In this document: positions 1 to 64,000 of the stretch, piece by piece | How positions within the stretch are numbered: position 1 is the first letter of the stretch | How the letters are laid out: the number at the start of each line of letters is the position of its first letter | From: Solidesulfovibrio sp. | GTDB lineage: Bacteria; Desulfobacterota; Desulfovibrionia; Desulfovibrionales; Desulfovibrionaceae | NCBI RefSeq assembly: GCF_038562415.1 | Contig: NZ_JBCFBA010000010.1 | Location: 62,001-126,000 of the forward strand | Length of the DNA stretch: 64,000 bases | Direction: 5' to 3' | Program-made: the position numbers and the translations under genes | The notes under the pieces: model-generated | What the model was told of the DNA's origin: nothing | Databases searched by the model: none | What the model saw: the letters and a program-made list of their open reading frames with translations, nothing else

Positions 1-1058
1 TGGTCTTCGCCAACAAGGAGGTGACCATCACCGGGCACAAGGGCGGCCGGCGCGACGTCTACTACAACGTCTTTCCCTTGAAGGACGCCTCGGGCGCCGT
101 CATCGGCGGACTTTGCCTCTACCTCGACGTCACGGAACTGCGGGCCAAGGAGGCGGCCATCTGCCGCCAGAACGAGGAAACCGCCTCCCGGGCGGCCAAG
201 GCCGCGACCATCGCCGGCGATCTGTCGGCCACGGCCAAGACCCTGGCCGACCGGGTCGGCCAGGCCAGCCGGGCGGCGCGGGAACAACGCCAGCGCCTGG
301 AACAGGTGGGCGACGCCGTGGCCCGCCTGGGCCGTTCGGCGACGCACATCGCCGACCAGGCCCGGGAAACCGACGCGGCGGCGACCGGCGCCCGGCAACG
401 GGCCGACGAGGCCACCCGGACCATGGAGCGCGTGCTCACCGGCATGGACCAGCTGTCGCGAAAGGCCGGCGACCTCGGCAGCCACATGCGCACGCTTTCG
501 GACCAGGCCCGGGAGGTGGGCGGCATCCTGGGCGTGATCTCCGACATCGCCGACCAGACGAACCTGCTGGCCCTTAACGCCGCCATCGAGGCGGCCAGGG
601 CCGGCGAGTCCGGGCGCGGCTTCGCCGTGGTGGCCGACGAGGTGCGCAAGCTCGCCGAGAAGACCATGGCCGCGACCAAGCAGGTGGAGCAAAACGTCAC
701 GGCCATCCGGGACAGCGCGCAAACCAACAGCCAGGCCACGGCCGAAGCCGTGAACCTGGTCGGGGAAACGGTCACGGTCACCCGCGAGGCCGGCAAGGCC
801 CTGGCGGCCATCCAGGAACTGGCCCAGCGCACCTCCGTCCACATCCGGGCCATCGCCGAAGCGGCCACGGCCCAGCGGGCCGCCGGCGACGAGGCCAGCC
901 GGGCCGGGGGCGATGTCGCCGGGGCGGCGGCGGACACGAGCCAGGCCATGGACGTGTCGGCGGCGGCCGTGGCGGAACTGGCCCGGGTGGCCGGCGACCT
1001 GGAGGCGCTTTTCAGCGCGCCGGCCGCCCCGGATGACAGCCGGCCCCTTTGCGGCTAG
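1..1058 (+). CDS. Methyl-accepting chemotaxis protein, 5' end outside window
   Basis: This is the C-terminal part of a chemoreceptor whose start lies before the window; the frame is open to base 3. The first ~45 residues look like the end of a PAS domain ([14 protein letters not shown], then [16 protein letters not shown]). A long coiled coil follows, carrying the conserved receptor hairpin tip ([20 protein letters not shown], then [18 protein letters not shown]) that binds CheW and CheA. No membrane segment is visible in the part present, so the protein may be cytosolic or anchored further upstream. It ends in TAG ten bases before a small membrane-protein gene. The family assignment is secure; the ligand cannot be told. 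Confidence 0.93.
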
Positions 1059-1067
1059 TATCCGCCC

Positions 1068-1262
1068 ATGTGGGAAACGATCCTCGTCATCGTCGGGGTT
1101 TTCGCGGCCTTGAGCGGTTGCCTGTGGTTTCTGATCGGCAGGACGGCGCGCCGGCGCCATGATGCCATCGCTCCGGGCAAGTTCGATTTCGACGCGTTCA
1201 AATCCCGCGAGATCGCCCGGCGCGGCGTGCACGACACGACGCGCTACGGCAAGAAACACTAG
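1068..1262 (+). CDS. Small single-pass membrane protein, unknown
   Basis: A 64-residue protein with one N-terminal hydrophobic segment (about residues 4-24, ETILVIVGVFAALSGCLWFL) followed by a short basic cytoplasmic tail ending RYGKKH. I do not recognise a family. No strong ribosome-binding site precedes the ATG, but it sits tightly between the chemoreceptor stop and the next gene (11 bases). This suggests cotranscription and argues that it is real. It could be a small membrane anchor or regulator; no function is assigned. Confidence 0.6.
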   Translation: MWETILVIVGVFAALSGCLWFLIGRTARRRHDAIAPGKFDFDAFKSREIARRGVHDTTRYGKKH

Positions 1263-1273
1263 CAGGAGCCGTC

Positions 1274-1876
1274 ATGCCCCTTTTCCGTTTGAGCATCCTG
1301 ATCCTTGGCCTGTGCCTCGCGGCCACGGCCGCCGGCGCCGAGGCCCCGTCCAGCCTGGCCGGCCTTTCCCTCGGCGACGCGGTCGAACATTCCAGGAACC
1401 GGCTGGAACTCGCCAAGGCCAGGCCCCTGGCGGACGCGCCCTGGCTGCGTCGCGTCCCCGTCAAGGGGGACGCCCATTTCGCCACGGGCTACGTGCTGGT
1501 CGGCACCTGCGCCGCGCCGGGCCGGGTGGCCCGCATCAAGATGCGCTACCGCGACGGCAGCCTGGATTTTTTTCGCAAGATCAGCGGCGAGATGCTCTCG
1601 CGCTACGGGGACCCCACCGAATACAAGGGCGAGATCGACGGCCGGGTCATGGGCAACAAGTGGGGGTTTTCCGATCCGTGGCTGCGGCCCGTCAGCCTCA
1701 TCCTGCAGCGCGTGGAGGGCGAGGACCCGGAAAGCGGCAGCGGCAACACGGTCAAATTGACAAATTGGGGATTACTCGAGGCCGAGCGTACCTGCTGGCA
1801 GGAACGCCGCGCCCCGGCCGTGGCCAGAAAAACGCCGGCCAAAACCGGCCCGGACAACGGCTACCTGCCCCGCTGA
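1274..1876 (+). CDS. Exported hypothetical protein
   Basis: A 200-residue protein beginning with a clear Sec signal peptide (PLFRLSILILGLCLAATAAGAEA, cleavage expected after AGA/AEA). The mature part is soluble and probably periplasmic, with two or three cysteines (GTCAAPG; TCWQE) that could form a disulfide. The start is supported by AGGAG seven bases upstream. I do not recognise the family. The phrase LGDAVEHSRNRLELAK near the mature N terminus and a central FFRKISGEMLSRYGDPTEYKGE suggest a small alpha/beta fold. It is followed 16 bases later by the hemerythrin gene. Confidence 0.75.
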   Translation: MPLFRLSILILGLCLAATAAGAEAPSSLAGLSLGDAVEHSRNRLELAKARPLADAPWLRRVPVKGDAHFATGYVLVGTCAAPGRVARIKMRYRDGSLDFFRKISGEMLSRYGDPTEYKGEIDGRVMGNKWGFSDPWLRPVSLILQRVEGEDPESGSGNTVKLTNWGLLEAERTCWQERRAPAVARKTPAKTGPDNGYLPR

Positions 1877-1892
1877 CACGTAGGTTCGCCTC

Positions 1893-2294
1893 ATGAGCCA
1901 GACACCGCCATTCGACGACAGCCTGCGCACGGGATTTGCCGACATCGACGAGCAGCACCGCTATTTCCTGGATATGCTTGGTGAATTGGTGCAACGCATC
2001 GAGGCCGGCCAACACCGGCAAGGCGTCCTGGACGCCTTCCAAGGCATGCGCGCCTACGCCGAGGGCCATTTTGCCGACGAGGAGGCGCTGCTGGCCCGCC
2101 TCGGCTACCCGGACATGGAGGCCCACCAGCGCCTGCACGCCACCTTCACGGACATGGTCCGCGAACTGGAGGGGCGCATGGGCGAGGGACCTGGGCTTTT
2201 ATCCCTGGAAACACTGGAATTTCTCGGCGCCTGGTTCATCGGGCACATCCGCAACGAAGACCAGCGTTTCGCCGCCTACGCCCGCCGGGGCTAG
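1893..2294 (+). CDS. Bacteriohemerythrin
   Basis: A 133-residue single-domain hemerythrin, a four-helix bundle that binds O2 at a non-heme di-iron centre. The ligand pattern is complete: H22 in GFADIDEQHRYF, H59 and E63 in HFADEE, H78 and H82 in HQRLH, and H118 and D123 in HIRNED. Length is normal for a stand-alone bacterial hemerythrin. Such proteins are abundant in microaerotolerant Desulfovibrio and usually deliver or sense oxygen in the cytoplasm. It lies downstream of an exported protein in the same direction and ends 32 bases before a strong inverted repeat that probably ends the transcript. Confidence 0.93.
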   Translation: MSQTPPFDDSLRTGFADIDEQHRYFLDMLGELVQRIEAGQHRQGVLDAFQGMRAYAEGHFADEEALLARLGYPDMEAHQRLHATFTDMVRELEGRMGEGPGLLSLETLEFLGAWFIGHIRNEDQRFAAYARRG

Positions 2295-2325
2295 ACCGCC
2301 CCGCCATCGAAAGCACCCGAAATTT

Positions 2326-2364
2326 CAACGGCCCGAGAGAAACCGCTGTTCTCCCGGGCCGTTG
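2326..2364. terminator. Bidirectional hairpin between convergent genes
   Basis: Arms CAACGGCCCG and CGGGCCGTTG pair perfectly. The stem extends inward through GAGAA/TTCTC with one mismatch around a loop of about seven bases. It sits between the 3' ends of the hemerythrin gene and the opposing Phe/Gly-rich gene. The T-tracts are weak, so termination is inferred from position and stem strength. Confidence 0.6.
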
Positions 2365-2385
2365 ATCTCGATAAATATCGAAAGG

Positions 2386-2688
2386 CTACGAGAAGAAGTT
2401 GAAGGTGGTGCCGCCGGAGCCGAACAGGGACGAAAAGTCCAGGGTCGCGCCGGTGGTGCCGAAGCTGGTGAACAGGTTGTTGGTGGTGCCGCCGAACAGG
2501 CTGGACAGATCCAGGCTGAAGCCGCCGTTGCCGAACAGGGAAGTCAGGTCCAGACCGAAACCGGTGCCGCCAAAGCCAAGGCCGCCGGTCAGATCAAAGC
2601 CGGTGCTGAACCCGAAAAGCCCGCCCCCAAGATTTTGAAAAAGCGACGTAAAATCAAAAAGTCCGCCGCTGCCGGATAATGTTGCCAT
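2386..2688 (-). CDS. Phe/Gly-rich low-complexity protein with SLFG repeats
   Basis: A 100-residue protein built from only ten amino acid types (M, A, T, L, S, G, F, D, Q, N). It has no Lys, Arg, His, Glu, Pro, Cys, Val, Ile, Tyr or Trp. Four copies of D-[FL]-[ST]-S-L-F occur at about residues 12-17, 47-52, 60-65 and 84-89, three of them followed by G. There is also a GLFG at 23-26, and the end is FNFFS. A ribosome-binding site (GGGAGGG, five bases before ATG) and an ATTCTA (-10-like on this strand) at 2707-2712 support expression. There is no signal peptide or charged start. The composition resembles GLFG-type cohesive or amyloid-like sequence. The function is unknown and a chance reading frame is not fully excluded. 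Confidence 0.6.
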   Translation of the reverse strand: MATLSGSGGLFDFTSLFQNLGGGLFGFSTGFDLTGGLGFGGTGFGLDLTSLFGNGGFSLDLSSLFGGTTNNLFTSFGTTGATLDFSSLFGSGGTTFNFFS

Positions 2689-3412
2689 GTTGCCCTCCCG
2701 TTAAAAATTCTAGAAAATCGGCAAAGTAACCAATACTTCCCCCCAAGATTTGCATGCGTAGGGAATCGAGGTTTTTGCAAACCGACCGGCCCCCCCGGCA
2801 CGCCCCTCAAGGTTAGGTTTGAATAACGGTCCCCTCTGAGGATGTCAATCCATTCACGCGGGTCCCGAACGAAAAAGAAATGGCGAGCAGAAATGCGGGC
2901 CGTATTTTCCCAGTATCGGCGTCAGATAAAATCGGCACAACGGTTGGCGGCGAATCTGCCTCGCCACGATACCAACTGCCGAAGGATCGGGAGCATTTTC
3001 CTTGGTTGCATCAATCATACCCAAATCCGGAATCACGACTCCATACGCTGCGGACTCCGCGCAAACCCGGCTCTCCCAAACGCCCTTGCCGTTCAAAACG
3101 CAAAACAACTCGCTGCAACGTCCGCTTCCCACAATCACTGAAGTGTTTATGCATGGTACAACGAATATCGTTCACTAAACCAGGAGGCCCCGGGCGAGCG
3201 CCCATACCACGGTGTCACCACCGCAGCGCGGCAGTGGCGGCCGGCAGTTTCCATTCTCCCGGACCGCGACCGTGTCCCTGCCGGACCGGCGGGCGCGCAA
3301 TCCACGGCCGGCCGCCGGCGCCGTCGCCTGCCCCGGCCCAAGCCGATGGCCACATCCGTCGCGCCCCCGTCTGACACCAAGATATGACATAAATGTCACC
3401 ATGCATCCGAGG
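2689..3412. other. Gene-free AT-richer stretch
   Basis: About 720 bases of lower GC than the surroundings. Several frames stay open (for example 2842-3141 on the plus strand and 2854-3138 on the minus strand), but none has a ribosome-binding site or recognisable product. The only structure I see is a palindrome TGACA-TAAA-TGTCA at 3385-3398, just past the 3' end of the next gene. Confidence 0.5.
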
Positions 3413-5227
3413 CTAGCCGAACACCTTGATGTCGGCGCCAAGCACACCCACGATGCGGTCGCCGGAAAAAATGGGGGCCGAGATGGTCAGGCAGTATTCG
3501 CCCGAGGCCTCGGACAGATAGATGGGCGAGATGGAGGTATCCTGCCGCTCCATGACCGAGGTGAACCAGGGTCGCGCGGACCAGTTCTTCCCCCGCACCG
3601 AGGCCGTTCCCTTGGCCCGGAAGCCCGCCGGGGCGATGTTCTCGGTCAGCTGCGTCCCGGAGGCGTCCGTGGCGTAAAGCAGTTCCAGGAAGGCGTTTTC
3701 CGCCAGGGCCCGGCGCATGAGCGCCTCCATGCGCGCCGCGTCCAGGCCCGTCATCTCCGGCGCCTGGGCCATGGTCTCCACCACGTCCTGGGCCGTGCCC
3801 TGGCCGATGAGCTTGAAGACGCCGTTGAGCTTGATGAGTTCCTCTATTTCGCCGCCGAGGTTCTCGATGGTGCCGGCGGAACGGAGCATGCCTTCGGTGG
3901 TGCGGGCCGAGAGGTCGCGCACCCGGTCGATGGCCGCCTGGATGCGTTCGCTGGCCGCCACCTGTTCGTCGGAGGCGGCGGCGATGGAGCCGACCTGGGC
4001 GGCCGCGTCGCCGGAAAGCCGCACGATGCGGCCCAGGGCGTCCCGGGACTGGCCGGCCAGGTCCGTGGCGCTGGCCACGGCCGCGGCGGCCTGGTCCATG
4101 TGGCGGACGTTGTCGAAGGTGCCCTTCTGGATGGCCTCGATGACGCGGGCCACTTCGGAGGTGGCGGCCATGGTCTTTTCGGCGAGCTTGCGCACCTCGT
4201 CGGCCACCACGGCGAAGCCGCGCCCGGCCTCGCCGGCCCTGGCCGCCTCGATGGCGGCGTTTAAGGCCAGCAGATTGGTCTGGTCGGCGATGTCGGAGAT
4301 CACGGTCATGACCTGGCCGATGGACTGGGCCTTGTGGCCGAGTTCGGCCATGTTGGCCTTAAGCTCCCCGGCCAGGGCGCTCACCCGGCCGATGGCGGCC
4401 ACGGACTCGTCCACGACCCCGGCGCCGTCGGCGGCGCGCTTGCGCGCCTCCTCGGCCGCGGCGGCGGCCATGTCGGCGCTTTGGGCCACGGCCACCGTGG
4501 ACTGCACCATCACGCCCACCGAGGCGGCGGTGTCGTCGATGCAGCCCTTTTGCTCCTCGGCCCCGAGGCTGACATCCCGCGCTTCGGCCCGCAACGCGGC
4601 GGTGGCCTTCTTGATGGAGTCGGCCACGCCCTCCAGGGTCTCGCCGGCGGCCAGCATGCCGATGCGCCTGGCCTCGTCCTTCTTGCCGGCGCGGCGGGCC
4701 TCGCGGCCGGCCTCCTCGGCCGCGGCCGCGTGGGCCTCCACGGCCAGCGCCCGTTCCTTGGCCAGCACGAGCTGGTTTTCGAGCACCAGCACCATGGCTT
4801 CGAGGTTGTCCCGCAGCACGCCCAGGCGTCCGTGAAAGCGGCCGTCCGGCGGCAATCGGGCCGTATCGCCCTGCCCTACCCGGTCGGCGTAGCCGGCGAG
4901 CAGTTCCAGGGGCCGCATCAGGTAGCGGTTCAAGACGGCCAGGAAGATCCCGGCCAGCACGACCGCGGCCGCCACGCCGGCCAGCAGCGAGGCCGTGGCC
5001 GCCTTGTCCGGCAAGTCGGTCACGAGCTGCCGGAGACTGGCCACATCGGCCTTGGCCCGGCTCGGATCGGCCGCGCCCAGGTCCCCTTCCACCCGGGACA
5101 ACCCGGCCCGGGCCGTCTCCATCAGGGAGGACAGCCGCCAGGAGGCGACGCCATTGGCGACCAGAACCACCAGGAAAAAACCGACGATCGTCGTCAGCGT
5201 CAGACGCAACTGCAACGAAATACGCAT
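3413..5227 (-). CDS. Methyl-accepting chemotaxis protein with C-terminal Cache/PDC-like sensor
   Basis: A 604-residue chemoreceptor. I start it at [10 protein letters not shown] because GGGGGA lies just upstream and the hydrophobic TM1 ([18 protein letters not shown]) follows at once; an earlier in-frame ATG would add 78 unlikely residues. A second TM ([20 protein letters not shown]) and a HAMP-like region follow, then the signalling coiled coil with the standard tip ([20 protein letters not shown]). Unusually, about 110 residues continue past the signalling domain ([19 protein letters not shown] ... [14 protein letters not shown]). They contain [31 protein letters not shown] and GVLGADI, typical of PDC/Cache sensor folds. 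The sensor would therefore be cytoplasmic and at the C terminus. The ligand is unknown. Confidence 0.9.
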
Positions 5228-5396
5228 GGGTCCCCCGCTATGGCCGTATGTCCGGAACACGGCCGGACGCCAGGACAACCGGCGCCCGGCCGCGACGCAA
5301 AACACCCCGCAAGTTTCACGTGCACCTAGCATAAGAAAGGGGCATGTCAACCCTGCGGGGCGACGCTCTTTTTTTTGAAAAATCGCGACTGCGGGA

Positions 5397-7343
5397 TCAG
5401 GAAACCCGGTCCCCGGGCGCAACCACGGCCGAAGGACCAAGCAGGGCCATGCCGCCGGCATGGCGCACGGCCAGGATCATGCCGTGGGAGACCGCGCCGC
5501 GAAGCGCGCGGGGCTTTAGGTTGGCCACCAGCACCACCTGCCGGCCGACGAGCTCCTCGGGCTTGAAGTATTCGGCCAGCCCGGCCACCACCGGCCGGGG
5601 CGCCTCCTCGCCGATGTCCACGGTCACGGCGTAGAGCCGATCGGCCCCGGGCACGGGCTCGGCCGAGCGCACCACGCCCACGCGCAGGTCGAGCTTGGCG
5701 AAATCCTCGAATTCCACTTCCGGGGCCGGTCCGGGCTTGGCCGGGGCCTCCTTCTTGGCCTTGGCCTTGGCCGGTTTTTCCGGTTTGGCCGCGGCCGGGG
5801 CGGCCTCCTTGGCCAGGGGCTCCAGGCGCGGGAAGAGGTTGGAGGTGGCGGCGACCACCGTGCCGGCGGCCAGGGGCGCGAAAACCCGGTCCGGTCCGGT
5901 CAGGCGCACGGCCCCGGGGTCGGCGCCGAGCTGGGCCAACAGCCTGGCCGCCGCCTCGGGCACCACCGGCAGCAGGCACACGGCCGCAAGGCGCAAGCCC
6001 CCCAGGACGCTGGCCATGACCGTGCCGAGCCTGGCCGTGCGCCCTTCCTTGGCCAGGGCCCAGGGCGCCTGGGCGTCGATGTACTTGTTAAGCCCGCGCA
6101 CGAGCTCCCACAGGGCTTCCAGGGCCCGGGAGAACTGGGCCGCGCCGAAAAGCTGGACGAAGTTGTCCACGGACTCGGCGGCCAGCGTGGCCAGCGCCGT
6201 TTCGCCTTCCTCGGCCTCCCCGGCCTCGGGCACCACGCTCGCGAAATACTTGGCCGTCATGGCCAGGCTGCGGTTGGCCAGGTTGCCCAGGTCGTTGGCC
6301 AGGTCGGCGTTGAAGCGGCCGGCGAAGGCCTCCTCGGAAAAGCTGGCATCCGAACCGAAGACCATCTCGCGCAACAAAAAGTAGCGCATGCCCGAAAGCC
6401 CGGCCCTTGCCGCCATGTCCAGGGGCTCGACCACGTTGCCGAGGGATTTGGACATCTTGGTGTCGCGCACCAGCCAGTAGCCGTGGACGTTGAGGCGCTT
6501 GTACAGCGGCAGGCCCATGGCCATGAGCATGGTCGGCCAGAAGATGGCGTGGGGTTTGAGGATGTCCTTGGCCACCAGGTGCTCGGCCGCCTCCCACCAG
6601 GCGGCGTAGCCGGGGTCGTCGGGCCAGCCGATGGCCGTGAGGTAGTTGATCAGCGCATCGAACCAGACATAGGTGACGAAACCGTCGTCAAAGGGCAGTT
6701 CGATGCCCCAGGTCAGGCGGGACTTCGGCCGGGAGATGCACAGGTCCTCCAGGGCGCCGGATTCGAGCAGGCTCACCACCTCGTTTCGGTACTGCCGGGG
6801 CCGGATGAAGTCCGGGTTGGCCTTGATATGCTCCAGGAGCGCGCCCTGGTATTTGGACATGCGGAAGAAGTAGTTCTTCTCGGCGATGTATTCCGGCTTG
6901 ACCTTGTGGTCCGGGCACAGGCCGTCGACGAGCTCCTTTTCCGTCAGGAAGCGTTCGCAGCCCTTGCAGTAATGGCCGCCGTACTCGCCGAAATAGATGT
7001 CGCCCTTGTCGTGGACGATTTGCAAGGCGTGTTGCACGGCCCGGCGATGGTCGGCGTCGGTGGTGCGGATGAAGCGGTCGGGGGTGATGCCGAGCTTGGG
7101 CCACAAGGCGCCGAACAGGCCGCTGATGGTGTCGGCGTATTCCTTCGGCGTCTGGCCGGCGGCCTTGGCCGCCTCGGCGATCTTGTCGCCGTGTTCGTCG
7201 GTGCCGGTCAGGAAATAGACCCGCTCGCCCAGCAGGGCGTGGAACCGGGCCAGGGCGTCGGCCACGATGGTGGTATAGGCATGGCCCAGGTGGGGCTTGG
7301 CGTTGACGTAGTAGATGGGCGTGGTGATGAAAAAACGCTTCAC
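5397..7343 (-). CDS. metG: Methionine--tRNA ligase
   Basis: A class I aminoacyl-tRNA synthetase of 648 residues that charges tRNA-Met with methionine. HLGH (residues 18-21, the HIGH motif) and KMSKS (in [11 protein letters not shown]) form the ATP site. A zinc-knuckle insert (HYCKGC ... LCPDH) lies between them. The anticodon-binding helical domain follows, and the C terminus carries the EMAP-II/Trbp111-type tRNA-binding domain ([26 protein letters not shown] ... MILAV), joined by an Ala/Lys/Pro-rich linker. It starts with GTG, overlapping the TGA of the upstream RicT-like gene as GTGA, so the two are translationally coupled. Length and motifs are normal. Confidence 0.98.
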
Positions 7344-8548
7344 GATCCGGTCTCCGGGTCACGGGAAGAAGGTTTGCCGCCGCCGTGGCGTCCATCGGGG
7401 CGGTGGGGCTGCCTGGGGCCGGCCTGTTTCGGGGGCCGTTCCCCGGCCGGCTCACGGGGGGGGCGGGAGGGTTTGCGGCCGGGCCGGCGGGGCCGACGGG
7501 CGGAGCGGCTCCCGGCGTCCCGGTCGTCCTCGGCCGGGCCCTGGCTTTCGGCCGGCGCGGGCGCGGCGGCCTCGCCGGGCGCCCGCCCGGCCGGTTGGGC
7601 CACGGGGCGCGGGCGATCACGACCCGCCCCGCGGGCCGCCGGCCGCGAACCCGGGCCGGGACGCGACGTTTCGGGTCGGGCGGCCTCGGTCCGGGCGCGC
7701 TCCTCGAGTTTCGGCGCCCCGAGGGGATCGGCCTGCGGCGGCCGGGACTCGATCACGGCGCTCCATTCGTCCACGGTCAACTCGCGTTCCTCGCCGGTTT
7801 CGTCGAGGACGGTGACCGTTTCCCGGAAAAGGTTGGTGCGCAGCACCTTGACCAGCCCCAGGGAGGTGGAGAACTTCTTGCCGACCCGGGGACATTTTTT
7901 CTGGAACTGCTCGTAGTTGTCCTGCTCGAAGGACAGGCAGCACAGCAGTCGGCCGCAGATGCCGGAAATCTTGGTCGGATTGAGGAACAGGTTCTGTTCC
8001 TTGGCCATCTTGATGGTGACTGGGGCGAACTTGCGCATGAAGCGGCGGCAGCAGCACATCTGGCCGCAATTGCCGATGGCGCCGAGCATCTGCGTTTCGT
8101 GGCGCACGCCGATCTGGCGCAGTTCGATGCGGGTGTGGTAGGCCTTAACCAGGTCCTTGACCAGCTCCCGGAAATCGATGCGGCCCGGGGCGGTGAAGTA
8201 GAACACGATCTTTCCCCGGTCGTGGAGCACCTCGACGTCGACGAGCTTCATTTCCAGGGCCCGGGATTCGATGCATTTGCGGCAATAGGCGTGGGCCTCA
8301 CGGGCCAGGATGTCGTTTTCGCGCTTGATGTCCAGGTCTTCCGGCGTGGGCAGGCGGAAGATGGGTTTTATTTCCTGTCCTTCGTTGTCTTCGGGGGGGG
8401 CGTCGCGCACGAGGGCGACCTTGCCCATACCCAGTCCCTGTTCGGTCTGGACGAGGACGTCGTCGCCGACGTCCACCACGAAGGGTCCGGAGTCAAAGTA
8501 GTACAGCTGTCCGTGGTCCCGGAACTTGATGCCGAGGATATGGCTCAT
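7340..8548 (-). CDS. PSP1-domain protein, RicT/YaaT family
   Basis: A 402-residue protein with a PSP1 domain: the N-terminal ~270 residues contain GIKFRDHGQLYYFDSG, YCRKCIESR, CGQMCCCRRFM and CGRLLCCLSFEQDNYEQF. The Cys-rich motifs match RicT/YaaT, which in Bacillus belongs to an Fe-S RicAFT complex affecting RNA maturation; the role in Desulfovibrio is not established. The last ~130 residues are a Pro/Arg/Gly-rich, probably disordered tail that is longer than in Bacillus. The start at MSHILGIKF is chosen because conservation begins there; upstream in-frame ATGs run toward the tRNA promoter. It overlaps metG by four bases. Confidence 0.9.
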   Translation of the reverse strand: MSHILGIKFRDHGQLYYFDSGPFVVDVGDDVLVQTEQGLGMGKVALVRDAPPEDNEGQEIKPIFRLPTPEDLDIKRENDILAREAHAYCRKCIESRALEMKLVDVEVLHDRGKIVFYFTAPGRIDFRELVKDLVKAYHTRIELRQIGVRHETQMLGAIGNCGQMCCCRRFMRKFAPVTIKMAKEQNLFLNPTKISGICGRLLCCLSFEQDNYEQFQKKCPRVGKKFSTSLGLVKVLRTNLFRETVTVLDETGEERELTVDEWSAVIESRPPQADPLGAPKLEERARTEAARPETSRPGPGSRPAARGAGRDRPRPVAQPAGRAPGEAAAPAPAESQGPAEDDRDAGSRSARRPRRPGRKPSRPPREPAGERPPKQAGPRQPHRPDGRHGGGKPSSRDPETGS

Positions 8549-8673
8549 GGGCGCCCTATGGATACGCCGCGCGCAGGCGGCGGTAATGATCGACAAGGGC
8601 AAGGACATATGCCATTTGGCGCCGGACGGCAAATGGCGCGACGGGTCTGGCGAAATTTTTTCACAAAATCGAG

Positions 8674-8702
8674 TTGACAAGCCCGTCCCATCCGCGTAGA
8701 CC
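8674..8702 (+). promoter_or_regulatory. Sigma-70 promoter of the tRNA-Lys gene
   Basis: A perfect -35 (TTGACA, 8674-8679), a 17-base spacer and TAGACC (8697-8702, a weak -10) lie about 40 bases before the tRNA. The match and position make it the likely promoter. Confidence 0.55.
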
Positions 8703-8743
8703 GCTTCTTCGCCGCGCATGAGTGCTTCACGCACGCGCCGCGC

Positions 8744-8819
8744 GGGCCATTAGCTCAATTGGTAGAGCAGCGGACTCTTAATCCGTTGGTTCAAGGTTCG
8801 AGTCCTTGATGGCCCACCA
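8744..8819 (+). tRNA. tRNA-Lys (anticodon CTT)
   Basis: A complete 76-base cloverleaf with encoded CCA. The acceptor arms GGGCCAT and ATGGCCC pair fully, the D-arm is TAGCTCAATTGGTAGAGCA, and the anticodon stem GCGGA/TCCGT encloses the loop CTCTTAA. That places CTT at positions 34-36, reading AAG. The T-arm has GGTTCGAGTCC. A promoter lies upstream and an intrinsic terminator downstream, so it is a single-gene unit. tRNA 3' ends are common integrase targets; see the near-repeat at 9319-9334. Confidence 0.97.
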
Positions 8820-8830
8820 GTAAAAATTAC

Positions 8831-8878
8831 AAAGGGTTACATGCCGGAAACACCCGGACCATGTGACCCTTTGTTTTT
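8831..8878 (+). terminator. Intrinsic terminator after tRNA-Lys
   Basis: Arms AAAGGGTTACATG and CATGTGACCCTTT pair over 13 bases with one T-G wobble. An inner CCGG/CCGG stem is nested inside, and GTTTTT follows directly. This is a textbook rho-independent terminator. Confidence 0.85.
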
Positions 8879-9318
8879 GCCCAAAGCCCCTCCGAGTCCC
8901 GGAATAGTCCCGGACACCCAATATCCCTCGGAATACACCTCGGGGGCGACATTGTCTGAAGGCAATGTCGCTCTCCACTCTACGCCTTTCCTGGCGGTCC
9001 ACGAGGGAGCGGCAACCGGTGCGGTCACGACCCGAAGCGACCGAAACTGACGCCGTCTGTCCCCATCCGCAAGGGCAAAGGCGGTCTGCCCCGTGCTCAA
9101 CCCGATGTTGGCAACAAACCACGGATCGCCCAACCCAAAGTCCGAAAATACAGGTTCGTGTCCTTCATGGTGATCCTTCGGGGCTGACCATATCCGGCCG
9201 CCTCCCCGCGAGAAACCAGGAAGGACAGAAAAGTTATGAATTACAGCATATTGAATAGCATCAAACGAATTGTCACTGAAAACAACGAAAAATAGTTTCA
9301 TGCAATGATTTTTCGCCA
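8879..9318. other. Gene-free spacer downstream of tRNA
   Basis: No frame here has a start signal or recognisable product. A perfect 8-base inverted repeat CGACATTG/CAATGTCG lies at 8947-8970 around an 8-base loop. The stretch lies between the tRNA 3' end and a near-copy of it, so it may be the leftover of an inserted element. Confidence 0.4.
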
Positions 9319-9334
9319 TCCTCTATGGCCCACC
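9319..9334 (+). repeat. Near-copy of the tRNA-Lys 3' end (possible att scar)
   Basis: TCCTCTATGGCCCACC matches the tRNA 3' segment TCCTTGATGGCCCACC (8803-8818) at 14 of 16 positions in the same orientation, with the last ten bases identical. Direct repeats of a tRNA 3' end usually mark integration sites. No integrase gene is present between the copies. Confidence 0.4.
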
Positions 9335-9378
9335 CCAAAACGCTCGCGTTCATCAGTCATATCTTGCCGAAATAACAT

Positions 9379-9390
9379 ATGTTTACAAAC
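9379..9390. promoter_or_regulatory. Weak copy of the GTTG-N4-CAAC operator
   Basis: ATGTTTACAAAC shares the core TGTTTACAA with the complement of the stronger elements at 26338 and 30046 (9 of 12 positions). It lies only about 20 bases above the -24 box, closer than usual for a sigma-54 enhancer. It may be a repressing or auxiliary site, or chance. Confidence 0.3.
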
Positions 9391-9399
9391 CATCGCCTT

Positions 9400-9415
9400 T
9401 GGCATGGGTTTTGCC
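9400..9415 (+). promoter_or_regulatory. Sigma-54 promoter of the 9.6-21.4 kb operon
   Basis: TGGCATGGGTTTTGCC matches the -24/-12 consensus (TGGCA, G, four free bases, TTGC), with exactly ten bases between the invariant GG and GC. Transcription would start near 9426, leaving a leader of about 175 bases before the DUF1116 gene. A sigma-54 activator gene lies at the far end of the operon. Confidence 0.7.
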
Positions 9416-9600
9416 CTTTACCAATGAGCAATAGCCGTATCCGACACGAATAGACTGAAACAGTGCACGGTTCTCGAATAGCCAAAGCAACGCTACATGG
9501 ACTGCAATGAACGACTAGATAGTGAACACATCGCCCTGACATTCTGCCTAACACATAGAAGGCACATGATAAAGCAACACATAACCGGAGACTGACAGCC

Positions 9601-11001
9601 ATGACAGACATCAGCCAAAGCATCAGCGTTGTCAATATCGGGCTCGAAAGCTTCTACACCGAGCTTGCTGAACAAAATGTTCCAGCCGTCCAGGTGGATT
9701 GGCGCCCGCCGGCCGGGGGCGACGTCGGTCTTATCGACAAGCTCGCCCGATTGCAGTGCCCTGAAGTCGAGGCCGCCAACGCCCAGACCCTCTCCCGCCT
9801 GATGAATAGCCGCCCCCTGTGGGTCGACGTCCTGCCGGCCATCGACGCCATTCCCGGCATGGAGCACAATAATTTGCTCCACTCCGGCCCCCCCATTGCG
9901 TTTGGCGACATGTGCGATCCCCAGCAGCGCGCCGTAGAGGCCGCCGCCATCTTTGAAGGCTGGGTATCCGACCGCGCGGGCCTTGTGGCCAAGCTCAACA
10001 GCGGCGACATCCGGCTGCGGCCCAACTATGCGTTTGGCAGCGTCGGGGCCATGTGCGGCATCATTTCCCCCTCCATGCAGGTGATCGTCACCAACAACGC
10101 CACCTACGGCAACCGGTCCTGGTCCACCTTCAACGAGGGCAAGGGCAACGTCATCTGGATGGGAACCTACAATGAGGGGACCATTGAGCGCCTGCGCTGG
10201 ATGCGCGACGTGTTGGCCCCGGGACTGCGGGCAGCCCTGCGCACCCGGGACGAAGGCATCGACATCTTTAAGATCATCGCCGAAGGCACCTCCATGGGCG
10301 ACGAGGTCCATGCCCGAAGTGCCGCCTGCACCCTGCTTCTTTTGCGCCAGCTCACCCCCATGCTCCTGGCCGCCGACATAAAGCGTCGCGTGGTGGCCCA
10401 GATCATCGAGTTCCTCGGCCAGAACAACCACTCGTTTTTGAGCCTGACCCTGACTGCCTGCAAGGCCGCTGCCGACGCCGCCCACGGCATCCCCCATTCC
10501 ACCGTGGTCACAGCCATGAGCCGAAACGGCGTCAACTTCGCCCTGCGTGTCGGCGGTATTGCCGACGAATGGTTCATTGCCCCCACCGCCCCCATGGATG
10601 AGGCCATCTACTATTCCGGGTACGGCCCGACCGACGCCGCCGGGGACATCGGCGACAGCGCCATCGTGGAGACGGCCGGCCTTGGCGGCATGATCATTGG
10701 CGCCGCCCCGTCCATCAGCTCCTTTGTCGGCGGCTCCATGCAGCATTCCCGCCAGGCCATGGCCGCCATGCGCTCCATTTGCGCCGGGGCCAATCCGGCC
10801 TTTGCGCCCGGGGCCGTGGATTTCACCCCAGCCCCGGTCGGTATCGACATCCGCAAGGTCGTTCGCCTGGGACTGACGCCGATTATCGACACCGGCGTGC
10901 TGCACAAGGCCTCGGGCGTGGGGCAAATCGGCACCGGCATCGCCCGCGCCCCCATGGCGGCGTTTACCAAGGCCCTGGCTGGCATGCCACTCCCCCGCTG
11001 A
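9601..11001 (+). CDS. DUF1116 protein, AllG/YlbE-like oxamate carbamoyltransferase subunit
   Basis: A 466-residue protein of the DUF1116 (YlbE) family, recognised from NNLLHSGPPI, PNYAFGSVGAMCGIISPSM, NEGKGNVIWMGTYNE, DEVHARSAA and NGVNFALRVGG. In E. coli the homologue (AllG) works with FdrA/AllF, DUF2877/AllH and carbamate kinase AllK. That complex phosphorolyses oxalurate to oxamate and carbamoyl phosphate, and homologues of all four are in this operon. The start follows GGAG eleven bases upstream. It is the first gene behind the sigma-54 promoter at 9400. The family is secure; the exact substrate here is inferred and may differ. Confidence 0.9.
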   Translation: MTDISQSISVVNIGLESFYTELAEQNVPAVQVDWRPPAGGDVGLIDKLARLQCPEVEAANAQTLSRLMNSRPLWVDVLPAIDAIPGMEHNNLLHSGPPIAFGDMCDPQQRAVEAAAIFEGWVSDRAGLVAKLNSGDIRLRPNYAFGSVGAMCGIISPSMQVIVTNNATYGNRSWSTFNEGKGNVIWMGTYNEGTIERLRWMRDVLAPGLRAALRTRDEGIDIFKIIAEGTSMGDEVHARSAACTLLLLRQLTPMLLAADIKRRVVAQIIEFLGQNNHSFLSLTLTACKAAADAAHGIPHSTVVTAMSRNGVNFALRVGGIADEWFIAPTAPMDEAIYYSGYGPTDAAGDIGDSAIVETAGLGGMIIGAAPSISSFVGGSMQHSRQAMAAMRSICAGANPAFAPGAVDFTPAPVGIDIRKVVRLGLTPIIDTGVLHKASGVGQIGTGIARAPMAAFTKALAGMPLPR

Positions 11002-11031
11002 CCCCAACCCCGCTCGCGCCGGAGAAACAAA

Positions 11032-11976
11032 ATGACCAAACCCATCGCCGTGGTAGCTTTTGGCGGCAACGCCATCCTGGACGCCGGAGACGACGGCTCG
11101 TTTCCCACCCAGCTCGAAAAAGCCAAGGCCGCCTGCCGCCAGATGCTGGCCATCCTGCACCAGGGCTACCAGCTCATTTTGGTCCATGGCAACGGCCCGC
11201 AAGTCGGCAATCTGCTGATTCAATTCGAAAAAGCCCGGGACATCATTCCGGTGCCGCCACTCGACGTGGCCGTGGCCTCGTCCCAGGGGCTGCTGGGCCA
11301 CATGCTGGAAATAAGCATGCGCACGGTGCTGGAAGAGGATCGTATGCAGCGCGAGGTGGCGACCGTGCTCACCCAGGTGGTGGTCAGCCCCAACGATCCG
11401 GCCTTTTTGCACCCCACCAAGCCCATCGGCCCTTTCTATACCAAAGAGCAGGCCGAGCACTACCGGGACACCGAAGGCTGGCACATCGTCGAGGACGCCG
11501 GCCGGGGCTGGCGGCGGGTGGTCTGCTCGCCCCTGCCGCGCAAGGTGCTGGAACTGGGCACCATCAAGTACCTGGCTGAAAACGACACCGTGGTCATCGC
11601 CTGCGGCGGCGGCGGCATTCCGGTCAACTACTTAACCGATTGCGTGGTCGGCACCGACGGCGTCATCGACAAGGACGCCACGGCCGCCCTGCTTGCCTAC
11701 AACATCGGGGCCGAACGCTTCATCATCTTAACCGGCGTGGACAAGGTCTGCCTGGACTACGGCAAGCCCAGCCAACGGGCCGTGGACGTCATGACCGCGG
11801 CCGAGGCCAAAGGCTGGCTGGAAGAAGGCCAGTTTCCGCCGGGCAGCATGGGACCGAAGATCCGCAGCGCTATAGAATATGTGGAGAAGGGCGGCACGGA
11901 AGTCATCATCACCTCCCAGGACCACATCGTCGCGGCCATGCAGCGCTCCGGCAACTGTACCAGGATTGTAAAATAG
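11032..11976 (+). CDS. arcC: Carbamate kinase
   Basis: A 314-residue amino-acid-kinase-family enzyme that converts carbamoyl phosphate and ADP to carbamate and ATP; carbamate then decays to ammonia and CO2. Motifs include AFGGNAIL near the N terminus, LVHGNGPQVGN, IACGGGGIPV, DKDATAALLA, ILTGVDKVCLDYGKP and GSMGPKIRSA. It follows the DUF1116 gene by 30 bases with GGAGAAACAAA before ATG. Its place beside the FdrA, DUF1116 and DUF2877 genes argues for the AllK role (energy capture from carbamoyl phosphate) rather than the arginine deiminase pathway, of which no other gene is seen. Confidence 0.96.
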   Translation: MTKPIAVVAFGGNAILDAGDDGSFPTQLEKAKAACRQMLAILHQGYQLILVHGNGPQVGNLLIQFEKARDIIPVPPLDVAVASSQGLLGHMLEISMRTVLEEDRMQREVATVLTQVVVSPNDPAFLHPTKPIGPFYTKEQAEHYRDTEGWHIVEDAGRGWRRVVCSPLPRKVLELGTIKYLAENDTVVIACGGGGIPVNYLTDCVVGTDGVIDKDATAALLAYNIGAERFIILTGVDKVCLDYGKPSQRAVDVMTAAEAKGWLEEGQFPPGSMGPKIRSAIEYVEKGGTEVIITSQDHIVAAMQRSGNCTRIVK

Positions 11977-12005
11977 CGCTCCCAACCACCAATTGAGGGA
12001 CAGTC

Positions 12006-13514
12006 ATGCAACTGCAAGCCACAGTACGCCAGAATCAATATCAGGACTCGGTCCGTTTGATGCAAATTTCCCGGCAGGCCAGCTCCTTGCCCGGCGTCGC
12101 CAAGGTGTTGGCCCTGCTCGGCACGGACAGCAATAAAAAGGTGCTGACCGATCTCGGCCTCATGGATGCCACCGTTGCCGCTGCCACGGCCAACGATCTG
12201 GTCATCTGCGTCGAGGCCGAAACCGACGAGGCCATAGCGCGTGCCCTGGCCGAGGTGGACGCGCGGCTCTGCGCGACGACTTCCGGCCAGGTGACCCGGG
12301 AAAACCCCAAATCCCTGGAAGAAGCCGTAAGCAGGCTGCCGGGAGCCAATGTCGCCATGATCTCCCTGCCCGGCCAGTTCGCCAAACTCGACGTGGCCGC
12401 CGCCCTGGAACAGGGTCTGCACGTCATGTTGTTTTCCGACAATATCTCGCTGGAGGATGAAGCGGAACTCAAACAGCGCGCCGTGGACAAGGGACTGCTG
12501 CTCATGGGCCCGGACTGCGGCACGGCCATTATAAATGGCGTGGCCCTGGCCCTGGCTAACGTGGTGCGCCGGGGCGCGATCGGCCTAGCTGCCGCCTCGG
12601 GCACCGGCATCCAGGAAGTGACCTGCCTCATTGACCGGTTCGGCGGCGGCGTGTCCCATGCCATAGGCGTCGGTGGACGCGACCTTAAAAAAGAAATCGG
12701 CGGGGCCATGATGTGCCAGGCCATCCGCACCCTGGCCAACGACCCGGCCACCACCACCTTGATTGTGCTGTCCAAGCCGGGCGACCCGGAGGTCATGGAC
12801 AAGGTGATGGCCGAGGCTCGAGCCAGCGGCTTGCAGGTGGTCGCCTGCTTGCTTGGCAGCGACGAGACGACCGAGGCCGGCGGCATGACCTGCGTCGCCA
12901 CCTTGGAAGAAGCCGCTTTCGTAGCCTTGGGCCGCCGCGTGCCCGAGACCGTTCTTCCCGAGGGCCTGCAGCAGCGAACGGAGGCCTTGATGCCCGAACG
13001 GCAGCATCTGCGTGGTCTCTACAGCGGCGGGACGCTGTGCTACGAAACGTTGTTTCTCCTCAAGGACAGCCTGGACATCCAGTCCAACGTGGCTATCAAG
13101 CCCCAACTCAAACTGCACTATCCGGTCAAGGGCACGGCCCATTGCTGCGTAGATCTTGGTGAGGACGAATTCACCCAGGGCCGGCCGCATCCCATCATCG
13201 ACCTGGGCCTTCGCCTGGAGCGCCTGGCCGAAGATATGGCCGATCCAACGGTCAAAGTCATCCTGCTCGATCTGGTCCTCGGCTACGGGGCCAATCGCAA
13301 TCCGGCCGCCGAACTGGCCGCAGCGCTGACGGCCGCCAGCCAGGACATCCCCGACGGCGGCCCCCTGGTCTTTATCCATGTCTGCGGCACGGAGGCCGAC
13401 CCGCAAAACCTGCGGGTCCAGGAAGCGCTGCTGCAAGAGGCCGGGGCGTTTCTCTTCCCCACCAACGCCCAGGCGGCCCGGGCCGCCCTGGCAGTGATCC
13501 GAGGCGGCCTCTGA
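12006..13514 (+). CDS. fdrA: FdrA family protein (AllF-like carbamoyltransferase subunit)
   Basis: A 502-residue protein resembling the succinyl-CoA ligase alpha/beta fold and typical of FdrA. It has an N-terminal ~110-residue domain (SLPGVAKVLALLGTDSNKKVL), a CoA-ligase-like core (MISLPGQFAKLDVAAALEQG, LLLMGPDCGTAIINGV, GAIGLAAASGTGIQEV) and a C-terminal ligase-like domain (LRGLYSGGTLCYE, VKVILLDLVLGYG). The related E. coli protein is part of the oxamate carbamoyltransferase with AllG and AllH. It lies 30 bases after the carbamate kinase in the same operon. Full length; no lost motif noticed. Confidence 0.93.
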   Translation: MQLQATVRQNQYQDSVRLMQISRQASSLPGVAKVLALLGTDSNKKVLTDLGLMDATVAAATANDLVICVEAETDEAIARALAEVDARLCATTSGQVTRENPKSLEEAVSRLPGANVAMISLPGQFAKLDVAAALEQGLHVMLFSDNISLEDEAELKQRAVDKGLLLMGPDCGTAIINGVALALANVVRRGAIGLAAASGTGIQEVTCLIDRFGGGVSHAIGVGGRDLKKEIGGAMMCQAIRTLANDPATTTLIVLSKPGDPEVMDKVMAEARASGLQVVACLLGSDETTEAGGMTCVATLEEAAFVALGRRVPETVLPEGLQQRTEALMPERQHLRGLYSGGTLCYETLFLLKDSLDIQSNVAIKPQLKLHYPVKGTAHCCVDLGEDEFTQGRPHPIIDLGLRLERLAEDMADPTVKVILLDLVLGYGANRNPAAELAAALTAASQDIPDGGPLVFIHVCGTEADPQNLRVQEALLQEAGAFLFPTNAQAARAALAVIRGGL

Positions 13515-13572
13515 TCCGCCACGCAGCATCGGCCCGGCGGGGGAGTCTCCGCCGGGCCTGGGAGCACCGAGA

Positions 13573-15024
13573 ATGACCTACCAGGAAGCAGCAGAGCACG
13601 CCTTTGGCCAGGCCGTCTCCTTTGATCCGCAAATCCTTCGCAGCTACGATCATGATCTGGGTGAGATGCCGCGTCCGCTCATGGCCCTGATCCAGCACAG
13701 ACCCCATACCGTGGTGGTGGCCCGAAGCGCCGCAGACGTGGCCACGGCCTTGTCTTTGGCAAAACGCTACGATGTCCCGGTCACCCCGCGCGGCCAGGCC
13801 TCGGCCGGCTACGGCGGGGCCATCCCCAGCCGGGGCGGCATGGTGCTTGATCTCAGTAATTGTAACCGCATCCTGGCTGTTGATGCGGACAAGAACACCG
13901 TGGATGTGGAACCCGGCGTCGTATGGGAAGACCTCTCCCGCGCCCTGGCCCCGCACGGCCTGGACAACCGGGTCTGCCCAACCAGCGCCCCGTCGTCCAC
14001 GGTCGGCGGCTGGTTCGCCATGGGCGGGGTCGGCATCGGCAGCCTGCGCTACGGCTCCATCCGCGACAGTGTCCTGGAAATCGACGTGGCCGGTCTCGAC
14101 GGGACCATCCGCACCTTCGCCGGGGCCGACATGGAGCCTTTCCATCAGACCTGCGGCGGCCTGGGTGTCATCACCCGGCTGCGTCTGGCCTGCCGGCCGG
14201 CCGAGGCCATCCTTCCCCTGGCTGTCCGGCTGCCGGATGCGGCAGCGGCGGCCCGTTTCCTGGAGACGCTTGCGACCACCCCGGCCGCCTATTCGGCCAG
14301 CCTCGTCAATGCCGGCTATTGCGCCCTGCGGGCGCAGGCCGAAGGGCATAGGCCGGCCATAACCTCGGGTTTTCTGGTTTCGATCGCCCTGCTTGCGCCT
14401 CAGGCCGACACGGCAGCAATCGCCCGCCTGGCCTCGGACTGCGGCGGCGAGGTCCTGGACGATGCCGTAGCGGCCCAGGAATGGGAAGGCCGGTACTACC
14501 CCATGCGCATCAAAAAAATCGGCCCCTCGGCCCTGGTGGGGGAATTTTTCATCCCCTTCGAAGGCTTTGCCGCGACCTCCGCCGACCTGACGGCAGCACT
14601 CCCCGACGACGCTTTCGGGCTGGAGGCCTTTGCCGTTCGCGGCGGGAAACTGGCTGTCCTGGTCTATATCCTCGACGACGCCAAGGCCCTGCTCTACCCG
14701 CTGCGCATGGCCAAGGCCATGATTCCCCTGCGGCTGGCCGCCCGGCACGGCGGCGCGCCCTATGCCACCGGCATGTGGTTTTCCGCCCTGGCCAAGGGCA
14801 TTTACGGCCCGGACAAATACGAGCGCATTGCGCGCTTAAAGACCGCCCGGGACAGCCGCGACCTGCTCAACCCCGGGTCCATAGGCGGCCCCTGGCTGCC
14901 GTTTCTGCCGATTATCAGCCTGTCGCGGTGCATCCTTTGGGGGACGGCCTGCCTGGCCCCCCTGGCCGCCCGGTTGTCCTACACCCGTCGCCGCGCCACA
15001 AAGCACCCCGGAGCAACAGCATGA
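13573..15024 (+). CDS. FAD-linked oxidase, GlcD-like
   Basis: A 483-residue flavoprotein with an FAD_binding_4 (PCMH) domain in the first ~220 residues (VTPRGQASAGYGGAIPSRGG, STVGGWFAMGGVGIGSLRYG) and a C-terminal FAD-oxidase domain. The closest general type is GlcD, the flavin subunit of glycolate or lactate dehydrogenases. The last ~35 residues contain a hydrophobic stretch (LPFLPIISLSRCILWGTACLAPLAARL), unusual for GlcD, which may anchor it to the membrane. It overlaps the next Fe-S gene by ATGA, so the pair form one enzyme. Given the OXTCase-like neighbours, I infer that it oxidises a 2-hydroxy acid such as ureidoglycolate to oxalurate; this is untested. Confidence 0.88.
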   Translation: MTYQEAAEHAFGQAVSFDPQILRSYDHDLGEMPRPLMALIQHRPHTVVVARSAADVATALSLAKRYDVPVTPRGQASAGYGGAIPSRGGMVLDLSNCNRILAVDADKNTVDVEPGVVWEDLSRALAPHGLDNRVCPTSAPSSTVGGWFAMGGVGIGSLRYGSIRDSVLEIDVAGLDGTIRTFAGADMEPFHQTCGGLGVITRLRLACRPAEAILPLAVRLPDAAAAARFLETLATTPAAYSASLVNAGYCALRAQAEGHRPAITSGFLVSIALLAPQADTAAIARLASDCGGEVLDDAVAAQEWEGRYYPMRIKKIGPSALVGEFFIPFEGFAATSADLTAALPDDAFGLEAFAVRGGKLAVLVYILDDAKALLYPLRMAKAMIPLRLAARHGGAPYATGMWFSALAKGIYGPDKYERIARLKTARDSRDLLNPGSIGGPWLPFLPIISLSRCILWGTACLAPLAARLSYTRRRATKHPGATA

Positions 15025-16205
15025 GCACCCAAGAACAATCCCCCACCGCCCGCGACGCCGCCCTGGCCAAAATGCTGGCCGAAGCAGTCGACACCTGCGC
15101 CCGTTGCGGCTTTTGCAAGGTTTCCTGTCCGACCTATCCCTTCGGAGGCGGCTTTGAGACCTTTTCCCCGCGCGCCAAGGTCGCCTTTCTCAAGGACTAC
15201 TTCGAGGGCCGCGACGTGCTGACTCCGGAGTGGGTGGATCGCCTCTACCGCTGCACCACCTGCGAGCGCTGCCAGACCGTCTGCCAGACAGCCATCCCCC
15301 TGGTTGCCCTGTGGGAGTCGGTGCGTGCCGACATCGTGACCAAGGGGCTTGGCCCCATGCCGGCCCACAAGAAATTGCGCGCCCTGGCCGAAAAACACGG
15401 CAACCCTTACGGCGAGTCGGCAAGCCGGCAGTCCCAGTGGCTTTCGCCCGAGCACCATCCGATGGAGGCGGCCGACATCCTTATCTTTGGCGGCTGCACC
15501 GCCTCCTACCGCATGCCGTCCATGCTCCAGACCGGCGTGACCATCCTAACGCGCCTGGGCGTCCCTTACGCCTATGCCGGCGGGGAGGAGCACTGCTGCG
15601 CCAGTCCGCTGCTGCGCACCGGCCAGCTCGACGTGGCCGGGGAGCTTATCGGAAAAAACCTGGACCTCTTTGCCCGAACCGGCGCGCGCACCCTGGTCAC
15701 CCCCTGCGGCGGCTGCTCCAAGACGCTCAAGCACGACTACCCGGTCTGGGCCGAAAAGCTCGGCAAGCCCTTTGACGTCACGGTGCGCCATTTCTCGGAG
15801 GTCTACGTGGACTTGCTGCGCCAGGGCCGCATCAAGCCGAGTGTGGCCGTCAATAAAACCGTCACCTTCCACGACCCCTGCCATGTGGGCCGCTCGCAAG
15901 GGCTTTTTGACGAACCCCGGGAGATCCTGGCCGCCATTCCGGGGATAAAGCTTCTCGAAATGCCGCGCTGCCGCGAGAGCTCGCGCTGTTGCGGAGCCGG
16001 AGGCGGGGTCAAGGCCAACTACCCGCAGATGGCCGCCGCCATTGCCCGGGAACGACTGGACGAGGCCGTGGCCACCGGCGCCGACACGCTGGTCACCATG
16101 TGCCCGTTTTGCCAGGGGAGCTTTAGCCAAGCCATAAAAGAGTCCGAAGCGTCCATTGGCTTATCGGGCCTGGAGGAACTGCTCCTGGCCTCCCTGAGGC
16201 AGTAA
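15021..16205 (+). CDS. GlcF/HdrD-like iron-sulfur oxidoreductase subunit
   Basis: A 394-residue protein with two N-terminal [4Fe-4S] motifs (CARCGFCKVSCP and CTTCERCQTVCQ) and two CCG domains (HCCASP with CGGCSK; CHVGRSQG, SRCCGAGGG and CPFCQG). This is the architecture of GlcF, LutA and the HdrD C-terminal half. It should pass electrons from the flavin of the preceding gene to quinone or another acceptor. The start at MSTQEQSPT is set by the ATGA overlap with the upstream stop. The CCG cysteines are intact, so a hybrid noncubane-type cluster is possible. It continues directly (3 bases) into the DUF2877 gene. Confidence 0.92.
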   Translation: MSTQEQSPTARDAALAKMLAEAVDTCARCGFCKVSCPTYPFGGGFETFSPRAKVAFLKDYFEGRDVLTPEWVDRLYRCTTCERCQTVCQTAIPLVALWESVRADIVTKGLGPMPAHKKLRALAEKHGNPYGESASRQSQWLSPEHHPMEAADILIFGGCTASYRMPSMLQTGVTILTRLGVPYAYAGGEEHCCASPLLRTGQLDVAGELIGKNLDLFARTGARTLVTPCGGCSKTLKHDYPVWAEKLGKPFDVTVRHFSEVYVDLLRQGRIKPSVAVNKTVTFHDPCHVGRSQGLFDEPREILAAIPGIKLLEMPRCRESSRCCGAGGGVKANYPQMAAAIARERLDEAVATGADTLVTMCPFCQGSFSQAIKESEASIGLSGLEELLLASLRQ

Positions 16206-16208
16206 ACC

Positions 16209-17132
16209 ATGGACAGGGGTGTGGCGGGATCGAGGGCCGTTCCGGCTGCGGGCACGGTCTGGAACGGCCGGGTGCAGGCGGTCTTTGGGCGAAGCGTGCA
16301 TGTGGCGCTTAACGCACCCGGCCCCGGTTGCCTGACGCTTGGCGGGGTCAGCCTGCCCGCCCACCCCTATTCCATTTTGTGGCCGGACTTCCCGCAGGAT
16401 TGGACCGTGGGGCAGCCGATTACGGTCACGGCCCAGGGCGTCTTCGGTGCGGCAGGAGAGCTTGTCGGCCTCACTGGCCTGCCCCGGTACACGCCAAGCC
16501 TGGCTTGGCGCCCCATGGCCGAAAACGCCCGCATCACCCAGGCCTTGGCGGCCAGCCGGGACAAGGCGGCAGCCATCCCCTCAAGGGGGGGCTTCCACGA
16601 AGTCTTCCTCCAGTGTCATTGTCCGGGGCCTGCCCCCTCGGACATGGCTGGCCGTCTGTCCAGGTCTTTCGCCAGCCTGGGCAGGCAATTATGCACGCAA
16701 CTGTCCCGGTGTCTCAGCCGGCGGCAGTGGGAAGGCGTTGCCCGGATCGCAGGCCTTCTGGCCGGCCTGGGCCTTGGTCTGACTCCGGCCGGGGATGATT
16801 TCCTGGCCGGAGTGCTGACCGCGCTGCGCTACCACGGCCATAGTCGTGGCCATCCCCTCCTCGCCCAAACCGAACTTTGCGCCCTGGCCAGGCAACTGGC
16901 CGGGCAGACCACGGACTTTTCCGGTTTTCTCCTACGGGCTGCCGCCGACGGGTTGGTGGCGGCGCCGGTTGACGACTGGCTGGCCGCCGTCCACGCCGGC
17001 AACCCCGCGCAGGCGGCCAACGCCGTTTCGGCTCTGGCCAAGCTTGGCCATTCCAGCGGCCTGGACACGTTTTCGGGCTTGCTCCTCACCCTGCAAATAC
17101 TTCTGGGAGAACGGCCTTGGACACACGCGTGA
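16209..17132 (+). CDS. DUF2877 protein, AllH/YlbF-like
   Basis: A 307-residue DUF2877 protein. The hallmark is GLGLGLTPAGDDFLAGVLTAL near residues 190-210, with a later SSGLDTFSGLLLTLQ. In E. coli the homologue AllH is the third subunit needed for oxamate carbamoyltransferase. Finding all three subunits and the carbamate kinase in one operon, though interrupted here by the FAD and Fe-S pair, is strong support for that enzyme. The ATG follows GAGG by nine bases. It overlaps the next gene's TTG start by 16 bases. Confidence 0.88.
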   Translation: MDRGVAGSRAVPAAGTVWNGRVQAVFGRSVHVALNAPGPGCLTLGGVSLPAHPYSILWPDFPQDWTVGQPITVTAQGVFGAAGELVGLTGLPRYTPSLAWRPMAENARITQALAASRDKAAAIPSRGGFHEVFLQCHCPGPAPSDMAGRLSRSFASLGRQLCTQLSRCLSRRQWEGVARIAGLLAGLGLGLTPAGDDFLAGVLTALRYHGHSRGHPLLAQTELCALARQLAGQTTDFSGFLLRAAADGLVAAPVDDWLAAVHAGNPAQAANAVSALAKLGHSSGLDTFSGLLLTLQILLGERPWTHA

Positions 17133-18085
17133 ACCTGCCCAAACTGATCGGCACGCTGCGGGACTCGGAAGTCTTTCGCAATAAAACCCCTATTGGGCCC
17201 ATGACCGAGACCTTTGCCGCCCTGGCCGACTCTTTTGGCATCCGAAACGGCGACGACGCCGCGGCCATCCCCGACGGCGACGGCTATCTGCTGCTGGCGG
17301 CCGAGGGCATAACGGCCTCCATCGTACGCCACAACCCCTACCTGGCCGGCAAATGCGCCGTTTTGGCCAATGTCAACGACATCTACGCCATGGGCGGCCA
17401 TCCCCTGGCCATGGTGGATGTCATCGGCACGCCAGACGACGAGTCGGCCCGAGAAATCTGCCGGGGGATGCGCGACAATGCCGCCCGATATCAGGTTCCG
17501 GTGGTCGGCGGCCATGTGCTGCGCACCGAGCGCGACGCCTCGGTGGCCCTGGCCATTTTGGGCCGGGCCAAAAAGTGCATCACCAGTTTCGACGCGCTCC
17601 CGGGGGAACGCCTCGTGCTGGTCACCCGGGGCAACGGCAACTGGCTGGGCGACATGGGCTTTTGGAACTGCACCCTGCCAGAAGACGACGCGACCCTTGT
17701 CTCCCATCTCGAACTGCTGCCGCTTAGCGCCGAACGCGAGCTCGTTCGCGCCGGCAAGGACGTCAGCATGGCCGGCATTGCCGGCACAGCCCTCATGCTG
17801 GCCGAATCGTCCCGGGTCGGGGTCAGCCTCGACGTCGATGCCATTGTCCCGCCCACGGGCGTTGCGCTTGCCCCATGGCTCTTGGCATTTATGTCTTACG
17901 GCTTCCTCCTGGCCGTTACTCCGGGCCGGCTGGCCGAGGTGCTCGACCTGTTTGCGAGCCAGGGCCTACGTGCTGCAACCGTGGGCGAATTTCACGAAGA
18001 ACGACGTGCCTGGCTGCGCCAGGGCGGACGCCGGGCCGTGCTGTGGGATTTTTCGGAGAAGCCCTTTGTCGGAGCGCCGGCATGA
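17117..18085 (+). CDS. AIR synthase-related protein, Sll0787-like (Nit1C set)
   Basis: A 322-residue member of the AIR synthase/ThiL/SelD ATP-binding superfamily. The N-terminal half has NGDDAAAIPDGD, AEGITASIVRHNP and ANVNDIYAMGGHPLAMVDVIG; the C-terminal half is the AIRS-C fold. It most resembles the Sll0787 family, found in the nitrogen-starvation/Nit1C clusters beside a nitrilase, a radical SAM enzyme and a GNAT; its reaction is unknown. TTG at 17117 is preferred because GGGAGA is spaced correctly; GTG at 17129 (GTGA overlap) is possible. Its usual partners are at 26.5-29.6 kb, so the set is split across two transcripts here. Confidence 0.85.
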   Translation: MDTRVNLPKLIGTLRDSEVFRNKTPIGPMTETFAALADSFGIRNGDDAAAIPDGDGYLLLAAEGITASIVRHNPYLAGKCAVLANVNDIYAMGGHPLAMVDVIGTPDDESAREICRGMRDNAARYQVPVVGGHVLRTERDASVALAILGRAKKCITSFDALPGERLVLVTRGNGNWLGDMGFWNCTLPEDDATLVSHLELLPLSAERELVRAGKDVSMAGIAGTALMLAESSRVGVSLDVDAIVPPTGVALAPWLLAFMSYGFLLAVTPGRLAEVLDLFASQGLRAATVGEFHEERRAWLRQGGRRAVLWDFSEKPFVGAPA

Positions 18086-18855
18086 ACGGCCGGCATCCGG
18101 ACTGGGGCGGCGGCAGCCGGTTCTATTTGCCAAATGAAGACGCATCCGTGGTCTGCGCGGCAATCAAGAGTCTGCGCTTTCGGGTGCGCCGACCGGTTTT
18201 TGTCGGCGGTTCGGGCATGACGCTGCTGGAAGCGGCGGCCACGTTGCCGCGTCTGGAGAACGTCGTCTTCGTGGATGTGGCCGATTTCCAGTTTGAGTAT
18301 TTCCGCCTGCTGTTGCGGGCCGTGACCGGGAGTTCCTCACCGGAAATGCTGCGTGCCTGGTTTGGCCGCGCCATCTATCCCGCATTGCGCCGCCACCATC
18401 TGGCCCGGGGCCGGGACTATGCCCTGGACCAGATTTTTGCCGCTTTGCGGGACACCTTCGGGGTGCGGTTTTTCTTCGACGCGCCGACCTTTGACCGGGT
18501 GCAACGCACCGTCCGTTGCATCGCGGCCGTGCGCACCGACATCGGTTCCTATCTCGCCCGGGAGCGCATCGCCCACGACTTCATCTACCTGAGCAATGTT
18601 CCCGACTACCTGGGCGAAGCGGCGCTTGAGAGGCTTTTTGCCGCCTGTCAGGTTCACAGCGCCCCAGTCTATCTGCTGCTGACCTCCGCCTGTCCCGACC
18701 CGGACACGGTCAAACGGACCTGGGAAACAGCCGGCTACGCACCCCACCCCGCCTCAACCCGCCTTAACGCCGCCAATCGCGGCCTGGGCTCGCCCTGCCT
18801 GGAGCGTCCCTGGAACCGCCCGGGAACCATTCATCTGCTGTTGCCCGCATCGTAA
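18082..18855 (+). CDS. SAM-enzyme-like protein of unknown function (possible DUF3419/BtaA relative)
   Basis: A 257-residue protein starting with ATGA overlap to the AIR-synthase-like gene. VFVGGSGMTLLEAAATLP followed by VVFVDVADFQFEYFRLL resembles the nucleotide-binding motif and first acidic strand of SAM-dependent enzymes. DFIYLSNVPDYLG resembles a later motif seen in DUF3419 (aminocarboxypropyl transferase) proteins. I cannot confirm the family by eye. It occupies the place of an uncharacterised gene in the Nit1C-type set and is followed 12 bases later by an ABC transporter. Cytosolic, no signal peptide. Confidence 0.7.
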   Translation: MNGRHPDWGGGSRFYLPNEDASVVCAAIKSLRFRVRRPVFVGGSGMTLLEAAATLPRLENVVFVDVADFQFEYFRLLLRAVTGSSSPEMLRAWFGRAIYPALRRHHLARGRDYALDQIFAALRDTFGVRFFFDAPTFDRVQRTVRCIAAVRTDIGSYLARERIAHDFIYLSNVPDYLGEAALERLFAACQVHSAPVYLLLTSACPDPDTVKRTWETAGYAPHPASTRLNAANRGLGSPCLERPWNRPGTIHLLLPAS

Positions 18856-18867
18856 AGGAGCACCCGT

Positions 18868-19851
18868 ATGATTCGCCCCAGCCTCGCACTTCCCTTTCGC
18901 CTGACGGCGGCAACCCTGGCCGTCTGCCTCGTCCTTGCCGCCGCCCCCGCCCCGGCCGGTCCGCCGGCCGCAAACGCACCCGTCCGACTGGCCTACCTGC
19001 AAAACGACCTGCACCATCTGGCCCTGTGGGTGGCGCTGGAAAACGAGTATTTCGCGCAGGAAGGCGTTTCCGTCGAAGTGGCCGGCGTCTTCCGCTCCGG
19101 CCCGGAACTCATGACCGCCTTCGGTTCCGGGGCCCTGGACGCGGCCTATGTCGGGGAAGCGCCGGCCACCATCGCCAAGGTCCGAGGCACGGCCCAGATC
19201 CAGGTGCTGGCCCAGGCCAATACCGAAGGTTCCGCCCTGGTCGGCTCCAAGGCCCTGGCCGCCGGCACGGTGGCCCGCCCCACCCTGGCCATCCCCGGCA
19301 ACGGCAGCGTCCAGGACCTCCTGCTGCAAAAGGCCCTGCCCCGGCTGCATCTGACTCCGGAGCAGGTCGAGCGCATCGTGGTCAGCCCGCCGGACATGCT
19401 GATCGCCCTGCAATCCGGCCAGATCGACGGCTTCATCGCCTGGGAACCGTACCCCTCCCAGGCCATTGCCCAGCATATTGGCACGATACTGGCAAGTTCC
19501 GCCGACATCTGGCCCGGCCATCCCTGCTGCGTGCTCGCCGCAACCACGGCGTTCATTACCCAGCGCGGCCAGGAAGCCCAGGCTTTGGTCCGCGCCCACC
19601 AGCGGGCCACGGCATTTCTCCGTGAGCAGCCCGACAAGGCCGTGGCCATCGCCGTCAAGTACACCGGCATGCGCGAGGCCATAGTCCGGCTGGCCCTGCC
19701 CCAGGTGACCTATACCGGAACGCCGAGCATCGCCGGCGAGGAGCAGTACGTGAACTTTTTAAACTCCCTGGGCGTGATCAAGGTCGAGGACGCCGGCGGC
19801 TTTACCCGCGACTTCATCGCCGCCCCCCTGCCGGAGGCAGCCGCCAAATGA
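18868..19851 (+). CDS. ABC transporter substrate-binding protein (SsuA/TauA/NMT1 type)
   Basis: A 327-residue periplasmic binding protein with a signal peptide (TLAVCLVLAAAPAPAGPPA) and the NMT1/SsuA fold: VRLAYLQNDLHHLALWVALE, FRSGPELMTAFGSGALDAAYVG, LQSGQIDGFIAWEPYPSQA. This class binds sulfonates, taurine, nitrate, cyanate or pyrimidine-type ligands, so the sequence alone does not fix the substrate. It is in the same operon as the carbamoyltransferase-like and AIR-synthase-like genes and precedes its permease with an ATGA overlap. I infer that it imports the compound that this operon degrades. Confidence 0.93.
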   Translation: MIRPSLALPFRLTAATLAVCLVLAAAPAPAGPPAANAPVRLAYLQNDLHHLALWVALENEYFAQEGVSVEVAGVFRSGPELMTAFGSGALDAAYVGEAPATIAKVRGTAQIQVLAQANTEGSALVGSKALAAGTVARPTLAIPGNGSVQDLLLQKALPRLHLTPEQVERIVVSPPDMLIALQSGQIDGFIAWEPYPSQAIAQHIGTILASSADIWPGHPCCVLAATTAFITQRGQEAQALVRAHQRATAFLREQPDKAVAIAVKYTGMREAIVRLALPQVTYTGTPSIAGEEQYVNFLNSLGVIKVEDAGGFTRDFIAAPLPEAAAK

Positions 19852-20603
19852 CCGTATCCGCCCTTGGCCCGGCCATCCTGGTCCTGCTGCTCTGGCAAGG
19901 CCTCTGCCAGACAGGGCTGGTCTCCCCGGCCCTGTTCGCCTCGCCGGCGGCTGTCGCCCTGGCCCTGGTGGAACTGTGGGGCCGGGGCATGCCGCCAGGG
20001 CGCGCGCTCCCCGGGCACGTCTGGTATAGCCTCGCCCGCGTGTTGGCCGGGACGGGGTTGGCCGTGGTCCTGGGCGTGCCGCTGGGGCTGGCCCTGGGGG
20101 GCAGCCCCCGGTTTCGGGCTCTTTGCATGCCCCTGGTCGATTTCCTGCGCCCCATCCCGCCCCTGGCCTGGATTCCCCTGGCCATCCTGTGGTTTGGCCT
20201 GGGGATGGCCTCGGCGGCCTATCTCATTTTCCTGGGCGCGTTTTTCCCGGTGGTCCTGGCCACCTGCTCCGGCGTGCTGGCCGTCGATCCGCTCTATGTG
20301 GACGCCGTGCGCGTCCTTGGCGGCGGCCGGGCGGCGGTGTGGCGCAAGGTGCTGCTGCCCGGGGCGCTGCCATCGGTCGTAACCGGCGTGCGGGTGGGCT
20401 TGGGCATCGGCTGGATGACCTTGGTCGCCGCCGAATTCATCGGCGTGCGGGGTGGCTACGGCCTGGGCTACATGATCATGAGCGCCCGGGATCTGCAGCG
20501 CACCGACATGGTCATGGCCGGCATGGCCGTCATCGGCCTGATCGGGCTTGGCATGGAGTGGTGCATGCAGCGCCTGTCCAAAACCTTGCTGCGCTGGCAA
20601 TGA
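19848..20603 (+). CDS. ABC transporter permease (SsuC type)
   Basis: A 251-residue inner-membrane protein with about six hydrophobic segments and the BPD permease EAA loop (DAVRVLGGGRAAVWRKVLLPGALP, near residues 150-173). Other matches to the SsuC/TauC/NrtB family are PLVDFLRPIPPLAWIPLAILWFG and GLGIGWMTLVAAEFIG. Its start overlaps the binding-protein stop (ATGA) and its own stop overlaps the ATPase start, so the three genes are translationally coupled. Normal length. Confidence 0.94.
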   Translation: MTVSALGPAILVLLLWQGLCQTGLVSPALFASPAAVALALVELWGRGMPPGRALPGHVWYSLARVLAGTGLAVVLGVPLGLALGGSPRFRALCMPLVDFLRPIPPLAWIPLAILWFGLGMASAAYLIFLGAFFPVVLATCSGVLAVDPLYVDAVRVLGGGRAAVWRKVLLPGALPSVVTGVRVGLGIGWMTLVAAEFIGVRGGYGLGYMIMSARDLQRTDMVMAGMAVIGLIGLGMEWCMQRLSKTLLRWQ

Positions 20604-21379
20604 CCATGGCCGCGACCCTGACCGTTCGCGATCTCGGCAAGACCTATCCGGCGGCGGGCGACAGGCCGGCGGTCACCGTGCTTGACGGCGTCAGCCTCGA
20701 CGTCGCGGCCGGTTCCATCGTCTCGGTGGTGGGACTCAACGGCTCGGGCAAGACCACGCTGCTGCGCATCATCGCCGGCCTGGAGCCGCCGTCCCAGGGC
20801 AGCATTCTTATCGACGGCCGCCCACCCGTCCCCGGCGGCAGCGGTGGCATCGGGCTGGTTGGCCAGGATGTGGCGCTTTTGCCCTGGCGCACGGTGCGCG
20901 ACAACATCGCCCTGGGCCTTGAACTCCAACGCCTGCCGACGGCCCGACGCTTTGAGCTGGCCAGGCAATACGAAGACGCCTTCGGCCTGGCCGACTGGGC
21001 TGATCGCTATCCCAAGGAACTCTCCGGCGGGATGCGCCAGAAAGCCGCCATAGCCAGGACGCTCGTCGCCAGTCCCGGCGTGGTCCTCATGGACGAGCCC
21101 TTCAGTGCCCTGGACTGCCAGACCCGAAACCGGATGCAGGCTTTCCTGCTGGACGTCTGGGCCACGCGGCGCGACACCATCCTCTTTGTCACCCACAACA
21201 TCGAGGAGGCGGTGCTGGTCAGCGACCACATCATCGTCCTGACGCCAAAGCCCAGCCGGGTCGAGGAGATACTGGCCGTCGACCTGCCCCGCCCGAGGCT
21301 ACGGACCGATGCGGCGGTCAACGCGCTACGGTCCAACATCTTTGAAACCCTGGGAAAACTGCTCCGCCAGGAGCGTTGA
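20600..21379 (+). CDS. ABC transporter ATP-binding protein (SsuB type)
   Basis: A 259-residue ATPase. Walker A is GLNGSGKTT, the Q-loop is LVGQDVALLPWR, the ABC signature is LSGGMRQKAAIARTL, Walker B is VVLMDEPFSALD, and the switch His is in FVTHNIEEAV. It belongs with the SsuB/TauB/NrtD group. The start ATG at 20600 overlaps the permease stop; an ATG two codons later is equally usable. It is the last gene of the operon that begins at 9601, and 137 bases separate it from the sigma-54 regulator. Confidence 0.96.
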   Translation: MTMAATLTVRDLGKTYPAAGDRPAVTVLDGVSLDVAAGSIVSVVGLNGSGKTTLLRIIAGLEPPSQGSILIDGRPPVPGGSGGIGLVGQDVALLPWRTVRDNIALGLELQRLPTARRFELARQYEDAFGLADWADRYPKELSGGMRQKAAIARTLVASPGVVLMDEPFSALDCQTRNRMQAFLLDVWATRRDTILFVTHNIEEAVLVSDHIIVLTPKPSRVEEILAVDLPRPRLRTDAAVNALRSNIFETLGKLLRQER

Positions 21380-21516
21380 CCCCAGCCGGCCAACCTCCGT
21401 ATGCTCACAGGTCGCAACCGGCGCGAACGTCGCCGCGGCAAGGCCAGGGGAAGGGCGAGAATCCGCCAAGCGCCGACAGCCCATGCCGCGCGATCCGATA
21501 AAAGGATACTGCCGCC

Positions 21517-23139
21517 ATGGCCATATTGGGATTCGTCAATGTCAGGAAGCTGCTCCTGGAATTGGCCCAGCACCACAGCGTGGAGGTGGTCCTCAAGATT
21601 GCCGTGGACACCCTGGCGGCCGTTTCCAGCGTGGCCATGGTGCGGGTCTGGCTCATCGAACCCGGCGACATCTGCGCCAACTGCAAGGACAACCACCAGT
21701 GCGTGGACAAGAGCCGCTGCCTGCACCTCAAGGCCAGCGCCGGAAAATCCATCATCGGCCCGACCACCTGGGACAACATTGCCGGCTCGTCCTTCAGCCG
21801 CTTCCCCATCGGCATCCGCAAGGTCGGCGAAATCGCGCTGTCGGGAAAGCCCATTGAACTCCTCGAAATCAAGCCGGGCGACAAATGGCTGGCTGACGCG
21901 CAATGGATCCGGCAAGAAAAGATTGTCAGCTTCGCCGGCCAGCCCCTGATCTGCCGCGACGAGGTACTGGGTGTCCTGTCCGTCTTCACCCGCCAGCAGC
22001 TCGAACAGGGGGCGCTGGAAATGCTGCGCATGGTGGCCGACCATCTCGCCTACGCCATTGCCAATGCCCGGGCCTTCGAACTGGTCGACAGCCTCAAGCG
22101 GCAGATCGAACTGGAAAACGCCTATCTGCGGGAAGAGATCAACGAAGCCCAGTCGTTTAAGGGCATCATCGGTCAAAGCGAGGGCATCGAGCAGATTCGC
22201 AAGGTCATCCGCATGGTCGGCCCCACCGACGCCAACGTGCTCATTTTCGGCGAGTCCGGCACGGGCAAGGAAATGATCGCCCGGGAGATTCACAACCACA
22301 GCGAGCGCTGCGACAAGCCCATGATCAAGATCAACTGTTCGGCCATCCCCCGGGAACTGTTCGAGAGCGAATTCTTCGGCCATGCCCGGGGCGCGTTCAC
22401 CGGAGCGGTCAAAAACCGCATCGGCTATTTCCAGGCGGCCGACGAGGGAACGCTTTTTCTGGACGAGGTGGGCGAAATTCCGATCTATCTGCAAAGTAAG
22501 CTCTTGCGCGTGCTCCAGGAAGGGGAATACCAGCGGGTGGGCGAGGAGACCGTGCGCAAGGTCAACGTACGTATCATCTCGGCCACCAACCGGAACCTGC
22601 ACACCGAAATCCAGGCCGGCCATTTCCGCGAAGACCTCTACTACCGCTTGCAGGTCTTCCCGATCGTGGTGCCGAGCCTCAAGGAACGCAAGATCGACAT
22701 TCCGCTTCTGGCCGATCATTTCATCAAACTGAGCTGCAAGAAGATGAACCGGCCTCTCGTGCGGCTCACCGAACCGCAGATGGCGCGTCTGGTCGCCTAC
22801 GACTGGCCCGGCAATATCCGGGAACTGCAAAATATCGTGGAACGCATGGTCATCACCGCCCAGCCCGACCAGATGCTGCTCGAGCTGGGCCAGGGGCTGG
22901 GCGGCCCAAGGGAGTGCGCCCCGGCCCCGACGAGCCCGGCGCTGCCGGAGCGCATCCTGAAGGAAAAGGAAATGCGCGCGCTGGAAACGGCGAACATGCA
23001 GGCCGCGCTGCGCCGGACGAACTGGCGGATCTACGGCCCTCGCGGCGCGGCCAAGCTGCTTGGCATCAATCCCACCACGCTGATCTCGCGACTCAAAAAA
23101 CTCGGTGTCTACCTGCCTCGCTCCCAGCCCGAGGAGTAG
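21517..23139 (+). CDS. Sigma-54-dependent transcriptional activator (GAF-AAA+-Fis)
   Basis: A 540-residue enhancer-binding protein. An N-terminal GAF-like domain (~1-195) contains four cysteines, C53-x2-C56-x5-C62-x5-C68. The AAA+ domain has Walker A GESGTGKE, the sigma-54 contact loop GAFTGA, Walker B TLFLDEVGEI and the R-finger region FREDLYYRL. The C-terminal Fis-type HTH is RGAAKLLGINPTTLISRLKKLG. RBS AAAAGGAT precedes ATG. It sits between two sets of genes that carry -24/-12 promoters, so it is the obvious candidate regulator of the locus; Nit1C clusters in pseudomonads also carry such a regulator. The Cys cluster could bind metal or Fe-S and act as the sensor. Confidence 0.95.
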   Translation: MAILGFVNVRKLLLELAQHHSVEVVLKIAVDTLAAVSSVAMVRVWLIEPGDICANCKDNHQCVDKSRCLHLKASAGKSIIGPTTWDNIAGSSFSRFPIGIRKVGEIALSGKPIELLEIKPGDKWLADAQWIRQEKIVSFAGQPLICRDEVLGVLSVFTRQQLEQGALEMLRMVADHLAYAIANARAFELVDSLKRQIELENAYLREEINEAQSFKGIIGQSEGIEQIRKVIRMVGPTDANVLIFGESGTGKEMIAREIHNHSERCDKPMIKINCSAIPRELFESEFFGHARGAFTGAVKNRIGYFQAADEGTLFLDEVGEIPIYLQSKLLRVLQEGEYQRVGEETVRKVNVRIISATNRNLHTEIQAGHFREDLYYRLQVFPIVVPSLKERKIDIPLLADHFIKLSCKKMNRPLVRLTEPQMARLVAYDWPGNIRELQNIVERMVITAQPDQMLLELGQGLGGPRECAPAPTSPALPERILKEKEMRALETANMQAALRRTNWRIYGPRGAAKLLGINPTTLISRLKKLGVYLPRSQPEE

Positions 23140-23204
23140 CGTTAACCCAGCGAATACACTTCTATTTGCGGCTTCCGGCGGACCGCAAGGCCGGCACGCA
23201 TCGG

Positions 23205-23900
23205 TTAGAGCAGGCCGAGCAGGCGCACCACCAGCGGCGCAAATCCCGCCGTGAAAATGCCTGCCAAAATCATGGCCAGCCCGGCCATGGCCCCCTGCTG
23301 CTCGCCTTCCATGAGCGCCGTGGCCGTGCCCTGGGCATGGGACACCGTACCCAGGGCCAGCCCCCGGGCCACGGGGTGGCCGATGCCGACGCGGCTTAGC
23401 AACCAACCGCCGAAAAGCGATCCCAAGGTGCCGGTTGCCACCACAAAAGCGGCGCTCAGCGCCGGTATCCCCTGATAGAGACGGGAAATTTCCACGGCAA
23501 AGGGAATGGAGACGCCCTTGGGCAGGATGGAGACCACCACCTCCCGGGGCAGCCCCCCCATACTGGCGATCAACCCGGCCGACAGCATGGCCAGAAAGGC
23601 CCCAAGCCCCACGCTGGCCAGAATGGCCAGCCCGTGGCTGCGCAGGAGCGCGCGGTGGCGATAGAGCGGCACGGCCAGACCGACCGTGGCCGGGCCGAGC
23701 AGCGCGGTCATGACGTTGCGGGCCGGGGCGTAGACGGTGTAGGGCTGATCGCAGGCGACCAGCACCGCAATGACGATGCCGGCGCTTAAGGCCACGACAT
23801 TGAGCAACGGGTGGTTGACCGTAAGATAAAGCCGCCGGCAGGCCAGATACGTGGCCACGGTCAGGGCAATAAAGCTTGCCAGCAGAAGCGGGTTGTCCAT
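23205..23900 (-). CDS. lrgB: LrgB/CidB family membrane protein
   Basis: A 231-residue polytopic membrane protein of the LrgB family; the conserved PKGVSIPFAVEISR and the late GTVSHAQGTATALMEGEQQGAMAGLAM match it. LrgA/LrgB pairs were first linked to autolysis, but related systems transport small 2-oxo and 2-hydroxy acids: pyruvate in Bacillus, and glycolate/glycerate by the fused plant protein. It lies one base behind lrgA and ends an operon running from the KAS III-like gene. In this context I infer export of an acid such as oxamate or glycolate. Confidence 0.93.
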   Translation of the reverse strand: MDNPLLLASFIALTVATYLACRRLYLTVNHPLLNVVALSAGIVIAVLVACDQPYTVYAPARNVMTALLGPATVGLAVPLYRHRALLRSHGLAILASVGLGAFLAMLSAGLIASMGGLPREVVVSILPKGVSIPFAVEISRLYQGIPALSAAFVVATGTLGSLFGGWLLSRVGIGHPVARGLALGTVSHAQGTATALMEGEQQGAMAGLAMILAGIFTAGFAPLVVRLLGLL

Positions 23901-23901
23901 C

Positions 23902-24258
23902 TCAGGCTCTCCTGCGGTGCAGAAACAGGGTCAAAAATCCCACCGCAAAAAATGGCAGCACCGAACTGACCACCACGGCGGCCAGCAATACCAGCCCATA
24001 CTGGTAAAAGACCCCACCCCAGTCCATGAGTCCCACGGCAATGGGAATGAAGAAAAAAACCAGATGGCGCAGCAAGAAGTCCGCTGTCTCGGCCACATAG
24101 GTCAGCTTGACCAAGCCCAGACAGAGCAGGGCAAACAGCAGCACCACGCCGACGACGTTGGCCGGCACAGGCAGGGCCAGAGCCTCGGTGAGCCACTGTC
24201 CAGCGAGATACACGCCCCACAGGATACCCAGCTGTCCCAGATACTTCACAATACGCAT
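23902..24258 (-). CDS. lrgA: LrgA/CidA family membrane protein
   Basis: A 118-residue protein with four hydrophobic segments (LGQLGILWGVYLAGQWL; VVGVVLLFALLCLGLV; HLVFFFIPIAVGLM; VVVSSVLPFFAVGFLTLFL), the normal length and topology for LrgA. The conserved LALPVPANVVGVVLL and FFFIPIAVGLM are present. The start at MRIVKYLG has AAGGCGG upstream; longer readings lack conservation. It is the smaller half of an LrgAB transporter. Confidence 0.92.
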   Translation of the reverse strand: MRIVKYLGQLGILWGVYLAGQWLTEALALPVPANVVGVVLLFALLCLGLVKLTYVAETADFLLRHLVFFFIPIAVGLMDWGGVFYQYGLVLLAAVVVSSVLPFFAVGFLTLFLHRRRA

Positions 24259-24388
24259 GGTTTCCGCCTTCCTTTGCCGCCAGGGGTGTCGCTGCTCCCG
24301 GCGCACGGCTCCATACGCCCGCCGGCTCTTGGGGACAAGTCCTGTCCGGGCTTCTGCCGTATCGTCAGGGATGCGGCGCAAGACCGCA

Positions 24389-24643
24389 TCATTGCCGGCC
24401 GCCGGTTGCTGAAGCAAACGGCACTGCCGGCCGGGTGCGCAGCGAGAGGGCGTCGGCGCTGCAATGGCCAAGGCAGCGCCCCACTCCGTCGCACCGGGAT
24501 TCGTCAGCCAGCACGACCAGCCCCCGGCTGATGGTCAGCGCCCGATGCGGACAGCTGGTCAGACACTGGCCGCAGCCCAGGCAACGCGCGTGGTCGATGT
24601 GCACGACCGGGCGCAGGGCCGTCCGTTGACTCTCATTTTCCAT
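24389..24643 (-). CDS. Small 2x[4Fe-4S] ferredoxin
   Basis: An 84-residue ferredoxin. The first cluster motif is CLGCGQCLTSCP. The second is CDGVGRCLGHCS, the C-x5-C-x3-C form that resembles the CDGLGACLGECP motif of a widespread anaerobe ferredoxin family, here with Ser in place of the usual Pro. MENESQRTA is preferred as the start because the upstream in-frame part overlaps another gene. It overlaps the preceding small gene by 11 bases and lies 130 bases before lrgA. It probably carries electrons for a redox step of this operon; the partner is unknown. Confidence 0.85.
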   Translation of the reverse strand: MENESQRTALRPVVHIDHARCLGCGQCLTSCPHRALTISRGLVVLADESRCDGVGRCLGHCSADALSLRTRPAVPFASATGGRQ

Positions 24644-24920
24644 GGCCGGCCAAGTGCTCCTTAAGCGCGAGCACTTCCTGGTCCAGCCGCCCGACCACGG
24701 TGCAGATGCGGGCAAAATGCTCCTCCAACTGGGCCACCCGCGAGGCCAGCGCAGCGCCTGCCGCCCCCGGCCCGGCGGGGATGCCGCCGCCCAGGCCCGG
24801 GAGTCCCGCCATCAAACCCTGCATATCGCCCAGGCCCTGGCGCAGCAAAGCCTCCATCCGGTCGAAACGGGCATCGGTTGCGTTTGGCCCCTGCCCACCA
24901 GGGGTTCGCTCATCATCCAT
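24633..24920 (-). CDS. Small hypothetical protein with C-terminal coiled coil
   Basis: A 95-residue protein. The start MDDERTPG is backed by GGAGG eight bases upstream. It has a helical N-terminal part (FDRMEALLRQGLGDMQGLM), a Gly/Pro/Ala hinge (LPGLGGGIPAGPGAAGA) and a coiled-coil tail (SRVAQLEEHFARICTVVGRL). I do not recognise it. It lies between the KAS III-like gene and the ferredoxin in one operon, so it may be an assembly or scaffold partner. Confidence 0.65.
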   Translation of the reverse strand: MDDERTPGGQGPNATDARFDRMEALLRQGLGDMQGLMAGLPGLGGGIPAGPGAAGAALASRVAQLEEHFARICTVVGRLDQEVLALKEHLAGHGK

Positions 24921-24949
24921 TGCCGCCTCCATGCGTTTGCACGTTCCGA

Positions 24950-26053
24950 TCACAGCGCGCCAGCACGCACTCGCAGCAACGCCGCCCCCCAGGTAAACCC
25001 CGCGCCAAAGCTCGTCAGGAGGATGCGCCGGCCCGGGGACAGCCGGTCTTGGACCCGGGCCTGGGCCAGGGCCAAGGGGATGGAGGCGGCCGAGGTGTTG
25101 CCACAGGTTTCAAGGGCCAGCACGGTCCTCTCCGGGGCGAGGCCCAAGCGCTCGCCCACAGCCTCGATGATGCGCCCGTTGGCCTGATGCGGCACAAAGA
25201 GGTCCACGTCAGCGGGTGTGAGGCCGTTGCGGCAAAGCAGCGAGAGGCTGGCCTCGGTCATGCCGGCCACCGCGTGGCGAAAGACTTCGCGGCCCTGCAT
25301 ACGCAGGAAATACGCCTCGCCCACCCGACTGTCGGGCGAGGCATAGGCGGCCCGGCTGCCGCCGCCGTCGGCGGTGAGGATGTGGCCGTGGGTGCCATCC
25401 GAGGAGAGCAGGACGTCGTCCACAACGAGGCCGCTCCCGCCGGTATCGCCGCGTTCGCCATATTCCCCTGGTCCGGCCGAGCTGATGACGGCCGCCCCGG
25501 CCCCGTCGCCGAAGATGACGTTGACGTTGCGATCCCCGGGCGCGCACAGCCGGGTCATGGCCTCTGCCGCAACCAAGAGAACCACCGCCCGGGGCTCCAG
25601 GCGCACAATGGCCGCAGCCAGATAGAGGCCATAGACAAAGCCCGAGCAGGCCACGTTGAAATCCATGGCCATAAGCCCGCGAAGGCCAAGCTTGCGTTCC
25701 AGGGTACAGGCGGTGTTGGGCACCAGCCCGTCCGGGGAACAGCTCGCCAGCAGCAGATGCGTGAGCGCCGCCGGGTCCGTGCCGCTGGCGGCCAAGGCGG
25801 CCCGGGCCGCCGCCAAGGCCATGTCGGAGGTGTTCTGGTCGGCAGGCAGAATGCGGCGTTGCCGGATGCCTGTGCGCGAATAAATCCAGTCTTCGGTCAC
25901 GCCGTAGCTTCGGGCCAGATCCGCGTTGGTGCGAACGCCCTCGGGCAGATGTCCGCCCAGACCTCTTATGACGCACAGCCCCTGTCCCTGGACGGCCTGG
26001 GCATCAAGGGCGGACAGGGCTTGCCGCCGCGGTCGGTCGCTGTCGTAATTCAT
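24950..26053 (-). CDS. Beta-ketoacyl-ACP synthase III-like enzyme
   Basis: A 367-residue thiolase-fold protein of the FabH/KAS III family with a complete catalytic triad: C136 in VACSGF, H289 in PHQANGR and N319 in ETCGNTSAAS. SRTGIRQRR and the C-terminal TSFGAGFTWGA are also typical. GGAG precedes MNYDSDRPR, which follows a ~35-residue in-frame extension that I reject. It is first in an operon with the small protein, ferredoxin and LrgAB, and is read from a sigma-54 promoter at 26171-26186. Housekeeping FabH usually sits in a fab operon; the position here suggests a specialised acyl-thioester condensation or transfer. Substrate unknown. Confidence 0.92.
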   Translation of the reverse strand: MNYDSDRPRRQALSALDAQAVQGQGLCVIRGLGGHLPEGVRTNADLARSYGVTEDWIYSRTGIRQRRILPADQNTSDMALAAARAALAASGTDPAALTHLLLASCSPDGLVPNTACTLERKLGLRGLMAMDFNVACSGFVYGLYLAAAIVRLEPRAVVLLVAAEAMTRLCAPGDRNVNVIFGDGAGAAVISSAGPGEYGERGDTGGSGLVVDDVLLSSDGTHGHILTADGGGSRAAYASPDSRVGEAYFLRMQGREVFRHAVAGMTEASLSLLCRNGLTPADVDLFVPHQANGRIIEAVGERLGLAPERTVLALETCGNTSAASIPLALAQARVQDRLSPGRRILLTSFGAGFTWGAALLRVRAGAL

Positions 26054-26170
26054 GTCTTTCTCCTGCCGGCCCTGCGCCGCAGGACCAGTTGGCCGGTTCG
26101 GCGCTGCGCTCCCGACAAACGAAACAACCGCGTCGCCGGTCCAGCCGCCCCTTAGGAGCAAGGTGACGTA

Positions 26171-26186
26171 AGCAAACAGGGTGCCG
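26171..26186 (-). promoter_or_regulatory. Sigma-54 promoter of the KAS III-lrgB operon
   Basis: Read on the minus strand, CGGCACCCTGTTTGCT has GGCAC and TTTGCT elements with exactly ten bases between GG and GC. It lies about 120 bases before the KAS III start and faces away from the promoter at 26447. Confidence 0.7.
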
Positions 26187-26337
26187 ACAACGGCCGGTTA
26201 CGCCGTGCCACCCAGCAACCGGCCTTGGAATCGAAGGATACTCGTGCGCAGGGGCGTCAGCAGGAAGGGGGGACGGCTCCGGCCGGCCCCAGGGTCGGGC
26301 GGCCACGACGACGCTTCGCTGTTTTCAAGGACATCTC

Positions 26338-26349
26338 GTTGCAAACAAC
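26338..26349. promoter_or_regulatory. Putative activator site GTTG-N4-CAAC between divergent promoters
   Basis: GTTGCAAACAAC is an inverted repeat (arms GTTG/CAAC) set in ACATCTCGTTGCAAACAAC. The phrase CATCTCGTTG[CT]AAACAAC recurs at 30041-30058 upstream of dsrA. It lies about 150 bases from one -24/-12 promoter and about 100 from the other, the usual distance for sigma-54 enhancers. I infer binding by the activator encoded at 21517. Confidence 0.55.
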
Positions 26350-26446
26350 ATGAAATTTTGGAGTTTCCGGGCCGTCAGCCCGCGTTCCCCGGCGCTTGGC
26401 CGCTGAAAAGACGCACAAACCGGCTTCGGCCAAAGAACGCCGTCGA

Positions 26447-26462
26447 CGGCACAGCCTTTGCT
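26447..26462 (+). promoter_or_regulatory. Sigma-54 promoter of the Sll0783-OsmC operon
   Basis: CGGCACAGCCTTTGCT has the -24 GGCAC and -12 TTTGCT with ten bases between GG and GC. A start near 26473 would leave a short leader before the ATG at 26510. Confidence 0.72.
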
Positions 26463-26509
26463 TTTAACAAAAAAGTCATAGCATTTCAAACCGTTCAAAG
26501 GAGTTCCCC

Positions 26510-26995
26510 ATGACCATGGTTTCCATCCCCGCCCCGACCACCGGTGACGAAATCGTCAACCACGGCCCCAAAATCTATGAGGATATCAAGGCCAACCCGG
26601 GAGAAAAAGCGCTCATCTGCATGCACACGGTGCCTTTCGAGGGTTCCGTCGGCCTCATCAACATGCTCACCGCCACCCGGCTGGTGCGCAAGGGCTACGA
26701 CCTGACCTTCCTGCTCTACGGCCCGGGCGTGCTCATGGCCTCGGCCGCGCGCGGCTTCCCCAAGGTCGGCGACGAAGGCTTCGCCGGCAATATGGCCTAC
26801 AACAAACAGCTCACCACCATCATGAACGAAGGCGGCAAGGTCGTGGCCTGCCGTTTCGCCATGGCCGCCCTATACGGCCTGCGCGAGACCGACCTCCTGC
26901 CCGGCGTCCAGGGCATCCATCCCCTGGACATCCTGGACTGCATCCTCACCCACCAGCGCGCGGGCGCACTGATCCTGTCCACCTGGACCGTCTAA
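26510..26995 (+). CDS. MSMEG_0572/Sll0783-family nitrogen starvation response protein
   Basis: A 161-residue soluble protein. It matches my recollection of the Sll0783/MSMEG_0572 family (NitB position of Nit1C clusters), with a DsrE-like alpha/beta fold: GEKALICMHTVPFEGSVGLINMLTA, YDLTFLLYGPGVLMASAARGFP, EGGKVVACRFAMAALYG and the end GALILSTWTV. C37 (ICMHT) and C113 (VACRF) are candidates for function. A very good AAAGGAG lies before ATG. It leads the operon behind the sigma-54 promoter at 26447. The biochemical role is unknown; in cyanobacteria the family is named from nitrogen-starvation induction. Confidence 0.85.
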   Translation: MTMVSIPAPTTGDEIVNHGPKIYEDIKANPGEKALICMHTVPFEGSVGLINMLTATRLVRKGYDLTFLLYGPGVLMASAARGFPKVGDEGFAGNMAYNKQLTTIMNEGGKVVACRFAMAALYGLRETDLLPGVQGIHPLDILDCILTHQRAGALILSTWTV

Positions 26996-27043
26996 CCGCC
27001 CCCGGCTGCCTAAGGCCCAAACGCTAACCGCAAGGAGCGCCTC

Positions 27044-27913
27044 ATGGAACGCATGTTGCCTGGAGAGAAAGTCCGACGCAAAGTCTTCGATGTGCACAAC
27101 CACATCGGCTTCATGGAAGGTTTCAAGTATTACGGCCTGCCCGAGCCGGTCAACCCCACAGTCTACTGCGACAACGACCGTGCGGCCAAGATTGAGATCA
27201 TGGACCAACTGGGCGTGGACCGGGCCGTTGTCATGTCCAACTATGGCATCCCCGATCCCTCCCAGCCGTTTGGCCTCAATGCCGTCGTCCTGGACGCCTG
27301 CGCCCATCCGGACAAGCGGATTCTCGGCGGCGTCTGGTTCTCGCCGTCGCTCAAGATGCGGGAAGCCAACGATGCGGCCATGAAGCTGGCCGGGGAACCG
27401 GGCATCAAGGTGCTCAAGGCGACCTGCCTGCTCGGTGGCACCTGGAACCCCGAGGAGTGGGACGAAGACACCAAGAAGATGTGGGAAGGCATCATCGACG
27501 TGTGCGAACGCCATGACCACGTCTTCCACCTGCACACCAGCCCCGGTGGTGGTTCCGACGTCAGCAACTGCATCAAGTTCGTCAAGGCCTACGGCAAGCG
27601 CGTCAAGGTGCATGTCGTCCACTGCGGTGGCGGCGTGTCCGGCCATATCAAGTTCATTCCGGAATTCATCAAATTCGTGAAGGAAGGCTACAAGGTCTAC
27701 ACCGACACCTCCTGGGCCGTCGGCTTCTGCAATCGCTATCTTTTCGATGAGATCGAGAAGAACGGCGTTGGCGACGACCGCGTCATGTTCAGCTCCGACG
27801 AGCCCTGGAGCGACTTCTGGAGCGAATACTATAAGTTCGAGGGGCTTGGCATCTCCGAGGAGCTCAAAAACAAGCTCTTCTGGGAAAACGCCGAAAAGCT
27901 CTACGGCGTTTAG
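27044..27913 (+). CDS. Amidohydrolase family (TIM-barrel) protein
   Basis: A 289-residue metal-dependent hydrolase of the amidohydrolase-2 type. Candidate metal ligands are DVHNH near residue 16, H in FHLHTSPGG, H in HVVHCGGGVSGH and D in FSSDEPWSDF. AAGGAGCGCC precedes ATG. It directly follows the Sll0783-like gene, the place where a nitrilase sits in typical Nit1C clusters, and no nitrilase is found in the window. I infer that it replaces the nitrilase in opening a C-N bond, perhaps of a cyclic amide or ureide. Decarboxylase activity is also known in this family, so the reaction is open. Confidence 0.88.
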   Translation: MERMLPGEKVRRKVFDVHNHIGFMEGFKYYGLPEPVNPTVYCDNDRAAKIEIMDQLGVDRAVVMSNYGIPDPSQPFGLNAVVLDACAHPDKRILGGVWFSPSLKMREANDAAMKLAGEPGIKVLKATCLLGGTWNPEEWDEDTKKMWEGIIDVCERHDHVFHLHTSPGGGSDVSNCIKFVKAYGKRVKVHVVHCGGGVSGHIKFIPEFIKFVKEGYKVYTDTSWAVGFCNRYLFDEIEKNGVGDDRVMFSSDEPWSDFWSEYYKFEGLGISEELKNKLFWENAEKLYGV

Positions 27914-28013
27914 CAGTGATGCCGCGAGGCGTGCGCACGCGTGCCTCGCCAACGGTGCGGGCCAAGCCATCGCCCCTGGCCCGCGCCACAACCGACACGA
28001 TGGACGGCACGCC

Positions 28014-29594
28014 ATGACCATGACCCTAGCGGACTACGTCGCCCTGCAAAGTTTCGGGGCTCGAATCATCGACAACGAGGCCGTCCGGCGGGGCGGGGCC
28101 GGTCCGGCGGATGCCGGGTCCTACGTCATCGACGGCCACCCCGTGATGATCCCGGCGCTGAGCCCCTCGGCGCGCACTTCGGAGTACGCCTTTGCTCAGG
28201 ACGGCGACCGGCTGCGCCTGGAACGCGGCGGACGCCCGCTGTGCCAGGCCACGGCCGTGCCGCGGCCCCGCTTTTACGATGGAGTGACGGCAGACGGCGT
28301 CCCCTACGACAAGATCGCCCGGCTCCACGGCCAGGACTGCCTGGCTTCAACCGTCGTCCAGGAGTGTGTGCGCTTTAACAGCCGCCGCACGCGCTGCCGC
28401 TTCTGCGCCATCGGCGCGTCACTTGACCGCGCGGCCACCATCCACACCAAAACCCCGGAGCAATTGGCCGAAGTGGCCTTGGCGGCCCGGGATCGCGACG
28501 GCGTGCGCCACGTGACCCTGACCGCCGGCACCACGGCCTGTCCCGACGACGGGGCGCTCTATCTCGGCCGCTGCGCCGCCGCCATCGTAGCCGCCACCGG
28601 GCTGCCCGTTGAAATCCAGTTCGAGCCGCTACGCGACCAGGGCCTGTACGCTCGGCTGCGGGATATGGGCGTCACCGACGTTGGCATCCATGTGGAAAGT
28701 TTCGATCCGGCCGTGCGCCGCCGCATGACCCCGGGGAAGGCCGAAGTGGACCTGGAAACCTATTTCGAGGCCTTTGCCGCTGCCGTGGCCGTTTTCGGCC
28801 GCAATAAGGTCAGCACCTACGTGATCCTGGGTCTGGGTGAGGACGTGGCGGCCACCCTGGACGGCTGCCGGCGGGCTGCCACCCTCGGCGTCTATCCCGT
28901 GGTGGTGCCGCTGCGTCCCTTGCTCGATTCCTGCCTGGCCGAGGCCAAGCCGGTCGATCCGGACTATCTCGGCGACATGTACCGGGCCGTGGGAAGGATG
29001 CTGACGGACCAGGGACTTTCCGCCGAGCGCAGCACGGCCGGCTGCGTGCGCTGCCGAGCCTGCTCCCTGCTCCAATTCACCGAGAGCACGCCTGGCCGAC
29101 AACCGGCAGCCACACCTGTCCCGGCGGCAGTGGCCGACGCCGAAGCCGTGACCGTGCGGGTGGCCGAGACGGCAGCGGAAATCGAGGAGTACCTGCGCCT
29201 GCGCCATGACGTCTTCGTGTCGGAACAAGGCATCTTTCCGGTCAGCGACCGCGACGCCCACGACGACGACGCCATCCCCATCATCGCCCTGGTGGCCGGG
29301 CAACTTGCCGGCGTGGTGCGTTGCTACCATCATCGGGGCGGGGTGTGGTACGGAGGCCGGCTGGCCGTGCGGCCCGAATTTCGCAGCGGCGTCAATATTG
29401 GGGCGCTGCTCGTGCGCAAGGCCGTGGCGCTCATGCGGGCAACACCTGACGTGCGGCGTTTCCTGGCCACGGTCCAATTTCAGAATGTCCGCTTCTTCCA
29501 GCGCATCGGCTGGGTGCGCCTGGGAAAGCCGTTTCTGATGCAGGGTAAAAAGCATCAGATCATGGAAAGAAAACTTGACGGGGACCCCGCATGA
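28014..29594 (+). CDS. Radical SAM protein (MSMEG_0568 type) fused to GNAT acetyltransferase (MSMEG_0567/Sll0786 type)
   Basis: A 526-residue two-domain protein. The N-terminal ~370 residues are a radical SAM enzyme with the family's odd cluster motif C118-x9-C128-x2-C131 (ECVRFNSRRTRCRFCAIG), followed by VTLTAGTTACPDDG, VEIQFEPL, VGIHVESFDPAVRRRMTPG and a C-terminal CxxC (CVRCRAC). After a Pro/Ala linker (about 375-390) comes a GNAT domain (EEYLRLRHDVFVSEQGIF, VVRCYHHRGG, YGGRLAVRPEFR, NVRFFQRIGW). In Nit1C clusters these two proteins are normally separate neighbours. ATG at 28014 is used; another ATG lies two codons on. The stop overlaps the OsmC start. Reaction unknown; the fusion argues that the two act in sequence. 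Confidence 0.88.
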   Translation: MTMTLADYVALQSFGARIIDNEAVRRGGAGPADAGSYVIDGHPVMIPALSPSARTSEYAFAQDGDRLRLERGGRPLCQATAVPRPRFYDGVTADGVPYDKIARLHGQDCLASTVVQECVRFNSRRTRCRFCAIGASLDRAATIHTKTPEQLAEVALAARDRDGVRHVTLTAGTTACPDDGALYLGRCAAAIVAATGLPVEIQFEPLRDQGLYARLRDMGVTDVGIHVESFDPAVRRRMTPGKAEVDLETYFEAFAAAVAVFGRNKVSTYVILGLGEDVAATLDGCRRAATLGVYPVVVPLRPLLDSCLAEAKPVDPDYLGDMYRAVGRMLTDQGLSAERSTAGCVRCRACSLLQFTESTPGRQPAATPVPAAVADAEAVTVRVAETAAEIEEYLRLRHDVFVSEQGIFPVSDRDAHDDDAIPIIALVAGQLAGVVRCYHHRGGVWYGGRLAVRPEFRSGVNIGALLVRKAVALMRATPDVRRFLATVQFQNVRFFQRIGWVRLGKPFLMQGKKHQIMERKLDGDPA

Positions 29595-30001
29595 TCGTCA
29601 CCGCCGTCCCATTAAACGAGACCGCCCTCACCTTGACCTCGGAGCTGCACACCGCCATCGCGGACCAGTCCCCGGGCTTGGGCGGCGAGGGCCTTGGCCC
29701 CATGCCCAGCGAACTGCTCCTGTGGTCCGTGGCGGCCTGTTTTGGCCAAGCCATCCGCTACGTGGCCGCCCGCAGACGCCAGGAGGTCGAGGCCTTGTCT
29801 CTTGAAGTGGACGGCGTCAAAGACGCCAAGGCCTTTTGCTTCGGTGAGATCGTTATTCGCGTGTCCGCCGCGTTGCCGCTGCAACGCTTGGAAAGCATTG
29901 TGCTTCTGGCTGGCAAATACTGTTTTGTGACCAACAGCCTATCCACGCCGGTTCGCGTTGAAGTTGCATCCGCACTGCCGGCTGACCTGCCCGGGCGTTG
30001 A
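29591..30001 (+). CDS. OsmC family protein
   Basis: A 136-residue OsmC-fold protein. LGPMPSELLLWSVAACFGQAIRYVA carries the family helix with its conserved Cys. A second Cys lies late in the chain (GKYCFVTNS), the usual peroxidase pair arrangement. OsmC proteins reduce organic hydroperoxides or persulfides, though some are simple thiol-handling proteins. It starts with ATGA overlap to the radical SAM-GNAT gene and ends the operon just before a strong hairpin. A role in protecting the radical SAM enzyme or handling a reactive intermediate is possible but unproven. Confidence 0.88.
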   Translation: MIVTAVPLNETALTLTSELHTAIADQSPGLGGEGLGPMPSELLLWSVAACFGQAIRYVAARRRQEVEALSLEVDGVKDAKAFCFGEIVIRVSAALPLQRLESIVLLAGKYCFVTNSLSTPVRVEVASALPADLPGR

Positions 30002-30011
30002 CGTTTTCTGG

Positions 30012-30039
30012 CGTTGTCGCCTTCAAGAAGGCAACAACG
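30012..30039 (+). terminator. Hairpin after the OsmC gene
   Basis: CGTTGTCGCCTT and AAGGCAACAACG pair with one mismatch around a CAAG loop, eleven bases past the stop. No T-run follows, so termination is uncertain. The outer GTTG/CAAC bases resemble the activator site just downstream. Confidence 0.45.
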
Positions 30040-30045
30040 ACATCT

Positions 30046-30059
30046 CGTTGTAAACAACG
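30046..30059. promoter_or_regulatory. Putative activator site upstream of dsrA
   Basis: CGTTGTAAACAACG has perfect 5-base inverted arms around TAAA. It shares 17 of 18 bases with the site between the divergent promoters (CATCTCGTTG[CT]AAACAAC). It lies about 140 bases before a sigma-54-like sequence. Half of the same pattern (ACAACG) recurs 20 bases on. Confidence 0.5.
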
Positions 30060-30187
30060 GTTTTCCTCGATAGACAACGATACTTCATCGTCTCCCTTTC
30101 CAATCGGGTGGAGGTCTGGCGGCCAAGCCACCGGACCTCCACCCCTAAACAAAGCCGCCTGACTTGGCGCAGCGGCGTGCCCCTGTC

Positions 30188-30203
30188 CGGTTGTCCCTTT
30201 GCT
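30188..30203 (+). promoter_or_regulatory. Possible sigma-54 promoter of dsrAB
   Basis: CGGTTGTCCCTTTGCT has the invariant GG and GC spaced by ten bases and a perfect TTTGCT -12. However, the -24 is GGTTG rather than GGCAC. If used, the leader before dsrA would be about 110 bases. This is a weak candidate; a sigma-70 promoter cannot be ruled out. Confidence 0.35.
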
Positions 30204-30326
30204 CGCGCCGGGGCGTACCGCCGGACGGCTGCTGCGGGATGCGGCGGGGGGAAACCCGGACGGCAAAGCCCGTCAGGCCCGACCGCAACACGCTTAACCA
30301 TTCGCTTGCGCGAAAGGAGAACGCTC

Positions 30327-31640
30327 ATGTCCAAACACCAGACTCCCCTGCTCGATCAGCTCGAAACCGGGCCATGGCCCAGCTTCGTGTCTGACATCAA
30401 GCAGGAGGCCGCGCATCGTAGCGCCAACCCCGAGGGCCTGGACTACCAGATCCCGGCGGATTGCGCCGACGACCTGCTCGGCGTGCTGGAACTGTCCTTT
30501 AAGGATAAGGAAACTCACTGGAAGCACGGCGGCATCGTCGGTGTCTTCGGCTACGGCGGCGGCGTCATCGGCCGCTACTGCGACCAGCCCGACCAGTTCC
30601 CCGGCGTGGCCCATTTCCACACCGTCCGGGTCAATCAGCCGGCCGGCAAGTACTACACCACCGAGTATCTGCGCGGCGTCATGGATATCTGGGACCTGCG
30701 CGGTTCCGGCCTGACCAACATGCACGGCTCCACGGGCGACATCGTGCTGCTCGGCACCACCACGCCCCAGCTCGAAGAAGTCTTTTACGAGCTCTCCCAC
30801 AAGATGCGCACCGACCTCGGCGGCTCCGGCGGCAACCTGCGCACCCCGGCCGACTGCCTGGGCTCCTCGCGTTGCGAATTCGCCTGCTACGACACCCAGG
30901 ACCTCTGCCATAGCCTGACCACCGACTACCAGGACGAGCTGCACCGCCCGGCCTTTCCTTATAAATTCAAGTTCAAGTTCGACGGTTGCCCCAATGGCTG
31001 CGTCTGCTCCATCGCCCGCTCCGACTTCTCGGTCATCGGCACGTGGAAGGACGACATCCGCATCGACCAGGACCGCGTGAAAGCCTACATCGCCGGCGAA
31101 TTCAAACCGGGCGGCGGCTCCCACTCCAGCCGCGATTGGGGCGCCTTCGACATCGTCAAGGAAGTCGTGGACCGCTGCCCCACCGGCTGCATGCGCTACG
31201 ACGGCGCCAAGCTCACGATCGACAACAGCAACTGCACCCGCTGCATGCACTGCATCAACACCATGCCCGCCGCCGTCAAGATCGGCAAGGATACCGGCGC
31301 GACCATCCTGCTCGGGGCCAAGGCCCCGATCCTGGACGGCGCCCAGATGTCCTCGTTGCTCGTGCCCTTCGTCAAGGTGGAAAAGCCTTACGACGAGATC
31401 AAGGAAGTCATCGAGAACATCTGGGATTGGTGGATGGAAGAAGGCAAGAACCGCGAGCGCGTGGGCGAGACCATGAAGCGGCTGTCCTTCCAGAAGCTGC
31501 TCGAGGTCACCAACATCAAGGCCATGCCGCAGCACGTTGTCGAGCCGCGCTCCAACCCGTACATCTTCTTCAAGGAAGAGGAAGTGCCCGGCGGCTTTGC
31601 CCACGACGAGGCGGCCTATCGCCAGAGACACATGAGATAA
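30327..31640 (+). CDS. dsrA: Dissimilatory sulfite reductase alpha subunit
   Basis: A 437-residue DsrA, which with DsrB forms the siroheme enzyme reducing sulfite in sulfate respiration. Siroheme/[4Fe-4S] ligands lie in ADCLGSSRCEFACYD and FDGCPNGCVCSIARS, and the inserted ferredoxin domain has CTRCMHCINTMP. RBS AAAGGAGAACGCTC precedes ATG. Length and motifs are those of Desulfovibrio DsrA, with no damage seen. It is separated from dsrB by 18 bases and from the preceding OsmC gene by a regulatory spacer. The unusual feature is the neighbourhood: a nitrogen-compound locus upstream and a ruined dsrD downstream. Confidence 0.97.
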   Translation: MSKHQTPLLDQLETGPWPSFVSDIKQEAAHRSANPEGLDYQIPADCADDLLGVLELSFKDKETHWKHGGIVGVFGYGGGVIGRYCDQPDQFPGVAHFHTVRVNQPAGKYYTTEYLRGVMDIWDLRGSGLTNMHGSTGDIVLLGTTTPQLEEVFYELSHKMRTDLGGSGGNLRTPADCLGSSRCEFACYDTQDLCHSLTTDYQDELHRPAFPYKFKFKFDGCPNGCVCSIARSDFSVIGTWKDDIRIDQDRVKAYIAGEFKPGGGSHSSRDWGAFDIVKEVVDRCPTGCMRYDGAKLTIDNSNCTRCMHCINTMPAAVKIGKDTGATILLGAKAPILDGAQMSSLLVPFVKVEKPYDEIKEVIENIWDWWMEEGKNRERVGETMKRLSFQKLLEVTNIKAMPQHVVEPRSNPYIFFKEEEVPGGFAHDEAAYRQRHMR

Positions 31641-31658
31641 GAGCGGGGGACAAAAGAC

Positions 31659-32822
31659 ATGGCATTCATCTCTTCCGGCTACAATCCCGACAAGCCCATG
31701 GAAAACCGGATCACGGACATCGGCCCTCGCCACTTCGAGGAGTTCTATCCGCCGGTCATCAAGAAGAACAAAGGCCAGTGGGACTACCACGAGATCATCA
31801 AGCCGGGCGTACTCAAGCACGTGGGCCTGTCCGGCGACGTGGTCTACACCGTGCGGGCTGGCGGCGCGCGGCTCATGAGCGTCACGCACATCCGCGAGAT
31901 CTGCGAGATCGCCGACAAGCACTGCGGCGGCCACCTGCGCTTCACCACGCGCAACAACGTGGAATTCATGGTCGAGACCGAGGCCGCCCTGAATGGCCTG
32001 ATCGCCGATCTCGAATCCCGCAAGTTCGCCGGCGGCAGCTTCAAGTTCCCCATCGGCGGCACCGGCGCCTGCGTCTCCAACATCGTCCACACCCAGGGCT
32101 ACGTGCACTGCCACACCCCGGCCACCGACGCCTCCGGCCCGGTCAAGGCCGTCATGGACGAGATGTTCGCGTACTTCCAGTCCATGACCCTGCCGGCCAT
32201 GGTCCGCATCTCCCTGGCCTGCTGCCTCAACATGTGCGGCGCCGTCCACTGCTCCGACATCGGCATCGTCGGCATCCACCGCAAGCCGCCCATCGTCGAG
32301 CACGACCGCCTGGACAACATCTGCGAAGTGCCGCTGGCCGTCTCCGCCTGCCCCACCGGCGCCATCAAGCCGACCAAGGTCGAGCTCGACGGCAAGAAGG
32401 TCAACTCCGTCGCGGTCAACGCCTCGCGCTGCATGTACTGCGGCAACTGCTACACCATGTGCCCGGCCATGCCGCTCGCTTCCGGCGAGGGCGACGGCAT
32501 CGTGCTCATGGTCGGCGGCAAGGTGTCCAACCGCATCTCCATGCCGAAGTTCTCCAAGGTCGTCGTGGCCTACATCCCCAACGAGCCGCCCCGCTGGCCG
32601 ACCCTGACCAAGATGGTCAAGCACATCGTCGAGGTCTACGCCGCCAACGCCAAGAAGTACGAGCGCCTGGGCGAATGGGCCGAGCGCATCGGCTGGGAGA
32701 AGTTCTTCGAGCTGTGCGACCTGGAGTTCACCCACCACTGCATCGACGACTTCCGTGATCCGGCGTACTACACCTGGCGCCAGAGCACCCAGTTCAAGTT
32801 CACCAAGCACGTCGAGGCCTAA
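31659..32822 (+). CDS. dsrB: Dissimilatory sulfite reductase beta subunit
   Basis: A 387-residue DsrB. It carries the catalytic siroheme-associated cluster motif ([15 protein letters not shown]), the sulfite-binding basic region ([13 protein letters not shown]) and a ferredoxin domain ([16 protein letters not shown]). GAGCGGGGGAC lies before ATG. Sequence and length are normal. A perfect hairpin follows the stop, then a remnant of dsrD. An intact alpha/beta pair suggests that it is functional. Confidence 0.97.
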
Positions 32823-32833
32823 GCCACCGACTT

Positions 32834-32860
32834 CCGGGCGGGGACACCCTCCCCGCCCGG
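32834..32860 (+). terminator. Perfect hairpin between dsrB and the dsrD remnant
   Basis: CCGGGCGGGG and CCCCGCCCGG pair perfectly around the seven-base loop ACACCCT, eleven bases after the dsrB stop. No T-run follows, so it may stabilise the dsrAB message or attenuate downstream reading. Confidence 0.5.
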
Positions 32861-32881
32861 ATCAAACCAAGGGAGCACGGC

Positions 32882-32947
32882 ATGTCTTCCGAGAAAGAGC
32901 AGGTTCTCGAGTTCTGGTCGAGCGGCTCCACGACCATGTGCGGCGAT
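32882..32947 (+). pseudogene. dsrD: dsrD remnant with large internal deletion
   Basis: A start codon with GGGAG upstream opens MSSEKEQVLEFWSSGSTTMCG. The stretch VLEFWSSGSTTMCG closely matches the C-terminal wing of DsrD (VLEYWSSGSTTMYG in D. vulgaris). MSSEKEQ resembles the extreme N terminus. About 45 residues that form the winged helix are missing between them, and the frame after TTMCG runs into unrelated Pro/Arg-rich sequence. Intact DsrD is about 78 residues and stimulates DsrAB. Position right after dsrB confirms the identity. The gene is broken here; another copy may exist elsewhere. Confidence 0.8.
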
Positions 32948-33057
32948 GAACTTATTGCCGTGGTGAACCGTATCGACCACCCAGCACGGCCAAGGCCCCC
33001 CCATGCTCCCCGGCCCCGAACGGGCCGCATACGGCCGCCTACGCGGCCGCCCGGGCG

Positions 33058-36000
33058 CTACTCTTTCAACAGCAGCAGAGGCACCAGACCTCCCGCCTGG
33101 TACTGGAAGGATGCCGAGGCCCAGTCGCTGACGTTGCCGACGGCGTCCCTGGTCCGCACCCGCCAGTACCACATTCCCTTCTTGTCGAGGGCTTCAGGGC
33201 CTTGCAACCGGTAGTGTGTCCGGCCGGATACGGTACGCCGGACCCGGGGCAGGTCGAAGCCGGCATTGTCGGCGACTTCCACGAGATAGTCGGCTGCGTC
33301 GGCCACGCTGGTCCAGACGAAGGTCGGGGTACTGGTCGTTTGCCGGGAAGGATTGCTGGCAACCGGAATGGTCGGCATGTCGGGGGCCTGGGTGTCCACG
33401 ATCCAGGTCGCCGTGACCGGGGCGGCCTGGGATTGGCAATTGCCCAGGCTGTCGCAGCCGATGACCGCCAGGGTATGGCTGCCGTTGCCGAGGCCGGTCA
33501 GCACGATGGGAACGGCAGCGTCGGTCTTCGGCCCCCAGGGGTTCTCGTCGATCTTGTACTGGTACTGCGCCACCTCGGCGACGGTGATCGTCGCCGTGGC
33601 GAGGTTGACCGTGCCGGAGGGAAGGCCTGCCAACACAGGCGTCGGGGCAGTGGTGTCCACGGTCCAGGTGGCGGTCGTGGGGGTGGCCTGCCAGTTGCCG
33701 GCGGCGTCCCGGGCAATGACCGACACGGTATGGCTGCCGTCGGCCAGATTGCCGACGACATAGGGCGTGGCGGGATCGGTCGCCTTGCCCAAGGCCGCGT
33801 TGTCGAGGCTGGCGCGGTAGGCGGCCACGCCGTCGCCGGAGACGACGATGGTGGCCGCGGTCGCGTTGGTGGAGCCGCTGGGCGCCCCGGAAAGCACGGC
33901 CACGGGCGCGTCCGTGTCAATGGTCCAGGTGGCCGTGGTCGGGGTCTGCTGCCAGTTGCCGGCCAGGTCGCAGCCCTTGACGGTGATTGTCTGGCTGCCG
34001 TCGGCAAGGCCGGACAGGCTGATCTTTGTCGCGATGACGGTTTCCGGGCCATAGGCGCCGCTGCCGAGCTTGTACTGATAGAGGTTGACGCCGTCGCCGC
34101 CGACCGTGATCTGGGCTTGGCGGCTGTTGGTCGGGGAAGCGGGCACGCCGGAGAGGCTGGCGATGGGTGCGGTGGTGTCCACGACCCAGGAAACGGTGGT
34201 GGGGGCGGCCTGGCTCTGCCAGTTGCCGGCCGCGTCACCGCCGATGACCGACACCGTATGGCCGCCGTCGGCCAGGCCGGCCAGGCTGATATCCGTGCCG
34301 CAGGGAATGGGCTGGGCCGAGTAGGCGCCGTTGTCGCGCCTGAATTTGTAGAAAGCGGCCCCTTCGCCGCTGACGGACAGGATGGCGGTGGTCAGGTTGG
34401 TCGGGGATGCCGGCGCGCCCGTGATCACGGCGACCGGCGCGGCGGTGTCCACGACCCAGGTTGCCGTGGTCGGAGTCGCTTGGGACTGGACGTTGCCGGC
34501 CGCGTCGATGCCGAGGACCGACACGGTGTGGCTGCCGTCGGCCAGCCCTGTCAGGGCTATGGCCGCGGAAACGGCCGCGGCAGGCTGGTAGTCGTCGTTG
34601 TCGAGGCGGTACCGATAGCTCGTTACCCCTTGGCCGCTGACGGCCAGGGTGGCGGAGGTCGTCCGGGTGGGATTGGCCGGCGCGCCGGAGATGACGGCCA
34701 CGGGGGCCACGGTGTCCACGGCGAAGGCGTAGGTCGTGGCATTTTCCTGGCTTTGCCAGTTGCCCAGGGCGTCGCGCCCGACGATGGCCACGGCGTGGTC
34801 GCCGTCGCTTAAGCCGGTCAGGCTGATGGGCGTGGCGACGGGCGTTTCCGGGCCGAACGCCGCGCCGTCGACGGAGACCGCGTAGGCCACCACGTCGCCG
34901 GCCACCACGTTGAGGGTGATGTCCCGGGAGTTGGTGACGGACGGCGGCGGCGTGGTCACGGCGGCGGCAGGGCCGGTGGTGTCCACGGTCCAGGAATAGG
35001 TGGCGGGCGTGCCCAGCCAGTTGCCGGCGGCGTCGCAAGCCAGCACAGACAGGGTGTACGGGCCGTCGGCCAGGGTCGAGAGCACAATCTGGTTGTCCGT
35101 CGCCACGGGGTCAGACCAGTGGACGCCGTCCAGGGACCACTTGTAGAAAGCGACCCCCGAGCCGCCAACCGTGATGACGGCGCCGGTGGCGGTGGTCTGA
35201 CTGGCGGGCAGGCCGCTGAATGTTATTTCCGCGGGCGGCACGGTATCGATGGTCCAGCTTACGGTCGTGGCGGACGTTTCCTCCTGGCAAACGCCATTGC
35301 CGCACCCCAGGACGGAGACCGTGTGGAGCCCGTCGGACAATGCGGCGGGAAGCGGAACCGTCTGGGCTACCGGGAGCGCGGCGCTCCAGGTTCCGTCGTC
35401 GAGCTTCCATTTGTAGGTGGTCACATTGGCGCCGCCCACGGTCAAGGTTGCGCTGGTCTGGTTTGTCGGCGAGGCCGGCGTGCCGGAAACAGTGGCTCTT
35501 GGAGGCGTTGTGACGGCCCAGTAGAAGGATCCTGCCTGAACCACCTCGAACTCTCCCCATCCGGAGCCGTACCCCACCGACCATAATTCCCACGTGCATT
35601 CGCCGGGACCGCCCATGTCCCCTTCGACGAATTGATAGCTCCAGTAATCACTCAGGCCTTTTGAGACAACACCTTGCGTGGAAGTAATCCGCATGGACGG
35701 GTCGGGCCAGCCTGGGGAAACGAGCGCCGGAGAGTCGAAATCCACCTTCGGATAAATGCGTGTTGCGCCTTGAACGGTCCACGTACCCGTGATCTCCAGT
35801 GGCTGCCACTGTCCGGCATCGTTGGCGTAGGCCACGGTGACGGCATGTTCGCCGTCGGCAAGGCCATAGATCAACAGGGTGTCGCTTACGGGATGCTCCG
35901 AACTCCAGTTCCCGCCGTCGAGCCGATACTTGTATGTGGCGACATCCGTTCCGCCGATGGACAGGGAGACGCTGCCCTGGTTCGTGGGGGCGGTGGGGAG

Positions 36001-36183
36001 TCCGGTGATGGTCGCGCCAGGAGACAAGGGGGCAAGGCGGCCGGCAGCGGTGCCTTTGTGTTGCAACACGACCGCATGTCCCACACCGGTCACGGCTTTG
36101 GGCGTGGCGGCATACACGCAAGCACTGGCAAAAAGACTCGCCATGAGGAGAAAAACCGAAACCTGGACATGTGGCGACTTCAT
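33058..36183 (-). CDS. Secreted repetitive Ig/FN3-like surface protein
   Basis: A 1041-residue exported protein. The start MKSPHVQVSV precedes a signal peptide (VFLLMASLFASACVYA), with AAAGGTG upstream. Nine tandem modules of about 85-90 residues begin with G.P..PTN..SATL and contain YK..LD.G.WS, GLADG.HTVSV and AGNW...TTWTVDT.AP, a bacterial Ig-like or chitobiase-like pattern. Between modules 1 and 2 lies a unique ~75-residue insert (VDFDSPALVSPGWPDPSM ... SFYWAV). The last module is FN3-like (YLVEVADNAGFD ... YWRVRTRDAVGNVSDW). It ends in GGLVPLLLLKE, a tail shared in style with the adjacent glycosidase. Probably an adhesin or matrix protein. Confidence 0.88.
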   Translation of the reverse strand: MKSPHVQVSVFLLMASLFASACVYAATPKAVTGVGHAVVLQHKGTAAGRLAPLSPGATITGLPTAPTNQGSVSLSIGGTDVATYKYRLDGGNWSSEHPVSDTLLIYGLADGEHAVTVAYANDAGQWQPLEITGTWTVQGATRIYPKVDFDSPALVSPGWPDPSMRITSTQGVVSKGLSDYWSYQFVEGDMGGPGECTWELWSVGYGSGWGEFEVVQAGSFYWAVTTPPRATVSGTPASPTNQTSATLTVGGANVTTYKWKLDDGTWSAALPVAQTVPLPAALSDGLHTVSVLGCGNGVCQEETSATTVSWTIDTVPPAEITFSGLPASQTTATGAVITVGGSGVAFYKWSLDGVHWSDPVATDNQIVLSTLADGPYTLSVLACDAAGNWLGTPATYSWTVDTTGPAAAVTTPPPSVTNSRDITLNVVAGDVVAYAVSVDGAAFGPETPVATPISLTGLSDGDHAVAIVGRDALGNWQSQENATTYAFAVDTVAPVAVISGAPANPTRTTSATLAVSGQGVTSYRYRLDNDDYQPAAAVSAAIALTGLADGSHTVSVLGIDAAGNVQSQATPTTATWVVDTAAPVAVITGAPASPTNLTTAILSVSGEGAAFYKFRRDNGAYSAQPIPCGTDISLAGLADGGHTVSVIGGDAAGNWQSQAAPTTVSWVVDTTAPIASLSGVPASPTNSRQAQITVGGDGVNLYQYKLGSGAYGPETVIATKISLSGLADGSQTITVKGCDLAGNWQQTPTTATWTIDTDAPVAVLSGAPSGSTNATAATIVVSGDGVAAYRASLDNAALGKATDPATPYVVGNLADGSHTVSVIARDAAGNWQATPTTATWTVDTTAPTPVLAGLPSGTVNLATATITVAEVAQYQYKIDENPWGPKTDAAVPIVLTGLGNGSHTLAVIGCDSLGNCQSQAAPVTATWIVDTQAPDMPTIPVASNPSRQTTSTPTFVWTSVADAADYLVEVADNAGFDLPRVRRTVSGRTHYRLQGPEALDKKGMWYWRVRTRDAVGNVSDWASASFQYQAGGLVPLLLLKE

Positions 36184-36811
36184 ACGAACACCTTTGTGCA
36201 GGTTGTCAAGACGGCACTCGCGACGATTTTTGTACAACAAGAACAATATTTGGCGGCGCATCCCGAAGTATTCAGCAATACATTATTGCTTAAGCCGTCA
36301 TGGCGTTCCGACATTGCATCGCGAGGCTTCGCACCATGCCGGGGAGTATTTTTCTTCTCATATTCAACGGAATGGATTTTCGCAACAATAAAATGCGGTT
36401 CTGTTTCAGGCGCCGTGGATAGCATACTGCGCTCATCGCGAACAAACGCATTTCGCTCTGTTACTTTCTGCGATATGCATTATCTGGCGACATTCCCGGC
36501 CGGCTTTCGTGCCGCTGCTGGTGCTCATGCCGCTGCGCCTCGGCCTGGAGTGGCGCTCCCGCCGCCGACCGGGAGGGTCCTCAGGACCAGGACGGAATAG
36601 GCGACCGTCTGGCTCCCGCACCGCCGGCACGCTCCCCAGGCACCTGCCGTCCCGGGATCATGGACCGCTCCCCCCGTTGCCCCACCGGCGTTCCACGATC
36701 TGGGGACTCGTCCCTGTCCCCGTGGGCCCGGTAGCGCAAAGGGAACGTTTCCTGCTAGACGGGCAACCGATCCCGGTGCGGTCCGCCCCGCCGCGCCGCG
36801 CAAGGAGCCCC
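36184..36811. other. Divergent upstream region, no gene
   Basis: The first ~300 bases are AT-rich (with a TTGTACAA palindrome near 36231) and should hold the promoter of the repetitive surface protein on the minus strand. The rest is GC-rich and leads into the glycosidase start. No frame here is convincing. Confidence 0.5.
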
Positions 36812-38500
36812 ATGCCGCCATCCCGTCCCCTTCGGTTGCGCCGCCTCGCCCTGGCCCTGGCCCTGGCCCTGCCCCTCCTGGCCGGCACCGCCCCCGAGCC
36901 CGCGCCGGCCCCGGCCCTGTCCGTGGACGCCGGGCACATCCTCGGCCCCATCAGCCCCGACATCTACGGCATGAACTTCGCCGACGAGGCGCTCGCCGCC
37001 GCCGTGCGCCTGCCCGTTCGCCGCAACGGCGGCAATGCCGCCAGCCGCTACAACTGGCGGGTGGACACCTCCAACACCGGCAGCGACTGGTACTTCGAAA
37101 ACATCGCCGCGGACAACGCCGACCCGTCCAGGCTGCCCGACGATTCCTCCGCCGACCGTTTCGTGGGCCAGGACCGACGCACGGGAACGCGCAGCCTGCT
37201 GACCCTCCCCATGCTCGGCTACGTGGCCAAGCGGCGCCTGGAAAGCCACCCCTTCGACTGCGGCTTCAAGGTCTCGGCCTACGGCGCCCAGCAGGCCGTC
37301 GATCCCTGGGACCCGGACTGCGGCAACGGCCTGGCCGCCGGCGGCGGCGCCATCACCGGCAACGCCCCCGCGGACACGAGCGTGGCCTTCGCCCCGGCCG
37401 ACGCCGCCGACTGGATCGGCCACCTCAAGGCGGCCTTCGGCGACGCCGCCTCGGGAGGCGTGGCCTACCTCGATTTCGACAACGAACCCATGCTCTGGAA
37501 CAGCACCCACCGCGACGTCCATCCCACGGCCACGAGCTACGACGAACTCGTCGCCCGCACCCTGACCTACGGCGCGGCGGTCAAGGCGGCCGATCCGGGC
37601 ATCGCCACCCTGGGTCCGGCCACCTGGGGCTGGTGCGCCTGGTTCCATTCGGCCGTGGACGGCTGCACGGCCGGCCAGGACCAGGCCGCCCACGACGGCC
37701 TGGACTTCACGGCCTGGTACCTGGCGCGGATGCGCGACTATGAAACAACGCACGGCCAACGCCTCCTCGACTACCTCGATCTGCACTACTATCCCCAAGC
37801 CCCGGGCGTGGCCCTGTCCACGGCCGGAAATGGCGCCGTCCAGGCCCTGCGGCTGCGGGCCACGCGCTCGCTGTGGGACCCGACCTACACGGACGAAAGC
37901 TGGATCGGCCAGCCCGTGCGACTGCTGCCGCGCATGCGCCAATGGGTGGCCGACCACTACCCGGGCACCAGGCTCGCCATGACCGAATACAATTTCGGCG
38001 GCCTGGAGCACATAAACGGCGCCCTGACCCAGGCCGATGTCCTCGGCATCTTCGGCCGCGAGGGCCTCGACCTGGCCACGCTGTGGAGCCCGCCGTCCAT
38101 TGGCCAGCCCGGAGCCTTCGCCTTCCGCATCTACCGCGACTACGACGGCGCGGGGCATGGCTTCGGCGAAACCGCCCTGGCCGCCGCCAGCGCCGACCAG
38201 GAGGTCGTTGCGCTCTATGCCGCCCGGCGTACCGCCGACCGCGCCCTGACCGTGGTGGCCATCAACAAATCGGCCGCCGCCCGCACGGCCACGGTGTCCC
38301 TGACCGGCTTTTCGCCGGCCGGCCCGGCGGCGGTCTACCGCTACGACGCCACGGACCTGGCGGCCATCCGCCGTGTGGATGACCAGGCCGTCACGGCCGC
38401 CGGCTGGACGAGCCCGCTGCCGGCCAGTTCCATCACGCTTTATGTCGTGCCCGCCGCCGGCGGCGGCATCGCCCCGTGGCTGCCCCTGCTGCTGCCATAA
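36812..38500 (+). CDS. Glycoside hydrolase family 44-like protein
   Basis: A 562-residue exported enzyme. A signal peptide (LRRLALALALALPLLAGTA) follows the ATG, which has AAGGAG upstream; an in-frame 101-residue extension is rejected. GH44 features are [47 protein letters not shown] (catalytic acid in DNEP), DYLDLHYYPQ and MTEYNFGGLEHING (nucleophile Glu). GH44 enzymes cleave beta-1,4-glucans and xyloglucan. A C-terminal beta domain follows and the protein ends in GIAPWLPLLLP. It may remodel a polysaccharide of this cell or of others; substrate unproven. Confidence 0.87.
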   Translation: MPPSRPLRLRRLALALALALPLLAGTAPEPAPAPALSVDAGHILGPISPDIYGMNFADEALAAAVRLPVRRNGGNAASRYNWRVDTSNTGSDWYFENIAADNADPSRLPDDSSADRFVGQDRRTGTRSLLTLPMLGYVAKRRLESHPFDCGFKVSAYGAQQAVDPWDPDCGNGLAAGGGAITGNAPADTSVAFAPADAADWIGHLKAAFGDAASGGVAYLDFDNEPMLWNSTHRDVHPTATSYDELVARTLTYGAAVKAADPGIATLGPATWGWCAWFHSAVDGCTAGQDQAAHDGLDFTAWYLARMRDYETTHGQRLLDYLDLHYYPQAPGVALSTAGNGAVQALRLRATRSLWDPTYTDESWIGQPVRLLPRMRQWVADHYPGTRLAMTEYNFGGLEHINGALTQADVLGIFGREGLDLATLWSPPSIGQPGAFAFRIYRDYDGAGHGFGETALAAASADQEVVALYAARRTADRALTVVAINKSAAARTATVSLTGFSPAGPAAVYRYDATDLAAIRRVDDQAVTAAGWTSPLPASSITLYVVPAAGGGIAPWLPLLLP

Positions 38501-38788
38501 GGGACCGGGATTCCACCCCGCGTCGGCGGCCACGGCCGGTGCGGCACGCCGCAAACGGCAACGGATAGCCTATCGCCAGGGACCGGTATTCCGAAGCCGC
38601 CCCACCGCACGGCCTCCGGCCGCCTGCCCGGCGCCCCGCAACAGCCCTCCCGTTTGCGCCATTCCAGGCCCCGTACCGGGGCCCTCCTTGGAAAATGCAT
38701 CAAGGCGCCATCCATTGCGGTTTGCCGTCGATTGCACTATAGGAGCGGCCTTTCGGCCATCCCCCGCCAAATTCGTTCGAGGTGCCTC

Positions 38789-40321
38789 ATGAAACGCCAC
38801 ATGCTTGTCGCCATCGTCGTGCTCAACGCCCTGCTGCTGACCGGATCGGCCCTCACGGCCGGCATCGCCTCCCTGGGCCTGCTGGCGGCGGCCTTCGTCT
38901 GCGTCACGGGCTTTCTTGCCTGGACCAGCCGCCGCCTGGACGCGGCCTTTGCCTGCATGGAACAGGTCCTCGCCTCCGTGGCCACGACCACCTTCGACTG
39001 TTCCTTCGAGGATGATCCGGTGCTGCGCACCGAAGACCTGGCCAGGGCCGTCGCCCCCCACGAAGCCGCCATCAAGGAGCGGCTGAGCAAGGACGAGGCC
39101 ATGCTCGGCAACATCATCACGCCCATGGCCATCGTGGGCGAGCGGGGCGAAATCAAGTGGCTCAACGAGCACATGGTGCGCCTGACCGAAAACGAGGGCG
39201 CGCCGCCGCTGCACGTGGGTGCCAACTTCGCCCGCTTCTTCTACGGCGACGCCCGCGAGACCGTCGCCGACACGGCCATCCGCCAGCGCGCCCGCCAGAG
39301 CGCCAAGACCGAATTCGACACCCGCAAGGGCAACCACAAATACATCAGCATCTTTTCCACCCCCATCCTCGACTTCGACGACAAGCTCATCGGCGCCTTC
39401 GTGTCCGTGGCCGATTTCACCGGCGTGGTGCTCAAGGAACGCACCATCACCGACCAGAACCACCGCATCGCCCAGGGCGTGGCCGAGGCCACGGCCGTGT
39501 CCGAAAACCTGGCCGAGGCCGCCGACCACATGACCGCGCAAATCGCCCAGTCCACCGAGGGCATGGAGGAGCAGCGCGCCCGCACGGCCGAGGTGGCCAC
39601 GGCCATCGAGGAAATGAACGCCACCATCCTCGAAGTGGCCAAAAACGCCGGCGACGCCGCCGCCACCGCCGGACAGGCCAACACCATCGCCACCAAGGGC
39701 GCGGACCTGGTGGAGAAAGTCATCACCGTCATGGAATCGGTCAACACCAAGGCGGCCGGGCTCAAATCCGAGATGCAGGACCTGGGCGGCCAGGCCCAGG
39801 GCATCGGCCAGATCATGCAGGTCATTTCCGACATCGCCGACCAGACGAACCTGCTGGCCTTAAACGCCGCCATCGAGGCCGCCCGGGCCGGCGAAGCCGG
39901 GCGCGGCTTCGCCGTGGTCGCCGACGAAGTGCGCAAGCTCGCCGAAAAGACCATGACCGCCACCAAGGAAGTCAGCAATTTCATCCAGGCCATCCAGGAA
40001 AGCACCCGGCGCAACATGGCCGCGACCGACGAGACCTCGCGCGGCATCGAGGAGGCCGACACCCTGGCCCACGATGCCGGCGACGCCCTGCGCCAGATCC
40101 TCCTGTACGTGGAGAAGACCTCGGACCAGGTGCGCGGCATCGCCACCGCCGCCGAACAGCAATCGGCCACCTCCGAGGAGATCAACCGCTCCACGGACCA
40201 GATCAACCGTATTGCCGAGGACACCGCCGGGGCCATGTCCCTGGCCTCGTCGGCCGTGTCCAACCTGGCCCACCTGGCCTCGGACCTCAAGACCTCCATG
40301 ACCCGCATGCACCTGGAATAG
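38789..40321 (+). CDS. Methyl-accepting chemotaxis protein with PAS domain
   Basis: A 510-residue receptor. The start [11 protein letters not shown] has GAGGTG upstream. Two closely spaced TM segments (about residues 4-20 and 25-45) leave almost no periplasmic part. A cytoplasmic PAS domain follows ([27 protein letters not shown] ... [27 protein letters not shown]), then the signalling coil with the standard tip. Sensing is therefore internal, perhaps redox or energy. It lies 130 bases before the Ehr-like operon in the same direction, so a functional link to respiration is possible. Confidence 0.94.
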
Positions 40322-40451
40322 AGGCGGGCGCGACGGGCGGCCGCATTGACAACGGGGGCCGTAAAGCATAGCAGCGGGCCACACCGCATCATCGCCGCGT
40401 TCGCGCGCGGCCGGCCCGGCCATGCCGGACCGCTGGAAGGTTTGCCGTATT

Positions 40452-42449
40452 ATGGAATGGTTCGGCATATCCCTGGCCTTGTACGCGCTGGGGGGGCTCG
40501 CCGCCCTGTGCCCGAGGGGCGACGGAGCCGCCAACATCCTGGGGGCGGCCGGGGCGCTGGCCGGCTCCCTGGCCGGACTGGCCGCGTTTTGCCTGGCGCC
40601 GGCCAGCGCCCAGGCCCAGGTCGTCCTGCCCTGGGGCCTGCCCATCGGCGCCCTGGCCCTCGGCCTGGACCCGGCCAGCCGGCTCTTTCTGCTCCCGGTT
40701 TCCCTGCTCGGCGCGGCCTGCGCCGTGTCCGGCGCGGCCAGCCTGGCCGGCCACGGCCATGACGGCGGCGGCGGCCACGGCCGCATCGGCGCCCACTGGT
40801 TCTTCTTCAACATGCTCCTGGCCGGGCTTTCCCTGGTCATGGCCGCCCGCGACGCCGTCTGCTTCCTGCTGGCCTGGGAGATCATGTCCCTGGCCCCGTT
40901 TTTCCTGATCGGCTTCCACGACGAGGAGGTCGAGGTCCGGGAGGCGGCCTGGGTCTATCTCGTGGCCGCCCACCTCGGCGCGGTCTGCCTGCTGGCCTTT
41001 TTCAGCCTCTTTTTCACCGCCGCCGGCGCCACCGGCTTCGACGCCCTGGCCCTGGCCGCCGCCGACGGACGCCTGGGCGCGCCGTCCCTGCTGTTTCTCC
41101 TGGCCCTGGCCGGTTTCGGGGCCAAGGCCGGTTTCTATCCTTTCCACGTCTGGCTGCCCGAGGCCCATCCGGCCGCGCCGAGCCATGTTTCGGCCATGCT
41201 CTCCGGGGCCATGATCAGCGCCGGCATCTACGGCCTGTGGCGCGCCGCCGAACTGCTCGGCCCGGGCGCCGCCTGGTGGGGCTGGGCGCTTGTGGCCGTG
41301 GGCACCGTTTCCGCCGCCCTGGGCATCCTCCAGGGCCTGGCCCAGGCCAACCTCAAGCGGCTGCTGGCCTATTCCAGCGTGGAGAACATGGGCCTGGCCT
41401 GCCTGGGCCTGGGCCTGGGGCTCATCGGCCGGGCCGGCGGCAACGAAACCATGGCCGCCCTGGGGCTGACGGGCGCGGTGTTCGGCGTGTGCAACCACGC
41501 CGCCTTCAAGGGCCTGCTCTTTTTGTGCGCCGGCGAAGTGCTCCACGCCGTGGGCTCGGTGCGCCTGGGGCATCTGGGCGGGCTCGGCAAACGCCTGCCC
41601 GTGGTCGGCGGCAGCTTCCTGCTGGCCGCCACCGGCATCGCCGGCCTGCCGCCCCTGGCCGGTTTCGCCGGCGAGATGGCCCTGGCCCTGGCCCTGCTCG
41701 AGGGCCTGTTCCTGCCGGGGCTGTTGCCGCGCGTGGCCATGGCCGCCGCCTTGGCCGTGGTCGCCGGCGTCGGCGGCTGCGCCCTGGCCGCCTTGGCCAA
41801 GGCCGGCGGGCTGGCTTTTCTGGGCGAACCCCGCACCCCGGCCGCGGCCAAGGCCCTGCCTCCCGGCCCGGCCGCCCGGGCGGCACTCCTGTTTTTGGCC
41901 GGGGTCATCCTGGTCGCCGCCGTCTTCGCGCCCGCCCTCTTTTCCCTGGCCGGCCAGGCGGCCCTGGCCTTTCCCGGCCTCGACCCCGCCCCGGCCCGGG
42001 CGGCCCTGGCCGAGGCCACGGCCATCCTGGCCGCCATCGGCCGGGTGGGGCTGGCCCTGGCCGCGCTGGTGGCCTTGCTGCTTTTCCTGCGCCGCCGCCT
42101 GACCGCCGCCCATGGCAGCCGCCGGGAGCCCACCTGGGGCTGCGGCTACCTCGCCCCCACGACCCGCATGCAGTACGGCCCGGGCTCCTTCGTCGAGCCG
42201 GCCGCCCGGGTCCTGGGCCCGGCCATGGGGCTCAAGGCGCACCTGGACATGGACACCGGCTATTTTCCGGCCAGGGCCCGGCTCGTCGTTTCGGCCCCGG
42301 ACCGGCTGCGGCTGTCGGTGTTCACGCCCCTGTTCGAGGCCGTGGGCAAGGCCTGCGACGCCCTGAAGGTCGTGCAGCACGGCCGGGTCCATCTCTACAT
42401 CCTCTACGTCCTGGCCACGGTGGTCCTGCTTCTGGCCTGGAAGCTCTAG
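40452..42449 (+). CDS. Antiporter-like subunit, HyfB/NuoL type
   Basis: A 665-residue polytopic membrane protein of the proton-conducting NuoL/NuoM/HyfB family. The conserved core is LLAWEIMSLAPFFLIGF, GFGAKAGFYPFHVWLPEAHPAAPSHVSAMLSG (with the key Lys), LKRLLAYSSVENMG and HAAFKGLLFLCAGEV. The C-terminal part, EPTWGCGYLAPTTRMQYGPGSF, is typical of HyfB/HycC. I start at MEWFG; an ATG ten codons earlier is possible but would put charged residues before the first TM. First gene of a six-gene operon for a complex-I-like pump. Confidence 0.92.
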   Translation: MEWFGISLALYALGGLAALCPRGDGAANILGAAGALAGSLAGLAAFCLAPASAQAQVVLPWGLPIGALALGLDPASRLFLLPVSLLGAACAVSGAASLAGHGHDGGGGHGRIGAHWFFFNMLLAGLSLVMAARDAVCFLLAWEIMSLAPFFLIGFHDEEVEVREAAWVYLVAAHLGAVCLLAFFSLFFTAAGATGFDALALAAADGRLGAPSLLFLLALAGFGAKAGFYPFHVWLPEAHPAAPSHVSAMLSGAMISAGIYGLWRAAELLGPGAAWWGWALVAVGTVSAALGILQGLAQANLKRLLAYSSVENMGLACLGLGLGLIGRAGGNETMAALGLTGAVFGVCNHAAFKGLLFLCAGEVLHAVGSVRLGHLGGLGKRLPVVGGSFLLAATGIAGLPPLAGFAGEMALALALLEGLFLPGLLPRVAMAAALAVVAGVGGCALAALAKAGGLAFLGEPRTPAAAKALPPGPAARAALLFLAGVILVAAVFAPALFSLAGQAALAFPGLDPAPARAALAEATAILAAIGRVGLALAALVALLLFLRRRLTAAHGSRREPTWGCGYLAPTTRMQYGPGSFVEPAARVLGPAMGLKAHLDMDTGYFPARARLVVSAPDRLRLSVFTPLFEAVGKACDALKVVQHGRVHLYILYVLATVVLLLAWKL

Positions 42450-42451
42450 CC

Positions 42452-43351
42452 ATGCACGCCGCCCTCCACCTCCTCCTGGCCCTTGCGCTGGCCCCGCTCG
42501 TTCCCGGCATCGTCAACCGGGTCAAGGCCCGTGTGGGCGGCCGGGCCGGCAAGCCCCTGCTCCAGACCTATTTCGACCTGGCCAAGCTCGTGCGCAAGGG
42601 CGTGGTGATAAGCGAAACCGCTTCCTGGGTGGTCTGGGCCGGCCCCATCGTGTCGCTTGCGGCCGTGGCCTGCGGCCTGCTGCTGTTGCCCGGACCGGGA
42701 ACGCCCGCGCCCGTGGCCTTTGGCGGCGACTTCCTGTTGCTGGCCTATCTGCTCGGCCTGTCGCGCCTGGCCCTGGTGCTGGCCGCCCTGGACACGGGAT
42801 CGAGCTTCGAGGGCATGGGCGCCAGCCGCGAGGCCGTTTTCTCCGCCCTGGCCGAGCCGGTTCTTTTCCTGTGCTTCCTGAGCCTTTGCGCCGGCAGCGG
42901 CGGCCTGTCCCTCTCGACCATGCTGGCCCTGCCCTCCCCGGGGCCGGTGACCGCCGAGCGGCTGTTCGTGCCGGTCATCCTCTTCGTGCTGCTTTTGGTG
43001 GAAAACTGCCGCATCCCGGTGGACGACCCCAACACCCACCTGGAGCTGACCATGATCCACGAGGTCATGGTCCTCGACCACAGCGGCCCGGACCTGGCCG
43101 CCGTGGTCTACGGCGCCGCGCTCAAGCTCTGGATTTTCTGCGCCCTGACGGCCCTGACCCTGACGCCGGCCTCGGGGCTTTCGCCCCTGGCCGCCTGGGG
43201 CGTTTTCGGCGGGCTCATGCTCGTGGTGGCCGTGGCCGTGGGGCTGGTGGAATCGGCCATGGCCCGGCTGCGCCTGTTGCGCGTGCCGCGGCTGCTCGGC
43301 TGGGCCGGGGCGCTGGTGGCCCTGTCCCTGGTCCTTTCGGTGTGGAGGTAG
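42452..43351 (+). CDS. NuoH/HyfC-like membrane subunit
   Basis: A 299-residue membrane protein of the NuoH/HycD/HyfC family. Hallmarks are KPLLQTYFDLAKLVRKG near residue 32, ALDTGSSFEGMGASREAVFSALAEP and the acidic loop ENCRIPVDDPNTHLELTMIHEVMVLD. In related complexes it couples the hydrophilic redox arm to the pump modules. It follows the HyfB-like gene by two bases. Normal length. Confidence 0.94.
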   Translation: MHAALHLLLALALAPLVPGIVNRVKARVGGRAGKPLLQTYFDLAKLVRKGVVISETASWVVWAGPIVSLAAVACGLLLLPGPGTPAPVAFGGDFLLLAYLLGLSRLALVLAALDTGSSFEGMGASREAVFSALAEPVLFLCFLSLCAGSGGLSLSTMLALPSPGPVTAERLFVPVILFVLLLVENCRIPVDDPNTHLELTMIHEVMVLDHSGPDLAAVVYGAALKLWIFCALTALTLTPASGLSPLAAWGVFGGLMLVVAVAVGLVESAMARLRLLRVPRLLGWAGALVALSLVLSVWR

Positions 43352-43353
43352 CG

Positions 43354-43995
43354 GTGGAACTGTACCAGTCCGTCATGGTGGCGCTTTTGTGCGTCAATCT
43401 GGCGCTTCTCGCCGTCACCCGCCTGCGCACGCTCACGCGCATCACCGCCGTGCAGGGGGCGCTGTTGGCCCTGGTGCCGCTGCTCTCCGCCACCCCCGGC
43501 GCGGCCGGCCACATGCTGCCCCTGTCCCTGGCCGTTTTGGCCATCAAGGGCATCGGCTTCCCGTGGCTTTTGGCCCGCACCCTGTCGCGCCTGGAAGTCA
43601 ACCCCGTGGTCGAGCCCTACCTCGGCTTCAACCTGTCGCTTTTGGCCGGCGTGTCGGGCCTGCTGTTCTCCTTGTGGCTGGAGACGCGGCTGCCCTTTCC
43701 GCCGGGGCTTTTTCCGCCGCTGCTGTTTCCGGCGGCGCTCACCACCATTTTCACGGGCCTGACCCTGGTCGTCGCCCGCCAGAAGGCGCTGACCCAGGTC
43801 ATCGGCTACCTGGCCGCCGAAAACGGCATTTTCCTGCTGGGCACGCCCCTGTCCGGCCAGGGCTCGGTCTGGCTGGAACTCTCGGTGCTCCTCGACGTCT
43901 TCGTGGCCGTCTTCGTCATGGGCATCGCCATCCACCACATCAGCAAGACCTTCGATTCCATCGACGTGGGCCGGTTTTGCACGTTACGGGACTAA
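43354..43995 (+). CDS. HyfE-like membrane subunit
   Basis: A 213-residue membrane protein with about six or seven hydrophobic segments, like HyfE (which carries a NuoK-like core). Supporting phrases are LAIKGIGFPWLLARTLSRLEVNPVVEPYLGF, VIGYLAAENGIFLLGTPL and a terminal HHISKTFDSIDVGRFCTLRD. It starts with GTG right after GGAGGTAGCG, two bases past the previous stop. Confidence 0.9.
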   Translation: MELYQSVMVALLCVNLALLAVTRLRTLTRITAVQGALLALVPLLSATPGAAGHMLPLSLAVLAIKGIGFPWLLARTLSRLEVNPVVEPYLGFNLSLLAGVSGLLFSLWLETRLPFPPGLFPPLLFPAALTTIFTGLTLVVARQKALTQVIGYLAAENGIFLLGTPLSGQGSVWLELSVLLDVFVAVFVMGIAIHHISKTFDSIDVGRFCTLRD

Positions 43996-44002
43996 TCGCG
44001 CC

Positions 44003-45481
44003 ATGCTGCTTGCCGCCCTGCCACTGATCCCGCTCACGGCCGCCCTGGCGACCCTGGCCATCCCGGCCGACGGCCCGCGCCGGCTGGTGCTCATCGCCGC
44101 CGCCGGGCTCCACGCGCTCGGGACCGCCGCCACCTTCGCCTGGCCGCCCGAACCCGCCTGGGGCGGGCTGCTGGCCCTGGACGCCCTGGGGCAACTCTTC
44201 CTGTCCCTGGCCAGCCTGCTGTTCCTGGCCGCCGCCATCTACGCCGCCGGCTACCTGCGCCACGAAGGCTCCGGCCCCAAGCGCGACTTCCAGGACGGCG
44301 CGGCCTTCATCAACGCCCCCGAGCGCATCTTCACCATGTGCCTGTGCCTGTTCCTCTGCGCCATGACCGTGGTGTGCGCCACGCGCAACCTGTCCGTCCT
44401 GTGGGTCGGCGTGGAGGCCACCACCCTCACGAGCGCCCCGCTGATCTACTTCCACCGCCACCGCCGGTCGCTGGAGGCCACCTGGAAGTACCTGGTCATC
44501 TGCTCCGTGGGCATCGCCCTGGCGCTTTTGGGCAACATCCTTTTCTCCGTGGCCTTTTTCGACCCCTCCAGCCCCCTGGCCTCCATGGACCTGGCGGCCA
44601 TGCTGCCCCGCGCCCCCGGGGCGGCCAAGCCCTGGCTGCGGGCGGCGTTCATTTTCGTCCTGGTCGGCTACGGCTCGAAAATGGGCCTGGCCCCCATGCA
44701 CAACTGGCTGCCCGACGCCCACAGCCAGTCGCCGTCGCTGGTTTCGGCGCTGCTGTCGGGCGCGCTTTTAAACTGCGCCTTTCTCGGCATCCTGCGGGCC
44801 GACCAGGTCCTGGCCGGGGCCGGCATGGCCGATTTCGGCGGCGAACTGCTGGTGCTTTTCGGGCTTGTCTCCCTGGCCACGGCCGCCGTGTTCGTGGTCG
44901 GCCAGGGCGACTACAAGCGGCTGCTGGCCTACTCCAGCGTCGAACACATGGGCATATTGGCCCTGGGCGTGGGCATCGGCGGCGGCGCCGCCTTCGGGGC
45001 CATGCTCCACGCCGTCAACCACTCCCTGACCAAGGGCGCCCTGTTCCTGCTGTCCGGCAACATCCTGGCCGTCTACCACACCCGTTCCTGCCACGACGCC
45101 CGGGGCGTCGCCCGCGCCCTGCCGGTCACGGCCGCCCTGTGGCTGGCCGGCTTCCTGGCCATCTGCGGCTCGCCGCCCTTCGGGATCTTCGTGAGCGAAC
45201 TGACGATCCTCAAGGCCATGCTGGCCGGCGGCCACGCGGTTGCCGCCACGCTGTTCCTCGTCCTTTTGGCCGTCATCTTCGTCGGCATGTCCGTGCCGGT
45301 CCTGCGCATGGTCCAGGGCCCCCTGCCGCCGGCCGTCAAACGGCCCGGCCCCGAGAGTCCCCTGGCCGTGCTGCCGCCCCTGGTGCTGCTTGCGGCCGTG
45401 CTGGTTTTCGGCCTGTACCTGCCGGGTCCCCTGACCGCCTTTCTGACCAAGGCGGCCCAAACCCTGGCGGTGGGAGGCTAG
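44003..45481 (+). CDS. Antiporter-like subunit, HyfF/NuoM type
   Basis: A 492-residue polytopic protein, the second proton-channel-like subunit of the operon. LSVLWVGVEATTLTSAPLIYFH, GYGSKMGLAPMHNWLPDAHSQSPSLVSALLSG (key Lys), YKRLLAYSSVEHMG and NHSLTKGALFLLSGN are diagnostic. Only two such subunits are present, against three in full Hyf, so this is the smaller version. Seven bases separate it from the preceding gene. Confidence 0.94.
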   Translation: MLLAALPLIPLTAALATLAIPADGPRRLVLIAAAGLHALGTAATFAWPPEPAWGGLLALDALGQLFLSLASLLFLAAAIYAAGYLRHEGSGPKRDFQDGAAFINAPERIFTMCLCLFLCAMTVVCATRNLSVLWVGVEATTLTSAPLIYFHRHRRSLEATWKYLVICSVGIALALLGNILFSVAFFDPSSPLASMDLAAMLPRAPGAAKPWLRAAFIFVLVGYGSKMGLAPMHNWLPDAHSQSPSLVSALLSGALLNCAFLGILRADQVLAGAGMADFGGELLVLFGLVSLATAAVFVVGQGDYKRLLAYSSVEHMGILALGVGIGGGAAFGAMLHAVNHSLTKGALFLLSGNILAVYHTRSCHDARGVARALPVTAALWLAGFLAICGSPPFGIFVSELTILKAMLAGGHAVAATLFLVLLAVIFVGMSVPVLRMVQGPLPPAVKRPGPESPLAVLPPLVLLAAVLVFGLYLPGPLTAFLTKAAQTLAVGG

Positions 45482-45484
45482 ACC

Positions 45485-46963
45485 GTGGAATTTGCCCATA
45501 CCGAGGCCATCCGCCTGGCCGACGTGCCGCTGCTGGACGTGGCCGCCTTTCGCCGGGAGGTCCTGGACCGGGTGACCGACGGCTGGCGCGTGCTGTGCCT
45601 GTTTTGCCTGCCGGGCGCGGACGGCCCGGGTCTGGTGGCCGTGCTTGGCCGCGATCGCGACGGCCGGCTCCGTTGCTGCCGCTCCCTTCCGGTCAGGCGC
45701 TACGTTTCGCTCACCCCCGAGTGCCCGCAGTGCCACTGGTTCGAGCGCGAAATCTTCGAGCGCCACGCCGTCCTGCCCGAGGGCCATCCCTGGCTCAAGC
45801 CCATCCGCTTCACCGCCCCGCCGGACGGCGGGCCGCGCCCCGAGCCGGGCGTCACGGACTATTTCCGCGTCCACGGCGAGGAAGCCCATGAGGTGGCCGT
45901 GGGGCCGGTCCATGCCGGCATCATCGAGCCCGGGCATTTCCGCTTCCAGTGTTTCGGCGAAAACGTCTTCCACCTGGAGATCAGCCTCGGCTACCAGCAC
46001 CGGGGCATCGAGAACCTGCTTCTCGGCGGGCCGGACGTGCGCACGCCCCATTTCATGGAGACCGCCGCCGGGGACACCACCATCGGCCATTCCCTGGCCC
46101 ATGCCGCGGTCATGGAGGCCTTCGCCGGCCAGACCGCCCCGCCGCGCGGCCGGGCCATCGGCCGCGTCGCCCTGGAACTGGAACGCCTGGCCAACCACAC
46201 GGGCGACCTCGGCGCCCTGGCCGGCGACGTCGGCTACCTGCCCACCATGTCCTATTGCGGCCGCATCCGGGGCGATTTCCTCAACATGACGGCGATCCTG
46301 TGCGGCAACCGCTTCGGCCGGGGGCTCGTCCGCCCGGACGGGGCCTGCCACGACCTGGACACGGGTGCTGTCCGGGTGCTGACGGGCCGGCTGGAGGCGG
46401 CCCGGCGGGCGGCCTTCGGCGCCGCCCAGCTCCTTTTCGCCGACACCACCGTCCTGGCCCGCTTCGAGGGCACGGGGCACCTGACCACGGAGGCGGCCCT
46501 GGACCTCGGCCTGGTCGGCCCGCCGGCCCGGGCCTGCGGCCTGGCCCGCGACGCCAGGCGCGCCTTTCCCCAGCCCGGGGCCGGGCCGAAGGACATTCCC
46601 GTCAAGCTGCACGACTTCGGCGACGTCTACGCCCGGGCGCTGGTGCGCCGCCTGGAGATGGAGGCCTCGCTGGATTTCCTCGACGCCGCCCTGGCCGGCC
46701 TGCCCAAGGGGCCGATCCGGGCCGACCTGCCGGCGGGGCTGCCGCCGGACAGCCTGGCCGTGGGGCTCATCGAGGGCTGGCGCGGCGAGATCCGCCACGT
46801 GGCGGTGACCGGCCCGGACGGGCGATTCGCCGCCTACAAGATCGTGGACCCGTCGTTCGTCAACTGGTTCGGCCTGGCCGTGGCCCTGCGGGGGCAGCAG
46901 ATTTCCGATTTTCCCCTGTGCAACAAGAGCTTCAACCTGTCCTACTGCGGCCACGACCTGTAG
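45485..46963 (+). CDS. Hydrogenase-large-subunit-like protein without Ni-Fe ligands (Ehr type)
   Basis: A 492-residue fusion of a NuoC-like N-terminal part and a NuoD/HycE-like large subunit (HLEISLGYQHRGIENLLLGG, ELERLANHTGDLGALAGDVGY). In Ni-Fe hydrogenases a CxxC follows the HRG(I/V)E helix. Here the matching segment is ETAAGDTTIGHS, with no Cys pair. The C-terminal DPCxxC is replaced by DFPLCNKSFNLSYCGHDL. Both metal-binding motifs are therefore missing, so it should not make or use H2. This fits the energy-converting hydrogenase-related (Ehr) complexes. The true substrate site is unknown. Confidence 0.9.
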   Translation: MEFAHTEAIRLADVPLLDVAAFRREVLDRVTDGWRVLCLFCLPGADGPGLVAVLGRDRDGRLRCCRSLPVRRYVSLTPECPQCHWFEREIFERHAVLPEGHPWLKPIRFTAPPDGGPRPEPGVTDYFRVHGEEAHEVAVGPVHAGIIEPGHFRFQCFGENVFHLEISLGYQHRGIENLLLGGPDVRTPHFMETAAGDTTIGHSLAHAAVMEAFAGQTAPPRGRAIGRVALELERLANHTGDLGALAGDVGYLPTMSYCGRIRGDFLNMTAILCGNRFGRGLVRPDGACHDLDTGAVRVLTGRLEAARRAAFGAAQLLFADTTVLARFEGTGHLTTEAALDLGLVGPPARACGLARDARRAFPQPGAGPKDIPVKLHDFGDVYARALVRRLEMEASLDFLDAALAGLPKGPIRADLPAGLPPDSLAVGLIEGWRGEIRHVAVTGPDGRFAAYKIVDPSFVNWFGLAVALRGQQISDFPLCNKSFNLSYCGHDL

Positions 46964-46972
46964 GAGCCGCCC

Positions 46973-47734
46973 ATGCTCGACATCCTCGCCGAACGCCTGC
47001 GCCAGGGACGCCGCACCGTGGCCTTTCCCAAGGCCGTCCCGGATCTGCCGCCGCGCTACCGCGGCCTGCCCGTGCTGGCCGACAACCCGTGCGTGGAAAG
47101 CTGCACCGCCTGCGCCGGCGTCTGCCCCACCGGGGCGCTCGGCGTCGACGCCGAAAGCCTTTTCATCGACCTTGGCCGGTGCATCCTGTGCGGCGCCTGT
47201 GAGCGCGACTGCCCCAAGGGCATGGTGACCTTCAGCCGGGACCACCGCCTGGCCGCGTCCACCCGGGAGGGCCTGATCGTGCGCCCGGGCAGGCGGCCGC
47301 AAGTCACGCCCCTCGAGCCCGCCCGGCGCCGGCTTTTCGCCAGATCGCTCAAACTTCGCGAAATCAGCGCCGCCGGCTGCAACGCCTGCGAGGCCGACAC
47401 CAACGTACTCACCACCGTCGTCTTCGACCTCGGCCGCTTCGGCATCGATTTCGTGGCCTCGCCGCGCCATGCCGACGGCGTGGCCATAACCGGCCCCGTG
47501 CCGCGCAACATGCTGGCCGCCACCATCGCCACCTACCAGGCCGTGCCCGACCCCCGGGTGGCCATCGCCATCGGCAGCTGCGCCATCTCGGGCGGGCTTT
47601 TCGCCGCCGGCGGCGACGCCGCCCACGGGGCCACGCCCCATCTGCCCGTGGACCTGTTCATCCCGGGCTGCCCGCCGCATCCGCTGACCATCCTCGACGG
47701 CCTGCTGCGGCTGCTCGGCCTCCCGACGCCCTAG
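46973..47734 (+). CDS. Fused ferredoxin and NuoB-like small subunit (Ehr type)
   Basis: A 253-residue protein joining two modules. The N-terminal ~110 residues are a ferredoxin with CVESCTACAGVCP and CILCGACERDCPKG. The C-terminal ~140 residues are the NuoB/HycG small subunit, with cluster N2-type ligands AAGCNACEAD, GSCAISGG and PGCPPHP. In Hyf these are separate proteins (HyfA or HyfH, and HyfI). It is the last gene of the operon and ends within four bases of an opposing gene. It should feed electrons to the large-subunit-like partner. Confidence 0.92.
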   Translation: MLDILAERLRQGRRTVAFPKAVPDLPPRYRGLPVLADNPCVESCTACAGVCPTGALGVDAESLFIDLGRCILCGACERDCPKGMVTFSRDHRLAASTREGLIVRPGRRPQVTPLEPARRRLFARSLKLREISAAGCNACEADTNVLTTVVFDLGRFGIDFVASPRHADGVAITGPVPRNMLAATIATYQAVPDPRVAIAIGSCAISGGLFAAGGDAAHGATPHLPVDLFIPGCPPHPLTILDGLLRLLGLPTP

Positions 47735-48513
47735 GGGCCGTCCTGCAGCAGCAAGGCCCCCACCGCCGGCCCTCCGGGCGACCAGCCGACCAGCCGGGCC
47801 AGGAGCACCCACAAGGCCCGGCCCTTGCGGTAACAGTTGAAGCAGTGGGAATGGGCGCAATCCCCGCAGGCCGGGCAGGCGTGGGCCGCGCACCAGTCCT
47901 GGCACCACTGGCAGGCGTCGCTGCCGTCCGGGTAGGCCGTACCGTCCGGGGCGTAGGTCTCGATGTCGGCGAAATCGAACAGGATCCTGGCATTGGCCCG
48001 GCAGTAGGCCCGGATGGCTTCGTTGTTGGCCGCCAGGGTCCCCATCGGCCCGGAGCCGTCCAGATGGCCGGTCATGTAGACGAAGCGGATGTGCGGATAG
48101 TCCGCTTCCAGGGCGGCCATCCGGTCGAGATAGCCCTGCACGGCGGCGGTGTCGTACCAGGACAGCTGGCCGCACCAGGACCACAGGACCACGGCCGTGT
48201 CCGGATGCCCGGCGAGGTAGTCGCGGGTGATGGTTGGCCAGTCGTCGTTGCCGAGGTCGGTTTCGTAGTGGTCGTCGAGGGTCGGCCCGGGCAGGCCTTC
48301 CGTGGCCAGCATGTCCAGGCCGGTCACGAGCTGGCTGCCGTGGGAGGTGTGGTTGTAGTACAGGGGCAGGCGCGCCCGAACGGCCCCGGGGACCCAGGCC
48401 GGCAGGGCCGCGAACGCGGCCACGTCCCGATGGTCGATGACAAGGCAGGATGCCGGCGCGGCCAGCCCCAGGCTCGCGACGGCCAGGCACACGGCAACGA
48501 AGAGGAAACGCAT
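47731..48513 (-). CDS. Secreted protein with Cys-rich C terminus, unknown family
   Basis: A 260-residue exported protein. The start MRFLFVAVCL has AAGGAGG upstream and opens a signal peptide (AVASLGLAAPASC). The body has YYNHTSHGSQLVTGLDML, TAVVLWSWCGQLSW and IRFVYMTGHLDGSGPMG, an arrangement that reminds me of SGNH-type hydrolases but is not confirmed. The C-terminal part packs ten cysteines in a short stretch (DACQWCQDWCAAHACPACG, DCAHSHCFNCYRKGRALW). This suggests disulfides or metal binding in the periplasm. The last four bases overlap the end of the Ehr operon on the other strand. Confidence 0.75.
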   Translation of the reverse strand: MRFLFVAVCLAVASLGLAAPASCLVIDHRDVAAFAALPAWVPGAVRARLPLYYNHTSHGSQLVTGLDMLATEGLPGPTLDDHYETDLGNDDWPTITRDYLAGHPDTAVVLWSWCGQLSWYDTAAVQGYLDRMAALEADYPHIRFVYMTGHLDGSGPMGTLAANNEAIRAYCRANARILFDFADIETYAPDGTAYPDGSDACQWCQDWCAAHACPACGDCAHSHCFNCYRKGRALWVLLARLVGWSPGGPAVGALLLQDGP

Positions 48514-48808
48514 GGCGGAACCTCCTTGACGATTCGGCCGTACCGGCCAGGCCGCGCGGCAGGCTCGCGGGCCCGCATCGCCCGGACGCGTGTCGTCCCG
48601 GCACGACATTTCCCTGATCCTGCCTGCCATAAGCAAAACAGGGGCCACTGTCGATAGGGGCCGGAAATCGTCCGGGCGCACCAGGGATGAGGGACCGATC
48701 CCCGACCGCCCGTCTTGCGCGCGGTCCGCAAAACGGGCACAATGGCAAAAATGGATGCTTCTCGGCGCGCCGCGTCGCGAGCGCCGCAACACCCCTCAAG
48801 GAGTCCCC

Positions 48809-49360
48809 ATGCCCAACGCCAGCAACTTCACCCTTTTCAGCGGCGGCGCCCAGGGCGCCGAAGCGCAGTTCGGGCACCAGGCCGAACTGCGCGGCGTCCA
48901 GGAAGTCAACTTCACCTTCGAGGGCCACCGCATCGAACGCAGCCGCGGTATCCGCGTCCTGACCCAGGAGGAACTGGCCAAAAAGGACGTCAGCCTCAGC
49001 TACGTCTCCAAACTGCTGTCACGCAAGTTCAGCAACGGGCCGCAGATCCGCATGGTGCTGCGCACCATCATGCACCAGGTCGACGCGGGCCTGGAAGTGT
49101 TCGTTGTCGGGGCCATCCAGGACGACGGCACGGTCAAGGGCGGCACGGGCTGGGGCGCGGAATTCGCCAAGCTGTGCAACAAGCCGCTTTTCGTCTTCTG
49201 TCAGGAGAAAAACGGCTGGTTCACCTGGGAAAACGACGCCTGGACACCCGTGTCGGCGCCGACCATCACCCAGACGCATTTCACCGGCACCGGCACCCGC
49301 TTCCTGGAGGAAAACGGCAAGGCGGCCATCGCCGACCTGTTCGCCCGGTCGTTCGCATAA
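48809..49360 (+). CDS. SLOG-like hypothetical protein
   Basis: A 183-residue soluble protein starting at MPNASNFTLF after CAAGGAG. FTLFSGGAQGAEAQFGHQAELRGV resembles the GGA-x-GAD nucleotide-binding turn of SLOG/YpsA-like Rossmann proteins. VDAGLEVFVVGAIQDDGTVKGGTGWGAEFAKLCNKPLFVFCQEKNGW adds a second sheet. Such proteins often bind nucleotide-derived ligands, but the function is unknown here. Single gene, ended by a strong hairpin at 49386. Confidence 0.7.
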   Translation: MPNASNFTLFSGGAQGAEAQFGHQAELRGVQEVNFTFEGHRIERSRGIRVLTQEELAKKDVSLSYVSKLLSRKFSNGPQIRMVLRTIMHQVDAGLEVFVVGAIQDDGTVKGGTGWGAEFAKLCNKPLFVFCQEKNGWFTWENDAWTPVSAPTITQTHFTGTGTRFLEENGKAAIADLFARSFA

Positions 49361-49385
49361 GGGAAGGGACGGAAAAAGCCTCGGC

Positions 49386-49416
49386 GTCCAGGAGGGGGCC
49401 TGCCCCCCTCCTGGAC
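49386..49416. terminator. Perfect hairpin between convergent genes
   Basis: GTCCAGGAGGGGG and CCCCCTCCTGGAC pair over 13 bases around a five-base loop, between the 3' ends of the SLOG-like and ParA-like genes. No clear T-run on either strand. Confidence 0.5.
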
Positions 49417-49440
49417 CACCCCGAACGGAGGAAAACCGGT

Positions 49441-50271
49441 TTAGGAACGGGGCCAGCCGGCCGGGAAGACGGGGTTGACGCCGCTGGTGTCGTAGCCGAA
49501 AAACGGGGCGGCACCGCCCACGGACGTACCGAACTCCCGCAGGAAATAGGCGATGGCCCCCCGCTCCGAACGCCGCAGGGCCGGATGCGACAAGGCCTTG
49601 GAAAAGCCCAGGCAGTACATGTCGCACAGGGCGTATTCCCGTCCGGGCAAGGCCGGCATGGCCACCACCTTCCCCCCCTGCCGGATCAGCGCGGCCAGGG
49701 CCTGGCCGCCGTAGAACTGGCCGTCGGCGCCGGTGAAGCCGTCGAAAAACAGGAAATCCTCGGGCTTGCCGTAAAACAGGTTCTTGACCGCCACATAATC
49801 CACCCGGTCGCGGAAGACGTCCATGGCCGAAAGCACGTTGCCGGCCGAAGACTGGACGTTGGAGAGCACCACGGCCACGGTGACGCGGACCCCTTCCCGG
49901 TCGTATTCGTCGAGCAACGCCCCCACGCCGGCCTCGCCCACCACCCGGCCCAGGTCGTCCAGGCAACCGGCCGGGAAATCGAACAGCAGCGTGTCCGCGC
50001 CCAGGTCCAGGGCGTCGACCACCATTCCCCGCTCCTCGCGGCGGCGCAGGTTGAACACGCCCACGCCCGTCAGGGGATCCTGGGGGAGGACCTGCCCGCC
50101 CCCGGCGTCCCGGCTGCCGTAATACTGCAACAACTGCCCCACCGTGCCGTCGGCGTCGAAGGCGGCCACGGCCATGCCGCGCCCATGGCGCAGGTGATCG
50201 AGCAAGGCTCGGGAAAACGTGGTTTTGCCCGATCCTCCCTTCTGGCTCAGAATGAAAATGGCCCGTTTCAA
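49441..50271 (-). CDS. ParA/MinD-like P-loop ATPase
   Basis: A 276-residue ATPase. The deviant Walker A QKGGSGKTTF is near residue 10, then VAAFDADGTVGQLLQYYG and a Walker-B-like TLLFDFPAG. No ParB-like gene is adjacent, and the C-terminal half (VKNLFYGKPEDFLFFDGFTG) is not that of a chromosomal ParA; it looks closer to stand-alone MobD-like proteins. TTG is taken as the start because GAGGAGG lies five bases before it, ten bases after the aminotransferase stop. Partner and cargo unknown. Confidence 0.8.
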   Translation of the reverse strand: MKRAIFILSQKGGSGKTTFSRALLDHLRHGRGMAVAAFDADGTVGQLLQYYGSRDAGGGQVLPQDPLTGVGVFNLRRREERGMVVDALDLGADTLLFDFPAGCLDDLGRVVGEAGVGALLDEYDREGVRVTVAVVLSNVQSSAGNVLSAMDVFRDRVDYVAVKNLFYGKPEDFLFFDGFTGADGQFYGGQALAALIRQGGKVVAMPALPGREYALCDMYCLGFSKALSHPALRRSERGAIAYFLREFGTSVGGAAPFFGYDTSGVNPVFPAGWPRS

Positions 50272-50281
50272 AACAGCCTCC

Positions 50282-51418
50282 TCAGCAATAGGGTTCACGG
50301 CCGTCGAAAGCGTCCAGGACCGCGAAGAACCGTTCGGTGTCCCGGGCGTCGTTGTAGCAGTGGGGCGAAAGCCGGATGCGGCCGGCCCGCAGTGACACGG
50401 GCACGTTGGCCCCCATGAGGGCGGCGTACAGGCCCGGCGCGTCGGGATGGCCAAAGGCCAGGATGCCGGAGCGCTCCGGGCCGGCCAGGGGCGAGGCCAC
50501 GGCCAGGCCCCGCGCGGCCAGGCCCGCGGCCAGCCCGTCGCAGACGGCGAAAATCCGCTCCCGCACCGCCTGGGCGCCGATCGCCTCCAGCAGCGACAAC
50601 GACGCGCCGTAGGCGGCGATGCCGGCGATGTCCTGGGTGCCGGGCTCGAAGCGGCCGGCGCCGTCGGCCAACCGGAAGTCCGGGCCCAAGGCCTCGGCCT
50701 CCCGCATGGAGCGCCAGCCGGCCAGCACCGTGTCGAGGAGCCCCCCGGAGGCGGGCGAAACGTAGAATATCCCCAGGCCCATGGGCCCAAGCTGCCATTT
50801 GTGGCAGCCGGCGGCCAGGAAATCGACGCCAAGGGCCGTCACGTCCAGGGGCAGCGCCCCCAGGCTCTGGATGGCATCGAGGCACAACAGCGCCCCAAAC
50901 TGGCGGCACAGCCCGGCCAGTTCCTCCACGGGCGCGGCCACGCCCGTGCTCCAGTCCACGGTGGAGGCCACCACCAGCCGGCAGCCGGGAACGAGGCGCC
51001 TGGCGGCATCGAGGTCCACCCGGCCGTCGTGCTTGGGGATTTCCACGATCCGCACGCCGCGCCCGGCCAGGTTGTCGAAGGCAAAGCGCAGCGTGGGGAA
51101 ATCCGGCCAGGTCACGGCCACGGTGTCGCCCGCCCGCCAGGCCAGGCCGGCGGCCACGAGCCCCAGGCCGTGGGAGGTGTTGCCGGTGAAGGCCACCTGC
51201 CCGGGAACCGTGCCGAGGAGCCGGGCGGCGCGCAAGCGGGTTTCGGCCACGGTGTCCATCCAGCGGAAGTAATCGGCCGAGGCGCGCTGGCAGCGGTCGG
51301 CGAAGACCGCCTGACCGGCCAGGCAGGCCCGTCGGGGCAGGGGCGAAACCGCCGCATGGTTGAAAAAGGCGGTTTCGGCCACCACCGGGAATTCCGCGCG
51401 CACCGCATCGTGTTCCAT
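50282..51418 (-). CDS. Class V aminotransferase (cysteine desulfurase-like)
   Basis: A 378-residue PLP enzyme. The Schiff-base lysine is K207 in AGCHKWQLGP, with D181 in LCLDAIQSLG binding the cofactor ring and TGNTSHGLGL the phosphate-binding turn. The family covers cysteine desulfurases, selenocysteine lyases and isopenicillin-N-epimerase-like enzymes. The catalytic Cys loop of SufS/IscS is not obvious, so a C-S lyase or other role is possible. GGGAGGCGGC precedes ATG. It is coupled to the ParA-like gene downstream. Confidence 0.88.
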   Translation of the reverse strand: MEHDAVRAEFPVVAETAFFNHAAVSPLPRRACLAGQAVFADRCQRASADYFRWMDTVAETRLRAARLLGTVPGQVAFTGNTSHGLGLVAAGLAWRAGDTVAVTWPDFPTLRFAFDNLAGRGVRIVEIPKHDGRVDLDAARRLVPGCRLVVASTVDWSTGVAAPVEELAGLCRQFGALLCLDAIQSLGALPLDVTALGVDFLAAGCHKWQLGPMGLGIFYVSPASGGLLDTVLAGWRSMREAEALGPDFRLADGAGRFEPGTQDIAGIAAYGASLSLLEAIGAQAVRERIFAVCDGLAAGLAARGLAVASPLAGPERSGILAFGHPDAPGLYAALMGANVPVSLRAGRIRLSPHCYNDARDTERFFAVLDAFDGREPYC

Positions 51419-51513
51419 GCCGCCTCCCGCGCCGCCGGGACCTCCGGCCGCGTGGCAACGTGGATACGGGGGAACGCGGGCCAGGGCAATCCCCCGGGAC
51501 GACGACGGGCCGT

Positions 51514-51549
51514 AAAAAAACCGGGAAGCCGCGCATGGCGGCTTCCCGG
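51514..51549 (-). terminator. Intrinsic terminator of the 51.6 kb chemoreceptor gene
   Basis: On the minus strand CCGGGAAGCCGC and GCGGCTTCCCGG form a 12-base perfect stem with a five-base loop, followed by seven T's. A clear rho-independent terminator. Confidence 0.85.
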
Positions 51550-51580
51550 CCCGGGCAGGACAAAGAATCGGCCGAAGCGG

Positions 51581-53614
51581 CTAGAACCGCTCGAAATCGT
51601 CGTCCTTGTCGTCGAGGTTGATGCCGACGCCGCCGGCCTGGTGCTTGGCCGCGGCCGGGCGGGCCATGGGCCGGGCCGCCGGACGGCGTTGGCCGCTGGC
51701 GGGCAGGGCCTTGACGGCCCGGACATGGGAGCGGCCCGCGCCGTCGACCCGGAAGAAGGCCATGGTGCTTTGGAGCTGTTCGGCCTGGCTCGAAAGCTCC
51801 TCGGAGGTGGAGGCCATCTCCTCGGAGGCCGAGGCGTTTTGCTGCACCACCTGGTCGAGTTGCTGGATGGCCCGGTTGATCTGGTCGGCCCCGGAATTCT
51901 GCTCCTGGCTCGCGGCGGCGATCTCCTGGACCAGGTCGGCCGTGCGTTGGATGTCCGGCACCATCTTGGTCAGCATGGCCCCGGCCCGTTCGGCCACCTG
52001 GACGCTGGAGGAAGACAACTCGGAGATTTCGGCCGCGGCCGAGCCGCTGCGTTCGGCGAGCTTTCGGACCTCGGCGGCCACCACGGCGAAGCCCTTGCCG
52101 TGTTCGCCGGCCCGGGCGGCCTCGATGGCGGCGTTTAAGGCCAGCAGGTTGGTCTGGCGGGCGATCTCCTCGATGATGGAAATCTTCTCGGCGATGTTTT
52201 TCATGGCCGCCACGGCCGAAACCACGGCCTCGCCGCCCTGGCGGGCGTCCTGGGCGGCCTTGACGGCGATGGACTGGGTCTGCTGGGCGTTTTCGGCGTT
52301 CTGCTTGATATTCGAGCTCATCTGCTCCATGGACGAGGAGATTTCCTCGACGCTGGCCGCCTGCTCGGTCGCCCCCTGGGACATGCTCTGGGCCGAGGCG
52401 GACAGCTCCTCGGAGCCCGAGGCCACGTTCTCCGAGGCCGACTGGACCTCGGCCACCACCTCGCGCAGCTTGCCCACCATTTCATTGAGCGAAGCGGCCA
52501 GCACGCCGATCTCGTCCTTCTGGTCGATGTCGAGCAGGCGGGTGAAATCGCCCTCGGCCATGGCCTTGGCGAATCCCACGCCCTTGACCACCGGCCCGGT
52601 AATGGCCTTGGTCAGGAGCACGGCCACGAGGATGCACAGCACCAGGGCCACGGCCAGTCCGCCGATCATGATCGACGAGGCGCTCGACAGGCTGGACACG
52701 GCGTCATTGGCGATCCGTTGCGTGCCCTCCAGCGCGGCCTTGGCCGTTTCCTCGGCGGCGTCCTGGACGGCGTTGGCCGTGTCGATGCGCTTGGCGTTGA
52801 GTTCCTGCATGGCCTTGTAGTTGTCCAGGAAATCCAGCAGGGCCTGGCGGTATTTCAGGGCGGCGTCCTTGATGCCGGCCAGTTGGCGCAGGTTGGCCTC
52901 GTTGCGCGTCTTGGCCCGCAACGCCTCCACCGCCTGCTCCAGGGGGCCGAAGTTCTTGAGGGCCTCCTCGATGTGCCGGGGGTCGCGGAAAAGTTGTCCC
53001 CGGTAGTTGCCCACCCGAATGGCCGTGCCGAGGTTGATGATGTCCCCGATCTCGTCGCTTTTTTCGGCGCGGTCCCGCAGGACGTCGGCGCCCGAGCCTT
53101 TGCCGATCTCCTCGAGCAGGGTTTTGCTCTGGCTGTCCTGGTAGGCCTCGCAGTTTTTCACGAAGTCCGCGGCGGCGACGTCCAGGTTGCGGCGCACGGC
53201 GGCCAGGGCCTCCATGCGGGAGGCCGATTCGCCGATGAGGCGCTCGTATTCGACGGCCTTGGCCTGGGCCTTGCTCACGTCTTCCCGCAGCTTGACCAGG
53301 CCGGGGTATTTGTCCGAATGCGCCTTGGCGTCGGCCAGCGCCCGTTTGAGCTCCGTGAAACTGCGCATGCCGGCGTCGAATTGCTTCTTGTCCTCGCTGT
53401 AGCCATAGGAACGCATTTCCACCATGGTCTGCAGGGTGGCGCGCTCGATACTGTTGGCGATGGCCATTTCCGGCACGTATTCCTTGGCCAGCCGTGTGGA
53501 CTGCTCTTCCACCCCGTGCATGCTGATCACGGCCATGGCCCCCAGGGCACAGGCGATGACGATCAATAATCCAAAGCCGATGCTGATCTTGATGCCAAGC
53601 TTCATGTTCTTCAC
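51581..53614 (-). CDS. Methyl-accepting chemotaxis protein with C-terminal DFERF tether
   Basis: A 677-residue transmembrane receptor. GTG at 53614 ([14 protein letters not shown]) is chosen because GGGGGAG lies at the right distance; ATG three codons on is the alternative. TM1 is [19 protein letters not shown]. About 290 periplasmic residues, all helical (four-helix or HBM-like), follow, then TM2 ([20 protein letters not shown]), HAMP and a signalling domain ([20 protein letters not shown]). After a Pro/Ala linker it ends [14 protein letters not shown] fits the aromatic-x2-aromatic CheR/CheB docking pattern. The receptor at 59618 ends the same way. Confidence 0.94.
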
Positions 53615-53822
53615 GACCTGCTCCCCCCATCTGGCGTTGCGTTCTCGGCGCCCGGCCTCGGCGACGAGACTGGCTGGTCCGGGCAAATGCGCGGGTATCG
53701 CGTCCGTCATTCCAATTGGCCTATTTTGCCGCACCTTGCAATGTCAAATGCCAGCCCTGCCGAGGGGATGAATGGACCGCCGGTCATTTTTCCCTTAAAT
53801 GTAAACCCGGCAAAGGAGTCTT

Positions 53823-56366
53823 ATGGAGTTGCTCGACGATCTCGCCCTGGCGGCGCGTCTGGCCCGCCGGGAGCTTCGCGCCGGAATCCGGGGTTTCGGC
53901 GTGTTTCTGGCCTGCCTGGCCATCGGTGTCGGGGCCGTGGCCGGGGTGGGCAGCCTGGCCGCCGCCCATCGCCAGGGCCTGGCCCGGGACGCGGCCACGC
54001 TTCTCGGCGGCGACCTGGAGGCGACGCTCTCCCAGCGCCCGGCCACGCCCGAGGAACTGGCCGCCTTGCGGGCCCTGGGCCCGACCTCCCACCTCGTCTC
54101 CCTGCAGGTCATGGCCCGGCGCGAAACCGGGCCGGCCAAACGGGCCCTGGCCACCTTGCGGGCCGTGGACGAGGCCTATCCGCTCTACGGCGTGGTCGCC
54201 CTGGACCCCGCCCGGCCCCTGGCGGAGGTGCTGGCCGTGCGCGACGGGCTGCCAGGGGCGGCCGCCGCGCCGGAACTCCTTTCCCGCCTGGGCTTGGGCC
54301 TGGGCGAACGCCTCCGGGTGGCCGACGCCATTTTTGAAATACGGGCCGTGCTCGGCCGCGAGCCCGACGCCTCGGCCGGGCTGGCCTCCTCCCTGGGGCC
54401 GCGCCTGGTGGTCGGGATCGACCAGTTGGCAAAGGCCGGGCTGACCGGTCCCGGCAGCCTCACCCGGCATTCCTACCGGGTACGGCTGCCCGCCGGCGCC
54501 GACGCCCCGGCCCTGGCCGAGGGCCTACGCCAGGCCTTTCCCACCTCCGGCTGGCGCGTGCGCGACGCCGCCGCCGCCCAGCCGGGACTCGCGCGCTTCA
54601 TGGACCGCCTCACCGCCGTCACCGGCCTGGTGGCCCTGGCCTCGCTGCTTTTGGGCGGCATCGGCGTCTCCCAGGCCGTTTCCGGCTATCTCGACGGCCG
54701 CACCATTGCCGTGGCCACCCTCAAATGCCTGGGCGCGCCCCGGCGCCTGGTCGCGGCCACCTATTTCCTGGTCATCGCCGCCCTGGCCGGGGTCGGCATC
54801 GCGGCCGGGCTGGCCCTGGGCGCGGCGGCGCCGCCGCTGGCCGGGCCGATCCTGTCGCGGTTTCTGCCCGTGACGCTGGCCCCCGGGCCCTACCCCGGCG
54901 CCCTGACCCTGGCCGCGGCCTGCGGCGCCCTGACCACCCTGGGCTTTTCCCTGCCCCATCTGGCCATGGCCGGCCGCACGCCGCCGCTGCTGCTGTTCCG
55001 CGGCTACGCCGCCCCGTCCCTGGCCCGGGCCACGCTTGCCGCCCGGCTGCCGGGCCTGGCCTGCCTGGCCGCCCTGGCCGCCCTGGCCATCGGCGTCTCG
55101 CCCAACCGGCGCCTGGGCATCGGCTTCGTCGTGGCCGTGGTCGGGGCCACGCTGCTGTTGCGCCTGCTCTCGCGCCTGGCCAGGCTGCTGGCCAGGCTTC
55201 CCGGCCGCCGCCACGGCCCGGTGGGCCTGGGCCTTCGCGCCCTGACCCGGCCGGACAACCGGGTGGCACCGGTGCTGGCCGCCCTGGGCCTGGGGCTTTC
55301 GATCCTGTGCGCCATGGCCCTGGTCGAGGCCAATTTCCGCCAGGCGGCCGTGGAGGACATCCCCCGCGCCGCGCCGGCTTTTTTCTTCGTCGACATCCAG
55401 CCCGGCCAGCGCGACGACTTCCTGGCCACGGCCACGGCCGTGCCGGGCGTGACGCGCGTCGAGACCTCGCCCATGGCCCGGGGCCGCATCGCGCGCCTCG
55501 GCGACGTCCCGGCCGAGTCGGTCGCGGCCGACGAGGACGTCCGCTGGGCCGTGCAGGGCGACCGGGGGCTCACCTACGCCGCGGACATGCCCCAGGGCAC
55601 GCGCCTGACGGCCGGCCGCTGGTGGCCCCGGGACTACGCCGGACCGCCGCTGGTCTCGGTGGAGGAGGCCGTGGCCAAGGGGCTGGGGCTCGGGCTTGGC
55701 GACACGGTGACGGTCAATGTCCTCGGCCGGGAGATCACGGCCACAGTGGCCAGTCTGCGCCGGGTCAACTGGCTTTCCCTGGCCATCAACTACGTCTTCG
55801 TCTTTTCCCCGGGCAGCCTCGACGGGGCGCCCGTGACCTACCTGGCCACGGCCTACACGGACCCGGCCGCCCCGGGCAGCGACGAGGCGGTCTTCGCCGC
55901 GGTCACCGACCGTTTTCCCAACATCACGGCCATCGGCATCGGCGACGCCCTGACCGAGGTCATGGCCATCGCCGACAAGGTGGCCACGGCCGTGACCGTG
56001 GCCGCCGGCGCGACCCTCGTCGTGGGCATGCTGGTGCTGGTGCAGACCATGGCCGCGGGCATGCGGCGAAAGCTCTACGAGGCGGTCATCTGCAAGGTCT
56101 GCGGCGCCGGGCGGCGGGAGGTGCTGGTCATGCTGCTGACGGAAAACGCCCTGCTCGGCGTCATGGCCGGTCTGGCCGCCCTGGTCCTCGGCACGGCCCT
56201 GGCCCTGGCCTTCGTGACGACGTTCATGGAACTGCCGTTCCGCTTCTTTCCGGGCCCGGCCATCGGCGCGGTGGGACTGGCCGCGGCCGCGACCCTCCTC
56301 CTGGGCCTGGCCGGCGTGATGCGTGCCCTTTCGGGCCAGGTCGGGCCGTGGCTGCGAAACGATTGA
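53823..56366 (+). CDS. FtsX/YbbP-like ABC transporter permease
   Basis: An 847-residue membrane protein with an N-terminal TM (FGVFLACLAIGVGAVAGVGSLAAA), a large periplasmic MacB-like domain, two FtsX cores (LVALASLLLGGIGVSQAVSGYLDGRTIAVATLKCLGA and VAAGATLVVGMLVLVQTMAAGMRRKLYEAVICKVCGA) and about ten TMs in all. This is the YbbP layout. YbbP normally pairs with the ATPase YbbA, yet no ATPase is beside it here. GGCAAAGGAGTCTT precedes ATG. It may move lipids or lipoproteins or form a mechanotransmission complex; substrate unknown. Confidence 0.9.
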   Translation: MELLDDLALAARLARRELRAGIRGFGVFLACLAIGVGAVAGVGSLAAAHRQGLARDAATLLGGDLEATLSQRPATPEELAALRALGPTSHLVSLQVMARRETGPAKRALATLRAVDEAYPLYGVVALDPARPLAEVLAVRDGLPGAAAAPELLSRLGLGLGERLRVADAIFEIRAVLGREPDASAGLASSLGPRLVVGIDQLAKAGLTGPGSLTRHSYRVRLPAGADAPALAEGLRQAFPTSGWRVRDAAAAQPGLARFMDRLTAVTGLVALASLLLGGIGVSQAVSGYLDGRTIAVATLKCLGAPRRLVAATYFLVIAALAGVGIAAGLALGAAAPPLAGPILSRFLPVTLAPGPYPGALTLAAACGALTTLGFSLPHLAMAGRTPPLLLFRGYAAPSLARATLAARLPGLACLAALAALAIGVSPNRRLGIGFVVAVVGATLLLRLLSRLARLLARLPGRRHGPVGLGLRALTRPDNRVAPVLAALGLGLSILCAMALVEANFRQAAVEDIPRAAPAFFFVDIQPGQRDDFLATATAVPGVTRVETSPMARGRIARLGDVPAESVAADEDVRWAVQGDRGLTYAADMPQGTRLTAGRWWPRDYAGPPLVSVEEAVAKGLGLGLGDTVTVNVLGREITATVASLRRVNWLSLAINYVFVFSPGSLDGAPVTYLATAYTDPAAPGSDEAVFAAVTDRFPNITAIGIGDALTEVMAIADKVATAVTVAAGATLVVGMLVLVQTMAAGMRRKLYEAVICKVCGAGRREVLVMLLTENALLGVMAGLAALVLGTALALAFVTTFMELPFRFFPGPAIGAVGLAAAATLLLGLAGVMRALSGQVGPWLRND

Positions 56367-56368
56367 AC

Positions 56369-56397
56369 GCCCGGGGCGCCCCCCGGGGCGCTTTTTT
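56369..56397 (+). terminator. Intrinsic terminator of the YbbP-like gene
   Basis: CGCCCGGGG and CCCCGGGGCG pair with one bulge around CGCC, followed by TTTTTT. It begins three bases after the stop. Confidence 0.8.
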
Positions 56398-56801
56398 CAG
56401 TCGTCGGCGCCGGCCGGCCGTTCGGGCAAGCCACGGCGCAGGGCGGTTTCCAGGCGATCGTAGATGGCCAGTTGCCTGGGCGAGAGCACGGGGCGGATCT
56501 TCTGGTCGCTTCGGCGCAGGATGCCGTCGAGTTCGGGCCGGCTGCGGCCGAGCACCCGGAACATTTCCCGGCGGGCCTCCTCGCGGGCGGCAAGGAAGGT
56601 CCGGCGCTGGCCGGGGTCGAGGTCGAGCAGGCGCATCTCCTCGGCCTCGGCCCGGCTGTGGGCCGCGTCGAAATCGGCCACGTCCCGGGCCCGCATTTCA
56701 TGGGTGGCCCGGTAAGCCGCCCCGGCCCAACCCAGCCCCAGGCCCAGGGCGAAAATGCCGGCGATCCCGAGCAGGGGTCCCAAACCGTGCGGCTTACGCA
56801 T
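56397..56801 (-). CDS. Membrane-anchored sigma-factor partner (CnrR/Spy-like)
   Basis: A 134-residue protein with one N-terminal TM (LLGIAGIFALGLGLGWAGAAY) and a helical periplasmic domain (LDLDPGQRRTFLAAREEARREMFRV, LSPRQLAIYDRLETALR). The pattern recalls the heavy-metal-resistance/LTXXQ helical sensors. It overlaps the end of the ECF sigma gene by eight bases, so it is translated with it and could be its anti-sigma or sensor. No zinc anti-sigma motif is seen. The assignment is tentative. Confidence 0.7.
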   Translation of the reverse strand: MRKPHGLGPLLGIAGIFALGLGLGWAGAAYRATHEMRARDVADFDAAHSRAEAEEMRLLDLDPGQRRTFLAAREEARREMFRVLGRSRPELDGILRRSDQKIRPVLSPRQLAIYDRLETALRRGLPERPAGADD

Positions 56802-57357
56802 AGTCCTTCTCCAGGAAAGCCTTGAGCTTTCGCCTGGCCCGAAAGGCCCGCACCTTGACGTTGACCGCCGTGAGGCCGGTCATGGCCGCCACCTCCTCGA
56901 CGCTTTTGCCCTCGATGCCGAGCAGCACGAGCAGGGTGCGGTCCCGGGGCCCGAGCACCGCCATGGCCGACTCCAGGCGGCGCCGGGCTTCCCTGGCTTC
57001 CAGGCGCTCCTGGTCGCGTTCGTCGGCCAGGCTGTCGTCGAGCCCGGCCACCAGGCCGTCCTCGGCCTTGCGGCGCCGCAGCCAGTCGATGCAGGTGTTG
57101 GCGGCGATGCGGTGCAGCCAGCCCCGAAACACCGCGCCGTTGCGCAGCGCCCCCAGGTTGAGGTAGGCCTTGACGAAGATCTCCTGGGCCAGGTCCTCCA
57201 TGCCGTCCGGGTCGTCGCAGAACCGGGACACCAGGTGCAGCACGGCGGGCTGGTGCCTGGCGACCAGGGCCGCGAAGGCCCGCTGGTCGCCCTGGGCGGC
57301 CGCCTTGCTCAGGACGGCGTCGTCGCTGCCTTCCCCTCGTGCCTCGCTGCCTGCCAT
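56794..57357 (-). CDS. ECF-family RNA polymerase sigma factor
   Basis: A 187-residue sigma-70 family protein with region 2 (DGMEDLAQEIFVKAYLNLGALRNGAVFRGWLHRIAANTCIDWLRRR) and region 4 (LGPRDRTLLVLLGIEGKSVEEVAAMTGLTAVNVKVRAFRARRKLK), typical of ECF/RpoE-like factors. I start at MAGSEARGEG since the domain begins about 20 residues in; an upstream in-frame extension covers a gene-free gap. The linked membrane protein downstream is the likely regulator. Target promoters are not evident. Confidence 0.9.
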   Translation of the reverse strand: MAGSEARGEGSDDAVLSKAAAQGDQRAFAALVARHQPAVLHLVSRFCDDPDGMEDLAQEIFVKAYLNLGALRNGAVFRGWLHRIAANTCIDWLRRRKAEDGLVAGLDDSLADERDQERLEAREARRRLESAMAVLGPRDRTLLVLLGIEGKSVEEVAAMTGLTAVNVKVRAFRARRKLKAFLEKDYA

Positions 57358-57546
57358 GTCCGCCGACCACCGCCGTGAAGTCCTGACGTGCACCGGCCAC
57401 GGGGACCCCGGGCCGTCTGGTGCCGACGGTTCAGGCGCGGGAAGCGGCCGCCGGGTTACACCCCCGGCTCGACATTCCCCCTTTCGAAGGCTATTTCCGG
57501 GGCGCGGCGGCCGCACGCGGCCGCCAGCCCCCTTGCGGAGCGCGCC

Positions 57547-58071
57547 ATGTCCCCCCTTGACGAACGCAACATCTACCTCATCGGCCCCCGGGCCTCGGGC
57601 AAGACGACGCTCGGCCGGCTTTTGGCCGAGCGCCTGGGCCGGCCCTTCGCGGACCTCGACGCCCGGTTCGTGGAAATCCACGGCGAGAGCATCGCCGCCC
57701 TGGTCGCCCGGGACGGCTGGGAGGCCTTCCGCCTGGCCGAGGCGGCCATCATGGCCGAGATCGGGAAGGAGACGGGGCTGGTGGTGGCCACCGGCGGCGG
57801 GGCGGTGCTCATGCCCGAAAACCGGGCGGTCCTGGCGCGCGGCCTGGTCTTCTACCTTCAGGCCCAGCCCGAGCGGCTGGCCGAGCGGCTCATGGCCGAC
57901 ATGCTCGAGGCGCAGCGGCCAAGGCTCACGGAACTGGGCCTTCGCGAGGAAATCACCGCCACCCTGGCCGAGCGCGAACCCCTCTACCTCGCCTGCGCCC
58001 ACGCCTGCCTGCCCGAACGCGGCCCCGAGGAACTGCTGGACATGGCCCTGCGCGCCCTGGCCGCCTGGTAG
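57547..58071 (+). CDS. aroL: Shikimate kinase, AroL-like
   Basis: A 174-residue kinase that phosphorylates shikimate at O3 in the pathway to aromatic amino acids. Walker A is GPRASGKTTLGRLLAERLG, the DxD shikimate-binding part is FADLDARFVE, ATGGGAVL is the GGG loop, and EAQRPRLTELGLREEITATLAEREPLY is the lid and adenine region, closest in style to E. coli AroL. GCGGAGCGCGCC precedes ATG. Monocistronic as far as visible. Confidence 0.93.
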   Translation: MSPLDERNIYLIGPRASGKTTLGRLLAERLGRPFADLDARFVEIHGESIAALVARDGWEAFRLAEAAIMAEIGKETGLVVATGGGAVLMPENRAVLARGLVFYLQAQPERLAERLMADMLEAQRPRLTELGLREEITATLAEREPLYLACAHACLPERGPEELLDMALRALAAW

Positions 58072-58179
58072 GGAGCCCGCAAGGGCACGGGGGACCGCCG
58101 GCCTGGCCGATCCCCCGCCCAGGCCGCGCCGGGCCGGTTCGCCCGCCGCGCCCCGTTGGCAAGCGCCCCCGCGCCCGGC

Positions 58180-59517
58180 TCAGACCGGGCAGAAAATGGC
58201 CGGGTCCTCGGCGAACGGCGTCACCCCGTGCTGGCCCGTGGATTCGATGACCGAACGCCAGTAATCCGACGTGATGTTGAGTTTTTTTCGCCGCATGGTC
58301 ACCAGGTCCAGCGGCAGGTGGACGTAGCGGCCGTAGAGCTTCGAGACCACCATGCCCGTCTTGCCGGCCATGGCCGCGTGCACGGCGTTTTGCCCGAGAA
58401 AGCCGCAATAGACCCGGTCGTTGGCGTTGGCCGGCACCGAGCGCACGATGTAGCTCGGGTCGATGAACTTGAGCGTCATGGGCAGGCCGCGCTGGCGGAA
58501 ATGGGCCTCGATCTCGGCGGAGAGGAACTGGGCGATGTCGCCCAGCACCGGATTGCCCGAGGCGTCGCGCAACCCCGTGTCCGGCAGCAGATGCTGGCCC
58601 GCGCCCTCGGCGGCCACGATCACGGCATGGCCCCGGTGCCGCAGGCGCTCCTCTAGGGAGGGCAGCAGCCCATGGGGGCCGGTGAGCGCGAAGGGGTATT
58701 CCGGCACCAGGACGTAGTTGACTTCCTTGAGGGCCAGGGTGGCCTGGGCGGCGATGAACCCGGATTCGCGGCCCATGAGCTTGACCAGGCCCACGCCGTT
58801 TAACACGCCGATGGCCTCGGTGTGGGCGCAGCGGATGGCCTCGGTGGCCTTTTCCACGGCCGTGTCGAAGCCGAAGGACTGGGTGACCAGGTTGATGTCG
58901 TTGTCGATGGTTTTCGGCACGCCGATGATGCTGATTTTCGAGCCGCGCTTGGCGATCTCCTCCTGGATGCGCCGGGCGGCCTTCATGGTGCCGTCGCCGC
59001 CGATGACGAAGAGCATGGCGACATTGAGGCGTTCCAGGGAGTCGGCGATGTCCTCGGGCTTTTGCGGCCCCCGGCTCGAACCGAGCACCGTGCCGCCGAA
59101 CTGGTGGATGTCGGAAACGTTTTCCGGGGTCAGTTCCACCGGGGCGTGGCCGTAGGACTCGATGAAGCCTTGCAGGCCGAAGCGGATCCCGAGCACGCCG
59201 GCCACGTTGTAGTTGTGGTGCGCCTCCATGACGATGGCCCGGATGACGTCGTTTAAGCCCGGACACAGGCCGCCGCAGGTGACGATGGCCGCCTTGACCT
59301 TGGAGGAGTCGTAATAGATGCGGCTTCTCGGGCCGGCCAGCTCGAAATCGACGAAGCACGGCCCGGCGCCCTCGCCGAGCTCCCCGGCGTCGAGCTCCAG
59401 CCGGACCCGGGCGTCGTCGGCGAAGCGGCAATAGGGCAGCGGCGAGGGGATCTTGGCCGGCCCGAGGACCGGTATGGACGTGTCCACGGACGCCTTTTCG
59501 CAGGAAGCTTCCATCAT
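58180..59517 (-). CDS. 6-phosphofructokinase (TP0108-like type)
   Basis: A 445-residue phosphofructokinase. The phosphoryl-donor region is IGGDGTMKAA and the fructose-6-phosphate region is GVPKTIDNDIN, followed by GFDTAVEKATEAI, MGRESGFIAAQATLA and AEGAGQHL. Gly after GGD is the residue seen in ATP users (PPi enzymes have Asp), while Lys in PKTIDND is the form seen in PPi enzymes and in the G/K 'X' clade. I therefore predict ATP use without the allosteric features of E. coli PfkA. ATG at 59517 follows AAAGGAG by six bases. Confidence 0.92.
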   Translation of the reverse strand: MMEASCEKASVDTSIPVLGPAKIPSPLPYCRFADDARVRLELDAGELGEGAGPCFVDFELAGPRSRIYYDSSKVKAAIVTCGGLCPGLNDVIRAIVMEAHHNYNVAGVLGIRFGLQGFIESYGHAPVELTPENVSDIHQFGGTVLGSSRGPQKPEDIADSLERLNVAMLFVIGGDGTMKAARRIQEEIAKRGSKISIIGVPKTIDNDINLVTQSFGFDTAVEKATEAIRCAHTEAIGVLNGVGLVKLMGRESGFIAAQATLALKEVNYVLVPEYPFALTGPHGLLPSLEERLRHRGHAVIVAAEGAGQHLLPDTGLRDASGNPVLGDIAQFLSAEIEAHFRQRGLPMTLKFIDPSYIVRSVPANANDRVYCGFLGQNAVHAAMAGKTGMVVSKLYGRYVHLPLDLVTMRRKKLNITSDYWRSVIESTGQHGVTPFAEDPAIFCPV

Positions 59518-59617
59518 GTCCGTCTCCTTTGGGATAGGAAGGCGTTAGCAGCTTCCCGAAGCCCGGGCAACTCGGCCCGGCGACGAAGGCGTGAAAACGG
59601 TCTGGCGGCAACGGCGG

Positions 59618-61699
59618 CTAGAAGCGCTCGAAATCGGCCTCCCGGTCGGGCCCCCCGGCGGCCTTCCGCCCCGCTGCCCCGGCCTTGCCGCCGGCCAGGA
59701 CCGGACGGGCGGCGACTTTTCGGGCGGCCGGCTCCTGGTGGGCCGGCGGGGCGACGAGCCGGGCCTCGGGCATCCGGAAAAAGCCCACGCTGGCCTGGAG
59801 CTGCTCCGCCTGGGCCGAGAGCTCCTCGGCGGTGGAGGCCAGTTCCTCGGAGGCCGAGGCGTTTTGCTGGATGACGAGGTCGAGCTGCTGCAGGGCGCCG
59901 TTGACCTGGCCGGCCCCCTGGCTCTGCTCCTGGCTCGTGGCGCTGATCTCCTGGATGAGGTCGGCCGTGTGCTGGATGTCGGGCACGAGCTTGGACAGGA
60001 GCTCTCCGGCGCGCTGGGCCACCTGCGTGCTGGCGCGGGAAATGCCGGTGATTTCCGAAGCCGCGGCCTGGCTGCGCTCGGCGAGCTTTCTGACCTCGGA
60101 GGCGACCACGGCGAAACCCCGGCCGTGTTCGCTGGCCCGGGCCGCCTCCACGGCGGCGTTCAAGGCCAGCAGGTCGGTCTGGCGGGCGATCTCCTCGATG
60201 ATGGAGATCTTGCCGGCGATCTCGGTCATGGCGGACACGGTCTGGGCCACGGCCGCGCCGGACTCCCGGGCGTCGGCGGCGGCCTTGACGGCGATGGTCT
60301 CGGTCTGGCGGGCGTTGTCCGCGTTCTGCTTGATGCTCGCCACCATCTGCTCCATGGCCGAGGAGGACTCTTCCACGGCCGAGGCCTGGGCGGACGCTCC
60401 CTGGGAGAGAGATTCGGAGGAGGCGCTCATCTCCTCGCTGCCCGAGGCCACGTTTTCGGCCCCGGCCTGGACCTCGCCCACCACCTCGCGCAACCTGTCC
60501 ACCATGGCCGCCATGGAGACCAGCAGGGCGTCCTTGTCCGAGCGCGGCGCCACGGACACGGTCAGGTCGCCCTGGGACAGCCGGCCGGCCGTTTCGGCGG
60601 CCTGGCGCTCGGCCTGGATCATCCGGCCCATGGCGGCCAGCAGCTTGCCGATCTCGTCGCCCCTGTCCACGGTCACGTCGCTGGAGACGTCGCCGGCGGC
60701 CACGGCCTCGGCCACGGCGATGGCCCTGGCCACGCCGCCCCGGATGGCCCGGGTGATGGCCACGGCGCACAGCAGGCCCACGGCCAGGGCCAGGCCCGAC
60801 ACGCCAAGGGACACCAGGTTGACGGAGCGGGCCTCGCCCTGCCGGGCGGCGGTCCCGGAAGCGATGATTTCGTCGGCCAGCTCGTTGACCCGCTCGCCGG
60901 TTTCGGCCATCGACTTGGTCGCCGCCGCCAGCGCCTCGGTGGAACGGACGAAATCATCTATGCTTTTGCGGTACTCGGCGACCCTGTCCCCGATTTCCTG
61001 CAGCAGCGCCTTGTTGTCCCGCCGCGTCAGGTTTTCGAGCAACACGGCCTGGCCGTTGCGAAAGGACTCCAGGCCGGCCAGGGTCTTTTCCAGCATGTCC
61101 TTATCCCCGTTCCAGGCGAACATGGTCATCTGCTGGCGCACGGTCAACAGGATCCTGTTCAACTCGCCGGCGGCATACCCGGCCTTGGCCGCGCGGGCCG
61201 CCGCGGCCAGGTCGTTGCCCGCGATCGTCTCGTCGAGAACCGCCTGGACGTTCTTGCCGAACGCCTCGAGGCGCTGCAGCGCCGCCACCCCGGCCGAGGC
61301 GAAGGCCTTGACCATGTTTTGCCTGTCGGCGGCGGTCTGCCGGTACTCCTCGACCGTTTTCGCGTAGGCGTCCAGGGCGGCCACGATCTTGTCCACGAGC
61401 GCCTGTTGGGCGGGGTCGGGCAACAGTTCGCGAAGCGCCTTGGCCTTGGCGGAGATGTCCGTGAGCCGGGCGCGCACGGCCTCCAGATCCTTCTGGGCGT
61501 ATCCCTGGGCGTAGCGGCTCATGATCAGCCTGGCGGCGTAGAGGCCGTCGGCCAGGTCCTGGGCTTTGTCCTCGAGGTCCGACCTCTCCATGATGCCGGC
61601 CAAGCCCGTCCAGTAGACGCCGGACACGACCAGGGTGAACAGGATGCAAAGCCCGAATCCGGCCCCGAGCTTGAAGGCGATCCCACGATTTGAAAACAT
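59618..61699 (-). CDS. Methyl-accepting chemotaxis protein with HBM-like sensor and DFERF tail
   Basis: A 693-residue receptor. TM1 is [20 protein letters not shown]; about 255 helical periplasmic residues resemble a helical bimodular domain; TM2 is [19 protein letters not shown]; then HAMP and a signalling domain ([23 protein letters not shown]; the tip has D where most have N). After a ~35-residue linker it ends [17 protein letters not shown] lies before ATG. It is 15 bases downstream of the cheW gene, so the two are one transcript. Confidence 0.95.
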
Positions 61700-61714
61700 G
61701 GCGCGCTCCTTTGA

Positions 61715-62248
61715 CTAATCGGCGGTCGGCCGACCCGCGTCGCCGCCAGGACCCGACTCGTCGGCTTCGGATGTGTTGCGGGACGCTTCGGCCCGATCCC
61801 CGAACGCGCCACGGCGGAAAACCGCGTCCAGGTCGAGCAGCAGGAGGAAACGGCCGCCGTCCCCGGCGATCCCGCGCAGCATGGCGGCGGAAGCCCGCGG
61901 CGGCGGCTGGACCGAGGCGCCCTCGATCTCGACGACCTCCAGGACGGCATCGGCCAGCAGCCCGGCCAGGGAGAGACGGCCGTCGTGTCGCCGTTCCACG
62001 ATGACGATGCGGGTGTCGGGGGTATGGGCCACCGGGTCGAGGCCGAGCTGGCAGCCCAGGTCGCAGACCGCGACGGCCTCGCCCCGGACGTTGACGATCC
62101 CCGGCATGCAGGGCGGCGCCTGGGGGATCGCGGTGATGTCCGGGGCGTCGAGGATCTCCCTGACGCAGTGGATGGAGAGGGCGAAAACGGCGCTCCCGAC
62201 TGAAAGCGTCAGGTAGCGATCCGTGGCAATCGTCGAGGCATTTTGCAC
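61715..62248 (-). CDS. cheW: CheW-like chemotaxis coupling protein
   Basis: A 177-residue CheW-domain protein linking receptors to CheA. YLTLSVGSAVFALSIHCVREILDAPDITAIPQAPPCMPGIVNVRGEAVAVCDLG is the diagnostic first half; ILFGDR-type loops follow. It ends in a ~25-residue polar tail (RAEASRNTSEADESGPGGDA). It precedes and is cotranscribed with a chemoreceptor, so it may serve that receptor in particular. Confidence 0.94.
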   Translation of the reverse strand: MQNASTIATDRYLTLSVGSAVFALSIHCVREILDAPDITAIPQAPPCMPGIVNVRGEAVAVCDLGCQLGLDPVAHTPDTRIVIVERRHDGRLSLAGLLADAVLEVVEIEGASVQPPPRASAAMLRGIAGDGGRFLLLLDLDAVFRRGAFGDRAEASRNTSEADESGPGGDAGRPTAD

Positions 62249-62693
62249 AGCACACCTCGTAGTGCCTGAAAAAGGATAGCGTCGCTGAGCGGCCCGTCAC
62301 GGCGCCGATGCAGGGGAAACAACGACAGGAAGACGGCACCCCGCATATCGAGACTGTATGGAATCAAGAATCATTACAAATCATAAACAAAAAAGGACAG
62401 AACACGATGGCAGATGCGCCATCGCTCCTCAAATCCAAATTTCAAACTCCGATACGCAAAATGCGTATAAAAACTTTCTATTTCGGAGATTCTGAAAACA
62501 ACATTGAATTTTTCATCAAAACATGACACTCCGCCTGCAACACAGTACAGAAATACCGTCAGTGCCGATCACACCATTCTTGTTACCATATGAAATGCTC
62601 TGGTCATTTTCAACGGACTTACTTGGTTTTTTTCCTTCCCAAAAAAACACCGGATAATCGCGTGATCGCCCGCGCGGCAAAGGATATCCCGGC
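62249..62693. other. AT-rich gene-free spacer with two inverted repeats
   Basis: No convincing gene. A 7-base inverted repeat CGATGGC/GCCATCG lies near 62406-62425, and ATACGCA-AAA-TGCGTAT lies at 62451-62467. Either could be an operator for the divergent cheW or 62694 genes. Confidence 0.4.
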
Positions 62694-63560
62694 GTGACCC
62701 CCGGACGGCCCAGAAAAACAAGAGTCCCCGGCTCCGGTGACAAGCTGCGGTGTTGCCTGGAAATATTCGGACGGGCCTGGGGAAAGAACAGACAGGCGGA
62801 AAACCATGTCTCGCGGGACACACGCTGGACGCGGTGCGGGCTGCCCAAAAGCGTCAACACCGTGGCCGAGGACGTGCGTTGCGGCATCCCCAGCGACCGG
62901 CTGGCCGGCTATGCCGCCTATTTCGGCATCCCCATCGAACTGCTCGCCGATCAGGGCCGGGCCAGCAACGACGAGGCGCTGCTGGCCGCCCTGTTCGCGG
63001 CCAGGGAAGAGGCCGTCACGCCGCAGTTCGCCCTCTGGAAAAACCTCGGCGCGGATTTTCGCAGGCAATACTGCGCCGACAATACGGACGCGTACATGGC
63101 GAGCTTGCTGCAGGTCCTGCGCGGCGTCCACCTCCTGCACCTGCTTTACCCGCCAGCCCGCGAAATCCACCGCGGCTGCCTCCAGATACGGGGGGTCGAC
63201 GGCCAGGCCCTCAACGGCCGAGGCAGCCTGTTCCATCAGGGCGAGGCGCTGCCGTTCGTCGCGGGGGTCAGCCGTTTCGGCGGCAACCTGCACCTGACCT
63301 GCCACTTCCGCGATTCCCGGCTGCTCGGCCGGCTCATGACCGAGGACCCGTTGCGCCATTTCGCCCTGTCGCGCCGCAAGCCCTTTTATCTCGACTGGCT
63401 CGGCGTGGGCGATTGCCTAAGCGGCCCGGCGACATGCGCCTTCATGCAATGCCACACCGAACGGCTGGAGGCGGTGAAGGGGCAAAATCCCGACGAACTG
63501 TTCCGGCAATCCTGCCTGGCCGTGCGCCGCCAGGCCGGCCCGGTCCCCGGCGACCCGTAA
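62694..63560 (+). CDS. Hypothetical protein with possible N-terminal HTH
   Basis: A 288-residue protein beginning with GTG nine bases after AAAGGAT. The first ~90 residues (LPKSVNTVAEDVRCGIPSDRLAGYAAYFGIPIELLAD) resemble the late part of a Cro/XRE helix-turn-helix, where a regulator reads IPSDRLAGYAAYFGI. The rest (LLQVLRGVHLLHLLYPPAREIHRGCLQIRG ... FLYLDWLGVGDCLSGP) is a soluble domain that I do not recognise. It could be a one-component regulator. It stands alone behind an AT-rich spacer; the start lies in AT-poor DNA that differs from the spacer. Confidence 0.65.
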   Translation: MTPGRPRKTRVPGSGDKLRCCLEIFGRAWGKNRQAENHVSRDTRWTRCGLPKSVNTVAEDVRCGIPSDRLAGYAAYFGIPIELLADQGRASNDEALLAALFAAREEAVTPQFALWKNLGADFRRQYCADNTDAYMASLLQVLRGVHLLHLLYPPAREIHRGCLQIRGVDGQALNGRGSLFHQGEALPFVAGVSRFGGNLHLTCHFRDSRLLGRLMTEDPLRHFALSRRKPFYLDWLGVGDCLSGPATCAFMQCHTERLEAVKGQNPDELFRQSCLAVRRQAGPVPGDP

Positions 63561-63645
63561 CCGGCCGCCGGCCCGGGGCGCGCGGCGGCAACGGCACGGC
63601 CAGACCGCGCGCGGCCCCTTTCCCCTGCCGGGACTCCCCGCCCGC

Positions 63646-63954
63646 CTAATCCCAGCGCACGGCCGCTTCCGACGACTCGCCCCGGCCGGTGATGACCACC
63701 TTGCCGACCCGGGCCAGCGTCAGCCGCTCCCCCGGGGTGAGCACCCGGTCGCGGCCGTCGCCGGTGGCCGTCACCCAGACCGCCCCGCGACGGCATTCCA
63801 CCCGGCAGGCGCGCGTGCCGCAAAGGCTCAGGTACTTGCCCTGGCCCAGGCGCACGGTCAGGCTGCGCTCGGCCGAAAAAAGCCGTTGCCCGGCCTCGAC
63901 GGCCAGGCGCGCCAGGCGGTTGTCGCGAAGGCGCGCGAAAAACACGTCCAGCAA
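63646..63954 (-). CDS. DUF2917 protein
   Basis: A 102-residue (or longer) small protein of the DUF2917 type: LGQGKYLSLCGTRACRVECRRGAVWVTATGDGRDRVLTPGERLTLA is the family's beta-rich core. TTG at 63954 is the last start inside the window, but no ribosome-binding site supports it and the frame is open to base 64000, so the true start may lie outside. Function unknown. Confidence 0.75.
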   Translation of the reverse strand: MLDVFFARLRDNRLARLAVEAGQRLFSAERSLTVRLGQGKYLSLCGTRACRVECRRGAVWVTATGDGRDRVLTPGERLTLARVGKVVITGRGESSEAAVRWD

Positions 63955-64000
63955 TCCCGGCTTGACCGTAGCAAGCCGCCTGTCTTCCTTGATGCGATCC

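What the first reader, a model, noticed from the sequence alone, without database searches (positions are those of the whole stretch)
9400..30001. Hybrid locus joining an oxamate-carbamoyltransferase set to a nitrilase-free Nit1C-type core
Seen: DUF1116, carbamate kinase, FdrA and DUF2877 genes (the E. coli AllG, AllK, AllF, AllH set that phosphorolyses oxalurate) lie in one operon with a GlcD/GlcF-like pair, an AIR-synthase-like gene of the Sll0787 type and an SsuABC-type importer. A second operon has the Sll0783-like, amidohydrolase, radical SAM-GNAT and OsmC genes. Known: the Sll0783, radical SAM, GNAT and AIR-synthase families go together in Nit1C clusters beside a nitrilase, linked to cyanide or nitrogen starvation. 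Inferred: here the nitrilase is replaced, and a ureido or carbamoyl compound is opened, oxidised and cleaved to carbamoyl phosphate, which yields ATP. I know of no described pathway with this combination.
Basis: partly seen in the sequence, partly recalled or inferred. Interest (0 to 1): 0.92.

Follow-up and report, generated by a model that had tools for sequence, protein, structure and literature searches.

The report
Nitrilase-free Nit1C core with carbamoyl salvage
A conserved gene module in sulfate-reducing bacteria and in scattered bacteria of other phyla joins the little-understood core of cyanide-linked gene clusters to a carbamoyl-to-ATP enzyme set in place of the usual nitrilase, which points to an undescribed way of recovering nitrogen and energy.

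Summary
Profiles confirm AllG, FdrA/AllF, AllH, carbamate kinase, Sll0787-type AIRS, Sll0783 and a radical SAM-GNAT fusion. Two operons (9601-21379, 26510-30001) each have a sigma54 promoter; a sigma54 activator gene lies between them.

The combination is conserved. Of 149 family genomes 7 have the radical SAM over cut-off, 11 AllG, 6 both, each time on one contig. Rearranged versions occur in four further phyla. Hybrid AllG is a clade apart from the E. coli enzyme. No Nit1 nitrilase was found in the own genome or in the DNA held for 15 of 16 hybrids; an amidohydrolase is in 15 of 16.

New: 5 of 6 hybrids without the importer carry coenzyme M synthesis genes. But 20 of 20 further radical SAM loci fetched from the phylum lack AllG; 14 pair the core with the importer. 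So the link is not universal.

Best reading: uptake, core chemistry, carbamoyl phosphorolysis to ATP, NH3 and CO2; substrate unknown. Ureides are weakened: no allantoinase. A new variant of Nit1C-type clusters.

The parts
9271..9284 (-). candidate activator site TGTTTTCANNGACA, about 130 bp upstream of the sigma54 promoter
   Evidence: shared with 26320-26333; the motif was drawn from these two sites, so its 12 of 12 match here is by construction; 10 of 12 in L050, L051, L057, L061 and nothing in the other relatives examined; 62 of 1500 random windows reach 10, 7 reach 11. Tentative.
9400..9414 (+). sigma54 -24/-12 promoter of operon 1
   Evidence: conserved upstream of AllG in relatives
9601..11001 (+). 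AllG (DUF1116), transcarbamoylase subunit, hybrid subfamily
   Evidence: PF06545; tree
11032..11976 (+). carbamate kinase (AllK role)
   Evidence: NF009007 over cut-off, TIGR00746 1 bit under
12006..13514 (+). AllF/FdrA, succinyl-CoA-synthetase-alpha-like subunit
   Evidence: NF004760 over cut-off, PF00549 and PF02629
13573..15024 (+). FAD-binding oxidoreductase (GlcD-like)
   Evidence: PF01565 121 bits; TIGR00387 far under cut-off
15021..16205 (+). CCG iron-sulfur protein (GlcF/TfrB/HdrB-like)
   Evidence: PF02754 two stretches, PF13183; start
16209..17132 (+). AllH (DUF2877)
   Evidence: PF11392
17117..18085 (+). Sll0787-type AIR-synthase-like ATPase
   Evidence: TIGR04049 over cut-off; TIGR03267 (methan_mark_2) second
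18082..18855 (+). unnamed protein with class I SAM-methyltransferase-like fold
   Evidence: no Pfam/NCBIfam hit for the ORF 17875-18855 that holds it; model pLDDT 91, Foldseek top matches NNMT/INMT/PNMT, E 7e-8 to 1e-6, TM about 0.5
18868..19851 (+). importer binding protein with HPCC motif
   Evidence: PF13379, best PDB sequence match SsuA 2x26, motif
19848..20603 (+). importer permease (SsuC/TauC-like)
20600..21379 (+). importer ATPase (SsuB/TauB-like)
21517..23139 (+). GAF - AAA - Fis-HTH sigma54 activator
   Evidence: PF00158, PF01590, PF02954
26320..26333 (+). candidate activator site TGTTTTCANNGACA, about 127 bp upstream of the sigma54 promoter
   Evidence: tentative, see 9271
26447..26461 (+). 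sigma54 -24/-12 promoter of operon 2
26510..26995 (+). Sll0783/MSMEG_0572 protein, DsrE-like fold, invariant Cys114
   Evidence: TIGR04044, model pLDDT 81, fold, alignment
27044..27913 (+). metal-type amidohydrolase (Amidohydro_2), best marker of the hybrid type
   Evidence: PF04909; H18, H20, H164, H193, D252 among the invariant columns of 11 sequences; their role as metal ligands is inferred
28014..29594 (+). MSMEG_0568 radical SAM fused to MSMEG_0567 GNAT
   Evidence: TIGR04043, TIGR04045
29591..30001 (+). OsmC-like protein
   Evidence: PF02566; Cys50 and Cys111 match Cys in L110 and L112 OsmC by eye

Best explanation
The locus is one sigma54-controlled module: two operons here, adjacent gene sets in some relatives. 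It is a nitrilase-free counterpart of Nit1C. An SsuABC-type importer with an HPCC-motif binding protein takes up a small organic compound, possibly a sulfonate. The shared core (DsrE-like Sll0783, variant radical SAM, GNAT, AIRS-type ATPase), helped by the FAD/CCG redox pair, a SAM-methyltransferase-like protein and a metal amidohydrolase, converts it to an intermediate that carries a carbamoyl group. A dedicated AllFGH-type transcarbamoylase moves that group to phosphate, and carbamate kinase turns carbamoyl phosphate into ATP, NH3 and CO2. Shown: gene content, conservation, shared promoter type, subfamily status. Inferred from families: carbamoyl transfer and kinase steps. Guessed: substrate, order of steps, direction.
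For: Family assignments. Co-conservation in Desulfovibrionaceae and in five phyla. The amidohydrolase is in 15 of 16 hybrid loci or their genomes, in none of the 19 nitrilase-type loci and none of 20 AllG-free core loci, as far as their DNA is held. Nit1 nitrilase seen in 1 of 16 hybrids. Hybrid AllG falls on one side of a single branch, 96/92 support, 100/98 without the long row L043; FdrA likewise with 86. Sigma54 promoters: 16 of 22 upstream regions examined reach score 10 of 11 (several from close relatives), against 107 of 4000 random windows. Importer motif HPCC in the window, L049, L050, L052, L054, L061, L062, L066 and L069 (L065 has HLCC) and in 14 of 14 binding proteins of AllG-free loci. 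E. coli AllFGH interconverts oxalurate and carbamoyl phosphate (PMC11326118).
Against: No substrate or activity is shown. In a draw of 395 phylum genomes the radical SAM is in 39 (E 1e-50), AllG in 6 (E 1e-20) and the amidohydrolase in 1 (E 1e-50), and only the own genome has more than one, so the core works without AllFGHK in most relatives of that draw. With 20 of those loci and L134 added, hybrid radical SAM proteins fall in three places, which fits recruitment of a module as well as one ancestral pathway. AllH, one of the three genes the E. coli enzyme requires, was not detected in 6 of 16 hybrids (G141, G026, L068, L079, L082, L112), and no carbamate kinase in the 45 kb of L112. Coenzyme M genes in other hybrids could mean a cofactor pathway rather than catabolism.
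Confidence: 0.45

Rival explanations
1. Ureide catabolism: ureidoglycolate is oxidised by the FAD/CCG pair to oxalurate, AllFGH gives oxamate and carbamoyl phosphate, and the core handles a further ring-opening product.
For: AllFGHK set present; in E. coli AllFGH acts on oxalurate; an oxidation pair lies in the same operon.
Against: Allantoinase over cut-off in 2 of 14 hybrid genomes (G149, G151) and not in the own one. Hybrid AllG and FdrA sit apart from E. coli. No hit to the oxidation pair in the hybrids L072, L079, L082, L105, L110, L112. It gives no role to radical SAM, GNAT, AIRS or Sll0783.
Confidence: 0.15
2. Biosynthesis or redox defence: carbamate kinase and AllFGH run towards carbamoylation, and the core builds a thiol-type cofactor or protectant.
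For: The M. smegmatis Nit1C-type cluster gpr (MSMEG_0565-0572) raises the NADPH/NADP ratio and peroxide resistance (PMC6039565, passages). OsmC and a DsrE-like Sll0783 are in the module; a single-Cys CoA-disulfide-reductase-like protein is in L072, L110, L112 and Nocardioides, with a homologue in L082.
Against: An importer and a GAF-sigma54 activator are usual for induced uptake and catabolism (recalled); the kinase beside E. coli AllFGH is called catabolic.
Confidence: 0.2
3. Cyanide route: cyanide is trapped on a thiol as R-S-CN, hydrated by the amidohydrolase to R-S-CO-NH2 and phosphorolysed by AllFGH.
For: The core is shared with Nit1C, which is tied to cyanide assimilation (PMC11049912, passages). 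On the Methylocystis plasmid a Nit1C operon with nitrilase, AllG, a FdrA-like protein, coenzyme M genes and cydAB lie together. FdrA has succinyl-CoA-synthetase alpha domains, whose known chemistry is thioester phosphorolysis (recalled).
Against: No coenzyme M synthase in the own genome; no data on cyanide in these organisms; the role of the core is unexplained; the Methylocystis plasmid has no amidohydrolase match.
Confidence: 0.12
4. Two unrelated operons that happen to be neighbours.
For: They are separated by LrgAB, ferredoxin and FabH-like genes here.
Against: In G141 and G026 the two sets are adjacent; the promoter type is conserved; the combination recurs in five phyla.
Confidence: 0.03

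Closest known systems
Nit1C clusters (Pseudomonas nitABCDEFGH; gpr MSMEG_0565-0572 of M. smegmatis; Synechocystis sll0783-0787, the last recalled)
   Same: Sll0783, radical SAM, GNAT and AIRS families over curated cut-offs; a sigma54 regulator, as NitA is (PMC11049912, passages)
   Different: No nitrilase, no MSMEG_0565-type glycosyltransferase among the 20 proteins scanned; AllFGHK, amidohydrolase, importer and FAD/CCG pair added
E. coli allFGHK, oxamate carbamoyltransferase with carbamate kinase (PMC11326118)
   Same: All four families present
   Different: Gene order AllG-CK-FdrA-...-AllH; AllG and FdrA in separate subfamilies; no allantoinase in the genome
Nitrifier allFGHK beside biuret/triuret genes (PMC12625717, passages)
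   Same: AllFGHK joined to another nitrogen pathway
   Different: No Nit1C core is mentioned there ('nit1c' and 'radical' 0 occurrences)
Bacterial coenzyme M biosynthesis (xcb genes)
   Same: ComA plus XcbC/XcbD-like lyases and a PLP enzyme lie in the hybrid loci L082, L105, L110, L112
   Different: ComA absent from the own genome; the XcbC/XcbD-like proteins tested (L110, L112, Nocardioides) score under the curated cut-offs

Membership tests
Nit1C cluster | Sll0783 (TIGR04044), radical SAM (TIGR04043), GNAT (TIGR04045), AIRS (TIGR04049) | tested here: met
   all over curated cut-offs
Nit1C cluster | Nit6803-type nitrilase (TIGR04048) | tested here: not met
   own genome best 26.7 bits, cut-off 502.6
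Nit1C cluster | requirement for cyanide assimilation or nitrogen starvation response | not testable with these tools
   needs a mutant
AllFGH oxamate carbamoyltransferase with AllK | AllF, AllG, AllH and carbamate kinase families in one operon | tested here: met
AllFGH oxamate carbamoyltransferase with AllK | groups with the characterised E. coli subunits | tested here: not met
   AllG 96/92 and FdrA 86 support for separation; E. coli is a long row in the FdrA tree
AllFGH oxamate carbamoyltransferase with AllK | acts on oxalurate/oxamate | not testable with these tools
   needs an assay
Allantoin degradation pathway | allantoinase in the genome (TIGR03178) | tested here: not met
   own best 34.6 bits, cut-off 357.85
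Glycolate oxidase GlcDF | GlcD/GlcF curated models | tested here: not met
   GlcD 84.7 of 567.9, GlcF 93.6 of 333 bits
Aliphatic sulfonate importer SsuABC | SsuA_fam TIGR01728 cut-off | tested here: not met
   126.2 of 163.5 bits; 22% identity to E. coli SsuA over 198 residues
Coenzyme M producer | phosphosulfolactate synthase ComA (PF02679) | tested here: not met
   none in the own genome

The most novel reading that the evidence does not exclude
The module works on a sulfonate-thiol carrier of the coenzyme M kind, which is made beside it (Myxococcota, Acidobacteriota, Actinomycetota, Methylocystis) or taken up by the HPCC importer (Desulfovibrionaceae). A cyano or carbamoyl unit is carried as a thiocarbamate, and AllFG performs thioester-like phosphorolysis, R-S-CO-NH2 + Pi to carbamoyl phosphate + thiol, so coenzyme M would have a role in nitrogen and energy recovery outside methane and alkene metabolism. 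An AIR-synthase-like protein that PMC4153887 lists for all sequenced methanogens (passage), taken here to be this family, would then be a coenzyme-M-linked enzyme.
Probability: 0.12. Interest if true: 0.92.

Novelty: new variant of a known kind. Interest (0 to 1): 0.72.

Why it matters
The Nit1C/gpr core occurs from cyanobacteria to mycobacteria, and the papers seen here assign no reaction to its radical SAM, GNAT, AIRS or Sll0783 proteins. Finding the same core with three different partners (nitrilase; AllFGHK with amidohydrolase; importer with Hdr-like protein) separates the constant chemistry from its exchangeable ends. It also gives testable substrates and a strain with a culture-collection number that holds the coenzyme M version of the set (Nocardioides soli DSM 105498). 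If the coenzyme M link holds, it would add a further role for that cofactor.

Tried and rejected
Rejected: chance adjacency. Rejected: a Nit1 nitrilase elsewhere in the genome. Rejected as unsupported: canonical allantoin feeding. First thought and dropped: that hybrid radical SAM proteins form one clade. One search gave one branch between nitrilase and hybrid types, but with 20 AllG-free loci and L134 added the hybrids fall in three places; only AllG, and with 86 support FdrA, stay together. Dropped: the importer as a proven coenzyme M importer, since the same importer goes with the core in AllG-free operons. Led nowhere: the unnamed protein 18082 against DUF7714 (no relation); PDB sequence search for Sll0783 and 18082; plasmid search with the amidohydrolase (no match); binding-protein tree (long branches). 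In one search the row L037 was labelled non-hybrid in error (it is the gene of L054); one search repeats the tree without it. Contigs L063, L064, L065 and L067, which duplicate G095, G112, G141 and G026, were dropped from the trees.

Full report
Gene content. Operon 1 (9601-21379): AllG, carbamate kinase, FdrA, a FAD protein, a CCG iron-sulfur protein, AllH, AIRS (TIGR04049), an unnamed protein, and an importer. Operon 2 (26510-30001): Sll0783 (TIGR04044), Amidohydro_2, radical SAM (TIGR04043) fused to GNAT (TIGR04045), OsmC. 'GlcD/GlcF' is only a loose likeness: both are far under the curated cut-offs, and the CCG protein scores best with TfrB, also under its cut-off. The unnamed protein (18082-18855) is modelled with high confidence (pLDDT 91) in a class I SAM-methyltransferase-like shape. 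Sll0783 has a DsrE/YchN/TusBCD-like fold (pLDDT 81) with an invariant cysteine; PMC6039565 already calls MSMEG_0572 DsrE-family (passage).

Regulation. A GAF - sigma54 activator gene (21517-23139) lies between the operons. The pattern YGGCAYNNNNNTTGC, chosen after seeing the two sites, occurs 4 times in the window (1.1 expected; 2 of 100 shuffles reach 4); two of the four sit on the coding strand upstream of the two operons, at 9400 and 26447. Of 22 upstream regions examined, 16 reach score 10 of 11; several are from close relatives. The other six are AllG in L056, L048, L072 and L130, Sll0783 in L072, and the activator in L135. In L056 and L048 AllG directly follows the other set. Random 420-base windows reach the score in 107 of 4000, and first-order Markov shuffles of the 16 regions in 0.9%.

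Conservation in the family. Of 149 Desulfovibrionaceae genomes, 7 have the radical SAM over cut-off and 11 have AllG over cut-off; 6 have both, each on one contig. The seventh, G109, has a 6.7-kb contig that ends inside the region. The order differs: in G141 and G026 the two sets are adjacent, elsewhere the two genes lie about 17-18 kb apart.

Wider relatives. A scan of one genome for each of 84,980 species with two peptide patterns from the AIRS alignment, which is not exhaustive, gave 51 loci, mapped with the window's proteins. AllG with at least one core gene on the same contig is seen in 16 separate cases, which are the 16 hybrid rows: the window, G080, G026, G095, G112, G141, L061, L068, L069, L134, L072, L079, L082, L105, L110 and L112. 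By record title and tree label they span Thermodesulfobacteriota, Myxococcota, Acidobacteriota, Actinomycetota and Pseudomonadota; L069 is unassigned. The amidohydrolase is in 15 of 16 cases, counting the rest of the contig or genome, all but the Methylocystis plasmid. AllH was detected in 10 of 16. The Nit1 nitrilase query, itself over the TIGR04048 cut-off, hits 20 of the 62 loci of that database: 19 nitrilase-type loci and L112. L112 alone holds both types; its radical SAM groups with nitrilase loci while its Sll0783 groups with hybrids, the latter with support of 80-84 and on a long branch.

Coenzyme M. In L082, L105, L110 and L112 the hybrid lies with ComA, XcbC/XcbD-like lyases, a PLP enzyme and a DUF7714-type gene; where tested, the lyases are best matched by the Xcb models but under their cut-offs. 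In L072 ComA begins at the contig end, next to DUF7714. L096 (Chloroflexi) has the same genes with AIRS and GNAT, but no AllG hit in its 9-kb contig and no amidohydrolase in its genome. The sixth hybrid without the importer, L079, has no ComA in its genome, a 2.0-Mb MAG. None of the six has a hit to the window's binding protein or permease. Of 8 importer-bearing hybrid genomes tested (G000, G026, G080, G095, G112, G141, G155, G156) 1 has ComA: G141, on another contig. A CoA-disulfide-reductase-like protein with the single-Cys motif SPCG is in L072, L110, L112 and Nocardioides, with a homologue in L082. Nocardioides soli DSM 105498 has this version of the set within about 23 kb.

Evidence against a simple picture. 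In 395 phylum genomes the radical SAM is found in 39 at E 1e-50 (34 over cut-off), AllG in 6 and the amidohydrolase in 1; only the own genome has more than one. I fetched 20 of these radical SAM loci, some of them short contigs. None has AllG, amidohydrolase, Sll0783 or nitrilase hits; 14 of 20 have the binding protein, 14 AIRS, 15 a CCG protein, and 10 all three, with cytochromes and an FMN reductase in the annotated example L178. All 14 binding proteins compared carry the HPCC motif of the window's protein. With these loci added, hybrid radical SAM proteins are not one clade. AllG of hybrids stays together, 96/92, and so does FdrA, 86. The likeliest history is therefore a portable core that has been joined to three kinds of ends.

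Mechanism. AllFGH of E. coli interconverts oxalurate and carbamoyl phosphate; with carbamate kinase beside it, the end products here should be ATP, NH3 and CO2. The substrate is not known. Ureides are weakened (separate subfamilies). Cyanide or thiol-bound carbamoyl is possible (coenzyme M context) but unproven. A redox or biosynthetic role cannot be excluded, since the mycobacterial cluster gives peroxide resistance.

Literature. Searches listed no paper whose title or abstract start shows this combination. Passages were read in PMC11049912, PMC12625717, PMC8727900, PMC6039565 and PMC4153887; the abstract and discussion in PMC11326118; the rest only as listings.

Noticed in passing
L165-L184 (20 phylum loci): A third arrangement of the core without AllG or nitrilase: in 10 of 20 a CCG (HdrD/TfrB-like) protein, HPCC importer, radical SAM (often fused to GNAT) and AIRS all lie together.
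   Followed up: partly
L085, L086, L089, L090: In these archaeal records an AIRS (methan_mark_2-like) gene follows SsuABC-type importer genes; L085 and L086 are cut early.
   Followed up: partly
L112 (Methylocystis iwaonis plasmid): A Nit1C operon with nitrilase, AllG, a FdrA-like protein, coenzyme M genes and cydAB lie together on one plasmid.
   Followed up: partly
L106-L109 (Pseudonocardia): A distant AIRS sits near cupin-HTH-like and ketopantoate-reductase-like genes (seen in L106 and L108), with a carbamate kinase about 8 kb away in these two; L106 also has a luciferase-like monooxygenase.
   Followed up: no
L134 7728-9263: A TusA - cobalamin-independent methionine synthase (Meth_synt_2) fusion about 2.2 kb from the hybrid operon of a MAG labelled Anaeromyxobacter.
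   Followed up: no
window 30327-32822: dsrA and dsrB start about 330 bases downstream of OsmC; the same neighbours are seen in G080 and, for dsrA, in G109.
   Followed up: no
window 23205-26056: LrgB, LrgA, ferredoxin, a small protein and a FabH-like gene on the minus strand between the two operons, conserved in G080 and L061 and in part in G112.
   Followed up: no
window 33058-36261: A 1067-residue minus-strand ORF with visible internal repeats and a signal-peptide-like start (read by eye).
   Followed up: no
L110 606-1580: An aspartate/ornithine carbamoyltransferase family gene adjoins AllH in the Acidobacteria hybrid.
   Followed up: no
L071 7324-8946: In a Halomicronema record an HPCC-type binding protein of the same broad family lies beside GNAT and AIRS.
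   Followed up: no
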